Below, in pieces: positions 1 through 64,000 of a DNA stretch of 64,000 nucleotides. Source of the stretch: Pontederia crassipes. Its lineage: Eukaryota; Streptophyta; Magnoliopsida; Commelinales; Pontederiaceae. Location: contig CM060195.1 of assembly GCA_030549335.1 (NCBI GenBank), positions 8,029,001 to 8,093,000 on the forward strand, read 5' to 3'. Under the pieces are notes generated by a model, which saw only the letters and a program-made list of their open reading frames with translations, searched no databases and was not told where the DNA came from. The stretch's first letter is position 1. Each line of letters opens with the position of its first letter. A program made the position numbers and the translations under genes.

Positions 1-2463
1 GAAGAGTTTATTCACACTAGATGCTCTTCCTCAAGTAAACAATGAGTTTGTTGTGGTGCTGGAGAAAGTGTCTTCCGGCAGGTATTTTGTTAGAGTACAT
101 TACAACTTTTATTTTTTGTAATATGGACATGATGCATTGTTAATATATTATCCTAGAATGGTTGAGATAATAACACAAAGTTTGTTTTACTAATAATAAC
201 ACAAGTTTGTTACTTTTTTCAGTCATGGTTACTAAAAGTCAAGCTTCTGGGTCATCTCGTTCTTCTAGATGTTCACTCCAGATGAGTGAGCCATCACGAT
301 CATCGGTTATTATATTTATTGTCAGTTTCTTATTTATAGTTGCTTATAATAGTTACATTCATATATACTTTTTAATAATGTCAGTTACTCCGCCTCCAAC
401 AAGGCACGTAGCCGGATCTTCACATAGTAGGCGATCCATTGGTGGGTCATCTCCACGTATCACTCTAGGTACATGTCACATTGTAGGCGATACATATACT
501 AGATTTCTAATTATTTTATTTTTGTGATAGTTGCTCCACCATCGATGGGGCACATAGTCGAGACGTCTTGATCGCATGATGACGATCGACATTTCACACT
601 AGATTATTTTTTGTATATTTCATAAATTTAAATACATGCAAGTATTTTAAGTATTTTTTTATGATGATAGTTGCTACGCCACCGCCGAGATTACCGGACG
701 CTTCACCACATTCTAGCATTGGCGAGCGACATCTTACCCCAGGTGATATATTCATTATTATTATAATTATATTTCTCAATTAATTACATTAATCTTTTTT
801 TAATAATATCAGTTGCTACGCCACCGATAGCACAAGCACCCGGATCATGCAGCGTCGCCTAACACGGATCATGCAGCGATAGACAACACGCGAGGTGAGA
901 ACTTTATTGTACATATATCAATTATCATTAGTTTAATTTGGTATGACAATTTATTTTGTACTAGGGCCCGTAGATGATGTCAGACAATCTCAGCCTACCT
1001 CAGTTGTACCGGATGATGATTCCTCTTCGACGGATGAAGAGGGATTACACGATAATGTGGTGGTCATCGTGAATAATATTGCTCGGTCGTAAGTTAAATA
1101 AGTTATAAAAATGTTATTATAGTTTTGCTTATCATTGAAAATTAATTCTTCGACCACTTTCGTATCCACTAGTACCGTGCAGGATGTCAGTGCTCTTGTT
1201 CTTTCCCACTCGCCGGAAGGGGCAGGATCGTGGAAAGATGTCCCAATTCAAGTGCGGGATGACATCTTTCGGGCCTTTACGGTACGATCTTCTTTTTGGG
1301 TTACATAAATTGTTTTATGTAATTTTTAAATTACTAAGTTTTAAAGTATTGTTTATGAGGCAAATTAATTTTATCCGGATCTTAGTTTGGGGATGATCCG
1401 GAGAGCTTTTGAGGAGGTGGCTGCGAAATACTTCCGAAATCGATTATATAAGTTTCGCAAGATCGTCACGTCTGCCGGCCTCACTTTGGAGCAGGGAATA
1501 TAAGGATGTCCAAGGCATATTAGGCGTTCGATTTGAGAGTCCTTATGTAGGAAGTGGTAAGTATGTTTACATTTAAATTATTTTTTATTAAATTTGTAAT
1601 TTTTCAGAATCTAAGTATTTGATGTTCATAAAGGACGGATGAACAATGGCAAAGAAAGTCGAAAAAGGCAAGAGTTAACCGATTTTCGAAGCTCGAGGCC
1701 AACATCCACACAGGCGGGTTGATGCAGTTTGACGAGCATCAACGATGCATGATAACTTACATACAAATTATATTAATCAAACTTTTCACTTATAATTATT
1801 TTAAAAAATTTGAAACTTTAATGCAGGAGGAGAAACAAGGCGGTCCTGTGGACTTTCGCGTGGTCTACGAGGTCACGCATAAGAGTCGAAAGACCAACGA
1901 CTTGGTCACGCCCACTTCTCGTAGGCTTCTGGTAAGTCCCATCACATGTTCACTTGGTTGTTGACATTAGTGCAAACTATTTTTTAAATACGCAAAGTTT
2001 AAATTTTTTAGGTTGAGTATGATGCGAAGATGGCTGAAAAGTACGAAGATGATCCGAGTACTCAGCCACCAGGTAACGTTTCTCTAAAGTGATTCGCGTT
2101 TTTTATTTATGTGATTTTTATGTTATAATGTTTATATGATTGTATATTTTTTCTATTTCGTAGAGGACCCTATTGTTTGGAAGGAGGTGGCCGGCTCGAC
2201 ACGAGGAGGATACTTGTGTGGCCTCGGCATAGCCGCTCAGGTACCTAGAAGGAGTGGATGATATGTAGGCAGCCCATCTGCTCCGAGCTCATCCGCTGCA
2301 CCTGATGTGACATAGCTATCACAGAAGCTATCGCAGCAGTTGGCTCCAATATTGAGGTGATTTAAAGGTTGATCCTATCGCAGAATCAATCCCCGCGAGG
2401 CCAAGCACCGAGCACGTCGAGATCAAATGTCCGAAACGTCAACAACAACTCCCAAACTTAGGA
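1..2463 (+). pseudogene. CACTA (En/Spm) accessory-gene relic, Transposase_24-like
   Basis: Short coding blocks separated by AT-rich introns with AG/GT borders run through this stretch. Readable blocks include WKDVPIQVRDDIFRAFT near 1215-1275, IRRAFEEVAAKYFRNRLYKF near 1393-1455, a block near 1633-1735 (RRTDEQWQRKSKKARVNRF then a HTGG motif), a block at 1824-1929 (EEKQGGPVDFRVVYEVTHKS) and a C-terminal block at 2011-2260. These match the plant Transposase_24 (Ptta/En/Spm) family, an accessory protein of CACTA elements rather than the DDE transposase. Between about 222 and 1090 are several small Pro/Ser-rich exons that look like duplicates of one another. No continuous frame joins the blocks and a stop follows the block ending near 1502, so I call it a relic. 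No CACTACAAG terminus is visible at its 3' side, where LINE sequence begins; the 5' side lies outside the window. Confidence 0.6.
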
Positions 2464-2706
2464 TAAAAACTTTTGCAATTATCCTTTGTTACTTATAGAC
2501 TTCTTATTAGATATACGTATAGTAGTTATACATTTGTTAGTTCAGTTTATTACTTTTCATATTCTATCTTAGATATTGTGCCTGTGATGATTACTCTTTG
2601 ATATTATGCCTATATGGATATCAATGTTTTTATATGCATTATATAATTGTATGGTGTGGGAAGAGAAGAAAATATGGTTGTAATTGGGCAAAAAAAATCA
2701 ACATTA
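2464..2706. other. AT-rich stretch between CACTA relic and LINE
   Basis: This is AT-rich sequence with no coding pattern. It is probably the tail of the CACTA relic before the LINE homology that starts near 2707. An open frame starting at 2647 runs through the junction, but its first 20 or so residues are not LINE-like. Confidence 0.4.
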
Positions 2707-3140
2707 GCTCCAACCCACATCCAAATCTTTCCTGAAATGGTGTCCTCATCCAACATTGATCAAGTCCTAGGTGTTTCCTCCATAAACCCCTCTGACGACC
2801 TTTCTATACCACCAATGGATCCTAGCTCTAATAATCCCCAAAATCTACTCTCTATATGGAAAGCTCAGTCATGGTCGGATGTCATTACGGGATCTCATCC
2901 TCGCCCACCGGTACTGATATCCCCACATCAATGGAATGGTATTCAGAATGCAATCACAGAGGCGGTGTTGATTCCCCAGGAGGAGGTTGCGGCTCGGTCC
3001 ACAAATATCGCCAACAGCCTCATTGGACGATTTATCGGTGAATATGCGCTACTCAGGGAGGAAATTCAAAACATATGGAAGCTTGACTCTCCAATTCGTA
3101 TTGTTGATTTGGTAAATTCTTTCCCTATGTTCACATTTAC
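2707..3140 (+). mobile_element. L1-type LINE, ORF1 5' fragment (LINE-A)
   Basis: The frame 2647-3189 encodes a protein that matches, block by block, the one at 33858-34270 (shared PEMVSSSNIDQ, NPQNLLSI, KAQSWSDV, QWNGI). The part ARSTNIANSLIGRF, EIQNIW and FPMFTF looks like the start of the DUF4283 region found in ORF1 of plant L1 LINEs. Similarity to the second copy stops abruptly at about 3140, after the block reading FTFTT, where unrelated sequence begins. The fragment is therefore cut off by an insertion or rearrangement. The matching reverse-transcriptase part lies at 5985-7218 in the same direction. Confidence 0.7.
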
Positions 3141-5984
3141 TACAGATGGAAGATACATGAACCTCTCCATGATGGTGTCTCCATTCTAGATACATAGTTG
3201 GTATTTATGTGAATGATTCATAGATGTTGGCACCTTCATGTTCATGATGCATTAAATCTAGCAAGAAGTAAGAATTAGAAGTTACCTATTGACTTGGAAA
3301 AATTAAGAATGCATGCATAAAAATGACCGGGGGTGTGGGTGATGTGATCGAATTCTAAATGCTAAACTTAGAACTAAAAGGGTTTACCAATCAATGGGAA
3401 AATTCTCCTAGGAATGTGGTTCATCTAATTCAGCTATGGATGAAATTGAACAATTCAATAATGCATTCAATTCTGATTCAACTTAAAAAGGGCTATTGTC
3501 ACAGCAATATTAAATCAGGACTAATCATTCATATTCTCACATTTATGAGTAGTTAAGTTGAATGAGAAAGAGATCCTTACTGATATTGAATTATCATTAA
3601 ACACAAATTCAAGTACCCTACTGATATTGCCAAAATTCTCTCAGATTTGGCAATTCAGTAAGGTCTAAAATGGTATCAACCAATTACATTCATAATAATG
3701 AGAGAATTACTTCAATTAACTAGGCAGTAATAAAATCAATCCAATATTAATGCTAGTACTTCTTGGTTTATCTCTAAACATCAAGGGGACTTAGAATCAA
3801 TCTCTCGGCTGCAAATGCAACTGAATCCACACCAACACTAATTAATTGGATGCATTGAGCACATAATTACAAATTGGAATCTAACACTTATCACTACATC
3901 TTGGTTCATTTCTGAACAAGAAGGAAACCATGAATCAACCTCTTAGTTGCTAATGAAATAGAGATTCCACAATGACAAAACAGATTCCATAGAAATCAGA
4001 AACCAAAAATCAGAACAAACTCCACAATAAGCATGTAATCACATATTGAACTCAAGGAAGTTATCATTGCATCTTGATTCTTTTTTGAACAAGAATGAGA
4101 TCTAGAATCAACCTCTCGGTTGCTTAAAAATCAAGGTTTCACAATGATAAAACTGATTTCAATGAAAATCAAGAAATCAGATTCATATCAGATTCAATAC
4201 CAGAAAAGGAAATCAGTAATGTTCATACTCAATCCATAACTAAACTAGATTACTACCTATCTTAGGAGAGATGGAATTTAGCTCATCATAATTACAAGGA
4301 TTGACACAAAATAGAAGAAGGAATTAATGCTAAACATTCTGAAATCCAAGGAGTAAAATTTGTCGACAAAAATCAGAATTGTAGCAGCTCTCCTCAACTC
4401 CTCCTTCAGCTCCCAATCCAGAAAACCCTACAATGGAGCCTCCCCTTCTTCCTCCAGGGTTCTCAGCTTTTATCTATCTCGTGCACCCTTGGATCCAAAT
4501 CAGAATGTTCCATTCCTCTGATTTAGGCCACCTGTCTTGTGGTCCTGAAATTCCAGCAAATTTCAGACTGCTTTTTCGACAGCTAGCAGTGATTCCCCCT
4601 CCTTTTCTAGCTTGTGCAGCCTTGTAATACCTACTAGAAGAGCCAAAACAACAAGCATCAAAGTCCTCAAATAAGATTTAAACAAATAAGGATTATGACA
4701 ACTACTAATATCAGCTCCGTTGTCAAATGAAATTTGGTGTTATTCAGAAATAAAGTCCTTGCACAGAAATGATAATTTTATATGCACTGAATGATAACTG
4801 CATAGAAATGATAACTTTGTGTAGATTAAGTCATGATTATTCAAGTATGATTAATTCAGAATGGCAAGGGATTAAGACAGCAATTAAATGAGGTCAATCA
4901 TCAAGTGTGGATAATATTTCATAAGAATGATAACTTGTGCAGATTAAATCATAGTTATCCAAACATGATCAATTCAGGACAGCAAGGAATTGGGACAACA
5001 CAATAATTAAAAACTAGCTCAATTGGTAACTGCACATTGCAATCATGCAGAAATGATAACTTTGCACATATGAGTGATAACTCGTTGAAAAATGATAACT
5101 TGAAATAGAAATGATAACTTTACAGATTTTAATCATTTAGAACCTCTATGCACATGGATTTGAATATAAAATGAGGATGGTCAGCTGGTAATCACAATTT
5201 ATTGCATTTCATGCATAATTGACCAAATGTAGGGCAAAATGAGGACTCGATAGATGTGAAATGGATAGGAAATGGAGTAAAATTATAGTATGATTATCTA
5301 GTGATCGGAGGGGGGGGGGGCAATGATGGCTTGTGGATCTAGCAGCGTGTAGAGGCAGTAGCATGGTGAGGCAACAACATTGAGGCAGTGGCAGTGTGCA
5401 TGTTTCAATGACACATGAGTGAAGGCAAAATAGAGAATTAAAGTACGAACCATGATATCATTAATAGTGATCATATAATTGGATATTGCTGATATGTGGG
5501 AGAATAATGGCTCTAAACTAAGTGTCAGAGGTTGTTACTTTAGTTAGTATCAAGACTGTGACATCTGTCACGAGTATCTTCTTGAATTAACTCGACTTAT
5601 GTGCTATAACTTTAGTTTCATGGGTTGTGATTTCATGCCAAATTTTGACTTTGATTCTGATTAAGCCACTATCAACATTTCATGGGATGTAATAGAAGCT
5701 GATTTTGAGTTTGCAAAGATATCTTTGGAATAATGTCAAATACACAAGCACTCCCACATTTACATATGTTTCAAGCATCAATTAAAAATATATAAGGGCT
5801 GAAACGTTGGAGTTTGACTAGAGAAAAATTTCAAATATGAATTTATCTTATTTTTATATGGAATTCTCCAATCATATGAAAAATGAAACTCACAATAAAT
5901 AGAACCTTTCTAAATCTAAGAATATAATGTTAGGGTCAGCAACCTTTCATTGAAGTGACAACATGATATGGAATCCTCATAACA
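3141..5984. repeat. Repetitive block of unknown class splitting LINE-A
   Basis: About 2.8 kb of AT-rich, non-coding sequence lies between the two LINE parts. It holds three diverged copies of a phrase like 'cttggttcatttctgaacaag ... tcaacctctcggttgc' (near 3760-3830, 3898-3955 and 4072-4125), and a field of recurring 'gaaatgataactt' words from about 4760 to 5130. A G10 run lies near 5310. I see no clear terminal repeats, target duplication or recognisable protein. It may be the remains of an LTR-type element or a tandem-repeat expansion. Confidence 0.4.
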
Positions 5985-7218
5985 ATCTTGACCAAAACTT
6001 AAACAATATAAAAAGGAAAACTCTATGCTGGAACAAAAAATGGCCTTGGTAGGCTAGAGCTGAAGGCTCAAGAGGCTCATGAACTAATCCAACAGTAAGA
6101 ATATAAGGATAGTACTTCTGGTCTATCTGAGATGGAGTTTTTTACCCTAAGGGCTGCATACAACAAACATCTAGCATACCTTAGACAAATAAGCATCAAA
6201 TGGTCGAGTAAGTCTAGATCCAAATTTTTTTCATATCTCTACAGTTATCAGATCCAAATCTAATTATATCTCATCCATTACTTACAATGATAATCAAACA
6301 ATCACATATGAAAACCTTATAAGAATTGCTTTCAGACAACATTATATTGACCTCTAGGACCTGAGAACACACCAAACTATCCTAGCTTGCCAACTTTGCC
6401 TAAGCCTCAGCACTGCTGGAGGTTACACCGGGTTGCTCTCATCACGGATAATGAAATTAAGGACAACCTATGGGGGCTGGGCCTGCCCTAGGGCTAGATG
6501 GCTTTATAGTAGAATTTTATAAAAACTATTGGGATATTGTGGGGGATGACATATGTAGACACATTGAAATTTCTTTCACACGCAAAACCTTGTCCACTAG
6601 TTGGTCTTTGACATCCATTATCTTCATTCCCAAGAAGGAACACCCAACAAAAGTCAATGACTACAGACCAGTATCATTATGCAATGTACTATATAGTGTG
6701 GTTGCTATAATCCTATCTCAAAGACTTAAACCTACCATTGAATAGTTGATAGATCAAGTGCAGTATGCATTTATTACCATAGATCAATACAAGACAATGT
6801 CATGCTAGCACAGGAAATTGCACACTGTTTCAAAAGGATGAAAAAAAAATTTGATGTTTAAAATAGATATGAAGAAAGCTTTTAACAGAGTGTCTTGGTC
6901 TGCAATTGAAAATATTCTAACTATTATGGATTTTCCTCGTGAATTCATTGATTGGATCCTAATGTGTATCATACCTTTTTCACTCGCAGAGGCATTAGAC
7001 AAGGGGATCCAATCTCCCCCTATTTTTTATTTTAGTTTCTCAAGTTCTAACTTCACTGATAAACAAAAAATGTACACTTATCCTTTACTCCTTAAATGAT
7101 TTCATTATCAGTCACCTTATGTATGCCGATGATTTACTCTTATGCATAGCTGCTACCAAATCAAATTGTGCAATGTTGAACAGAATGTTTAAGGAATATG
7201 AATGTTTAACTAACCAAA
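5985..7218 (+). mobile_element. L1-type LINE, ORF2 reverse-transcriptase fragment (LINE-A)
   Basis: Conceptual pieces match L1 ORF2. A linker with GLGRLELKAQEAHELI and LSEMEFFTLRAAYNKHLAYL lies near 6025-6185. The RT fingers at 6470-6745 show ALGLDGFIVEFYKNYW, SIIFIPKK and VNDYRPVSLCNV. The palm piece MKKAFNRVSW lies near 6869, and the catalytic box reads YADDLLL at about 7120-7140. Frames change several times and stops interrupt it, for example after LKPTIE at 6743-6745, so it is dead. The endonuclease domain is absent. Its 3' side is cut at 7218, where sequence shared with the promoter region of gene copy C begins. Confidence 0.8.
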
Positions 7219-7637
7219 TTTCATGGATCATTCTCCAAGGTATTTTTAAAAAAAATGTAATGTCCGTCATGATGTATTAATACTCAGTTTTCTCAATCCA
7301 TATATGAGGATGTTTTCTTTCTTTTCTTTTCCTTCATTCTTATTCTTTTGGATGGATATGATTAATTAAACAAGTTGGTGGCAGTCATATTTTTATAGGA
7401 AATCATAAGAAGTGGGCTCATTCTACACATCATGTATGCATGCATGCCGTATCGTCTTACTAACTAATTAATTAATGGTCATTTTTAATTCATCATAAAG
7501 CTACATGACACCGTAAGCACCATGACCTTTAAATAGAGCTGCAATTTGGTCTGATCAAAACACAAAGCAAGAGCAAATCAATCCTATTTATTCCTCAGTG
7601 ATCACATCAATTTCCTCCAACACACACACACACAAAA
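7219..7637 (+). promoter_or_regulatory. Promoter and 5' UTR of Cys-rich gene copy A
   Basis: The stretch from the phrase 'atttcatggatcattctcc' onward is nearly the same as that starting at 53935 ahead of copy C, and its inner half matches the region before copy B. A TATA-like box (tttaaatag) lies at 7528-7536, about 110 bases before the start codon; copies B and C keep the same spacing. The 5' UTR contains 'aaacacaaagcaagagcaaat' style purine-rich sequence and ends in a short (CA)n run directly before the ATG. The precise transcription start cannot be read from sequence. Confidence 0.6.
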
Positions 7638-10600
7638 ATGTCTGGCTTCAAGGTCGTCTTCAATGCAAGGTCCTACGACAACTGTTCCTGCGGTGGGCAG
7701 GGATGTGAGAAGTATGTCCCCTAATTAATCATGCATGTCCTCTTCCATTGCATAATTTTTTTTGGTATGATTAATTTCTTGATCATGCATGTCTCAATTT
7801 AATTTGGTTAATATATGCGTATATAGATGCAAGAGTGGTGGCACTTTCCTCAAGTTGGACAATTGCTCTTGCGGAGGAAAGGGATGCGAGAAGTAAGTGA
7901 CCAACTAATTAATTAATTAATTCCTCGCCTTTGATATCTTAGCATTTTGCATCACTACCATTTTTGTTTTGTTATTGTTTTACTAAATAATGAGAGCATA
8001 ATTAACTAATTAGTTATACTCGTATGCGTAGATGCAAGAATGGCACGTTCCTCCAGTTGGATAATTGCTCTTGCGGAGGAAAGGGATGCGAGAAGTGACT
8101 TAGAGGTGTTCAGCGGATCGAGTCGAGTCGGATCGGTGGTCGGGTCGGACCCGACTCGACCCGACTACGGATTGGTATTTTCCAACCCGAGTTGACCCGA
8201 CCCGACCCGATTGACCCAATATTTTATTTTTTTATTTTTTTCTTTTTTATTTAAACTTAAACTTATATTTGATTTTAAAATTTTAAAAAGAGTGAAATAA
8301 AATATTACAAGTGCAGAAATAATATTAAATTGTTTAAAATTTATTTTATGCTTTAAAATAAATATTTAATAATATCTTTTTATATTAAATAAATATAAAA
8401 AATAGTAAGAAAAAATTAAAAAAAATTTGGGTGGTCGGGTTATCCGACTACCAGACCCGACCCGACTCGAACCGAACCGGATCGGATTGGGTCGGATTTG
8501 CAAAATGCTAAAATATCAAAGGTGGGGCATTAAGTTAATTAATTACTAGAATTAATTAATGAATAAATTTCAATTGTCTACGTGTCATATTTAAATGACC
8601 ATTTATGTGTATTGATCGATTGCAGGTGCAAGAATTACTTGAGCTTGGACAATTGCTCTTGTGGAGGAAGCAGATGTGAAAAGTACCTACAATTACACAA
8701 ATTTATTAAATTATTCTTTCCTTCTATATGTTCAAATAGCTCCATTGTAGTACGTAATTATCGTTAACGTAGGAAATCATTCTTAGGTTTTGTATGTGCG
8801 AGTTGTAATGCTATTAATTATCAAACTATTAATGATTCAGATGCAAGACCGGCACCTTTCTGAGTGGGGATCCCTTCATCAGCTTTTCTGCCACTCCTTA
8901 CATGGGGTATGATCTGATTTATAATTTGATTTCCACCTTAATTCATTTCAAGTCTAACGTGCTTCCACTTCATATTTTTGGACCTAGGTATAAACTAGTG
9001 TATATTTTTGCGTATATTACTATATGTAATTTGTTTATTATATTATGTTAGGTCAGTTAATGAATATACTTTATGGAAGCATCTATATTATACTATACTA
9101 TAATATTTTATTAGCCCAAAGTCCGCCTTGATACTTACAAAACTAGATAATTTGTAGTCAACTCACTACAAGAAAACTGCCTTTTACCGATGGTCCTAAC
9201 CGTCGGTAAATTTGTCAGATCCGTCGGAAATCGCGATTTCCGATGGTTCTTTTGACGGACAATGATCGTGTGAAAAAGGCTCGTCACAAATTTTTTGCGA
9301 CGGTTTCTTCTGAACCGTCGGTATTACAGACAGTCTAGCTGGCGGGCGCGGCAGTCAAACGTTAAATATCGACAGTGCGAACCGTCAATATTATCGACGG
9401 GCAGGACCGCCGATATATATCGACGGTTTGAACCGACAATAGTATTGACGGTTCGAGCCGTCGATATTTATCGGCGGCTTAAACCGTCGACAGTATCGGC
9501 GGTTCATGCCGTCGATATCTATCGGCGGCTTGAACCGTGAAAACTATCGATGGTTTTAACCGTCAATATATATCGGCGGCTTGAACCGTCGACAATCTAG
9601 TATCGACGGCTTTACTCGTGGGCTACGACCGTCGATAATTGTGTACCGACGGATATAACCGTCGGTAAGTATCAAAAAAATTCGCTGAAAATTGTAATAT
9701 TTCAGCTGTTTCCGACGGTCAGGACCGTCGGAAACGTAAAAAAATTTAAAAAAAAATATTGAATTCACAGATAATTCTCAGATAATACAACACATTTGAT
9801 AGTTCAATTGAACGGCACATATTGAAATATAATCCATCACAGATTGAAATATCGTAATTCACATATAAAGCACATCACATCACATCACATCACAGATAGT
9901 TCAAACATAAAACATAATCCATATGTGTTGTGATAATGGTATCCAAACATGAAACATAATCCATAATTCACATATTCAATAACGTCAACTATAGTGGAAC
10001 GAGATAATGGAACGGCGTGCTTAATTCACAAATTGAACGGCATAACGTCTTCGTCACGACGAAGAGCTGAAGTTCAATTCGCATATCATCTTCGTCGTAA
10101 AACATCACTGCACAAAATTGAAAATAGAGTAAAAGTTATAACATATAAAATGCAAAAAAAAACATGAATTCAATTTTGAAGATGCGTAATCACAATCTAA
10201 TTGAATCTAAAATCTAAAATATAAATATATAATTTCAATTTAACATCAACATAATTTGATAAATAATTGATTGAGCATCTTCAAAATTGATAAATCTAGA
10301 AGATGCGTAAACTAACAATCTAACGCCGAATCTCAAAATCGAGCAAAATCGAGCGTAAACTAACAAGTTTATACTAAGTACTGACATTTACATGATCCAA
10401 CTATCTGCACTCCATTTTCGATGAAAACTTTGAAAGTCTACAGATCTAACTGAAAGGGATGAAGAGTAAAATCTAAGTTAGTGTCAAAGTGCATATGAAT
10501 CTAATGAGTACAATGATGCATCAGATTAAAGCAAATTCCAAAAATAATTATGTACTATATATGAATCTACCTCGGCGTCGTCGTCATTCAATTCGCCACG

Positions 10601-13600
10601 CATGGCACGCATCATTTTCTTCATTTCATCCCTGTTACGACGTTCACGTTCTTCGAATTTTTGTCTGACCTCTTCCTTAATCTTGATGGTCACCTGATCC
10701 ACAATTTCTTGCATAGTAGAAGGAGATGAACCTGAAGTACTTCGTCGACCATATCCAATATCTGTGTCACTCACAGAAGATCCAAGTCCGTAAATGCGAC
10801 CCTTCTTCACGCCGACGTGATCCGTCCAAAGTTGTCTTGGGGTCAACGGTGTGGTCCCCTCCTGCGTGGCTTGCGTAATATGATCAACTTCTTTTGTTTT
10901 ATAAGACTCCTGAAATATAAAGAAAATAATTAACTACAAACGACGACTAGGTGATCGACTGCAAAGTTTTGTTAATTAATTATTAACTTGCAATTTAGAA
11001 AAAAGTAAAGGCACAAAAATTTACATACATATGTCTCCCGGGCATAACTCGAGACCCATTCTTTGTTCTTCTTCTGATGGGTTCGGAGAAATATTTTGTC
11101 CTGAGTCGGTGGTCTACCCGTCTCTTTCTCCTGCAATGAGATAATATTTTAAAATTTGCAAATTACTTACCATTTTCTTAAAGTATAATATTTCGTCCTA
11201 AGTTCGAAGAAAGACCTTACCATTTTCTTAGCAATCGTGCTCGTGGATAGACATCCGCCCGAATGCAAGCACGCTCCCTGGTCGGACTCTCAACTGGTTT
11301 TTGCTTTTTCGCATTTCACTTTGTACTCCTCGGTGGACCACTTTCCTAACAATTCAATCCAAACGGCCTCGGGGATCCAATTGGGTCGTTCTCCATCAGC
11401 TCGAACTTCAGAAAGCATCGCAGACAATCTCTTTGAGCACCGAGAGTTAAAAGCCTTCCACATTTTTTTCGTATGCTCGGGCTCCCACCACACATCAGCC
11501 TGTAAGTGTTTAAAAATAATTAATGTGCATGATGAAGAAAAATATTAATGATGATGTTGGCTTCTAATGATACCTGAAATTCATTAAATAACATCTGTCT
11601 CGTGGCATAAGGAACTTCCCTCCATGTAAGTCACGCTTCAGTATACCTATGTCGCAATACTTTAGTAACTGCTGCAGCCGCTGGTTTCAACGGTACAAAT
11701 CTTGAAGGACACAGAATTATAAAATGTCATGGCTGAATCAAAGCATGAATAAGGATTCGATATACATAAAATAACACTTACCCTAAATTTCCATCTGGCT
11801 GCACGTATGCTTTGTAAACACGATTTGACGAAGCCTGGTCCGAGCCTTCCACGGAACAATGAGCTCTGACGGGTTGTTGTGGCAATTGTGTATCCAAGTC
11901 CGCAATATCAGCGTGAGAGGAAGGACCCGACGGAGAAGAACGTTCTATTATGCGAATGCCCGTGGCTGATCGAGGAGCTGACGGAGGAGAAGAACACTCT
12001 GTTATGCGAATGCCCGTGGCTGACGGAGGAGCACACAGAGTACTGAGAGCTCTAGGGACGACCGGTTCCTTTCCTTTGTTTTTACTTTTAACAAATCGAT
12101 ACATCTGCATAGTACAAAATTTATTACAAGTCAAATTCACAATTGACAAAAAATTCAAATGTCACAACGTCTCGACCTGACTATGTTCGGCTACTTCTTG
12201 TGTTGCATCTTGAGGAACGGAATTGTACGTATAACTCGAGAACCAATTCCTAATATCCGGAAGCGCTTATAAAAAATAAACAAATTAATTCGAATAAGCT
12301 TTTGCGAATGACTTCTTCTGATCATTATTTCAAACAAGGACACCTAATTGCTCCCTCCCGCTGAAATTGTAAAGATTGACAAGCCATAGTAACATAATAG
12401 TCAACGCCATCTATAAATTCTTGTGTCAAGCCTCTACGACCAGGATTATTTCTTTTGTACATCCATCGACGATCGTTCAATTATGACATAATGACTGCAT
12501 TATTTGCAAATCATAAAAAATTTCAGTCATACAAAATTGTATAAGGAAAGAAAAATGAATATGAAACAACTGAGGAAGAACAGATTGTTTAGCTAATGTT
12601 TACTAATCAGGTATAGAGATAGCATATAATAAGTATATATAACAGTTTTGGCCCTTTTTGCTCATGATCGTTTTCCATCAAACAAAAGGAGGAAAAAAAA
12701 TATTACAACTATAATTCTAAACTATAATTCTAAATATAATTCTAAATATTACAACTATAATTCTAAATTCTAAAAATTTCTTATTAGCACAAAAAGTCTA
12801 AAGCCGAACAGCAGCAGCAGATCGCAAGTGGATTAGTAAGATCTTTCATAACCAGTACGACACGTTTTGAATAACAACGTAACTACAGTACTCAACTTTG
12901 TTCTGGCCTATGAACAAAATATTCACAATAATAAATGATGGTGCAACAAAAATACCAAAGTTTCGTGGTCTGCATGAATACAACTAGTAGTAAGATTTGA
13001 TTAGAACTTTATGTTACTCTGTATATTGCTTTTCTCCATTTTTATTTCATTCAAGAACCTTGAACATGTTTATAAAGCCTTGATCTGAATAATTCATCTT
13101 TGTGGACGCACATGTCAAGTTACATGCAGCCAGGGAGTGGAGATGCACGCCTTAGAAGTAAACTGTGATTTACAAGCAATTCAGTGGTATATTCTCTCTG
13201 GCACAATGGCAACAAAAGGTTCTTTTATAAGTTTTCAAGATAAGATTCAGCAAATGGCATCATGCACCAAGTGTTCAAAAGAGCACTTCAAATTAACAAG
13301 GATTGATATTGTCGGCTTTATCCGCCGCTGCGCAAGGGCGGCCGGATCTGGCCGCCGCCACGCAAGGGCAGCCGGATCTGGCCGCCGCGCGCGGAGGGCG
13401 GCCGGATCTGGCCGCCGCACGGAGGGAGCCCGGATCTGGCCGCCGCCGTGCAAGGGCGGCCGGATCTGGCCGCCGCGCGCGGAGGGCGGCTGGATCTGGC
13501 CGCTGCACAGAGGGCGGCCGGATCTGGCCGCCGCACGGAGGGCGGCCGGATCTGGCCGCCGCGCGCGGAGGGCGGCCGGATCTGGCCGCCGCGCGCGGAG

Positions 13601-14828
13601 GGCGGCCGGATCTGGCCGCCGCGAGCGGAGGGCGGCCGGATCTGGCCGCCGCGCACGAATGGCGGCCGGTTCTGGCCGCCGCGCGTGAATGGCAGCCGGA
13701 ACTGGCCGCCGCGCGCGAATGGCGGCCGGATCTGGCCGCCGCGCAAGAATGGCGGCCGGATCTGGCCGCCGCGCGCGAATGGCGACCAGAACTGGCCGCC
13801 GCACGGAGATGGTGGAAGGAGAGAAAAATTATATATCAAAGGAGGCGGGGATCGGACCTACCTGCGCCAGAGATGATCGGCGGCGGAAGCTTCGGGCGGG
13901 AGGTGGTCGACGGCCGGATGAACGGCGGACGAAACGGGCGGCGGCGGACGGGCGTTCAAAACGTTCTAAGTAAGAGTGCGGTCGGGTTTTTATATAACCA
14001 CTTTTCGACGGTCAAAACCGCCGCAACATAAGTAAATATAATATTATATTAATTCACGTTTCGACGGCTCTAATCTACTGGAAAAACCGTCGATAGTTTC
14101 GACGGTTTTCAAACCGTCGAAATATCGACGGTTTTAGCCGTCGGTAGTTTTGACGGTTCTTTAAACCGTCGAAATATCGACGGTTTTAGCCGTCGATTCC
14201 CTTAATGATAATTTTTAAAAACATCGACAGATACATAGGTTGTGTAAATTATAAATTTCCATTTTCGACGGTTGAGGCCATCGAAAAAAAGTAAGGTAGA
14301 ATATTTTATTTAAATACTATCGACGGTTATGACCGCCGAAATATCGACGGTTGCTTTGAACGTCGCAAATTTCGACGGTCAAAACCGTCGATAAGTTCAA
14401 TAATTATGCGCAACCAGTCTTGAAATTTTTCGACGGTTCAGACCGCTGGAAGTTTCGACGGTTAAATAAATCGCCGAAATTATCGACGGTCATAACCGTC
14501 GAAGTATAAATATTTTCGACGGATTCTTCCGACGAATTTATTACCGTCGAAATTTTAGATGGGTTAAATCGTCGAAAATTATCGGACGAAAATATCGACG
14601 GTTTGGAAGATCCGTCGAAAAAACCGTCGATATTTAAGACGAATTTCGGGCCGTCGAAAATGGACCGTCGGAAATACGACTTTTTCTTGTAGTGACTCAT
14701 GTTTAATTTTACAGTTTTATTTCTTACAAAGCATGTGGTCTAATTTATTTATAAAGATATATATTAATTAATATATGGGATTTATCTTTATTTCATTAAT
14801 GAATTATTGCAGGCCTGGATGCAATTGA
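7638..14828 (+). CDS. Metallothionein-like Cys-rich modular protein, copy A
   Basis: Six exons fit GT-AG splicing: 7638-7711, 7827-7892, 8032-8094, 8626-8682, 8841-8906 and 14813-14828, giving 113 residues. The product starts MSGFKVVFNARSYDNCSCGG. It then has four C-x-C-x4-C-x2-C modules (CSCGGQGCEKCK and variants; the fourth is CSCGGSRCEKCK), each shared between neighbouring exons, followed by a non-repeat tail (FISFSATPYMG) and PGCN. There are 17 cysteines. All introns are phase 2, so whole modules can be added or dropped in frame. No signal peptide is evident. High Cys, Gly and Lys content suggests a cytosolic thiol metal-binding protein, but this is inference and the pattern fits none of the plant metallothionein types 1-4. 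Two oddities: exon 3 is unique to this copy and its donor reads GTGACT, so unspliced RNA meets TGA at once (68-residue product); and the last intron is about 5.9 kb because it holds a CACTA element. Confidence 0.7.
8099..8502. mobile_element. hAT/MITE-like insertion with GGTCGGGT-type ends in copy A intron 3
   Basis: It begins 'agaggtgttcagcggatcg', resembling the 'aggggtgttca' terminus of plant hAT-like MITEs. It continues with inverted (gtcgggtcggacccgac) GC-rich repeats, an AT-rich core, and a second set of cgacccgactcgaaccg repeats. The opposite 'tgaacacct' terminus and a target duplication are not visible, so the 3' end seems lost. It follows directly on the exon 3 donor and may affect splicing there. 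Confidence 0.4.
8503..8548 (-). repeat. Inverted copy of the intron 2 segment
   Basis: The phrase 'tgcaaaatgctaaaatat' onward is the reverse complement of intron sequence that lies in forward orientation near 7920-7957 in this gene, and near 54700-54740 in copy C. Exon 3 therefore sits between two inverted intronic repeats of about 40 bases. Confidence 0.7.
9180..9745. repeat. CACTA subterminal repeat array, left
   Basis: The words cgacggtt, aaccgtcg, atcggcggc and their complements recur every 15-30 bases in both orientations, making many small palindromes. Such arrays are the known binding sites of TNPA-type proteins in CACTA elements. Open frames here (for example 9295-9540) are by-products of the repeat. 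Confidence 0.85.
10570..12478 (-). pseudogene. CACTA-encoded Transpos_assoc + Transposase_24 gene, decayed
   Basis: On the minus strand the gene appears to open near 12478 with RRWMYKRNNPGRRGLTQEF then CQSLQFQREGAIRCPC, the Transposase-associated N-terminus typical of TNP2. A stop soon follows and the TNP2 core is absent. Further blocks have consistent splice borders: a Pro/Ser-rich exon at 11778-12115 with a repeated SATGIRI unit, a block near 11580-11690 (PYATRQMLFNEFQ), one at 11225-11500 (WWEPEHTKKMWKAFNSRC, then SDQGACLHSGGCLSTSTI), one near 11030-11130 (EKETGRPPTQDKIF, then LRTHQKKNKEWV) and one at 10570-10910 (LWTDHVGVKKGRIYGLGS plus a charged coiled-coil-like tail EEVRQKFEERERRNRDEM). 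These are Transposase_24 hallmarks. At least two blocks contain an in-frame stop, so a full product is unlikely. Confidence 0.75.
12480..13315. other. CACTA interior, non-coding
   Basis: AT-rich interior of the CACTA element between its gene and its minisatellite. No protein or structural RNA pattern is seen. A small tandem repeat of 'ataattctaaa' lies near 12708-12770. Confidence 0.5.
13318..13808. repeat. GC-rich 30-bp minisatellite in the CACTA element
   Basis: About 16 copies of a 30-base unit based on ggcggccggatctggccgcc followed by gcgcgcggag. The best-ordered copies lie at 13560-13800, where two units fill 60 bases exactly. The core is an almost perfect palindrome around gatc. Because the unit is a multiple of three, frames stay open on both strands, giving several overlapping Arg/Ala/Gly/Pro-rich frames; I treat these as artefacts. 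The array lies just downstream of the element's minus-strand TATA box, in the position of a 5' UTR or first intron. Confidence 0.9.
13987..13995 (-). promoter_or_regulatory. TATA-like box of the CACTA gene
   Basis: On the minus strand this reads TATATAAAA, at the inner edge of the right subterminal array and upstream of the Transposase_24-type gene. A GC-rich leader follows, with a possible donor CAG|GTAGGT near 13855-13865. Position and orientation fit the element's own promoter; no start site can be proven. Confidence 0.5.
13998..14680. repeat. CACTA subterminal repeat array, right
   Basis: Cgacggtt/aaccgtcg words recur in both orientations up to the right terminal repeat, mirroring the left array. 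They likely serve as transposase-accessory binding sites. The open frame at 14404-14700 on the minus strand is a by-product. Confidence 0.85.
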
Positions 14829-15139
14829 GACGCACAAATGATGAGCACTAGGGTTCATGTCCTACTTGATTGCAACTACATCTTCATATTATATTATTAT
14901 CTAAATAAAGAGCGCTTGGTGTGCTCGAGTGTGTTTTAGGACATGGAGATGTATTCATATGCTTATATATGTCTACCTAAATATATTGCTAATTAAAATC
15001 TAAAATGGAGGATGGGATGGAAACTTAATTAGTCGTTGGCTCTCTTATATATCATCTCCTATACGCCATAACTAAATGAAGTATCTTGTGACTATATATC
15101 CAAGTTTCCTCATCCGAATGCGAATCGAATATTTAATAA
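14829..15139 (+). terminator. 3' UTR and poly(A) region of copy A
   Basis: Sequence after the stop matches the 3' flank of copies B and C. A likely poly(A) signal (aataaa) lies near 14903-14908 in 'tctaaataaagagcgc'; the same phrase follows copy B near 33232 and copy C near 56545. The shared flank continues to about 15139, where an unrelated LTR-like repeat interrupts it. Confidence 0.55.
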
Positions 15140-16860
15140 AAGTGACACGGTGGCGAATCGTAAAGTGGAGGTTAATGATTACAAATTTTGAATCAATCCC
15201 ATTCGGTGACGAAATTCATAAAGAAATAAAATCACAATGGTTTATGAAATATTGGATATTTATTTAATTAACTAATAATAAGAGAGTTTATGTCTATTTA
15301 TATGTATTTTATAATCAAATTTTAAATAACTTAAAATTTATAAAGGTAAAATAACAAGATTATCTAGTTAACAATCCTAGCAAACAATATTTATCATCTA
15401 TTATAACTATCATACATTAGTCTCTCTCTTTTTAATAGAATTCAACTTCGAACTCTGAAAATTAAATCTTGAGAACCATGCTTCACATCTCATTATAGTC
15501 TTATTTTCCTTCTCAACTCATCAGATGAATTATTTAACCAAGCAGATTATAGAAAAATATCAAATAACAAGACAATATTGTTATCAAATCTTGACTTGAA
15601 AATGCAATTCGTAGAAAATTAAAATCTTTGATGTTGACGAAAACTTTCACACATCTCACATCAACTTCAAACACTTGAATAAAATCATTTTTGTCAGTTG
15701 ATGAAATTTTCCACAACTTTTCATGTCTCTTTAATAAATTTATCTTCTTTTTATTCAGAAGGAAAATCCATAGTAACAACTTCATAATATCTTTGATAGT
15801 CTCTTGCAATTCTTCAATTAGAGCAATCACAACTTTAAAACATATTTTATTTTTCAAAAGATAGCACATAGTCTCAAGGAGTTTCGAAAACTTTATTAAT
15901 CATTGATTATATTATCCAATTGTTGTTAAACTTTCTCAATCGAATTCTTAATGTTCTCCAAGTGAATCTGCACTTCTTGTATTAAATTTTGCTTTCTCTT
16001 GTTGATGTGATTGTTGAAAAATAAGATAATGGTCGGATGAAGGCAAAACATAACCAATGATTAGTTTCTTCATCTTTTGCCATGTCTGGATAGACTTTTT
16101 ATGATAACAAGCTCGTAATCATTTATTATCTTTCCATCAAGAAGGTGATCTACTTGTAAATTTGTTGGCAACTAATTTGGCTTATTGAAAATGTGAAACA
16201 TCCCAATGATCAAAGAAATGATCAACTTGAAAATCTGATGTCCAAGTACCCATTAAATGAATTAAGGTGGCACTAGTCTCATCTTCTTAGCTAAATAAAA
16301 TTAAAATAAATAAAGAAATAAGAAAACAAGATAAAAGGAATGTAATTAATAAAACATGATGGAGAAAAAAATGACAGAGAAAAAGATATGGTGAGACAAA
16401 AATTAATGAAAAAAATAAAGGTTGCAATTCGGTTAGTAAGTAAAAGAAAAAAATAAAATAATAAATGGATGATAAAAAAGAAGATAAACACTAGGACGAA
16501 GAGGTAAATATTCATTAAAATTCTCATCCTATTTAACATAACAGGAGATTATAAAGTGAAGGAGATTATAATTTTAGGCGAATCTCGAAAAAGGTTGATG
16601 ATTCGAAATACTATCAAGGGATTAATAAACTCAAAATTCACTAATGCTCGGAATTCTCCGAGACATAAAATCATACATGATTATGAAATAATGGATATTG
16701 ATTGAACTAACTAATAATGAAAGAGTTTATGCCTATTTATAAGTATTTTACAATTAAATCTAAAATAATTAAAAAATTATAAAGATAAAATAACAATAAT
16801 ATCAAGATAAAAATTCTAACTAACAATATTTATCATCTATTATATCTATCCTACATAAAA
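15140..16860 (-). mobile_element. Degenerate LTR-type relic in the 3' flank of copy A
   Basis: Two similar stretches, about 15240-15420 and 16680-16855, share phrases such as 'gagtttatg', 'tattttacaat' and 'caatatttatcatctatta' in the same orientation and bracket about 1.2 kb. The interior shows a minus-strand frame at 15534-15869 that might be gag-like (IALIEELQETIKDIM), but I cannot assign it firmly. The 3' flank shared with copies B and C stops at its left edge and resumes at its right edge (near 16865), which supports an insertion. It is old and broken, with no whole protein. Confidence 0.4.
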
Positions 16861-18130
16861 AATTAATATGAAATAGCTAGTCAAATTATGCACTTATTAA
16901 TTAAATAGATGTCTTAAATTTTACACCCTAAGATTGAAATCTTAAATATTGCTTAACAATTCCTATTAAACTTAAACTTTGCCGAGGACTGCAGCGCTTG
17001 CAAGTGCCAATCCAACTGCAGACAAAGAGCACCCGATGTGGAGCTATTAATAGAGACAAATGCCAATATAAATATCTAATATATATATATATATAATAAA
17101 TCACACTTCATGATATTTTAAAACAAGATAAACTCCCTCATTCCATCGTATCAACTTTCTCTAGTTGTTTAAATTATTAAATTTTTAATCAATTTAATTA
17201 AATATCTTACTATGTAACCATTCATTTATTTATTTTAATGACATGTGAAAGCATTAAAATTAGAGTATCATCCTAACTCAACAATTTTATCATCAATATC
17301 ATCCTAATTCATTTTATAGAAGATATATGTTGAAATAAAGTAGTTCTGCCATATCCAAGGATAAATTTCATCATCTTCATTAGCGGCGATCAAGGGCTGT
17401 CATTATTACTAGCGTGGACTTTCACGTATTAATAGGGTGTTCCACGTCCCAAGTCAGGACAAATGGAGTGAAGGTTAGATTCAATCTCCATTCGCAGCTC
17501 CTTGTTCGCATGCATCACTATTCAGTGGCATCCCTGTCTTTGGCGACTTCGTGGTGTTATTGCGGACATTTGTAGCTACCTGTGTAGTCTCGCTCCCGCA
17601 AATATTATTTTTTATCATATGCGGATTTTCTTGCATCTTTTGACCACCAACAGGGCAAGTATTTTTGGAGTGATAGTCCATTTCCAAGTCTTGCCTAGAT
17701 TTTGTATAATGACTTATTGAATTTAACGCAATGAAGCTCGTTTTAGAAAAATTCAATCCTACTACACCCTGGTTCGAACCGAATTTGATCATATCACCCT
17801 ATCATCATATTTTTTTTCTATTATTATTATTCTTGCTATTTTTATATTATTATAATTTAATAGTAGTTGTAATATTTATTTCAAAGTATAAAATAAATTT
17901 TCCAAATAGTTAAATATTATTTTCATTTTTTATAATATTTTATTCTAAAAAACCAAATATAATATAATCTTGAAGTTAAATATACAAAGTAAAAGAAATA
18001 AATAAAAAGAAAAATATTGGGTATTTGAATCATTGGTTTGGACTCATCCAATTGTCTGTCTTCATGAAAACATCACTTCTTTTTATTCAGTTTGAATGAA
18101 AACATCACTTCATGAAATTATCCACAACTA
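16236..18130. repeat. Tandem segmental duplication, first unit
   Basis: Blocks of this stretch recur in the same order in 18131-18650 and then 30857-31345. 16240-16730 matches 18150-18650; 16730-16975 matches 30857-31098; 17858-18100 matches 31124-31340. The second unit lacks the part corresponding to about 17000-17790 and is split by the insertion at 18655-30853. The unit includes gene 3' flank sequence (16870-16975), so it belongs to the same duplication history as the Cys-rich genes. Confidence 0.7.
16976..17857. other. Unassigned stretch, unique to the first duplication unit
   Basis: A short open segment near 16967-17075 would encode a Cys-rich peptide with ACKCQSNC; no start codon or homologue is recognised. 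A (TA)n run lies near 17075-17095. The part 17340-17800 is less AT-rich and has frames on both strands up to 103 codons (17481-17792 minus), but none resembles a known family. Confidence 0.35.
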
Positions 18131-18650
18131 TTCAAACATGAAAATCCAATGTCGAAGTACCCATTAAATGAATTAAGGTGGCACTAGTCTCATATTCTTA
18201 GCTAAATAAAATTAAAAGAAAGAAAGAAGAAAACAAGATAAAAAGAATGTAATTAATAAATCATGATGGAGACAAAATGATAAAGAAAAAGATATGGTCA
18301 ATTGGAGATAAAAAAAAATAATGAGAACAAATATAATGGTTGCAATTCGGTTAGTAAGTAAAAGAAAAAAATTAAAATAAGAAAATTAAAATAATGAATG
18401 GATGATGAAAAAGAAGACGAGCACGAGGACGAAGAGGTAAATCTCCTTGAAAATTCTCATACTACTTAACATAACTGGAGATTATAAAATGAAGGAGATT
18501 ATAATTTTTAGACGAATTTAAAAAAAGTCGACACCATCAATAGCTTAATAAACTCGAAATCCACTGATGCTCGAATTCATCGAGACATACAATCATACAT
18601 GATTATGACATGAATGGATATTGATTGAAGTAACTAATAATGAAAGAGTT
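18131..18650. repeat. Tandem segmental duplication, second unit, left part
   Basis: This repeats 16215-16725 closely, with 'aaatgaattaaggtggcact' at 18168 as at 16253. It stops at 'gagtttatg' (18654). The expected continuation 'cctatttataagtattt' is found at 30859 instead, so everything between was inserted later. Confidence 0.75.
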
Positions 18651-19799
18651 TATGCATAACACCCCAAAATTCGATCTCGTCATGTGACGAAATCTCCTTT
18701 CGATCGCTACTTTCTTCAGTCTTTTTTGACTCATTTGTTGACTCAAATGGTCAAAAAAAAATGACACGTAAGTGGAAGACTTAATAAATAAAATAATATA
18801 AGAATTAAAGAAAATGCAGAATCTAAGTAGATAAAGGTACATCCAATGTCTCAACCTAAGGCATATGAAAGTTTATGCCATAAGTACAACTTTATAGGTC
18901 TCATAATAGTCCAAATACAACTCGATATAAAGAAAAATGAAAGACTTCAACTAAACTTTAGGATAACCATTTGCACACACCACCAAACTATAATTGTCGC
19001 ACACACATCAACGACTCACAATCATCATCAAGTACATATGGAGATCACACAGGGGAGCAAGCACAATCGTTAGTATAAAGTTAAGTGTGAAATCGTATAA
19101 GTTATAGATTAGTTGTCACGATCCCGATTTAAATCATGATTTAAATCAGAGCTCGTGACTGATTACAGACGATCAAATAATAATTTTTTTTAAACAAAAT
19201 TGTGCATAACCCCTTTAGATACTACAAGAAAGTGACAACATATAACCAAACCACAGTTTATATTGATCATTCAGAGAACGTAACAATCCTAGGGTTTACA
19301 CCACCACATAGTCATAAAAGATTTAAATTTTACAATATAAAAAATTACTTTTCATACATAGCATATGTCAAACTCTCCCTATATCTCAACAAAGAAATAT
19401 GAGAGCTACAATTCTTCTATCTAGTGCGCGCGGTGGGGCACGTGACTTCTCAATACCTTAAAAGCAAAAAGAATTCACATCCTATTAAGGTTGTCTTTCG
19501 CGGTTCTAAAAATTCTGCTGATCTGAAAAAGTGTATAACAACACTGTGAGCAAATAATAGCTCAGTAAGCTGATAACTCATAAGCTATGTGTTACCATCT
19601 AATAAATTCGGAGAAACATAAAAATACATACATTAATCATAATATCAAAGTCAATATCTTCACATATTTCATAAATACATATATAACATTCCAATCAAAA
19701 TCATTACACTCAGTTTACATTCATTGTCACTTAAACATATCAAACATGAGTATGCAATGCAACACTCTCATATGTATGCACGGATCACCAACTGACCAG

Positions 19800-20095
19800 T
19801 GATCGGTAGGTGGACTCTAGAGGTAGCTCCTATCGTTATCAGTGACGTAGCACTTAACTCCATTCTACTTCATCCCTTTCGGGGAACAAATCATATAACG
19901 ATAGGTGGACTCTAGAGGTCGCCCCTACGGATTCTACAGGTGGCCCCCATCGTGACTACTCACGATGTGGTACTTAGCTCTGCATGGCACTTAGCTCCGG
20001 CCTATCTCATCCCATTATTTAGGGAACAGAATGATGGATTAGACTCTAGAGGTGGCTCCCATCGTGATCAGTGATGTAACGCTTAGTTCCAATCA
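19800..20095. repeat. Diverged tandem repeat with 'ggactctagaggt' phrase
   Basis: Three copies of 'ggtggactctagaggt' or close variants (about 19807, 19904 and 20040) are followed by 'gctccyatcgt...' and 'cacttagctcc' phrases, giving a period of roughly 100-130 bases. This kind of short-period repeat is common within long plant LTRs. Nothing coding is seen. Confidence 0.6.
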
Positions 20096-21681
20096 TCATA
20101 CAATGCAATGCAATGCAGGATTCATCATGTAACAATTGCATCTCTATATCAGAAGATGAATCATATCAAATACCATTTTAAATCAAACAAGATTGTACTT
20201 TTCGTAACTCATTCATATCATATTACATATACTTTTCAAATTTGCAATCATACAATCATTCACATATACTTTTCATAATTGCATTTCTCGAAATCCATTC
20301 ATAATATATTCAATAATATCATAGTCAATGCCACACCGAATTCAAAAGAGGTGAATACATAGAGTAGGAGAAACCAACTTACCTATAAGGGCTAACAAAA
20401 TATTTTCATTTCCTTGTTCACTACTTTACTCTTCTACTCCTATAATAATAATAGTAAGAAACATATTACTACTATGATCCGAACATAATCCTATCACACA
20501 TGAAACATAATTAATTTCATAGGTATATGAACTTTAAGTAATTACTCTTATAACTTAAGTAACTATTTAACATAAGGATTGACCTAATATTATGACAGAT
20601 TGCACACATAGTAAAGAAAATCCATATCTTCTAGTATACATCAACCAAATGGAATCAATCTAATTTTCTTTAGTTCCAAATTACAGAGACATTAATATGT
20701 AAAAGTTTCAAATCTTATTCCATTATGGTTTGTTCTCATGAAAATCAAAATTCAGCCTAACTTTTATGTTGTTTCTATATTCTGACAGACTGAGTAACCT
20801 TACTTTTATAATTTATATTAAATAATAAACATTCCCTGTTTTGGTTCTTTTAATTTTTCTAAATAGTAGACATTCTAAGGTACAACTCATAAAATTACTT
20901 GTATTTATATCTCTTTGTACTGAGCACAATAAATTTAATCAATACTATCATAATCTGCCTTAAGTTCCCTCTTGACAGACTGAGTAAGGCTTGGTAAATT
21001 ATTTATACCTCTCTCTACACATATCATTTTCTAGTGATTCCAATTGTCAATGAAACCTAACATAAATTTCTAACACTCTAAATTATCAAATAATTAAACG
21101 ACATATTAGATTTAATACATAATTTACAAATTCGGGTAGCAATTTCGGCTGACAGAATGATAGTACCTTAAAGATAAGAGCATAACTATATCTACAGATA
21201 TCATATTAACTTGATTCCAAAGCTAAATGAAAGTAGACTCGTAGAGGTCAACCAGAATAAATTTCATAATTTTTGGATCACTTGAAGGTATGGAATTATG
21301 TAGCTAAATAATCGGGAACCAATTGAACATGGCTAGGATTAATCTTACTCATGAACAACATGAGTTTTGCACCATGTTCAAGTAAAATCCGAAAATGAAT
21401 AGATGAGAAAGGTTTAGAGTCACCCTATTTAGGGATAATTTAGTTAAAATCTAAAGAAAATGAAGTAAGAACTTACCAAAACTTAAAACCCTAGCTTCAA
21501 CTTCTCCTCTTCCAATTCCTTCAACAAGTATGGATTTGTGCCATTTCCTTAAGTGCTCGGCCAAGGTGGTGAATAGGGCAGACGAAGATAGTAAAAGGTG
21601 AAAGGATAAGTATTAGAAGGAAGGGAGAAACCGACTTCAGGTGGTGAGTTGAATTCTTCCAAAAATACCCTTGAAGCATCA

Positions 21682-21808
21682 CTTATTTACATGTAATGTC
21701 TTAATTAAATGAATGAATAAATAAATAAATGGAGAAATGCAAAAGCCATTTCTCCATTTATTTATTTATTTATTCATTCATTTACTTAAGACATTACATG
21801 TAAATAAG
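21682..21808. repeat. Near-perfect 60-bp foldback hairpin
   Basis: Left arm from cttatttacatgtaatgtc and right arm ending gacattacatgtaaataag are reverse complements over about 58-62 bases. They differ by one base and one extra AAAT unit, with a loop of about 6 bases (caaaag). It may be a MITE remnant or a replication-slippage inverted duplication. No protein is encoded. Confidence 0.9.
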
Positions 21809-22193
21809 AAGCTATCCCCTATTTGGATTCAAATAAAATATTTAGAAAAATAAATAACCAAGGAATCGAAATCTAAATTTTTGTCCAAAAAACAAAACAA
21901 ATTTTTCAATTTTGTGTCTATGTTTTACCTAACTCACACATCTCCTAAAAATTCTTAAAAATCACTTTTAGAATTCTTTCATATACAAGAACAATTATCG
22001 GGACTTCAATTTTTCAAATTTTCACTTTTCCGAAAATCACATTTTCATGCCTTAAGTAAATTTCCATCACTTTCGCACTTTAGTTGACATTGAGGTGTAA
22101 GTCTTAACATCACATACATAGAGCTTATCAATAAGATAATATAGCATCACATTTAGACATCTAATAATGCATGATTACCTTAGGGATATTACA

Positions 22194-22844
22194 TTAGTTC
22201 CATTAGAATAAGCATGATGTGAATATTTAAGTCAAATAAAGAGAGTCATAATGGGAAATCAATAAGAAGATCATAGTTCATGCCATTTTCATTTTATTTC
22301 TTTTTTATATTCATGTTCTTTGTTTGTATCCATTGTTCATATTCTTAAGGACAAAGTCCTTTCATTCATCTTTCGCTATTCATATTCTTTCATCTTATCA
22401 ATAATTGGAAGAGCTCTCCACTTTTAGAAAAATATCATTGCAAACACACAAGTATGTAATCATCTAGACCATGGTGGGTTAATGGAAGATCAGCGCCACA
22501 ACCAGCCTTGTCGAGCATGATGACCTGGCGCAAGGAGAAAACATTCGTAGGGATGGACTCCCATCTATATAGGGATTGGTGAGAAAATTGATGCGAACTA
22601 GGTAGTGCTACTGAAACCACTTTGTGCATCTTCTGTTGCCGGGAAAGAAAGACGTGTTGGGTGAGTCTGGCACGTCACGCTTGCTAATACGGCCCGGCTG
22701 CCCTTCCCCTCCGTCTTCATCTTCAAGACTTTTGCCTGCGGAAAGCAGCGGCGCGTGGAGGCTTTCGAGCGCTTTCGGAAAATCAATCACTTCCCTTTTG
22801 GAGAAATCGTTTCATTCACGAAAGTCTCCTCCATTATATCTTAT
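22194..22844. other. Unassigned flank left of the copia fossil
   Basis: Part of the composite insertion. 22440-22830 has higher GC and short frames on both strands, but no known domain. It is interrupted at 22844 by the copia element and should continue at 30158. Confidence 0.3.
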
Positions 22845-25800
22845 TGTTGGACATTACGCCCGTTAATGGGCTTTAGACGTAACTACACTCCATGCAGTTT
22901 ATTTAACTGCTTAATTGCAGTCCAAGATGCAATATAAAAGGTGGTGTTTAGTCATTCTTTTGGGGTGCGCATATGTGCTGTCCAATAGATTCTATTGGAC
23001 ATTCATTATAGTCCTTCGCATATTCTCGCCTAGGTTCCGATAATGTTCGGGGTATATAGATTGTGAACAAGTGTTCTCCTTCCGTATGTGATCGACTTCC
23101 CGACGACGAGTCCGAAGCAACGTAGAAAAGTCTTCGGCGATCCGTCTTCCGCTGCGAGGTATTCCGATAATACCCCTTGTTTATTTGAACAAATTCCTTC
23201 AATTGGTATCAGAGCCGAAATGGCTTTTCTCGTTTATTTTTTGGACTGCGTAATTTTTGCGCCTTCGGTTATAGGACCATAATCGAAGAACGAAATATTT
23301 TTCGTACAAATTCACCCTGAATTATTGTACACTCATTTTAATTATTTTCCCGAATTTCAAAAAGAAAAGTCACTGTTCAGAAATTAAAAAAAATATGGTG
23401 CTACAGTGCGCGCGCAGGCCTATGGCCCGCCGCACGACATTGTTTTGACGCGGCGCGCGCAGGGGCCTTGGCCCGCTGCGCGTCACGAGCGCGAGCGCGG
23501 ACCTTTGGCCCGCTGCTGCCGTAAACGCGCGCAAGCGCGGGGTCTGGCCCGCTGCTGCCGCAGCGCGTCACGCAAACGCGCACGAGCGCGGGCCAACGTG
23601 ATCTCTGGCCTGGCGATTCACTTGACGCGCAAGACGCGCGCGTGCGCGCGGGCAGGGGCCCGCTGCACAACACAAGTTCGCGTAGGCATGGGCCGCGGCC
23701 TGCTGCGTGGCGAGACTGATCATGCGCGCGGGCCTCGGCCTGCTGCATAGCGCGTGTGGCAAAGGGCATGGGCCTAAGGCCCGCTGCACATTTTTTGGGC
23801 AATTACGGCCCAATTGAACAGTAATTTTTTTTGAAAATTAGATTTAGAAAAAACTCGGGAAAATTTAGAAAAATGAGAAAAATATGTTTTAAAACTCAGA
23901 AAATTCTGAAAATTTTTCTGATAAATGTGTGATATATTTGTGACATAATTGTATGCATTTATCGTTATGATGCATTTTCTATGTTATTATGTCCATGATA
24001 AATATATATGAGAAAATTAGATTATTCCTAATTTATGCACATTATTGAGTTAGAAAATTATGAATAATTTTCTGAAAATTTCAGAATGTTTAATATGCAT
24101 ATTTTTTATTTATGCATATGTGATTTTGCATATTATGTCATGTAATTATTATGTGTAATTGTAACTATCATGTAATTTTAATTAGAAAATTGATTGGATA
24201 AATTTTCTAAAATTTGTATGGCATATAATTTTATGCATATTAGTGTAATTATGCATATTTATTATTACATGAAAAAGTCATGTTATTTTGTCATGCATTA
24301 CATATGATTATGAATTTAAGTAAAATTCTTTCATATGTGCCATTACATGATATGTTTTAAGTGTAGTATGTCACACTTAAATTAAATTTCCATATGAATT
24401 AGATATTCATACACATAATTATGTTATATTTACTTAAAATGTATTTAAGTGTGACACTTAGGTAAATTGGCATGATAATTGAAATTTGCACATTATTAGT
24501 TCATTATGTGAATTGGACTATATTATAAGAATTTATATTCTTAATGATGGAATATGTGCATATATGAAATTATGTTACATATTAGACATAATGTGTGTTA
24601 TGTGAATTTATACATAGTTAATTCACATAGTTATATTAAGTTATGCACAAACTATTTTTGTCACATATTTCATGTGAATATGCACATTAATTATGACAAA
24701 TTATATTTCTTTCTGAATAAAAATATGTGCATATATATTTTTTTATTACACATGAAATAAATTGCATGATTTTATGTGATGAAAATTTATGCAATAAATT
24801 TTTAATTAACATGCATGATATGAATTTATGTACATAATTGAGATTTATGTGACATAAATGAATCATTAGACATGTGATAATAATTGTGTGATTATTTGCA
24901 TGTCTACTATCATGCTTATGCTTATGTTAATTATATGAGTGTGACAAATAATATTCATTTATATGTAAATGGATTGTATGATTATTTGTGCATAATATGC
25001 ATTCATATATGTGTTTGAATGCATAAATTTTTGTGAATTATGAATGTGACATGTTTCATAAAACTTAGAATATAGGTTTTGACATTATGAAACATAGGTA
25101 GTTCAAATAGGACTAAGGCATCTAATTTATATAATGGTCATGGTAATAATTTTTATTGAGTGGTACGTGACATGTGCATGTCTAGGAAAGTATTGAAAAG
25201 AGATTGTTAGTGAGAAATTTAGTACCCTCTTTCTCTATGAACTTACCTGGTGTACTGTCAATGCAATCTCCAAGTATTATTATGTTTACATGACGTGATG
25301 ATATTTTTTCAATTATTGTGGTGACAAGGCGAAGGGGTGATGGTTTTCTAATTGGCACCTTACAAATGTAAGGAAGAGCTCGCATCACAGAACTTTGATT
25401 GTCATGGCCACATGTTTTGGAAATGGTATGTTAATCACATCATATATTTTTTAGATGATTTTGAATGTTTGTTTTCCAAAATGATTAGAATAATATACCT
25501 TGACACAAGATATTATTTTTAATGAATACTAATTATTTTTTTGGATAGTGGAAGATAAGTGGGAGCATAGCGACCATCTCGATGTCATTACCTTAAAAAT
25601 ATTATTATGTCATTATTTATGAATATATTCGACAAGAAGACATGCAAAAACTAACTCATTCCCCATATGTAATTTTGACCATAGATAAATGACACAAAAA
25701 TGAATCTTTGCAATATGACAAAGTTAAAAGGAATATGTAAGAAGTGATCCATGGCAAAATATGATATCTGTCGAGCATGATCACTATCATGATTCTCACG

Positions 25801-28800
25801 ATCTTGATATAACGAAATCATCAAGAAAATAATAACTCTTACATAAGTTTTTCTTCAACAGATATGTCCTATATCTGTATGTGATGATAAACTTGACGAC
25901 TAAGTTAGAGAATCTTGGTCATATTTTTTTGACTACGTGATAGTTACTTATTTTTAATAAGTAAAGTAAGCTTGCGCACATAATTGATGTTTAGTGAAAA
26001 TATCAAATATTTTGACATTTCTTTGAAGAACGTTTGTCATATTCAACTATGACATATGTTGTCCATGTCAAAATAGGAAAATTGCTGCGGGTTTTCGACA
26101 GAAATCATAGTCTAGTGAATAATGTATAGATACTAAGAAGGGCTAATGCTACACGCATCGATGTGGGAAGCATGATGACAAAGTTGATATAAACAAAACA
26201 AAGTGCTACGCTTGTGGCAAATACGATAATTTTTCGCTCGTGATTGCATTGAGTCAAAAAATATTGATATAATCGTATAGTAGTTTTGTTTAAATGATAA
26301 TGTTGATTCGTTGTTGAACCTCGTCCTTTTCGTGGACTGAGATTATTGGAATAACTTATCATGCAATTAAAGAATAATAAATTCTTTATATGACTTAGCC
26401 AACAAGCCCAAGGACAAACTTGGAAACAACATAAAAGTGGGAGTTAAAAAGATGATGACTTGCAAATTTTTTTCTTTTACAATAGATGAATCATTTTATC
26501 TCATTGTCCTACTTTTTTAAAGTAGATATGTGTATAGTATCTACATTTGTTTTTTGGACAAATGTAGCTGTGTATTCACGTTTATCATTAAATTTCATAT
26601 TTAATGAAATTCCTTTACGAGAATTTTCTGAAAATGATTTTCTATGTCTTGATTACTTTAAATATTCAAGTTGAATATTTATGTCATATGTGATGTAAAT
26701 AAGTATGCGAAAAATTTTGGCTAGTCAATTTGAGACATTTTTTAGGCAATATAAATATAGAGTAGCTCGAGAAATATACTTTCTCGCCAAAATTATTTTG
26801 CCTAACTTTGTGACAATGTCTAATTGACTTAGTATACGAAAATCATTTATGAACAGAAAATTACAATAATCCATTTGTATTGAATGTCTAAGATTCTATA
26901 TGGTTTCTTTCATCACATTTTCGCATTGTAAATCATACACATGATTTATCTAAGTTGCTAACATGAATTATTTTATACAAATTCATGAACTTAGATGAAG
27001 ATTCAAATATGATCGCAAGATTAATGCCTTGCTGACGAATTTGATAATGCGAAATGGTAGAGACTTATTCAAATAGTTTAGTGATGTGTGTGGCGCAAAT
27101 AAAATTCCAATGTTATATTTGGAATGTTGTTATTAATGCTGTCTAAATGTTACCGAAATATCAAGTAGAGATCTGACATTCATATATATTTTCTTGGCTG
27201 AACGAGATTACGTAACATTTTCACTTTAGAAGTTGAAGATTCAGAGTTGACAATGCATGCGGATTGATTTGTGGTTTGTCCATAATCTCTTCACACACTT
27301 CACTCTGAGTGGGAGCAATTCACAATCAACTCATGATTAATGTTCATTTATTGAAACATATGAGTTATGTTTCACGTTGAACATGGGCCTAAAATAAGTT
27401 ATGGAGGCTCTCTCGGCCTAGAGAAGAAAATGGATCAATGCAAAGAATTAGAGTCTAAAAAAGAAAATCAAGTCAATGACTTGTTAAATCATCCGTCTTG
27501 TCGTAAGACAAGTGTTCGAAATAAGTCGATATGAATGATAAGAGATTTAAAAGTGACGAAAAGTAATAGTCGCAAAAGAAGTGCTGACTATAGAGAAATT
27601 ATTATATTTTTTCTCGATCGTCAAAAATCTAGCTATTGTTTCACTATTAGATGAATGTAAAAGTATTGAGCGTAATATGTAGTTTGAGACGATCTATTTA
27701 TGGATTTAGTATTCATCTAAATAATGATATAAATGTCATTATGTGTATGTCCATTTTTATGGATAAATATGTCATCACGACATTTTATGTGAAACAATAT
27801 TATGTATAGCTAGAAGTAATAAGGTATTTCTTCTATTAATGAAGAATTTAATGTCTTTCTATAGAAATGACATGGGTGTTAGAGTTATTCACACCGGGTG
27901 TGAAATTTACGTAAGAATTGTTCATCTAAATTTATTGCTTTGTAGCAAGAGTCGTCTATTATAAAGACGAATTGAACATTCTACGAAAGACTATACACTC
28001 ACCGGTACCCTTATTAAAAGAGATAATTTTGAATCTCATATTTTTCTCTATGACTCTATAAGTAACAAAAGGAAATATCCTTTTGTAAACATGGTTAGTG
28101 ATCAGACATGCACAATAAGTTGAGCAGTCTAATATTTGTGTCATTGGTCAAAATGAAAAATTTACATACTAATGCAGCGCGCCTATATTGGATGGCGATT
28201 AAAAGGATAATATGATGGAGATCAAGTTATGGGCAAAATGATACCTTATGGGCATGTTGACTCTCGTTTTACACTATAATGGAGATCAAGTTATATATTA
28301 GCTTATCCAATAGACGCCTCTTAGGATGGCGATATTAATAAGCAAAAATCTATCTCCAATTATGTCTTCATGTTATAGAATGACATTGTTGCAAAGTTAA
28401 AGCAAAACTATATAAAAATATTCAACTATGAAATTTGAGTTTGTTATACTCAATGATGGTATGGAAGCCCTCTGGTTAAAGTAACTTTCTTTTACTCCGG
28501 TGTTGACAATGGTCAAGTATGCTCTTTGTTGCAATATGTATGTCACTATTGCTTGATAACAGGATGGACCATTATAGGGGAAAATATATTAATGTCTAGT
28601 ATGTGTTGACAGTGTTAAGAAGATACAGTTGATGAATACACGTATACGTATGTTTGATTGACGTATTAACATGCGCAAAGCTTACACGATGATGTATTCT
28701 ATATCTTCTTGTGATGAATAAAATTATGTTAAAATTTTATTCTAGAGTTGGTTAATATTTTTAATAATGCATGTAGAGTATGTCAAATCAGGCACGAGAT

Positions 28801-30157
28801 TATCAGACACACGGATAATCGTCTCGGTGGTTAGTGCATAGCGAACGGAGATGAAATGATTTAGATCCAGATATATGATCTAAGATCGCCCTGATATGTT
28901 CGAGAGGATGACACGAGTTTATATGTAACTCTGTGTAGCCTGATAAGAGAAGCCAGATGTGAGACCTCATGGCGCTAATTTTTGGGCGACTAATGGGAGG
29001 ACTCAGGTCAGGCGTCATGGATAGACGTCTGGACTTCAGTCTGTGCGGTGTTACATGTTTATGACATACGCTCCTTCAATGGGAGTCTTCACCGTAGTAC
29101 TTGGTTATGAACCTCGTATGCTAAGTCGACCCTAAAACTTGACAAATATTTTATAATTTTTCGTCAGAGTGTGAGTCTTTAAGAACTGAACAAGTCCGGA
29201 GATTGCCCTTAGACTCTTGACTATATTTCAAAGTAATGTGTTAGTGTTGCTACTTTAGCGGGGTACTCAAAGGTTAAAATTGTATGCGGCCCGTCGAGTC
29301 ACGACTAGGAAAGCAGCTGACTTAGAACTGAGAAATATGAGGGCGAGAGGAAGATTCACTGGTGCTGCATGGTATTTGCGATGCAATTGGCCAAATACAT
29401 AAGCATACAAATACGGATCAATCGAAATCATGCATGATAAGACGTGTGTCGTCTGGAGTGTGCAATCAAGGTTTTTCTAAGGCAAAGCGAGTAATATAAA
29501 TGTTTGAGCGAATATGTATTAATTGATAAATCATAGTATTGGCTCACATGATAGTTGAGTAGCTATACGATAATAATACGTTATAGCATGAGCTCACACG
29601 GTGATTGAGCAGTTATGTGGTCATAACTTTGGCTCTCAAATTGATCGAACAACTATGTATCCCTAATATAGGCTCTCAAATGGTTGAGTGACTATGTATC
29701 CCTAACAGGTCGTAGTTCTCCCTAAGTTGTGAATGTACTCGTGGGTCGCACGATTCATTTACCATAACGGACATTTACTGGAATCGTATATGGATAAAAG
29801 CCCATTAAGTGCGAGTGGAAGATTATTGGACATTACGCCCGTTAATGGGCTTTAGACGTAACCGCACTCCATGCAGTTTATTTAACTGCTTAATTGTAGT
29901 CCAAGATGCAATATAAAAGGTGGTGTTTAGCCATTCTTTTGGGGTGCGCATATGTGCTGTCCAATAGTCCTTCGCATATTCTCGCCTAGGTTCCGATGAT
30001 GTTCGGGGTATATAGATTGTGAACAAGTGTTCTCCTTCCGTATATGATCGAGTTCCCGACGACGAGTCCGAAGCAACGTAGAAAAGTCTTCGGCGATCCG
30101 TCTTCCGCTGCGAGGTATTCCGATAATACCCCTTGTTTATTTGAACCAATTCCTTCA
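22845..30157 (+). mobile_element. Ty1/copia-type LTR retrotransposon fossil, 7.3 kb
   Basis: Matching LTRs lie at 22845-23201 and 29824-30157. They begin around 'ttggacattacgcccgttaa' and end 'aattccttca'. A five-base target duplication CTTAT flanks the element exactly (22840-22844 and 30158-30162). Directly after the left LTR is 'attggtatcagagcc', a primer-binding site complementary to initiator tRNA-Met, usual for copia. The interior has no long open frame and only faint gag-pol traces; it is broken many times. The two LTRs remain closely alike, so the insertion is of moderate age. It is nested inside the older 18655-30853 insertion. Confidence 0.85.
23400..23795. repeat. GC-rich degenerate minisatellite in the copia leader
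   Basis: Roughly ten diverged units of 35-45 bases built on 'gcgcgggcctnggcccgctgc' lie just inside the left LTR. GC content is far above the AT-rich surroundings. Open frames here on both strands are by-products of the repeat. Confidence 0.75.
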
Positions 30158-30853
30158 CTTATAATTTATGAGCCTCTCTTTAAATCACGTGGATCGATCA
30201 AGGCTATATGGAGCATGGCTTCTATTTATCTTTAATTTTTCAATTCATTCTATATCAATCAGGTGGACAGAAGCTTAATAAATTAGAGGATTTTAATTAA
30301 AGTTACGAAGGGTCATTCATCTCATTCAATTTGTCAAGTATCAACAATCTTTCTAATCCTTAACATACATCATCTAAAATCAATTCATCATTTGGCCATA
30401 TTTTAGAATAAAGAATAGTAGATCTATAATTTCATAAATCATCATAAGACATGACTTCTACCCCTTTCTAGCATGAACTCTACCTCTGATCCGGTCCTTA
30501 AGAACATGCATCAATCTTGGGAATAATCCACCGAGATCCCGAAAACACACATCTTTTCTACGTTTTCCGGTTCCTCACACGATGGTTCGTCCTTAACTCC
30601 TCCGCCGCTGCCCTCCGACGTCGTCTATGCCTGTGGATGTCGCCGGTATTGCTCCTCCATCCTCTGGCAGCGATCAACAGCAAGCAACACAAAAATGAAG
30701 CAAATACGAAGGTGGAAACAAATAGAGGAACAGGAAGGAAGTGAAGGCTTTTGTCTCTGGATCTCCCCTACTCGTGCTGGCAAAGAGGTTACACTTTCCT
30801 TTGGCCATTTATTGGGTGTTCTTTTTTTTTTTGGTTAAATGCCGTGCGTTACA
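30158..30853. other. Right remnant of the composite insertion
   Basis: Continues the older insertion after the copia fossil. 30517-30744 gives an open frame without a recognised domain. The end 'gcgttaca' precedes the TTATG duplication. Confidence 0.4.
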
Positions 30854-30856
30854 TTA

Positions 30857-31345
30857 TGCCTATTTATAAGTATTTGACAATTACATTTAAAATAATTTTA
30901 AATTTATACAGATAAAATAACAGTAATATCAAGGTAAAAATCCTAACTAACAATATTTCTCATATTATATAACTATCTTACATAAAAAAATAATATGAAA
31001 TAGCTAGTCAAACTATGCACTTCTTAATTAAATAAATGTCTTAAATTTTACACCCTAAGACTGAAATCTTAAATATTACCTAACAATTCCTATTAAACTA
31101 TATATGCACTTATTTAATGTATTAGTAGTTCTAATATTTATTTAAAAGTATAAAATACGTTTTCCAAATACTTAAATATTTTTTCATATTTATAATATTT
31201 TATTCTAAAAAATTAAATAAAATATAAACTTGAAGTTAAATATACAAAGTAAAAAAAAGAAAACGAAAAACATGGGGCATTCGGATCATTGGTTTGGATT
31301 CATCCAAATGTCCGTCTTCACGAAGACATCACAAATTTCGAAATT
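30857..31345. repeat. Tandem segmental duplication, second unit, right part
   Basis: 30857-31098 matches 16730-16975 and 31124-31340 matches 17858-18100, continuing the second duplication unit that was split at 18654. Confidence 0.75.
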
Positions 31346-31393
31346 AAATAATAAGTCTGCTATAACATTTGATATATTCTGAGGATGACTGTC

Positions 31394-31476
<83 letters not shown>

Positions 31477-31477
31477 T
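31394..31477. repeat. (ATT)n microsatellite
   Basis: An uninterrupted run of about 28 ATT units upstream of copy B. It is likely to vary in length between individuals. Confidence 0.97.
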
Positions 31478-31879
31478 GCAAAGTAAAATAAATAAATTTG
31501 GTACATAATCAAAGGATAATTAAATGCATATTTAACTATTTTCTTTATATTGCGTGAAATTCAATAATAACTATGAGATCTTAGATTTAAGATCATGAAT
31601 CATGATTAGATTTATCTAAATAAGTAATTGCACTAGTCATAATTATGGAAGGTGTGTATTTTTTTATATAAATAGAATCATATAAAAATAATTTTAATCA
31701 TGAATAATTGTCATGATAAACGTGATATTCGATCATTACCTGCAAGGCATATGTAAATAATTAAAAATATGACGTAGTAAGGTCATTTTTTTTTGTTTGA
31801 TTATCATATCTCGCGGATGATGAAGTATTTAAGGAAGGCATTTTTTATTTTTTGTTTCTTCCTTCCTTTCTTTATTATT
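31478..31879. other. AT-rich spacer upstream of copy B
   Basis: No gene, repeat family or terminal structure is recognised. Sequence shared with the promoters of copies A and C starts after it. Confidence 0.4.
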
Positions 31880-32207
31880 TTCTTGTTTTAGCGCAATTAA
31901 AATAAAATCAAACAAGTTGGTGGTCAGTCATATTGTAATAGGAGATCATAAGAAGTGAGCTGATCCTACACAAAATAACTAAATAATTAATTAATGGTCA
32001 TTTTTAATTCATCATAAAGTTAGATGATAACGTAAGCTATCTACTAAATTAATTAATTATATGAATGATATAATTAATATACGAATCCCTGCGGCCTTTA
32101 AATAGAGCTGCATTTAGTCTGATCAAAACACAAAGCAAGAGCAAATCAATCCTATTTATTCCTCAGTGATCACATCAATTTCCTCCAACACACACACACA
32201 CACAAAA
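31880..32207 (+). promoter_or_regulatory. Promoter and 5' UTR of Cys-rich gene copy B
   Basis: Sequence from 'aaacaagttggtgg' onward is shared with copies A and C. A TATA-like tttaaatag lies at 32097-32105, 111 bases before the ATG, with the same 'ctgatcaaaacacaaagc' leader and a (CA)n run before the start. The outer part of the promoter differs from A and C. Confidence 0.6.
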
Positions 32208-33005
32208 ATGTCTGGTTTCAAGGTCGTCTTCAGTGCAAGTTCCTACGACAACTGCTCCTGCGGTGGGAAGGGATGCGAGAAGTATGTCCCCTAATTAATC
32301 ATGCATGTCCTCTTCCATTGCATAAATTTTTTGGTATGATTAATTTCTTGATCATGCATGTCTCAATTTAATTTGGTTAACATATGCGTATATAGATGCA
32401 AGAGTGGTGGCACTTTCCTCAAGTTGGACAATTGCTCTTGCGGAGGAAAGGGATGCGAGAAGTATGTGACCAACTAATTAATTAATTAATTAACTAATTA
32501 ATGCCACACCTTTCATATTTTAGCATTTTGCATCACTACCATTTTTGTTTTGTTATTGTTGCTGTTCCGAAATAGTGAGAGTTGAATTATTACTAGAATT
32601 AATGAATAACTTTCTATTGTCTACGTGTCATATATAAATGTGCGTTGATCGATTGCAGGTGCAAGAACTACTTGAGCTTGGACAATTGCTCTTGTGGAGG
32701 AAGCGGATGTGAAAAGTACCTACAATTACACAAATTTTATTAAATTATTCTTTCATTCTATATGTTCAAATAGCTCCCTTGAGTGATAATTACTGTAGCA
32801 AATTATTCTTACATTGTCGATATGTTCAAGCCATGATATACTATTAATAATTAAACTACTCCTATCCATACTAATAATTATTTTAAAAAAGATTACCATT
32901 GAATAATAATTAGTGGTGTTGCTTAATTAATGATTCAGATGCAAGACCGGCACCTTTCGGAGTGGGGGTCCCTTCGTCAACTTCTCTGCCACTCCTTACA
33001 TTTAA
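32208..33005 (+). CDS. Metallothionein-like Cys-rich modular protein, copy B (shortened C-terminus)
   Basis: Exons 32208-32281, 32396-32461, 32659-32715 and 32939-33005 give 87 residues with GT-AG, phase 2 introns. The product begins MSGFKVVFSASSYDNCSCGG and has three C-x-C-x4-C-x2-C modules (CSCGGKGCEKCK twice, CSCGGSGCEKCK once), 12 cysteines in all. It lacks the extra module of copy A. Where copies A and C read TPYMG and splice to a PGCN exon, this copy reads TPYI and stops at 33003-33005, because the donor region has changed. The old last exon is still visible at 33153-33168. The loss removes only the last five residues, including one Cys, so the protein may still work. Confidence 0.72.
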
Positions 33006-33152
33006 TTACGTGTGGTATATATGATCTAATTTCATTTGATTTCCCACCTTCATTTTGAGTTTCTTTACTACCATAAGTTCTTTACTACCATAAGTTATCT
33101 TTATGATATATGTGGGGTAATTAATTAATTAATGATTACTTAAATATTGCAG

Positions 33153-33168
33153 GCCTGGATGCAATTGA
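33153..33168 (+). pseudogene. Orphaned last exon of copy B
   Basis: The phrase 'tattgcag' plus 'gcctggatgcaattga' is the same acceptor and PGCN-stop exon used in copies A and C, but the upstream exon now ends in a stop. The 3' flank with a tctaaataaa poly(A)-like signal (near 33232) follows and is probably still used. Confidence 0.7.
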
Positions 33169-33744
33169 TACGCAATGATGAGTAAACTGGGTTCATGTCC
33201 TGCGTGATTGCTGCTACATCTACAAATATATCTAAATAAAAAGAGTGCATGGTGTGCTCGAGTGTGTTTTAGGACATGGATAGAGATATATGTTGTGTAT
33301 GTCTACCGAAATATAAAGTTACTTAAAATGTGAAAATAGAGGATGTGATGGAAACTTAGTTGTTGGCTCTCGATTGTATCATTCTCCTACATGTCATAAA
33401 TAAATGAAGTGTTTTGTGACTTATCTTCGATTTTACTCCTCCTCCGAATCGAATAATTAATTATCAAGATAAAATAATAGTCAAATCATGCATCTCTTAA
33501 TTAAATAGAGGTCTAATTTTTTTCCTCTAAGATTGAAATGCCTAATAATTCCTACTAATCCTCTCTCTATATATATTAGACGTAATCACGGTCGCATATG
33601 AACAGGTAGAATATTATTCAATTGAGAAATATTTACACCTTACAAAAGTAAATTTGGAAAAATAAAATCAATCAACATTGTAGCATTCAAAAGAGAGCTT
33701 CCGAGAATCACTAAATTTTAGAACAATGAACTTTCCGTCCTCTC
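33169..33744. other. 3' flank of copy B
   Basis: Up to about 33560 the sequence matches the 3' flanks of copies A and C ('ggaaacttagttgttggctc' and the following AT-rich part). The remainder has no assigned content and leads into the C-rich 5' end of a LINE. Confidence 0.55.
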
Positions 33745-36700
33745 ATAGCTGACCTCCCTAATCCCCAGCTTTCCCTTCTCCTTCTTCCCTCTCCCCCCTC
33801 CTTCCTCTCAGCTCCCTCCCTCCTCTCCCACCTTGTCAAGCTCCAACCCACATCCAGATGCTTCCTGAAATGGTGTCCTCATCCAACATTGATCAAGCCC
33901 TGGGTGTTTCCTCCATAAACCCCTGTCACAACCTTTCTATACCATCAACGGATCCCAGTTCTAATAATCCCCAAAATCTACTCTCTATCCGAAAGGCTCA
34001 GTCATGGTCGGATGTCGTGAAGGAATCTCGTCCACGCCCATCGGTGTTGATATCCCCACGTCAATGGAATGGTATCAAGAATGCAATCATTGAGAAGGTG
34101 TCGATTCCCTAGGAGGGAGGTTGCGGCTCAGTCCACAAATATCGCCAACGGCCTCATTTGATGATTTACTGACGACTGCAAGGAAGAAATTCAAAACCTG
34201 TGGAAACTTGACTCTCCAATTCATACTACTGATTTGGAAAATTCTTTCCTTATGTTCACATTTACTTCTGAACAGGATAGGCTGTGTTGCTAACCCATGG
34301 TCCCTGGATCTTCCATGTACACGTTCTAAGAGTTAATCAAGCAACTCCATTTTTTCGTCCAGCAGTTGATCACCAGGCATCTATGCCTATATGGATACAA
34401 TTGCTTGATCTTGCCTACGAACTCACTAACCCTAGCTCAATTAGTCATATTGCTGCTAGTTCCAAAGGTATTCTGCAAGTGGACAAATGCAATGGTGAAG
34501 AGAGGCCGGCACACACATGTATCGATCTAAACCTGGGAAACCCTGTGATGCATGCAAAATATAACATATTTCAGTTTATTATTATAATTAATTTTTCTAT
34601 AATTTGATCATGGCATGCATTATTTTAGGTTATTTTTAGACATAATTCCATATTTATCAATCTTGATTATTAATGCTTTGAATATTGTAACTAAGAAGGA
34701 ATTTACTTAATTTTTATAATTATTTTGCAGGGAAAGTCGAGTTAATGTTGGATGGATTAATTCAGTCACGATGCCAAATGAGATAAGGCGTAAAAATATT
34801 ATCATCATCGAAGACTAGTGTTGTTATCGGCCGAGAACAAGAAAATTATTATGGGCAATCTTTGGAATTATCGGCCCTAAGTCACATCACAATGAGATTT
34901 TGGGCAAAATAGGTATGAAGGAATTATCTTTACTCCAAGATGTTATCACATGTTGGCCGAGATGATCACATTAAGGGCGTAAAATTGAGATTATCATCCT
35001 TGGGGTTAAAGAAATGCAACTTGATTTTTATGGGCGTAACATCAAGTAATCCATGCATGGCCGAAACTTATTAATCAACAATCGGATGTTGACGTAATTT
35101 TGGGCGGAATGATTGAAAGAATTTATCACTTTGGCCGAGATTAGAAGAAGGGAATAAAGATAAGAAGAGTTTATCATGTTGGGTGTAATGATTAGAAGAA
35201 GTTATCATTTTGGCTGAGATCCGAAGAGATCATGATCAATTTTTATCTAGTGGGATTTAAATCCAGTCATACGATTTACACTCGTGATCAGACTCGTCCG
35301 CACCTATAAATTGAGGAGGAAGCCATCAATCCTGAAGTCCAAGTTTCTTTCACAGTGGAGTCGTGAGCTCTGCAGGCTACGACCAAACGGAGAGAGGTGC
35401 TACGGTTGAAGTCCGCAAGGCCGCCAACTATCTGCCCAGATTTGAGATCTCTACTTTTTATCTTGGGTGTAATTCTTCTGATTTTCATCATTTATATTTT
35501 ATTATCTCTCTAACATTTCTAGGATGAACTCCATGTTTTTAGATCTTTTATTTTAGGAGATTATTAATTGAAAGAAAATTATTTGAACCCTATTTCATTT
35601 GTTTTAATCTTTTCTGATCAATTATTAATTGTGCTTAATGCTTTTATGTTAGTTAATTGAATTTTTGAATTAGGCTACATCAGTTTGTGTAGTGTTTAAT
35701 TTTAGAATTTTTGATGCTAATTTTAATTGATTTTATATGAAATTAATAATTGACATAAATTTGATAACTAATGTGTGGAGAATCAAGTTTGTGTGGTCTG
35801 TTAATCTATACCAGTTTATGGAATGATTAATAGTCTAGGGAATCCATTTTAATACATCTTAATTTTAATATGGTTTGATGGGATGTCAGTTGTGGAGACT
35901 TAATTTCTTATTAAATTAAAATAGTTCTGCACGCTTTGGTTGAAGGGATGCCAGTCAAGGAGATCGTAAGTTAATCATGTTAGATTACTATTTTAGAAAG
36001 ATTCTAATCCATCTTTAAAGATTAAATTTATCTTTTATAGTTCAAATATTTATCCTGATTTATTTTCATCCTAAGGCCTAACTTCAACACCACTATATTA
36101 TATTATTATTATCTTATTGTATTTTATAATTACAAAACCTATTTTCTAAAATTCCATGTTTTTCCTCTCTTATTAATTTATAAATTCAGATATTGAATTA
36201 ATAATATTCCTCGTGAGTTCGACACTCTTTACTCTTTTTATTATATTACTTGAGAGACTAGTGCACTTTCTAGCGATTTTATTTTGCTACATTATTTTAT
36301 GCATCACCATATTAAGCAGGGAGTCTGGGTGTCACTTCCAAACGGCAACAATACTTCCGGCGGGTGCTCTACGAGAATCTACCGATATTCTATTTCCGAT
36401 GCGGAATGGTCGGTCACCATTTTGAGAGATGCCCGTCAGCTCCTTCGACAAACACTCTCGACCCTTAAGGTGAGCCCTCAGCTAACAAAATCTTGCTATT
36501 TGGTCCGTGGATGCAGGTTTCTTTCGTCCGACAACCTAGTGATCTCCCTCGCCAGCCGATGGCGGCCGGAGGGTACAATCGTCACCCGCGCCATGAATCG
36601 CTGAGGGGAGGGGACGGTCCACGCACTTAGATTCCAACCCGGACCAAACGGCGAATCAATTCGCCCTACTGGATTAGGAACAGGTGGCAACAAACAGTGA

Positions 36701-37149
36701 GGTGATGGTTGAAGCGTAGAAAATTCATCCCCTCGACCCAACGGCCACCAGCAATGTATCTCGCCATAGGACAACCAAGCAACGAAAAATCCAACATTCC
36801 TCCTTCGTCCCCCAATTGAGAGTCGATCATTCGAATACACCTATCCTCGGTTGCCCCAATAATCTAGCATCTTTCCCCCATTGTCTTGTCGGCGCCCCAA
36901 ACACTGCCACATTTGCAAAAACACCACCCTCTGCCCCCACTGCTCCATCCCAACACTCTAGTTTACAACCAAACTCCGACCATCCTCCGCCACTATTCGC
37001 TTCCCCATTAAGTTCTCCAGAGCACAATATGCTTGTGCAACAAGTCCCATTAAGTTTATTTTATTTTATCCTTTCATTTCTCCTATTTATTTTTTCATAT
37101 CTTCTTTTATTTTGGAATCATGTTGCCTCTAAAATTGTGTAGGTAGGCA
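33745..37149 (+). mobile_element. L1-type LINE, 5' UTR, ORF1 and start of ORF2 (LINE-B), split by a solo LTR
   Basis: A C/T-rich leader (about 33745-33850) precedes ORF1 pieces at 33858-34545 that match LINE-A. They are followed by a DUF4283-like block (PIWIQLLDLAYELTNPSSIS, then HIAASSKGILQVDKC). The frame shifts near 34111 and again near 34300, so it is dead. After the solo LTR (34546-36306) ORF1 resumes with QGVWVSLPNGNN and a zinc knuckle CGMVGHHFERC near 36300-36435, then a Pro/Ser-rich tail. Near 37100 a segment reading LFWNHVASKIV resembles the start of the ORF2 endonuclease. The copy is cut at 37149 by a Ty3 element. Confidence 0.75.
34546..36306 (+). mobile_element. Solo LTR (Ty3/gypsy, same family as 38081-46498)
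   Basis: It starts tgatgcatgcaaaatataac and ends 'gctacattattttatgcatca', matching the LTRs at 38081-39951 and 44740-46498 along its whole 1.76 kb. It sits inside LINE ORF1, whose reading resumes right after it. The flanking five bases (ccctg / ccata) agree only in part, consistent with an old insertion. No internal region remains, the usual result of LTR-LTR recombination. Confidence 0.85.
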
Positions 37150-38080
37150 AGTTATGTAACAACCCAAAAAAAAACCAAATCAAAATGGCCAGCTAATAAC
37201 CATAATCTCATAGTTGTGGATAAACTCAAAAACCTATCCAAATTAGTGCCGCATGATTCTTAAGAGACAGAATCAAGTAATGATAATTAAGATAATAACT
37301 GCCCCATATAAATTTCTCCTGATAGAAACCAAAAGTCCCTCCTCTGTTCTTCCTCTTCTCTCTCACGTATAGCCATACTCTTGAACGGAGTCCCTATTGA
37401 TTTTTGTCGTCTGGAGTGACGATCGACCGCTGCCTTGACGTTTTGGTACATACATCTAGTAGTTTTTGTTTCGTTTCCTCACAAGCCATGATCCGGGTCG
37501 ATCTGTAGGTGGTGAACGGCTAGGAAGTGGAGGGATCGCACACGAGCAGCAAGGAGGAAACGTCCATTGATTCAAACCAAACAGATCGAGGCAAGGATCA
37601 ATCGCGAACAGACGTGGGTGAATTGAAATCACCTTGCATAAATTGTATAGATTGATTTCTCCTATTTTCTGAATGAATCATGTTAACCGAATCAAAGATT
37701 ATGGAAGCCTCACGAAAAGAATCGGATTTCTTTGTTCTTCTTGATTTTGTGATTGTTTGATTGATTTCTTATAGGAAATTGATTTCTATTGTTGTTGATC
37801 TGCTTGAATGATTGTTAGAATGTAGGATTTAATTTATGATGATGTTCTGCCATGGATTGAAGAAATTTTCGTTTTGAAATCGGCTGAAATCCGCCGCCGT
37901 CACGGTCGTGACATCTCCCTAGCATACCCATGCCGCCTCCATCATGGTCATGCCGCCCATTTGGCACGTCTGTTCCATCGCTCGACAATGCTAAGTATAA
38001 GATCGTTCGGCACCGGCCGACCGAGCTCCCAACCCATCACGACCATGCCACTCCATTGGAACGCCCGTGCCATGACCTGA

Positions 38081-41000
38081 TGACGCATGCAAAATATAAC
38101 ATATTTTACTTTATTATTTTAATTATTATTTCTGTAATTTGATCATGGCATGTATCATTTTTAATCATAATTATGGATTTATTGATTTTAATTATTAATG
38201 CTTTGAATATTTTAACTAAGGAGAGATTTACTTAATTTTTATAATTATTTTGCAAGAAAGCCAAATTAACGGATGGATTAATTCAGTCACAGTGTAATTG
38301 AGATAAGGGGTAAAATCAGATTTGGATATCATTTAGAAGCTTTGGGCGTAAAGGATAATTGCAAAGCTGTTATCAACCGTAATCCACATCACAAAGAGAT
38401 TTGGGCAAAAGAATTACATGTCGGCCGAGATGATCACAGCCAGGGCGTAAAATTGAGTTTATTATCTTCATTGGATAAAGTTACATCTAACTTCCTTGGG
38501 GGTAAAAGCAATGCAACTTGATTTTTTTGGGCGTAACATGACGTAATACATGCATACATGGTCGAAACTTATTGGTCAATAATACGTAATTGTGGGCATA
38601 ATGATTGAAGCAACTTATCATTTTGGCCGAGATTAGAAGAAGGGAGTAAGATAAAAAGAGTTTATTATTTTAGGGGTAATGGTTAAAAGAACTTATCATT
38701 TTGACTGAGACCGTATCAACTTTTATCCAGTGAATTTAAATCCAACCGTAGGATTTACGCCCATAATCAACATGAAGACTCCTATAAATAGAGGATGAAA
38801 CCATCAATCCAAGGTGTGCTTTGAATTGTGGTTTTCTTCTACAGTTGAGTCATGAGCTCTGTAGGCTACGATCGAAAGAAAAGAGGTGCGACGGTTGAAA
38901 GTTGATCGTGACTCTGATCAAGTTCGAGAGACTGCCGACTATTTGCCCGTGATCCGAATGCCTTCTTGTTGTTCTTATCATGGGTGTAATTCTTTCGATT
39001 TTTTTTATTATTTTTATTATCTCTCCAATATTTCTAGGATGAACTTCATGTTTTTAAGATTATTATTTTAGGAGATTATTAATTGAAGGGAAATTATTTG
39101 GACCCTATTTTATTTGTTTTAATCTTTTCTGATCAATTATTAATTAATTGCGCTCAATGCTTTTATGTTAGTTAATTGAATTTCTGAATTAGGCTATACC
39201 AATTTGTGTAGTGTTTAATTTCAGAATTCATGATACTACTTTTAATTAATTTTATATGAAATTAATAATTGATATAAATTTGATAACTAGTGTGTGAAGA
39301 ATCAAGTTTGTGTGGTCTGTTAATCTATACCAGATTGTGGAGTGATTAATAGTCTAGGGAATCTAATTTAATGCATCTTAATTTTAATATGATTTGATGG
39401 GATGCTAGTTGTGGATATTACAATTCTTTTAAATTAAGATAGTTTTGCATGTTTAGGTTGAGGGATGCCAATCGTGGAGACCGCAAGTTAATCATGTAGA
39501 TTACTATTTTAGGGAAACTCTAATCCATCTTTAAAAATTAAATTTATCTTTTATGGATCAAATATTTATCCTGATCTATTTTCATCGTAAGGCCTAATTT
39601 CAACACCATTATCTTATCTTATTATCTTATTTTCTTTATTTTATTTTATAATTACAAAATTTATCTTCAAAATCTATGTTTTTCCTATTCACAATCCACT
39701 GCCTTGATCCACTTAGCTACATCTGCCCTTACCCCCGCACTGGTTTAAGTCTCTATCTATGATCAGATCCTTTCAGAACCCTCCCTATGGCTGCTATAAA
39801 AGATAAGCTTTTCCTTATTAATTTATAAAATTAGATATTAAATTAGTAATATTCCTCGTGGGTTCGACACTCTTTATTCCTATTACTATATTACTTGAGC
39901 GACTAGTGCACTTGCTAGCGATTTTATTTTGCTACATCATTTTACGCATCAAGTTTTTGGCGCCGTTGTTGGGGAATATTCTATTAATTAATTTCTAATT
40001 TTTATGAATTATGAGATGTAAATAAAATTGTAAATAATTTTTTTTGTAAATAAATTTTATGTAAATTCTTCTTTAATTTAAATATGTATTGCTCAACTAT
40101 TTGTTTTAATTACTTTTATTTGTGTGAATTAACATCTTTCTTTTTGCAGATAAAAGTCACAAAAATATCAATTGATTTTGGATTAAAGTTTGTTGACTTT
40201 CGAACAATACTCTATTCTATATCTTTTTTTATGCCGAGTGGATTTTTCTGATTAATTGGATAATGAATTTTTACCTGTGTTGACTTATTTTTTTACGACC
40301 GTGATTAATTTTTTTCAGCTTTACTAGAAATATCGCCATGATTTGCGCCCCGTTATGTAAACCTTCTGAGTTTTAAACTTTCTATTTTGCGGCCATCATG
40401 TTTTAATTTTCTAAACTTTTGCACCTTGGGTTTAATATGTGATCATTTTTTTTATTTAATTGTGTATCGGCATGATGTTATATTTCTGATTGGCGCCCAA
40501 GCGTATGATCTAATTCATGTCGATTGCTACTTGGTTCTGACATCAAATTATACTATTACTTTGGCACCCGTAACCTTCTCACTTTGTTTTGCACCATGAT
40601 ATATGCATGACGATACAGAAAGTTGATTTGATTTGTTTCGGTCGAGAGGTTAATAGCTTTCTATTTGGCACTCGTAACTCCTGAATTTTCTGAACATTTT
40701 TTGTTTTGCGCCATATTTGGTTTTGGGTTGGACATGTAATCTGACTACTTTGACTAGTTTGTTAGTAGTCTTACGGCCAGAATTTTTAAATCTCCAAATA
40801 GATTTTGTTTTCCTTTTCGGCAGTAACATACATTAATGATATTTAAGAACTTTGGCGCCCAACTATGATCACGCTAGTTAAATCTCTCTAAAATATTTCT
40901 ACATTTCTTTTACGCCTTGGGTGGGTTTAATGTTTCAATTGCTGATTCATTTCTATTTCGGCTTGTGGGTTTAATGTTTAAGTTGATGATTCATTTCTAT

Positions 41001-44000
41001 TTCGGCCGAGATGTGGATGAGCATGTTTCGCACCCAATTAATTTTTTTCCTTCCAGATATTACGCCCGTAAAGCCTGATTTCCCGGATTCCCTTCTGATA
41101 TTGCGCCCCTAATTCAATATCCGATTTTATCTCTTTATTGCGTCAGTAATTTCGGTTGATGTTTCTTCTCTACCTGATATGCTGATTTGATTTTCTCTCT
41201 CCATGATCCTATAATTTTGGGTTTTTTTTATGCGCCTTCATTTTTTCTCTTCAGATCTTCTCACCATGATATCACCTTGATTATTTTCCTTATTACCCCT
41301 TGGATTTGTTTGTTCATGATATCCAATTTCTCTCTACTTCTTTGGCGCTCAATTAATTCTTATAAGTGCTGATTGTTTTTATCCTTCAATTACACCTTCT
41401 CTACCTGATATAGTGTAAAACTGAACTGATTTGAATTGTTCTCTATCCGTGATCCATAATTCGGGGATTTGTTTATCATGTCGGTGGCGCCTTATGATAT
41501 TGCGCCCACAATTGGCACCTGAAATTGGCCCGAAATTGATCTTCTGATATTGCGCCCGTAATTTTTTTAACATATTGCTAATTTCGGCCGAATTCTTTTC
41601 TCCATCTGATATGTCGCCATGGATTTTTTTTATTATGATGATTTTTTTCCCATAATAATGCCCAAAAATTTAACTGTTATGATTACCACTCTTTTTCTCT
41701 TTACATGGTATTGCGCCCATATTGCTAGATTTTTCTCTTCTTTGACGCCCAACCTTTAATTACGATCATGTTTCTTCTTTACATGGTGTAAAATTAAAGA
41801 TCGCCCAATGCCAATTTTTTTCTCTAGCCGTAACCTATAATTCGGGATTGGCACATGCAAATTTCCATAATATCACCCGATTTTTGGCCTAGTAGTGCGT
41901 ATCTCTTTACGCCCGCAATTTCCTGATTAATGATGATAAATTACATAAATCAAACTCTATTGTTTTCTCTCATCATGATATCACGCCGATTTATTACCGA
42001 ACACAAATCATATTACGTCAATAATTTTGGAATTGTCTTTCTTATATGACGCCCAATCTGATTTCTAATTGTATTTCTCCATGATTTTTGTGCCTAACTA
42101 TTTTGCTTATCACCATATGTTGGTGTCTCGATTTTTCTCTGCAAATTTTTGATATCACCCTGATTTTTCTCCCTGATTACGCCTAAAATTTAGCTGACTT
42201 TCATGCCGGCTTCTTGATCTTATTCGGCCGTAAAATAAATACTCCATCTTTGGCTCCCCAATGATTAATTACGGTTGATTAATTTCTTTGAAGTTGTTGG
42301 AGCCTTAAAGTTTCGAATAAATTATCTTTGTTGCCACATTTAGTTCGAGGTTCAAATTTTTAGAGTTTTTACGTAATTATATATCTCTAAATTCTCGGCA
42401 CTTTCATTATCAAATATTGAGACAATTTGATTAAATCTTGCGGTACTATTTTCTTATTATGAGCTTCACTTATATCTTTTGAATCGTAATTATCAACTTT
42501 TGAAAAAAAATTATTTTAGCCACCGTCGACAAAATATTTTTAAACTTATTTACACTGTTTAACCGTGACTCATTATTTGTATTTATTCATATTTATTTTT
42601 GTATATTTTTTCTCTCTTATCTTACTAAAAATTAGTTGTTGCAGGACTTGAGTGAAAATATAATCGCAACTAATTTAATCCTTTGGATAAATTTATCTCT
42701 CACACATTCTTATCAGACACTTAATTCTTTTTATCTAATACTTGGTTGTTGCAGAAATTATTTAAAAATTATATCACAACCAATTCTTTTGCGACTATTT
42801 TAAATTAAGTTGTTTAGTCTTTTAATTTGATTTAATTAGTTTAGTTAAGGCTTTAAATATTTTAGTTAATTAAATGAAGATTAGTTACCTTTTAATCTCT
42901 TTCTTTAGTTGTCAAGTTTATGTAATTTATTAGTTTTTGTCTTTTAGTCTTGGAGTCATCTAACTACTTTTCGTGCAAGGAGAGAAATTCGGACAAGCAA
43001 ATTATTTTCAGATCCTTGGACTCAGCGCTCCCCGACATTGCATGCATCAAGTCTACATTAATCATACATGCTGCCACGTGATAGACATCACAGCGCACCC
43101 CGGCTACGGATCATATGCTGACTTATTACGGTCGACACAGCCTAAACAATCTCGGACACATCACGTGCGCAAATGAAGTTCCACTTTGTTTGCGGCCAAG
43201 ATTTCCTTACGAGATACTTAACCAACAACTATTTCGGTCGAGAAGCCATGCTTAAGTATCAACATTCATTGTGTTCTTCACCGACCTTTTGTGCCATCAT
43301 GCCATCATGATCGAGACTTCACCAACATATCGGCCGCCATCTTTACCACTCTATTTGCGGCCGGGACCTTCTTTGCTCACATCACGACCGTTCTAAAGTA
43401 GCAATTCATCGACGTCCCTCTTCACGGCTGATACGCTCCACCGTCCTTCCTTTCATGGCCGAGACTCCGCATCGACATATATTACGACCGTGACACCATT
43501 CCCTTCACCTCCACACAGATAGTAAATTTGGTTATGTCTTTTTCCTTTTCTTTATTTTTTCATTTCTTTATTTTTCTTTTTTATTTAATCTATCTTTTTC
43601 TCCTTTATTGGGCCTAACACTGAGGATAGTGTCTGGTTCAAGATTGGGGGAGTTTGCATTTCATGCATTTTCATTCTTCTTTATTTTTCTTTTTATTTAC
43701 CTATGTATGCATTTATAACAAAAATGAAAAAGTGAAATTTTTCCTAAAAATACCCTTGCATGCATTTATTTTTGCTACCATCTTACTAACTTTCATCTTA
43801 TTGTTTTAATTATCTTTTAGTAAAAGTTCAAAGACATATCGTTAACTGATGAAATTTGACTAATTTTCTCTCTTATCACTTGCTATTTCAGTATCAAACT
43901 TATGGACTATGTGCGCTAACTAGAATTATGAATGTCTAGATGACAAAATCATGTTCATGCCTTTTTATTTATTTCTGTTAAGTCTTGATAGTAGTAACCT

Positions 44001-46498
44001 TTTTATTGACCATATTAAGTACTCCTTGAGACTTAAAAAAAATGTGTGAAAAAAATTAGTGAATTTGTTTTTGAATAAAGTTATGTGCAGGTACAAAAGT
44101 GTTATTCGAAACCAAGGTGTGTTCAGGTAATTAAATTCATAGGGGTTTATGCCTGACGACCTAACGACAATTGCTTTGGGATCCGTCGATCGAAAACCTA
44201 CTACAAGGACCATCTTGTGGAATACAGGAGTACTGAATCATGGCCAAGTTCGAACTCTTCATTAAGAACTTTGGTTGTTCGGGCAAGTAAACTCGAGGGG
44301 TGTCTTATCACCTATTGTCCTAAGGCCATTTGGTCTGGGAGTCATCAGTCTAAAGCTCGTTACATGGACTTCCTTGTGCAATCCTGCTTAAAGATTATAA
44401 ATTTTAAAATGATTGAAAATAAAAGAAAAAAAAGAGAAAAAAAAGAAAAGTTTTAAGCTCAATTAGTACTTATGTGTTCAATATTAATGCTATTATTTGA
44501 CAGACTATTTATTTTTCTACAAGGCTGAATTTGAGATTGTTTAAATTTGTGTAGCATTTAGAATCTCTATGAAGCTAAATGCAAGGAAAGTGGTAAGATG
44601 CTGAGTAGTAGGTGTGTAGAAGAACTGTGTGAGAAAATTAGTTAGTTGACAATATGGAAGCTATGATGGAACCCTTGTTCTTGAGCTTTGCTTTGAATTT
44701 TTGTTTGAGGACAAGCGAGACTTTAAGCTTGGGGGAGTTTGATGCATGCAAAATATAACATATTCTAATCTATTATTTTAATTAATATTTCTGTCATTTG
44801 ATCATGGCATGCATCATTTTAAGTCACTTTTAGTTGTAATTCTGGATTTATTGATTTTAATTGTTAATTCTTTGAATATTTTAATTGTGAATGGATTAAT
44901 TAAATTTTGATAACTATTTTGTAGGAAAAGCTGAGTACACTGATTTATCATGCCAGTCGCAAGTCGTTAGCTTATGTTTATCGGCTGCAATTCAAGTACA
45001 AAGAGATTATCAGTCGTAAAAAACATTTAATTCTATCATACGATGCAAAATCGCTAGGCGCAAAACACACTTGGTTATAATTAGCCAATATTATATCATG
45101 ATAAAGTTGTTATCGGCTGAAATACAAATAAGAAGTTTTATCATTAGGCGCAAAACATCATCCTTAACCAAGGGAGATGGAGATTATCGACTGAGAACTC
45201 CAACGCCAAAATAGAAGTTTTTTATCTTTAACCAATATTTATCTATTGCGGCCGATATCTTTGGGTGCAAAACTCTATCATTAACCAAGGATGGAGACTA
45301 TCGGCTGTGATCATCAATCGATCATTGGGTGCAAAAGACAATATTAACAAAGTTTGGTGACCGAGAACGAAGAAAGTTTATCATCAGGCGCAAAACGGAT
45401 AACTTTTTATCATCAACCAAAGTTTTATCGACGACATAAAGTTTATCTTGCGAAGTTAAAAGTCGTATGATATTTATGACCGTGATTAACCACAGTTGAG
45501 TCGAGCTTTGAAGTGTGGTTTTATACCACAGTTGAGTCGTGAACTCTGGAGGATATGATCGAAAGGAGAGAGGTGCGACGGTTGAAAGTTGATCGCGACT
45601 CTGATCAAGTTCGAGAGGCTGTCGATTATTTGCCCGTGATCCCAAGGCCTTCTTGTTGTTCTTATTTTGGGTGTAATTCTTCTGATTTTCTTTATTATTT
45701 TTATTATCTCTCCAATATTTTTAGGATGAACTCTATGTTTTTAGGATTATTATTTTAGGAGATTATTAATTGAAAGGAAATTGATTGGACCCTATTTTAT
45801 TTGTTTTAATATTTTCTAATTAATTATTAATTGTGCTCAATGTTTTTATGTTAGTTAATTGAATTTCTGAATTAGGCTATACTAGTTTGTGGAGTGTTTA
45901 ATTTCAAAATTCATGATACTAATTGATATTATATGAAATTAATAATTGACATAAATTTGATAACTAGTGTGTGGAGAATCAAGTTTGTGTGGTCTATTAA
46001 TCTATACCAGTTTGTGGAGTGATTAATAGTCCAGGGAATCCAATTTAATGCATCTTAATTTTAATATGATTTGATGGAATGTCAGTTGCGGAGACTTCAA
46101 CTCTTATTAAATTAAGATAGTTCTACATGCTTAGGTTGAGAGAAGTCAGTCGTGGAGACTGCAAGTTAATCATGTTAGATTACTTTAAGGAGACTATAAT
46201 CCATCTTTAAAGATTGAATTTATCTTTTATGTTTCAAATATTTATCCTAATATATTTTCATCCTAAGGCCTAACTTCAACACCATTATCTTATCTTATCT
46301 TGTTTTCTTTATTTTATTTTATGATTAAAAAACTATTTCCAAAAATCCATATTTTTCCTCTATTATTAATTTATAAGATCAAATATTTTATTAATAATAT
46401 TTCTCGTGGGTTCGACACTCTTTACTCCTATTTACTATATTACTTGAACGACTAGTGCACTTGCTAGCGATTTTATTTTGCTACATCATTTTACGCAT
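38081..46498 (+). mobile_element. Non-coding Ty3/gypsy-type element (LARD-like), nested
   Basis: LTRs at 38081-39951 and 44740-46498 start tgacgcatgc/tgatgcatgc and end 'acgcatc'. After the left LTR, 'ttggcgccgttgttgggga' is a primer site for tRNA-Asp, as in Athila/Tat-type elements. Before the right LTR is the purine tract 'gcttgggggagtt'. A probable target duplication is CCTGA/CATGA (one difference). The 4.8 kb interior has no gag-pol frame, so it looks like a large retrotransposon derivative that depends on a relative. It lies inside the left LTR of the 37155-53652 element and is therefore younger than it. Confidence 0.82.
40190..43520. repeat. Field of recurring 'gcgcccrtaat' and 'cggccgagat' words inside the LARD
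   Basis: Short words such as 'ttgcgcccgtaatt', 'ggcgcccaa', 'tttcggccgagat' and 'tacgcccgtaa' recur dozens of times at irregular spacing without a reading frame. The same words occur in the element's own LTRs, for example 'ttgggcgtaac' and 'ttggccgagat' around 34900-35200 and 38400-38700. This looks like an old, diverged short tandem array. Confidence 0.65.
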
Positions 46499-49400
46499 CT
46501 CATGATTCTTAGTCGGGTACTCAAGCACCGAACCGGTCGACTGATCCCTTTGAATCGGTCGACCGCCCTCAAACACCGTCACGGTCGTGCCCCCTTATGG
46601 CACGCATGTGCCATCTCCTTTGAGTCAAATGTCCGTGCCACTCCACCAGCTTGACCGCACCATTCCCATCGGCACAGCCGTGCCCCTATGCTGTCACGGT
46701 CGTGCCAAGTTACAGAACGGCCCTTTTTTACTTTCATTCTCTTTCCTTGATTTTGATCTGATCATTGCTTGTTGTCTTATGATTAAGTGTGATTATGATT
46801 GATTTTAATTCCATATTCCCCACTGAGATCCATACATGATTAAGGCATGAATCCTTTTAATGATTTACTCTCCTACTAATCTTTTGGTCTCCATTGCATG
46901 AAGAATAGGAATAACAAGTTTCTAAAGTGGTTAATAAGATAAGATGGAAGATGAATAATGGATTGCCAATCCAAACCAAGTGCTTCAAAATAAGGATCAC
47001 TCCCTTGGTCATGATTTGATCGCACAAGGTTGTATCATTTGCTCGGCATACCCCAAAAGTTTAAAGACACCTAAAGTCATCAAGTTTCTAAGCATGATGC
47101 AAGAATAAGAAGTATGTACAAGTAAAACAAGCATGAATGTCAAGTCAAATATCATTATGATTTATGCTAGGATTAGTAATCCTACTCTTGATTTCAAGTT
47201 TATTATGTCTCATCATGATCTTACTGTTTATCGAGATTTATTGGCTCTTATTATTCTAGTGATCCCATGCTCAATCCCTGGCCAAGATAAGTTATGTCAT
47301 CTTTCTGATTTATTTTATTTAAAGTTATGCATTGTATACTCTTACTGATTTTTCACTAGGCTGTAAAGCTTACGGGAGGACCTCTTACCCTATGTTTAAT
47401 TTCCACATGATCAGCTCAGTGATAGTGTTGAGTTGGTGTGTTGCGACGATGCCCGGGCGACTATAAAGCACATGAACAACAGGGCTTATTTAGTTACTTA
47501 TTTTTCCATCCGCATTTATGAACCTATGATGTAAATCTTATGGTGTTCATTTAGAGATGATGTAGTCACTTTTCTAGACTTCCGCAACTTATGTTAATTT
47601 TCTTTATTTTATTATTTTTCAGCTGACGTGTCTCAGTTCTTGACTGAGATATGATCAATAAGATGGTCAAAGTCATAGCATTCGTAGCGTCTCTAGATTG
47701 ATCTTCGTCACATGGCGTGTGTTGATTTGGGGGCGTTACATTTATGGTATCAGAGCCTAAAGTTAGGACTCTCTTGACGTCCTATTGTATAGGATAGTAT
47801 GATAATGGTTCATGTGTTTTCGCCGAGCAGTTGCCACACCCTCCACGGTAAAGTACAAGTAAAGCCTTTCTACTTTGTGTTATTCTTTATTAATATATTG
47901 ATGGATATTTCATATGAGTGGTTGATTCCTAAGGAGGTTATTTGTATGATAAGAATCAACCTAAATTGTGTTAGTGATTATACAAAAGGTTATAAAAGTT
48001 ATGAAAAGTGGGAAAGAATAGGTAACAGGCATGTGGATAATCATTATCTACATGAAAAATCAATCTTACAGATATTTAAAGAATAAATATTATAAATAAT
48101 ATTTTTCATCTCTTTCATGATCGTCTTATTCATGGACTTCTTGTGCTGACTACTGCAGTATGAAGAGGAAAATGAGTAGGCATATCAGTTGCAAAGAGAT
48201 GTAGAAAAAAGGAGAAAATTATAGGAGTAAATAAAAGATTCGCCTCACACAACAAGTATGTGTGAGATGATATGAAACCACGCATGTTTAAGTTATGATT
48301 TATTGTTATGACTCATGTAATCCCATGGATTTACCAAAATAGGGGTTTAATAAATTATCTTATATGTTTACATTGATAAGTATGGACCCGTAATGCTTGT
48401 TGCGTCTTAGACTTCATATGGCCTCTATATTATATTGATAAAGGTCATAAGCAAATCCAAATTAGTTATAAGAATTCCTAGTCATAGTACCTTATGTTGA
48501 AAATAAGAATTAGAATTATTAATTATGTTCAAGTTATGTAATATTAGTTAGACAAGAGTTTAAGTATTAGTGAGTTTCCCAAGAGTTATGTATAATGTAG
48601 GAATAGACAAATATAGAAGTTCAAAGGATTCAGAAGTCACATTGGTTTGAATAAATGTTAGAAGAAATTATCAATAAGTAAGTGACTATCTGACTTAATC
48701 AAACATCTAGATTTAGCACACTCATACACATATGTACATATAGCATAAATACTTATATATATATATATATTAATTAATTAATTAACATAGTATAGTATAG
48801 TATATAGTAGACTTGAAATTTTATTAATATGAAGTATATTTTTATATAGTCATTATTAAAGAATGAATTCTCTATCATCATAGTGTAAATATATATTTCC
48901 AAGATAGACTAATATGGTTGATAAAAGAAAGATAAGAACAGGTAATGCATGAAAGGGTTGAATGAATGGAATTAATTTTGAAAAGATTTAAAGTCTCTTA
49001 ACTGAGGTATGATTAAGAAGGATATGAGCCCCCGACCATTTAGTATTAAAAGATAAAAACATCAAGGGAGCAAATTTTAGAAAGTATGGGGGGGTTGAGG
49101 TAAAGTATGAGGAATTTTATAAGTCCCCAACAAAGTTATTGGAGAAGCAAGTTATGCACTTGAGAAGAATGATTATGAAGTAAACTATAATTTTTTAATA
49201 GATTTATTTTGACTATGGATATATTTATTAGTTTTCATAATAATGTCTGAATCGTATAGGGTAATTAATCATATAATCATGATTGATAGTTCAAGAGGGA
49301 AAATAAAACCTATATATGTTTAGATAAAGGATTAAGCAAGCCATCAGATGATACATAAAATATCCTCTAAGATGCAAGATATAAGATGATACATAGAATG

Positions 49401-50679
49401 TTCTTCTCTACGATGCCTCAATATCAATATGATGAAAAATATTCAAGATTTTGTCTTGATCAAGTGGACCACTCATGATTTGATCATAAGTCTTATATAT
49501 GGATTGGTTCTCCTTTTCAATTTTAAGATTATCCCGAACCTCTCCCATTTGTTACAAAATATTGTTAATGCAAAGGACAATGATGTGCAAAGAAGAAAGA
49601 TGATTGTTTGCCTTCTACTTTGCTGATTGCTTTGTTTTCCTATCTTGTTGTTTGAATCCATTCCATACGTTTACCTGCATTCATGATGTTTGACTAAGAA
49701 CTTATGTTATGTAGTGTGCATAAATTATTTTATTCATTATGGATTAGATTGTACTATGTATCTACCCCTCACTGTAGATATCGTTCGATCTTGACACTGA
49801 TTCGGAGTGCTTTTCACTTCTTTATAATTTTTATACCGATTCATTCCCCCATGCATGGAGTTGAAAGATACTCCACTCAAGAAGCAAAGAACTCGGCGTG
49901 ATAATATGTAACCACTAGTCTTCTATGGAATTATGTGATATGAAAGTTGCAATGAAAAGATCAATCAAAGGCAAAGTAAGGTAAACCAAGAAGTTAAAGG
50001 TGAATGCAATCCCCATGATCAAAATATCGAATAAAGCATTGATACAAGTGATTGAAACATAGGAAAGATATCGAATGACATTGATTAATGAACCATTTTA
50101 TTTCAAGTGGTGTAATTATACCAAGAACGATTCACCCTCAAATGATTTGTGGGACACTTGATTGATTCCAAATATAATTGTCTCAATTGACAATCATCTA
50201 TCCTAGTACATAGTTATTTGATCTAAACCGAAGGGTAAAGTGATCATATCTCCAAACGACTATCATCGTATTACATCACTAGAGCATTGACATTAGACGA
50301 TGATACACATTGATTTTCATTGAATACAAAATGGATTACTGACATTGAAGCCTGAATACCTATGGATGACAGAGGCTGTGGATGTCAGAGGTATATCGAA
50401 ACGATAGTTATGGAGGGCAAATGTATATCGGCTTAGTAGTTTTATCATAATTTAAACTCACATGTATAGTGATCCTTAGAACTTATGAAGTTATGAAATA
50501 ATGATAATTTTTTCTTTGAAATACAATGTTAAATGATTTAGAAATATAAAGATTCCATAGAAAGGGATGCAATGTTGAAAAGTATAATTGATGGTAAGTA
50601 CAAAGACCCAAGATAGTGTCGGAGAGTGATCAATTAATTATACCTAACTACAATTATCATAGATTGAGGATAGAGTGAA

Positions 50680-50683
50680 AAAA

Positions 50684-50745
<62 letters not shown>
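50680..50745. repeat. (AAAT)n/(AAT)n microsatellite
   Basis: About five AAAT units run into about sixteen AAT units, within the decayed Ty3 element interior. Confidence 0.95.
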
Positions 50746-53652
50746 GGAATGATAGTAATACATGTGATGTCGAAATTATAAGTGAACGTAATTTTAGAAG
50801 AGTAAATATGAGTTCTTACTCATTATGTCTAGATATACCAAGGTGATAAATAATAATAATAATAAGGAGAAGAATGTTCACTAACACTCCTTTTTAAGGA
50901 GGTTATGGACCTAGTTAATTATAATATTATACATCTAGATGATAGTAGAATATGAAATGCAAGGTAATAAAGACGATCGCTTATATTGATTGAATTTTCT
51001 TATAATAATAGTTATCATTTGAGAACGAGACACCATTTGATTATATTGGCAACCTTGTTGTTCACCCACTCAATTGGGTGAAATAGGCAGAGAGAAAATC
51101 ATGAATGAAGAGAATATGCTAAGAAGATAGAACTAATTAAGAAAAGGGTTAAAAGTAAAAGAGCTACGCAAACGAAGGTGTACAAAAGCATATCATTAAT
51201 GCTACTGAAAGTTTCCTATATGAAAGAGGTAATAGGTGAATAAGAGTGATTAGTCCTTGCCATGAGAGACGATTTAAATATTGAAGTTAGTTGACAAGGT
51301 TGCATATAGGCTGACACTACCCTCTTCTTATAGAGAAGTGCATTACGTATTTCTCGTGTTCCTGCTCAAGAAATACAAGCATGATAATGTTAACATCATT
51401 TGGATTAAGAGGCCTAATCTAGCCGCAGACCTCACCTTTGCCAAGTGTCTGACTCATATTATGGAACGAAAGGTGCAACGTCGAAAGAATAACATGTACC
51501 CATGGTCCAAGTAGCCTCGCGGTCCACCACGACGAAGAGGTAACATGGAAGCTCGAGTTGGAAATGCGCAAAGAGTTTCTGCATCTTTTCAAGTCCTCCA
51601 CTTCATGCAAAATTCGAGCACGAATTTTCTTTTAAGGAGGTTATAATGTAACAACCCCAAAAAAATCAAACCAAATCAAAACGTCCAACTAATAACCATA
51701 ATCTCATAGTTGTGGATAAACTCAAAAACCTATCCAAATTAGTGCCGCAGGATTCGTAAGAGAGGGAATCAATAATGATAATTAAGATAATAATCACCCC
51801 ATATAAATAATTCTTGATAGAAACCAAAAGTCCCTTTCCTCTATTCTTCCTCTTCTCTCTCACGTACAGCCATACTCTTGAAGGGGTTCCTGTTGATTTT
51901 CGTCACCTGGAGTGATGATCGACTGCTGCCTTGTTGTTTTGGAACATACATCTAGTAGTTTTTGTTTCGTTTTCTCACAAGCCGCGATCCAAGTTGATCT
52001 GTAGGTGGTGAACGGCCAGGAAGTGGAGGGTTCGCACACGAGCAACAAGAAGGAAATGTCCATTGATTCAAATCGAACACATGTTAAACGAATCAAAGAT
52101 TATGGAAGCCTCACGAAAAGAATCGGATTGCTCTATTCTTATTGATTTTGTGATTGTTTGATTAATTTCTTGTAGGAAACTGATTTCTATTGTTGTTGAT
52201 CTGCTTGAATGATTGTTAGGATGTAAGATTTAATTATGATGATGTTCTGCCATGGATTGAAGAAATTTTTGTATTGAAATCGACTGGAATCTGCCGCCAT
52301 CACGACCGTGCCATCTACTTGGAACGCCCATGCTGCCTCCGTCATAAAGTAGTGCCGCCCATCTGGCACGCCCGTTTCATCGCTCGACAACGCTAAGTAT
52401 AGGATCGGTCGACACCGGTCGATCGAGCTCCCAACTCGTCACAGTCGTGCCACCTCATTGGCACGCCCGTGTCATGACCTGATTCTCAACCGAGCACCCA
52501 AGCACAGAACCGATCGACCGCCCTCAAACACCTTCACGGTCGTGCTCCCTTATGGCACGCCCGTGCCATCTCCTCTGAGTCCAACACCTGTGCCACCCCA
52601 CCAGCTTGACTGTACCATTTCCATCAGCACGGTCGTGCCCCATGCTATCACGGTCGTGCCAACGTCCATCCTCTTTCCTTGATTTTGATCTGATCATTGT
52701 ATCTTTGCCTTATGATTAAGCATGATTATGATTGATTTTAATGCCATATTCCCCACTGAGATCCATACCTGATTAAGGCATGAATCCTTTTAATGATTTA
52801 CTTTCCTACTAATCTTTTGGTCTCCAGTGCATGAAGAATAAGAATAATAAATTTCTAAAGTGATTAATAAGATAAGATGAGAAATAAATAATGGGTTTGT
52901 CAATCAAAGCCAAGTGTCTAAAGATAAGAGTCACTCCCTTGATTATTGTTTGATCACTCATTGACCGCACAAAGTTGTATCATTTACTCGGCATATCCCA
53001 AGAATCTAAAAGCACCTAAAGTCACCAAATTTCTAAGCATGATGCAACAATAAGAAGTATGTACAAGTAAAACAAGCACGAATGTCAAGTCAAGTATCGT
53101 TATAATTTATGTCAGGATTAATAAGCCTACTCTTGATTCTAAAATTATTATGTCTCATCATGATCTTACTGCTTATCGAGATTTATTGGCTCTTATTATT
53201 CTAATGATTCCATGGTCAATTCTTGGCCAAGATAGGTTATGTCATCTTTTTTATTTATTTTATTTAAAGTTATGCATTGTATACTTTTACCGGTTGCCCA
53301 CTAGGCTATAAAGATTACGGGAGGACCTGCTCCCATGTGTTTGATTTTCATAGGGCTAGGTCAGTGGTGGTGTTGAGTTGGTGTGCTGCGACGATGCTCA
53401 GGCGACTATAAGGCCTATTTAGTTACTTATTTTTCCTTCTGTATTTATGAACATATGATGCAAACATATTCATTTAGAGATGTAGTCACTTTTCTACACT
53501 TTCGGAACTTATATTAATTTTTTTATTTTATTATTCTTCCATTGACGTGTCTCAGTTCTTGACTGAGATATGGTCAATAAAATGATCAAACATTCGTAGC
53601 GTCTCCAAGTTGATCTTCGTCATGTGGCGTGAGTCGATTTGGAGGCGTTACA

Positions 53653-53934
53653 AGTTAATTCTGAGATCGATAACTTTGTGTTCTTTACATTTTACTATTG
53701 AGTGACTAGAGCATTTGTTAGTATTTATTTGTTACAAATCATCGCATCAGCCATGAACACCACAGAGTTTAGCTAGTACCACCTGAATATTGTATCTGCT
53801 CAATATTTTAGACAAAGACATCAACCACAGTCTTAGATATTTGTAGAATTTTGATATTGATGAGGATAATTGTCTTGCTTAATTACAAAGTATTGAAGTT
53901 GGTAATACAAGACTCCAGCAGTTTATACACTGCA
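53653..53934. other. Unassigned flank between the Ty3 element and copy C
   Basis: Starts with the AGTTA target duplicate. The first 90 bases ('ttactattgagtgactagagc', then 'catcgcatca') resemble the 3' end of the tgatgcatgc LTR family in a more diverged form, so an old LTR remnant is possible. The rest has no recognised content. Confidence 0.35.
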
Positions 53935-54415
53935 TTTCATGGATCATTCTCCAAGGTATTTGTAAGTAAAAATGTAATGTACGTCATGATGTATTAATAT
54001 TCATTTTTCTCAATCCATATATGAGGATGTTTTCTTTCTTTTCTTTTCCTTCATTCTCATTCTTTTGGATGGATATAATCAATTAAACAAGTTGGTGGCA
54101 GTCATATTGTAATAGGAGATAATTAAGAAGTGGGCTGATCCTACACATCATGCATATGCATGCCGTATCGCCTTGCTAACTAACTAATTAATGGTCATTT
54201 TTAATTCATCATAAAGTTAGATGATACCGTAAGCTCCATGACCCAGCTATCTACTAATTAATGAACGGATGATCTAACTACGCTGCATGCATGCAGCCCT
54301 GTGGCCTTTAAATAGAGCTGCATTTGGTCTGATCAAAACACAAAGCAAGAGCAAATTAATCCTATTATTCATCAGTGATCACATCAATTTCCTCCAACAC
54401 ACACATACACAAAAA
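53935..54415 (+). promoter_or_regulatory. Promoter and 5' UTR of Cys-rich gene copy C
   Basis: From 'atttcatggatcattctcc' on it matches the copy A upstream region (7219 on), so the duplicated unit begins here. A TATA-like tttaaatag lies at 54307-54315, 109 bases before the ATG, with the same leader and a (CA)n-rich run before the start. Confidence 0.6.
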
Positions 54416-56499
54416 ATGTCTGGCTTCAAGGTCGTCTTCAGTGCAAGGTCCTACGACAACTGTTCCTGCGGTGGGCAGGGATGCGAGAAGTATGTCCCCT
54501 AATTAATCATGCATGTCCTCTTCCATTGCATAAATTTTTTGGTATGATTAATTTCTTGATCATGCATGTCTCAATTTAATTTGGTTAACATATGCGTATA
54601 TAGATGCAGGAGTGGTGGCACTTTCCTCAAGTTGGACAATTGCTCTTGCGGAGGAAAGGGATGCGAGAAGTAAGTAACTAATTAATTTTTAATTAATTAA
54701 CTTAATGCCCCCACCTTTGATATTTTAGCATTTTGCATCACTACCATTTTTTTTTTGTGTTAATAATGCCTTGAATCTGAACCCAATTGGTCCTCCTACA
54801 TAGTCAGGCGCTTCAGCAGAATTCCCCTACGGGGGTCTCGACCGAGACCTATCCTTGTAATCATCATTATTCTATAAGAGCCGCCGTCGTTTTTCCTCTT
54901 CGTGTTCTTCTGTATTTCGTGCGATCCCTCTCTCCCCTTTTTCGTAACATTTTGTTATTGTTACTGTTCCGAAATAGTGAGAGTTGAATTATTACTAGAA
55001 TTAATTAATGAATAACTTTCAATTGTCTACGTGTCATATATAAATGGCCATTTATGTGCGTTGATCGATTGCAGGTGCAAGAATTACTTGAGCTTGGACA
55101 ATTGCTCTTGCGGAGGAAGCGGATGTGAAAAGTACCTACAATTACACAAATTTTATTAAATTATTCTTTCATTCTATATGTTCAAATAGCTCCCTTGAGT
55201 GATAATTACTGTAGCAAATTATTCTTACATTGTGGATATGTTCAAGCCATGATATACTATTAATAATTAAACTACTCCTATCCATACATCATTGTTTTTT
55301 TTATATTTTAAAAACAAAAGATTACGATTGAATAATAATTAGCGGTGTTGCTTCAGATGCAAGACCGGCACTTTCCTGAGTGGGGATCCCTTCGTCAACT
55401 TCTCTGCCACTCCTTACATGGGGTATGATCTATTTCAATTTTCCACCTTCACTTTTAGTTTTTTACTACTATAAGTTATCTTTAAGATGTATGTGGACAG
55501 TGGCGAAGCCTGGCTTCACATATAATTTTACTACTTTTAGTATAATAATTAACATAAATATAAAATTTTCATAAATTTATTTTTCGATTACAATGTATAA
55601 AAGTATTAGTTTTAACAACAAAGGTTATATCGACTTTAATTCTAAATCCGAAAAAATTATGTATACATATTTTAAGCACGAAATGAGATCATTATAAAAT
55701 CAAGATTAAGTGCACGATCATAAAATGCATTCTCCTATTGATATAAATGATATAAATAAATGATATTTACCATGAAATTATATAATTTAAACTAATTGGG
55801 AAGAAATATAATTGTTAAATATACTTATTATATTTTGTTATGAAATATAATAATACTTTACTAAAAATTTAAATATATGATAAACAGAGATGTCTAATTT
55901 AAAAGAGACACATAATATTTTCATGATAACTAGTATAATGTCCTCCATATTTGTTACGCAATAAAATAAATTATATTTATTATCAAGCAAAACAAACGAT
56001 GTGGTAACATATTTAAATAATGGGTTGAAATATATATATATATATATATATATATTATCTTAATAAAATATAAATGACACTTATTATTTAAATTATACAA
56101 TTTAAACTATTGGAGATAAAAGGTAATTACGAAATGATATTTAAGCAAATAATTGACCAAGCAAAGAGTTATAGTTAGTAGCTGGCTTCGAACCCGCACC
56201 TTCTACATATTATCCTTGCACTCTACCACCGAAGGAAGATTAAAAAAAAAATTATTCGCTTTATCCAGTGGGTGGTGTTAATTAATGAATTATACCTTAT
56301 TAGCATATAAACTATAAAGAAAGTTAAATCGTAAATTAAGTAGGCGTACCTTGCGACTAACAAAATTAGTTACTTTGTAACTAACAATTAGAGGGAAATA
56401 CTACTAATTTTACAAGTTTGTGTACTCTTTGTGTTCTATGGTTATAGTGTACGGATGTTTGATTAATTAATTAATTATTGCAGGCCTGGATGCAATTGA
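54416..56499 (+). CDS. Metallothionein-like Cys-rich modular protein, copy C (reference copy)
   Basis: Five exons, 54416-54489, 54604-54669, 55075-55131, 55357-55422 and 56484-56499, all with GT-AG phase 2 introns, give 92 residues. The protein begins MSGFKVVFSARSYDNCSCGG, carries three C-x-C-x4-C-x2-C modules (CSCGGQGCEKCR, CSCGGKGCEKCK, CSCGGSGCEKCK) separated by short SGGTFLKLDN or NYLSLDN linkers, then TGTFLSGDPFVNFSATPYMG and PGCN. There are 13 cysteines. No signal peptide or membrane segment is seen, so a cytosolic site is likely. This is the cleanest of the three copies: every junction is canonical and no stop intervenes. Metal binding is inferred from the paired Cys; no family assignment is certain. 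Intron 2 holds a solo LTR, and intron 4 (1.06 kb) holds further repeat. Confidence 0.82.
54758..54949 (+). mobile_element. Solo LTR of a copia family, in copy C intron 2
   Basis: Starts tgttaataatgcc and ends ttcgtaaca, with an exact TTTTG duplication on both sides (54753-54757 and 54950-54954). Copy B has the uninterrupted intron sequence, giving the empty site. It is the same family as the LTR at 63488-63695, in opposite orientation. Confidence 0.92.
55490..56440. repeat. Repeat-rich intron 4 of copy C
   Basis: The intron departs from copies A and B after about 55490 ('acagtggcgaagcctggcttc', like the 'cagtggcgg' termini of some plant DNA transposons). It contains a (TA)n run at 56031-56055. 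On the minus strand a segment near 56180-56245 has tRNA-like promoter boxes (ggtggtagagtgc and gggttcgaagcc, spaced about 30 bases), suggesting a tRNA-derived SINE or a decayed tRNA. No clear ends or target duplication are found. Confidence 0.4.
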
Positions 56500-56948
56500 G
56501 ACGCAACGACGAGTACTGGGTCCATGCCCTACATCTACAAATCTAAATAAATAAAAAGAGCGCACGAGTGTGTTCTAGGACATGGACCAATACCATGTGT
56601 GTCTACCTAAAATATGTAGTTACTTAAAATGTAAAACGGAGGATGGGATGGAAACTTAGTTGTTGACTCTCTCTTGTATCATTCTCCTCCTACATGCCAT
56701 GAATAAATAAAAGTGTTTTCTGACTATATTTTCAATTTTCCTCCCCCCTCCGAATCGAAATAATTAATAAAATAATAATAATAATAATAGACAAAGCATG
56801 CATCTCTCTATTAAAATAATAATAATAGAGGCCTTAAGTTTTGCGCTCTGAGATTGAAATCCTAAATATTAGACCCGACAACTAAATAATAATAATTCAA
56901 GAAAAAGAGAAAAAAAAAGGAAGCATTTAAAATAAATAAAAATTTATT
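56500..56948. terminator. 3' UTR and flank of copy C
   Basis: Poly(A)-like 'ctaaataaataaaaagagcgc' near 56543 matches the signals after copies A and B. The shared flank extends to about 56880, followed by AT-rich spacer with short (AAT)n runs up to the tRNA gene. Confidence 0.55.
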
Positions 56949-57021
56949 CGCCCACCGTGGGGCTCGAACCCACGACCACAAGGTTAAGAGCCTTGCGCTC
57001 TACCGACTGAGCTAGACGGGC
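56949..57021 (-). tRNA. tRNA-Lys (anticodon CTT)
   Basis: The minus strand folds as a full cloverleaf of 73 bases. The acceptor stem GCCCGTC pairs with GGTGGGC (two G-T pairs), with discriminator G. The D-arm is GCTC/GAGC, and the anticodon stem is CAAGG/CCTTG around CTCTTAA with anticodon CTT. The T-arm GTGGG/CCCAC encloses TTCGAGC. A- and B-box promoter sequences are intact and there is no intron. It decodes AAG. It lies 92 bases upstream of the PPR gene on the other strand and appears functional. Confidence 0.95.
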
Positions 57022-57112
57022 TTGTGGCAAACGTACTTTTATAAAGTTATAAAATCAAAATAAAACATTCAAAAGATAAAGTTAGATTTCGACTCCACCA
57101 AGCAATGTAAGC

Positions 57113-60046
57113 ATGGGAATGGGTTTAGCGGCCGTCGCCATTAGTAACTGCTCACCTCTTCTCTTCCCTCCATCTCCTCCTCCTCCTCCTTCCATCAACT
57201 CCCGAACAACCCAAGGGATCAACAAGCGACCTCCATGTCTTCTGGCTCATCAAGCAACCACCGCGGCTGCCGCCTCCGCCTCTCTTTCCCGCCGCCTCGC
57301 AGCACTCTGCTCCGAGGGCCGCCCCGGCGACGCCCTCTCCCTCCTCCTCGCTCTCCCCCCTGGCCACCTCCTCCCCCTCCACTCCGACGCCGTCTCCCTC
57401 CTCTTGCAGTCCTGCGCCTCCACCGCCGACCTCGACCTCGGCCGCCGTGTCCACCGTCTCCTCCTCTTCTCCCCCTCATCGAACTTCCTCGCGGACCCTG
57501 TCCTCTCCACCCGACTTCTCACCATGTACGCTGCCTGTGGAGCACCCGCAGACGCCTGCCGCGTGTTCGACGCCCTGCCCAGCCGGAACCTCTTCCAGTG
57601 GAATGCCGTGATCAGCGGGTGCGCCCGGAACGAGATCTTCGGCGACGCCCTCGAGTTCTTCTGGCGCTTGCTCTCCGAGACAGAGCTCTTACCTGATCAG
57701 TTCACCCTCCCTTGCGTGCTGAAGTCCTGCGCGGCGCTCGCGGACGCGGAGCTCGGAGGGGCAGTGCACGGAGTCGCCGTGAAGCTCGGGTTGGGTGCCG
57801 ACGTCTTCGTCAACAATTCCCTCGTGTCCATGTACGGGAAGTGCGGTCTCATTGACGAGGCGATTCGCGTGTTCGAGAGTATGCCCGTGCCGAACTTGGT
57901 TTCCTGGAACACCATGATGTCTGCGTTTTCAGACAATGGTTTTCTACAGGAGGGATTTGACTTGTTCGGAAAGATGATGGTGTTGACGGCTGAGCGGAGT
58001 ATGAGACCGGATGATGCAACGTTAGTGACGGTGTTGCCTATGTGCGCTGCCTCCGGGTGGCTGGAAATGGGGAGAGCGGTTCATGGCCTGTCAGTGAAGC
58101 TGGCTTTGGTGAGTGAGCTGAGAGTCAACAACGCGTTGGTCGATATGTACGCCAAGTGTGATTCTTTGTTGGACGCACAATGTCTCTTCAGCGATAGCCC
58201 TAGGAGGAATGTTGTGTCCTGGAATGCAATGATCGGTGGATTTGCCCGAGCTGGTGAAGCGGACGCGACCCTCCATATTTTACGGGCAATGCAGAGAGAA
58301 GAAAACATAAAGGCCAACGAGGTCACTGTTTTGAATTCTTTACCTGTTTGTCTGGGGCCGTCAGAGCTGCAATATGTGAAGGAACTTCATGCCTATGTGA
58401 TCAGGAACTGCTTAGAGACAAACGATCTGCTACTTAACGCCCTTATTGCAGCATATTCCAAAAGTGGGTGTCTAAAGTATGCAGATAATGTTTTTGGACG
58501 GATGAATGTAAAGACAGTCAGCTCGTGGAATGCTCTGATAGGTGGTTATGCTCAGAATGGTGATCCGAGGATGGCAGTAGACTTGTTTCTTCAGATGACT
58601 TCTTCTGACATCAAGCCAGACTGGTTTAGCATAGGGAGTTTGCTGCTAGCTTGCACTCGTCTGAAAGATCTTCTGAATGGCATGTCTGCTCATGGCTTGA
58701 TCCTCAGGAATGGATTGGAGAAGGACTCCTTCCTTGTGATTTCTCTTCTTTCTCTGTACATGAGTTGTGGATATGAATCAAAAGCAAGTTCGATATTTCA
58801 TGCAATGGAGGAAAAGGATATGGTATCTTGGAATGTAATGATCTCTGGGTACTGCCAAAATGGATTTCCAGATGAATCACTCCGACTCTTTCGGGAGATG
58901 CAAGACCATGGCTGTGAACCTTCTGCCATTGCAATCACCAGTGCATTCATGGCTTGTGCTGAGTTATCGGCCTTGCGCTTAGGGAAAGAAGCCCATTGCT
59001 TTGTGTTAAAATCAAACATCTCCGATGATTCATTTGTGGGAAGTTCTATAATCGACATGTATGCAAAATGTGGCTGTGTAGATCAAGCCCGCATCTTCTT
59101 TGACAATTTGAAAGAGAAGGATGCAGTTTCATGGACTGTTATGATTACAGGATATGGAATAAATGGTTATGGATATGAAGCTATATCTCTCTTTAATGAA
59201 ATGGAAGTGCGAGGGTTGAAGCCTGATGTGTTTACCTACATTGGCATTTTGATGGCTTGCAATCATGCTGGATTGGTGAACGAAGGCCTGATGTACTTCA
59301 ATAAGATGAAGAATGAGCCTGGTCTAGAGTTGAAGTTGGAGCACTTTGCGTGTGTTGCAGACATGCTAGGCCGGGCAGGGCAACTGACAAAGGCTGCAAA
59401 GCTAATAGATGAGATGCCAGAAGAACCTGATGCTAAAATGTGGGCTGCATTGCTTGGTGCATGTAGAATTCATGGAGATATATCACTGGGAGAAAAAGTT
59501 GCAGAGAAGTTATTGGAATTGGAGCCTGAAAAGGTGGAACATTATGTTTTGGCTTCAAATCTATATGCAGGATCAGGGAGGTGGAATGACGTTAGAAGGA
59601 TCAGACAACGAATGAAGGAGTTTGGCCTTCAGAAGGACCCTGGTTGTAGCTGGATAGATGTTGATGGTAAAGTTTATAGCTTTGTATCTGGTGATAATAG
59701 ACTTCCTGAATCTGAAGAGATTCACAAAATGTGGTGTTATCTAGAACAGAGGATACGCAGGATTGGTTATATTCCGGACACAGTTTCAGTGCTGCATGAT
59801 CTCAACGAAGATGAGAAACTGGAGATATTGCGAGGTCACAGTGAGAAGCAGGCTTTGACTTTTGGATTGCTCAAGTCAAATGGAAGTAGGAAAATAAGAG
59901 TATGCAAGAACATAAGAATATGTAAAGATTGCCACAACGCTGCTAAGCTGGTGTCGAAGGTAGTGGGGAGGGAAATAATTATGAGAGACAACAAGAGATT
60001 CCATCATTTTAAGGATGGCTTGTGTTCTTGTGGTGATTTCTGGTAA
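57113..60046 (+). CDS. DYW-class pentatricopeptide repeat protein (At1g18485-like)
   Basis: Intronless, 977 residues. A Ser/Pro-rich N-terminus of about 60 residues looks like an organelle transit peptide; plastid or mitochondrion cannot be told apart. PLS-type PPR repeats follow (recurring VDMYAKCG, VSWNAMIGGYAQNG and similar phrases). Then come E/E+ domains (MWAALLGACRIHGDISLGEK, CSWIDVDGKVYSFVSGD) and a DYW cytidine-deaminase-like domain with HSE at about 909-911 and CKDCH at 937-941. The last three residues are DFW instead of DYW. Such proteins bind organelle RNA and commonly carry out C-to-U editing. The C-terminal sequence closely resembles Arabidopsis At1g18485 as I recall it. An alternative start lies two codons downstream (57119). 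GC is very high in the first 800 bases and falls later, as in monocot genes. Confidence 0.93.
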   Translation: MGMGLAAVAISNCSPLLFPPSPPPPPSINSRTTQGINKRPPCLLAHQATTAAAASASLSRRLAALCSEGRPGDALSLLLALPPGHLLPLHSDAVSLLLQSCASTADLDLGRRVHRLLLFSPSSNFLADPVLSTRLLTMYAACGAPADACRVFDALPSRNLFQWNAVISGCARNEIFGDALEFFWRLLSETELLPDQFTLPCVLKSCAALADAELGGAVHGVAVKLGLGADVFVNNSLVSMYGKCGLIDEAIRVFESMPVPNLVSWNTMMSAFSDNGFLQEGFDLFGKMMVLTAERSMRPDDATLVTVLPMCAASGWLEMGRAVHGLSVKLALVSELRVNNALVDMYAKCDSLLDAQCLFSDSPRRNVVSWNAMIGGFARAGEADATLHILRAMQREENIKANEVTVLNSLPVCLGPSELQYVKELHAYVIRNCLETNDLLLNALIAAYSKSGCLKYADNVFGRMNVKTVSSWNALIGGYAQNGDPRMAVDLFLQMTSSDIKPDWFSIGSLLLACTRLKDLLNGMSAHGLILRNGLEKDSFLVISLLSLYMSCGYESKASSIFHAMEEKDMVSWNVMISGYCQNGFPDESLRLFREMQDHGCEPSAIAITSAFMACAELSALRLGKEAHCFVLKSNISDDSFVGSSIIDMYAKCGCVDQARIFFDNLKEKDAVSWTVMITGYGINGYGYEAISLFNEMEVRGLKPDVFTYIGILMACNHAGLVNEGLMYFNKMKNEPGLELKLEHFACVADMLGRAGQLTKAAKLIDEMPEEPDAKMWAALLGACRIHGDISLGEKVAEKLLELEPEKVEHYVLASNLYAGSGRWNDVRRIRQRMKEFGLQKDPGCSWIDVDGKVYSFVSGDNRLPESEEIHKMWCYLEQRIRRIGYIPDTVSVLHDLNEDEKLEILRGHSEKQALTFGLLKSNGSRKIRVCKNIRICKDCHNAAKLVSKVVGREIIMRDNKRFHHFKDGLCSCGDFW

Positions 60047-61001
60047 TACTTGGACATCTTACTATCACTTCAAGTTAAGAGTTTTGGAATTAATGGTACA
60101 GGAATATTTCAACGCAGACAAAATAGTTACCATGATTTATTATATCAGATCATACATTGACCAGAATCTCGAGCTATTAAATTAGTAGAAGCATAAATTC
60201 TGTTTGTGGTGACCGTATTTGAAGTTACAGGATATTATGAAGGCATATATCTTTACATATATGTGAAATAAAGGACTTTGCATTCCCTGGTCTATGACAA
60301 GGAGTTGAAGCTACATGTTGCAAATGCTTCAATTCAACAGGAAACGAACAACAGTTTAAGCTATCTGAAGCAGTATGACCAATGACAGCAGCTGCTAATC
60401 CCAGTATGGATTTCAAAGACAATGCTAATACAATTTATCAGAAACTGAGGAAATTTTCAACACAGAAATGTAAGCCATCTTGAGAAGTATGATGAAGTTG
60501 CTCCATGAGAACAAGGAACGCGATTCAATTTTGCTGGCATAGCAAATATTGGTGCAAGCTATTGACATATGAAGTTCTCTAACATTCATCTTTTAGGGTA
60601 ATTTATGAAGTATGAAATGGATCACCTTTGTTGACACGTATTCTGCAAACACAGAAAGAGATCACATAATTTTGCTACGTGATTTGGACTATGTTGACCG
60701 ACTCTCTGAACTGATTGAAATTGTATTTAAAAGAAGTATCAGAATTAATGTTTGTGACATGACAATTGGGCAAAACAAAAAAAAAACTTAGTTTTCTTTC
60801 AACTTGGCAAACCTATAAAAAATTATACAACACATACATTTCTATAGTAGCCTTATATGCATCTTGCATGTAGATGTACGTAACGAATAACTCACCTAAG
60901 TTATAATTATGTATATATACAATGAATGATGTGATTGAAGTTACCTACAGTAAACCTATGGCAAAATTTTGCTTCTGAACTATGTACAACAGAGCACAAC
61001 G
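60047..61001. other. Intergenic region between convergent genes
   Basis: Holds the 3' UTRs of the PPR gene (left) and of the minus-strand DUF4378 gene (right). A 65-codon minus frame (60225-60422) has no recognised domain. No repeat element is seen. Confidence 0.5.
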
Positions 61002-63345
61002 CTAAGATGTCACAAGCTCAAGCACTAACTCATCTAGCAGTTCATCCAATATAAGACTTCCCATCTCCATTCCCACTGATTCTGCATCCATCAGAAGACT
61101 CAACCACCCGTCGTTCTTAGCGAAGTCACGAGCAAAAATGCTCTCAAGCGAGCTGGAAGTTTGAACTTGCCCGCCGATTTGCAAGCTGACCTTTGCCCAG
61201 ACCTCCTCCAGCAAAGTATCACCAGCAGGTATCGGCCTAAGTTGAGAAGCAAAGCGTGGAAGCCAACCATGGGCAGAAGATTTCTCGTAAAGTTCAAGCA
61301 GCTCTTCGTTCATCAAATCAAGCAGAACTTGCAGTTCGAGAGGGACCTCATCAGAATCAGACGAGGCAGCCTCAAGATCATCAAGGTGGCCACTCAGCTC
61401 TCCACTTAATGCATTGAATAGATCCAAGCCATTGCTGCCGGACCTGAGTAGAAGATTCTTGACATATTTGAACTCGGCCTCTTCTTTCTGATCCACTTGA
61501 ATGTGAAGATGAGTATCCAAGTTTGTAAGGCCCCCCGACGTCTGCTCGGTGTCAGGATTGAATACATCAGCTTCTAACCCATCAGAGACATTAACGTCTG
61601 GTTCATCAAATCTTTCAGACTCGATCGTTGTATCTGCAGAAGGTTAATATGGAGAGCTGTAAGTCACATATGGTTAAAGTAAATGTTAAAAAAAACATTT
61701 GTTCTAGAATGGTACACAACAAATTTAGAATGAGTAGCAGGAAATATGGCATGTTAAAACCTAGAAGATATTCACCTGCGGTGTTGTAAAGGTTTTCCGG
61801 CCTGACAAGATTGCCGTCAAGCTGAATATCAAGAATAGATGCTGAGGTTGATTCTGCCCGTTCATCTCTTTGTTCTGCTTCTTCAAGCTCCTGTTCAGTG
61901 GAAGCTGCATGTTCATTTGCTAGTTGATCCAACTTTAAAACCTTCTTCATTTCTTCATTATGTAACAGTAGCTCTTCCTCCACTTCATTCACTTCTAGGG
62001 GCATGCGAGTATCAGTGGAGTGATCCTGTGCAGAATCTGAGACCTCAGGCAATGCGTTCGGTGAGGCTGGTTGCGAATCTGCATTCAATGTTTCTCCATC
62101 AACGACATCTGAACTTTGTTTCTCAACAAGAGATTCCACTGGTTCAACCTCCGCATGATGATGGATTTCACGTCCCTCATCATCATCAAGAGGACTAAGC
62201 TTTTCACTCAACAAGGTAGTGACATGAATTGTTTCAGCCTGGCCATCTTGTATTAAGATCGTGGTCTCCTGAATCCTTTTGGCATCTTTGGATGACAAGG
62301 ACTCGAGCAAACTAGAATACCTGCCCAATGACTCCGTGAGAGAATGAGACCGCTGCATACCTGGATATGAATTACCTCTGGAAGACACACCAATGTTGTC
62401 TTTACCACTCTCGCTATGACTTCTGGCCGAGGATGATCGGAAAAGCTTTGGAGTCACTAAGTCGTCTGTCACGTTCTTTCCATAAGGGATCTTATGCATA
62501 AATGCATCTTTTGTTATCCGCTGATATTCCTTCCTGTTCTCCATGTTTAAGTCTTTTAACCTTTCTTTAGGATTCTTAATATGCACTGCAGAACTTCCAT
62601 CAGAAGCATACGAGGTTTCTGACTTTAGAGTATCAATCCTAAGACCAGCATCAGATGACGTTGTTTGTATATCATTACTCATGATTATTGAAATTGAAGC
62701 ATTAGTCTGAACTGAAGAAGTACGTCCTTGATCAACAAAATGATTACTTGGAAACACTTTCTGCTTAGATTTTGATGGATGTACATGTCTCCTTCCTGAT
62801 TTGTCAATCACCGGGAAAGAGCCAGACTTGTTTAACAGTCTGTCAGCTCTGGGTGTACGTTGACCTGTTGAGTCATTTTCTGAAGTGAATTTTGGATATT
62901 CAAGGTTCTTCGCAAACATCTCTTGCTGCACATGTATTAGATCCAGCACTTTGACAAAATCGTTTGTGATTGATTCATGTGATCTACCCACCCGTACTTT
63001 CTGTTTTTCAGTTGAATTATTTCCTGCATGCTTAAGACTTTCTGTTTTCCTGTAAGCTTCAGATTTTCTGCGTCTGGACAGAAACGGAATTTTGTCGCCG
63101 CTTTCCAAAAGGTAAGCTCCTCCTTCAGTAGAATCAGCTTGTGAAGTTCCACTATCAGAACTTACTTCATCCTGAAGAACGTAATCATTGCACTCCATGT
63201 GATGGATGGAAAGTGTTCTTAAAAGCTGAGGTGTTAAAGGTAGCATCTTCTTGTTCCGATAGTATTTCCCGAATAAGGTCTTTGAAAGTAATGCTCTGAT
63301 GAGAGCCTTGCCTGATTTTGTTTTCTTGGCGCCACTATTTAGAAT
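61002..63345 (-). CDS. TRM/LONGIFOLIA-like protein with DUF4378 C-terminus, partial
   Basis: Two exons are visible on the minus strand: 63345-61776 and 61633-61002 (stop), joined in phase 1 (TA|DTTIESE), giving 733 residues. The upstream exons lie beyond the copia insertion or outside the window, so the Met at 63246 is internal. The first exon starts ILNSGAKKTKSGKALIRALL. The middle is Ser-rich and low in complexity, with charged stretches such as EELLLHNEEMKKVLKLDQ. The C-terminus (LELQVLLDLMNEELLELYEK ... WLSLLMDAESVGMEMGSLIL ... DELLDELVLELV) fits the DUF4378 domain of the TON1-recruiting-motif family, which acts at cortical microtubules. Assignment rests on that C-terminus only; the TON1-binding M2 motif is inferred, not verified. 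Confidence 0.75.
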
Positions 63346-63487
63346 CTGTAAAATCCAAACAATGGCAACAAAGAAAATATAATTGATATAATAACATTGT
63401 TATTGAACATGTTAAAAAGAACAAAATAGTAAGACAAATCATTTACGAAAGAGTGAGGGAACTAATACTTCTATGAGTATAAGTTTG
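63346..63487. other. Intron of the DUF4378 gene left of the copia insertion
   Basis: AT-rich intron sequence upstream of the acceptor (TTTTACAG|ATTCT on the minus strand). It is interrupted at 63488 by the copia LTR. Confidence 0.5.
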
Positions 63488-64000
63488 TGTTACGAAAAGA
63501 GGGAAAGAGGGATCGCACGGAACACAGAAGAACGCGAAGAGAAAAAACGGCAACGGCTCTTTGTTATGAAAAAACGATGATTACAAGGATGGGTCTCTGT
63601 CTAGACCCCTAGCGAGACCCCCGTGGGGGAATTCTGCTGAAGCACCTGACTATGTAGGGAGATAAACTGGGTTCATATTCAAAGCATTATTAACAAATCT
63701 CCACCTTAACTTGAATCATCTTCAGAACACAAAACCACGTCATGCTGCCGCCAGTCCTATCTTGGAGCTATTACCAAGTATTTATGTTAAGCAAATCTAA
63801 GCAATGATGAAACTTGCCATGAGGAACAGATTTGGTGAACATATCAGCTGGATTGTCTTCAGTGTCAATCTTCTTCACCTTGATCCTCTTCTCAGTGCGG
63901 ATGAAGTGATACCTGACATTAATATGTTTGGTTCTTTCATGATGTACTTGATCCTTGGCTAAACATATTGCACTCAGACTATCACAGTGCACTATAGTCT
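63488..64000 (-). mobile_element. Ty1/copia fossil, 3' end, running off the window
   Basis: The minus strand shows the 3' LTR (63695-63488, tgttaataatgc to cgtaaca, about 208 bases) preceded by the purine tract 'aaggtggagatt'. Upstream is the end of the copia RNase H region ([20 protein letters not shown] and [20 protein letters not shown]). The rest lies outside the window. The possible target-duplicate bases on the plus-strand left are gtttg (63483-63487). It appears to sit in an intron of the DUF4378 gene in the same orientation as the gene. Wholeness cannot be judged from here. Confidence 0.85.

Follow-up and report, generated by a model that had tools for sequence, protein, structure and literature searches.

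The + strand of a 64,000-nt stretch of Pontederia crassipes DNA (the window; GCA_030549335.1, contig CM060195.1, positions 8,029,001 to 8,093,000, forward strand) carries three tandem copies, A, B and C, of one small cysteine-rich gene, which raises the question of what kind of protein it encodes and what the differing number of modules per copy may mean. In each copy we could rebuild from the DNA an open chain of exons separated by GT-AG introns (Table 1), and in these models every coding intron is in phase 2 (five introns in A, three in B and four in C). Internal exons measure 57, 63 or 66 nt. Exon 1 and each middle exon hold CxCx4C, and the fourth cysteine comes from the exon that follows, as its first complete codon. 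The resulting module has the consensus DNCSCGGxGCEK/C (the slash marks the exon junction), the cysteine order CxCx4CxxC, and recurs once per 19-22 residues.

Table 1. Features of the three gene copies and of the repeats and inserts within them (window coordinates)
Feature	Positions	Strand	Basis or remark
A, TATA-like box TTTAAATAG at 7528 and 5' leader	7528..7637	+	
A, exon 1, 74 nt, start codon and module 1 (first three Cys)	7638..7711	+	rebuilt chain
A, exon 2, 66 nt, module 2	7827..7892	+	rebuilt chain
A, exon 3, 63 nt, extra module, A only; donor GTGACT	8032..8094	+	rebuilt chain
A, repeat-like stretch after exon 3, with no equivalent in B or C	8095..8529, boundaries approximate	.	nature inferred
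A, exon 4, 57 nt, module 4, G to R change (SRCEK)	8626..8682	+	rebuilt chain
A, penultimate exon, 66 nt, Cys and tail, no new module	8841..8906	+	rebuilt chain
A, CACTA-type DNA transposon in last intron, 5.5 kb	9164..14694	.	ends CACTACAAGAAAA / TTTTTCTTGTAGTG, triplet ACT on both sides
A, last coding exon, 16 nt, PGCN stop	14813..14828	+	rebuilt chain
B, exon 1, module 1	32208..32281	+	rebuilt chain
B, exon 2, 66 nt, module 2	32396..32461	+	rebuilt chain
B, exon 3, 57 nt, module 3	32659..32715	+	rebuilt chain
B, exon 4 coding part, protein end PYI	32939..33005	+	ends in TAA, 33003-33005
B, counterpart of last coding exon, downstream of stop	33153..33168	+	
C, exon 1, module 1	54416..54489	+	rebuilt chain
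C, exon 2, 66 nt, module 2	54604..54669	+	rebuilt chain
C, solo-LTR-like insert in intron 2; TGTTAA start, GTAACA end	54757..54949	.	nature inferred
C, exon 3, 57 nt, module 3	55075..55131	+	rebuilt chain
C, exon 4, 66 nt, Cys and tail	55357..55422	+	rebuilt chain
C, last coding exon, PGCN stop	56484..56499	+	rebuilt chain

The rebuilt chains bear out the initial annotation, which had described a three-copy family with one module per exon and phase-2 introns, and had counted four modules in A and three in each of B and C; for A we regard the fourth module as uncertain (see below). Its statement that internal exons of 57, 63 or 66 bases each add a module holds for the lengths and for the middle exons, but not for the penultimate 66-nt exon, which has no module of its own and supplies the last cysteine of the preceding module and a tail. 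On its + strand the window contains 12 instances of the CxCx4C codon pattern, ten of them inside exons of the three copies; 200 mononucleotide shuffles gave 1.6 on average and never more than 6. As a contiguous sequence, the full four-cysteine motif is absent from both strands of the unspliced window, as expected if the fourth cysteine sits in the next exon. Module exons are symmetric (phase 2-2), so that gaining or losing one by duplication or by a splicing skip keeps the frame; the earlier proposal that module number can change without loss of frame is confirmed to this extent.

The copies are not equally well preserved. Copy C is intact in the model (predicted product of 92 aa, 13 Cys), A is predicted to encode 113 aa with 17 Cys, and the predicted product of B stops early, before the last coding exon (87 aa, 12 Cys). 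Aligned with exon 2, the extra module exon of A shows four substitutions and a gap of 3 nt, and it looks like a copy of that exon. Its donor, GTGACT, is weak (the donor of exon 2 is GTAAGTGACC), an in-frame TGA would follow if the intron were retained, and the last intron of A holds a 5.5-kb element that we take to be of CACTA type from its end motif; the fourth module of A is uncertain on these three grounds. The same observations, and the early stop in B, could mean that only C is a working gene while A and B are on their way to pseudogenes, the difference in module number then being degeneration and not useful modularity. We consider this quite unlikely as the whole explanation: in the model, the donors after the 57-nt exon of all three copies match the consensus at 5 of 9 positions, just as the donor of A exon 3 does, the reading frames have remained open, and pN is lower than pS. 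Still, A and B do show signs of decay, which we counted against the metallothionein-like reading developed below. The solo-LTR-like insert of C is related to a sequence at 63488-63695. Repeated blocks between B and C were viewed by eye as candidates for further genes, with frames of at least 45 codons listed, and were set aside.

The coding sequences vary little where the cysteines are concerned. DNCSCGG and CEKC are invariant in an alignment of eight module sequences, which stand for 9 of the 10 modules (the second module of B was left out). Among the 86 codons shared by the copies, three cysteine positions vary, all silently (TGT/TGC). Over the same codons pN was lower than pS in all three pairs (0.039/0.096 for A-B, 0.024/0.096 for A-C, 0.024/0.115 for B-C), with Fisher p values of 0.15 (not significant), 0.03 and 0.01, respectively. 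Intron 1 matches the exons in conservation, with 0-2 of 114 sites differing between copies, and the low exon divergence may therefore partly reflect gene conversion.

The copies had also been credited with near-identical promoters. This stands for the leader between TATA-like box and ATG, with TTTAAATAG lying 109-111 nt upstream of the ATG in all three, but not for the 400 nt upstream, where 21 of 335 aligned sites differ in A-C, 56 of 330 in A-B and 66 of 364 in B-C, with an additional 72-140 gap columns in the pairwise alignments. Seed-type expression, suggested by CATGCA motifs in the promoters of A and C, was rejected: the motif is abundant throughout the window (44 occurrences vs 11 in mononucleotide shuffles) and its presence in a promoter is thus uninformative. 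On the + strand of the three promoters we found no metal-response-like site of the form TGCRCNC.

The predicted products are of 9.0-11.8 kDa, with cysteine at 13.8-15.0% of residues and no histidine. A Kyte-Doolittle scan gave no signal- or membrane-like segment (maximum 19-residue mean 0.23-0.39), which suits reduced cytosolic thiols. The products are thus small, cysteine-rich and, by the hydropathy scan, devoid of a secretion signal, as a functional metallothionein would be. Small cysteine-rich proteins encoded in tandem copies are also common in plants as disulfide-rich defence or signalling peptides, a role that appears most improbable here given an N terminus without signal-like hydrophobicity in that scan and the reduced state of a cytosolic product. 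Each product contains 9-10 Phe/Tyr, unlike animal metallothioneins, a point against the metallothionein-like reading.

Profile searches set the family apart from known ones. Nothing was matched at the curated cut-off, either in Pfam with the three copies and a 66-aa module block or in NCBIfam with copy C only. The plant metallothionein families PF01439 (types 1-3) and PF02068 (type 4/Ec) were absent from the matches of A, B, C and the module block at E up to 10. The best metallothionein profile was the general PF00131 (E values of 0.54 with C, 1.9 with B and 0.26 with the module block), which was not listed for A and otherwise scored far under its 23-bit cut-off. The comparison of copy C with metallothionein profiles, which the initial annotation had proposed as a check, thus gave no match at cut-off and supports its view that the family stands apart from types 1-4 of plants. 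Control sequences were recognised for MT2a (1.7e-30) and Ec (2.5e-26), whereas a type-3 plant metallothionein reached 19.3 bits, just under the cut-off of 23, and Pfam can therefore miss real plant metallothioneins. Sequence searches of the PDB gave weak matches only (best E 0.035). This best match, to KDPG aldolase (0.047 in Pfam), does not conserve the cysteine pattern and was dismissed as chance; other weak matches in Pfam, NCBIfam or the PDB were to SoxZ, the general metallothionein family and DnaJ. The last of these brings to mind a thiol-redox protein or DnaJ-like zinc chaperone, whose cysteine-rich region has CxxC-Gly repeats: phmmer weakly aligned the module block with 2ctt, a cysteine-rich domain of DnaJ (E 1.3), and CEKCKSGG resembles the CxxCxGxG motif. 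Such a protein is very unlikely to be encoded here, because the spacing differs, every module has a CxC, CxxCxGxG repeats are not found, and the Pfam DnaJ zinc finger gave no match at E up to 10.

In the parts of the papers available to us, plant metallothioneins resemble these products in being small and probably cytosolic (in oat, 10-17 Cys in 63-89 aa; PMC10603854), and the tandem arrangement has a parallel in the clustered metallothionein genes of rice (PMC3491035). They differ in having two or three cysteine domains and a linker (PMC10603854) where the copies repeat a single CxCx4CxxC, and in having 0-2 introns in oat (PMC10603854) and two in the type-1 genes of rice (PMC3491035), compared with 3-5 coding introns in our models. 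Hence Pfam match, cysteine arrangement and intron number all separate the family from types 1-4. A literature text search for module peptides and cysteine-spacing strings gave no match, which is weak evidence, and no such family was described in the titles and abstracts on plant, modular or new-type metallothioneins. Its novelty is provisional, judged from profiles and published descriptions.

A pattern search gave 24 matches in genome contigs, of which one was confirmed, and two in viral contigs, of which none was. The sole confirmed look-alike is a 13-residue loop in the RNA polymerase subunit Rpo3 of a Thermoplasmata archaeon (L001), whose DNCSCGGKGC-x2-C agrees with the module nearly letter for letter. 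It is, however, a single loop inside a 270-aa subunit, and the agreement is limited to the loop. DNCSCGGKGCDLC of this protein aligns with the CDACDGDGQCEFC loop of the Rpb3-type PDB chain 8hil_C, a loop type that presumably holds zinc; a literature search on RPB3 zinc ligands found nothing. None of the protein's four best archaeal matches in the PDB has the cysteine loop, which is thus not general in Rpo3. The resemblance, together with the strict module spacing and the hydrophobic spacers (FLKLDN, FLQLDN, YLSLDN), would fit a zinc-structured repeat protein other than a metallothionein, with tight single Zn(Cys4) loops of the RPB3/Rpo3 type and segments between them acting as a scaffold for contacts with proteins or nucleic acids. 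We regard this as unlikely: 13 residues agree, and the search that brought them up was seeded with that very stretch, for which reason Rpo3 was also rejected as a homologue; a profile of eight modules found nothing in the PDB at E up to 10; neither Pfam nor PDB sequence searches linked the copies to the subunit, with its cysteine loop in the RpoA/D fold; and no partner is known. Convergence is the likelier source of the resemblance.

We therefore return to the metallothionein-like reading, favoured because splice signals and phase are consistent, the motif is invariant, cysteine codon changes are silent, pN is below pS, the products suit reduced cytosolic thiols, the Rpo3 look-alike aligns with an Rpb3-type loop and exon 3 of A resembles exon 2, and weakened because no metallothionein profile matched at cut-off, Phe/Tyr content is unlike that of animal metallothioneins, intron 1 is conserved, the A-B contrast in pN and pS is not significant and the Rpo3 loop is not general. 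We put at roughly 55% the probability that the trio are plant genes for a small cytosolic metallothionein-like protein, and a Zn/Cu-binding protein of a lineage-specific plant family is the most likely product. Transcription, splicing, metal binding and a buffering role are what we infer. The four cysteines of each module would bind one zinc or join a small Cu/Zn-thiolate cluster, and the protein's capacity to buffer or store metal would be proportional to module number. Exon duplication could add or remove modules, and splicing could skip them. A more specific version, in which a metal-binding family beyond the four metallothionein types has one mononuclear Zn(Cys4) loop per exon and the number of phase-2 exons sets capacity, through duplication and possibly alternative splicing at weak donors, is at present only tentative.

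Changes of this kind are reported outside plants, where the likeness is one of gene organisation. Gastropod metallothionein domains have about nine cysteines and are larger than the module described here. According to the available parts of the sources, genes or alleles of gastropods and of the tunicate Oikopleura (OdiMT2) differ in how many cysteine domains or repeats they hold, in Oikopleura through tandem duplication or loss, while gene structures vary by lineage and some are intronless (PMC11101346, PMC8283569); the Oikopleura repeats, with 12 Cys, are larger units than ours (PMC8283569). In AcMT1 of Agaricus crocodilinus a piece of exon plus intron was duplicated internally, adding a cysteine-containing stretch, but the gene is fungal, the stretch is C-x-C-x2-C-x5 and the introns are of about 50 bp (PMC12508003).

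If the modules bind metal, the Pontederia trio would be a plant case of the modular metallothionein evolution reported, in the portions available, from molluscs, tunicates and fungi (PMC11101346, PMC8283569, PMC12508003), with a single symmetric exon as its unit. It would also offer a natural set of three- and four-module proteins for studying how metal capacity and selectivity scale, and would imply that types 1-4 do not exhaust the metal-thiolate proteins of plants.

We identified three direct copies (A, B and C) of one small Cys-rich gene on the forward strand of the window. Their exon chains, rebuilt from the DNA, gave open GT-AG models for all copies with every coding intron in phase 2, bearing out the three-copy, phase-2 family proposed in the initial annotation. 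The modelled products have 17 Cys in 113 residues (A), 12 in 87 (B) and 13 in 92 (C). They carry four, three and three modules, respectively, each a CxCx4CxxC unit whose fourth Cys is the first full codon of the next exon. The first CxCx4C lies in exon 1, together with the start codon. In the middle exons (66, 63 or 57 nt) the first Cys completes the preceding module and the next CxCx4C follows. The earlier proposal of one module per exon thus holds for these exons, but not for the penultimate 66-nt exon: it contains no new module, only the Cys that completes the final one, followed by a tail (CKTGTFLSGDPFVNFSATPYMG in C). In A and C, PGCN comes from a further coding exon of 16 nt. DNCSCGG and CEKC were invariant in an alignment of eight module sequences, representing nine of the ten modules. 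The CxCx4C codon pattern occurs 12 times on the forward strand of the window, ten of them in exons of the three copies; in 200 mononucleotide shuffles it averaged 1.6 occurrences and never exceeded 6.

The frame of copy C is open from start to stop. Copy B has a TAA ahead of the last coding exon, whose counterpart is still discernible. Copy A has an additional 63-nt module exon, alignable to exon 2, with the donor GTGACT where exon 2 has GTAAGTGACC. Read through unspliced, it meets an immediate stop (after GCEK); if it is skipped, a 92-residue frame stays open. Counted as matches to CAG/GTAAGT, this donor scores 5/9, as do the 57-nt exon donors of all three copies, so its use is possible but uncertain. 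The transposon in copy A has subterminal inverted repeats at either end, and several frames are open on both strands of its tandem array.

Over 86 shared codons (excluding A's exon 3 and last exon), pN was lower than pS in all three pairs (Fisher p: A-B 0.15, A-C 0.03, B-C 0.01), and Cys codons differ at three positions, silently in every case. Intron 1 differs between copies at 0-2 of 114 sites. In the second and third introns and the 3' UTR, A diverges from the others by 10-19%; between B and C the divergence is 1-5% for these two introns and 15% for the 3' UTR. Evidence for purifying selection is modest, because this patchy divergence suggests gene conversion among copies.

Pfam searches with A, B, C and the module block (a 66-residue piece of the family), including the metallothionein profile search of copy C, gave nothing at or above the cut-off. 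Neither NCBIfam (copy C only) nor PDB sequences gave a convincing match (best PDB match KDPG aldolase, E 0.035). Of three plant metallothioneins entered as Pfam controls, two were strongly recognised and the type-3 one fell slightly below the cut-off, so a divergent plant metallothionein could escape Pfam and the lack of a match is not decisive by itself. The argument is strengthened by the order of the Cys residues and by the exon plan: in excerpts of the respective papers, oat metallothionein genes have 0-2 introns (PMC10603854) and rice type-1 genes two (PMC3491035). The separation from plant types 1-4 made earlier was supported by the profile searches, the Cys order and the exon plan. By these criteria the family would provisionally lie outside types 1-4, yet would work in a metallothionein-like manner. 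It may well already be present in plant proteomes as 'uncharacterized protein'; its module peptide and spacing strings do not occur in the literature text searched, which is weak evidence of novelty.

Pattern matches were confirmed in 1 of 24 cases in genome_contigs and 0 of 2 in viral_contigs. The sole confirmed look-alike in these collections, FRDNCSCGGKGCDLCTV, is from a Thermoplasmata MAG (L001), in a protein matching RNA polymerase subunit Rpo3. The PDB alignment pairs it with the loop CDACDGDGQCEFC in 8hil_C, an Rpb3-type chain. The four best archaeal PDB chains have no cysteines at this position. BLASTP of the family protein against the L001 protein gave 28.9 bits, with agreement mostly in the loop, and we read this likeness as probable convergence. 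The RPB3 loop presumably holds zinc; literature searches for zinc in this loop did not turn up a description of it. The probably convergent Rpo3 loop suggests that the module motif could form a one-zinc site.

Elsewhere in the window, third-position GC of the PPR gene drops steeply 5'-3', from 0.74-0.80 to 0.40, a gradient familiar in monocot genes. The window as a whole has the character of plant nuclear DNA, and the gradient points to a probable monocot source. The repeated stretches between B and C, inspected by eye, have no obvious long reading frame in common and are perhaps remnants of a tandem duplication unit or old transposons. The 180-codon ORF containing 2706-3141 matched no Pfam family and is perhaps a retroelement remnant.

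Features of the window and their positions
Feature	Position	Content or location	Basis or remarks
Copy A	~7.5-15.2 kb		
CACTA-type transposon	9164-14694	last intron of A	CACTA-type ends, triplet ACT flanking both sides
Tandem array	13298-13845	within CACTA-type element	~30 bp repeats, 15 overlapping reference matches
Copy B	~32.0-33.5 kb		
TAA of B	33003-33005		
Last coding exon counterpart of B	33153		
Related segment pair	2706-3141; 33839-34266		86% identity
Two- or threefold repeats	34542-39951; 44740-47740; 51646-53652	between B and C	~81-93% identity
Copy C	~54.3-56.8 kb		
Short solo-LTR-like element	54757-54949	intron 2 of C	
Relative of this element	63488-63695	near window end	81% identity, opposite orientation
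tRNA-Lys (CTT) gene, reverse strand	56949-57021	-	between copy C and PPR gene
PPR gene, intact, 977 codons	57113-60046	E motif, DYW deaminase domain	Pfam

The family proteins have no strongly hydrophobic segment. Excerpts of published work describe changes in module number in gastropod and tunicate metallothioneins (PMC11101346, PMC8283569) and internal duplication in a fungal one (PMC12508003). We infer the expression, splicing, metal binding and role of the proteins; the best reading is a cytosolic metal-thiolate protein whose capacity would rise with the number of exon-encoded modules.
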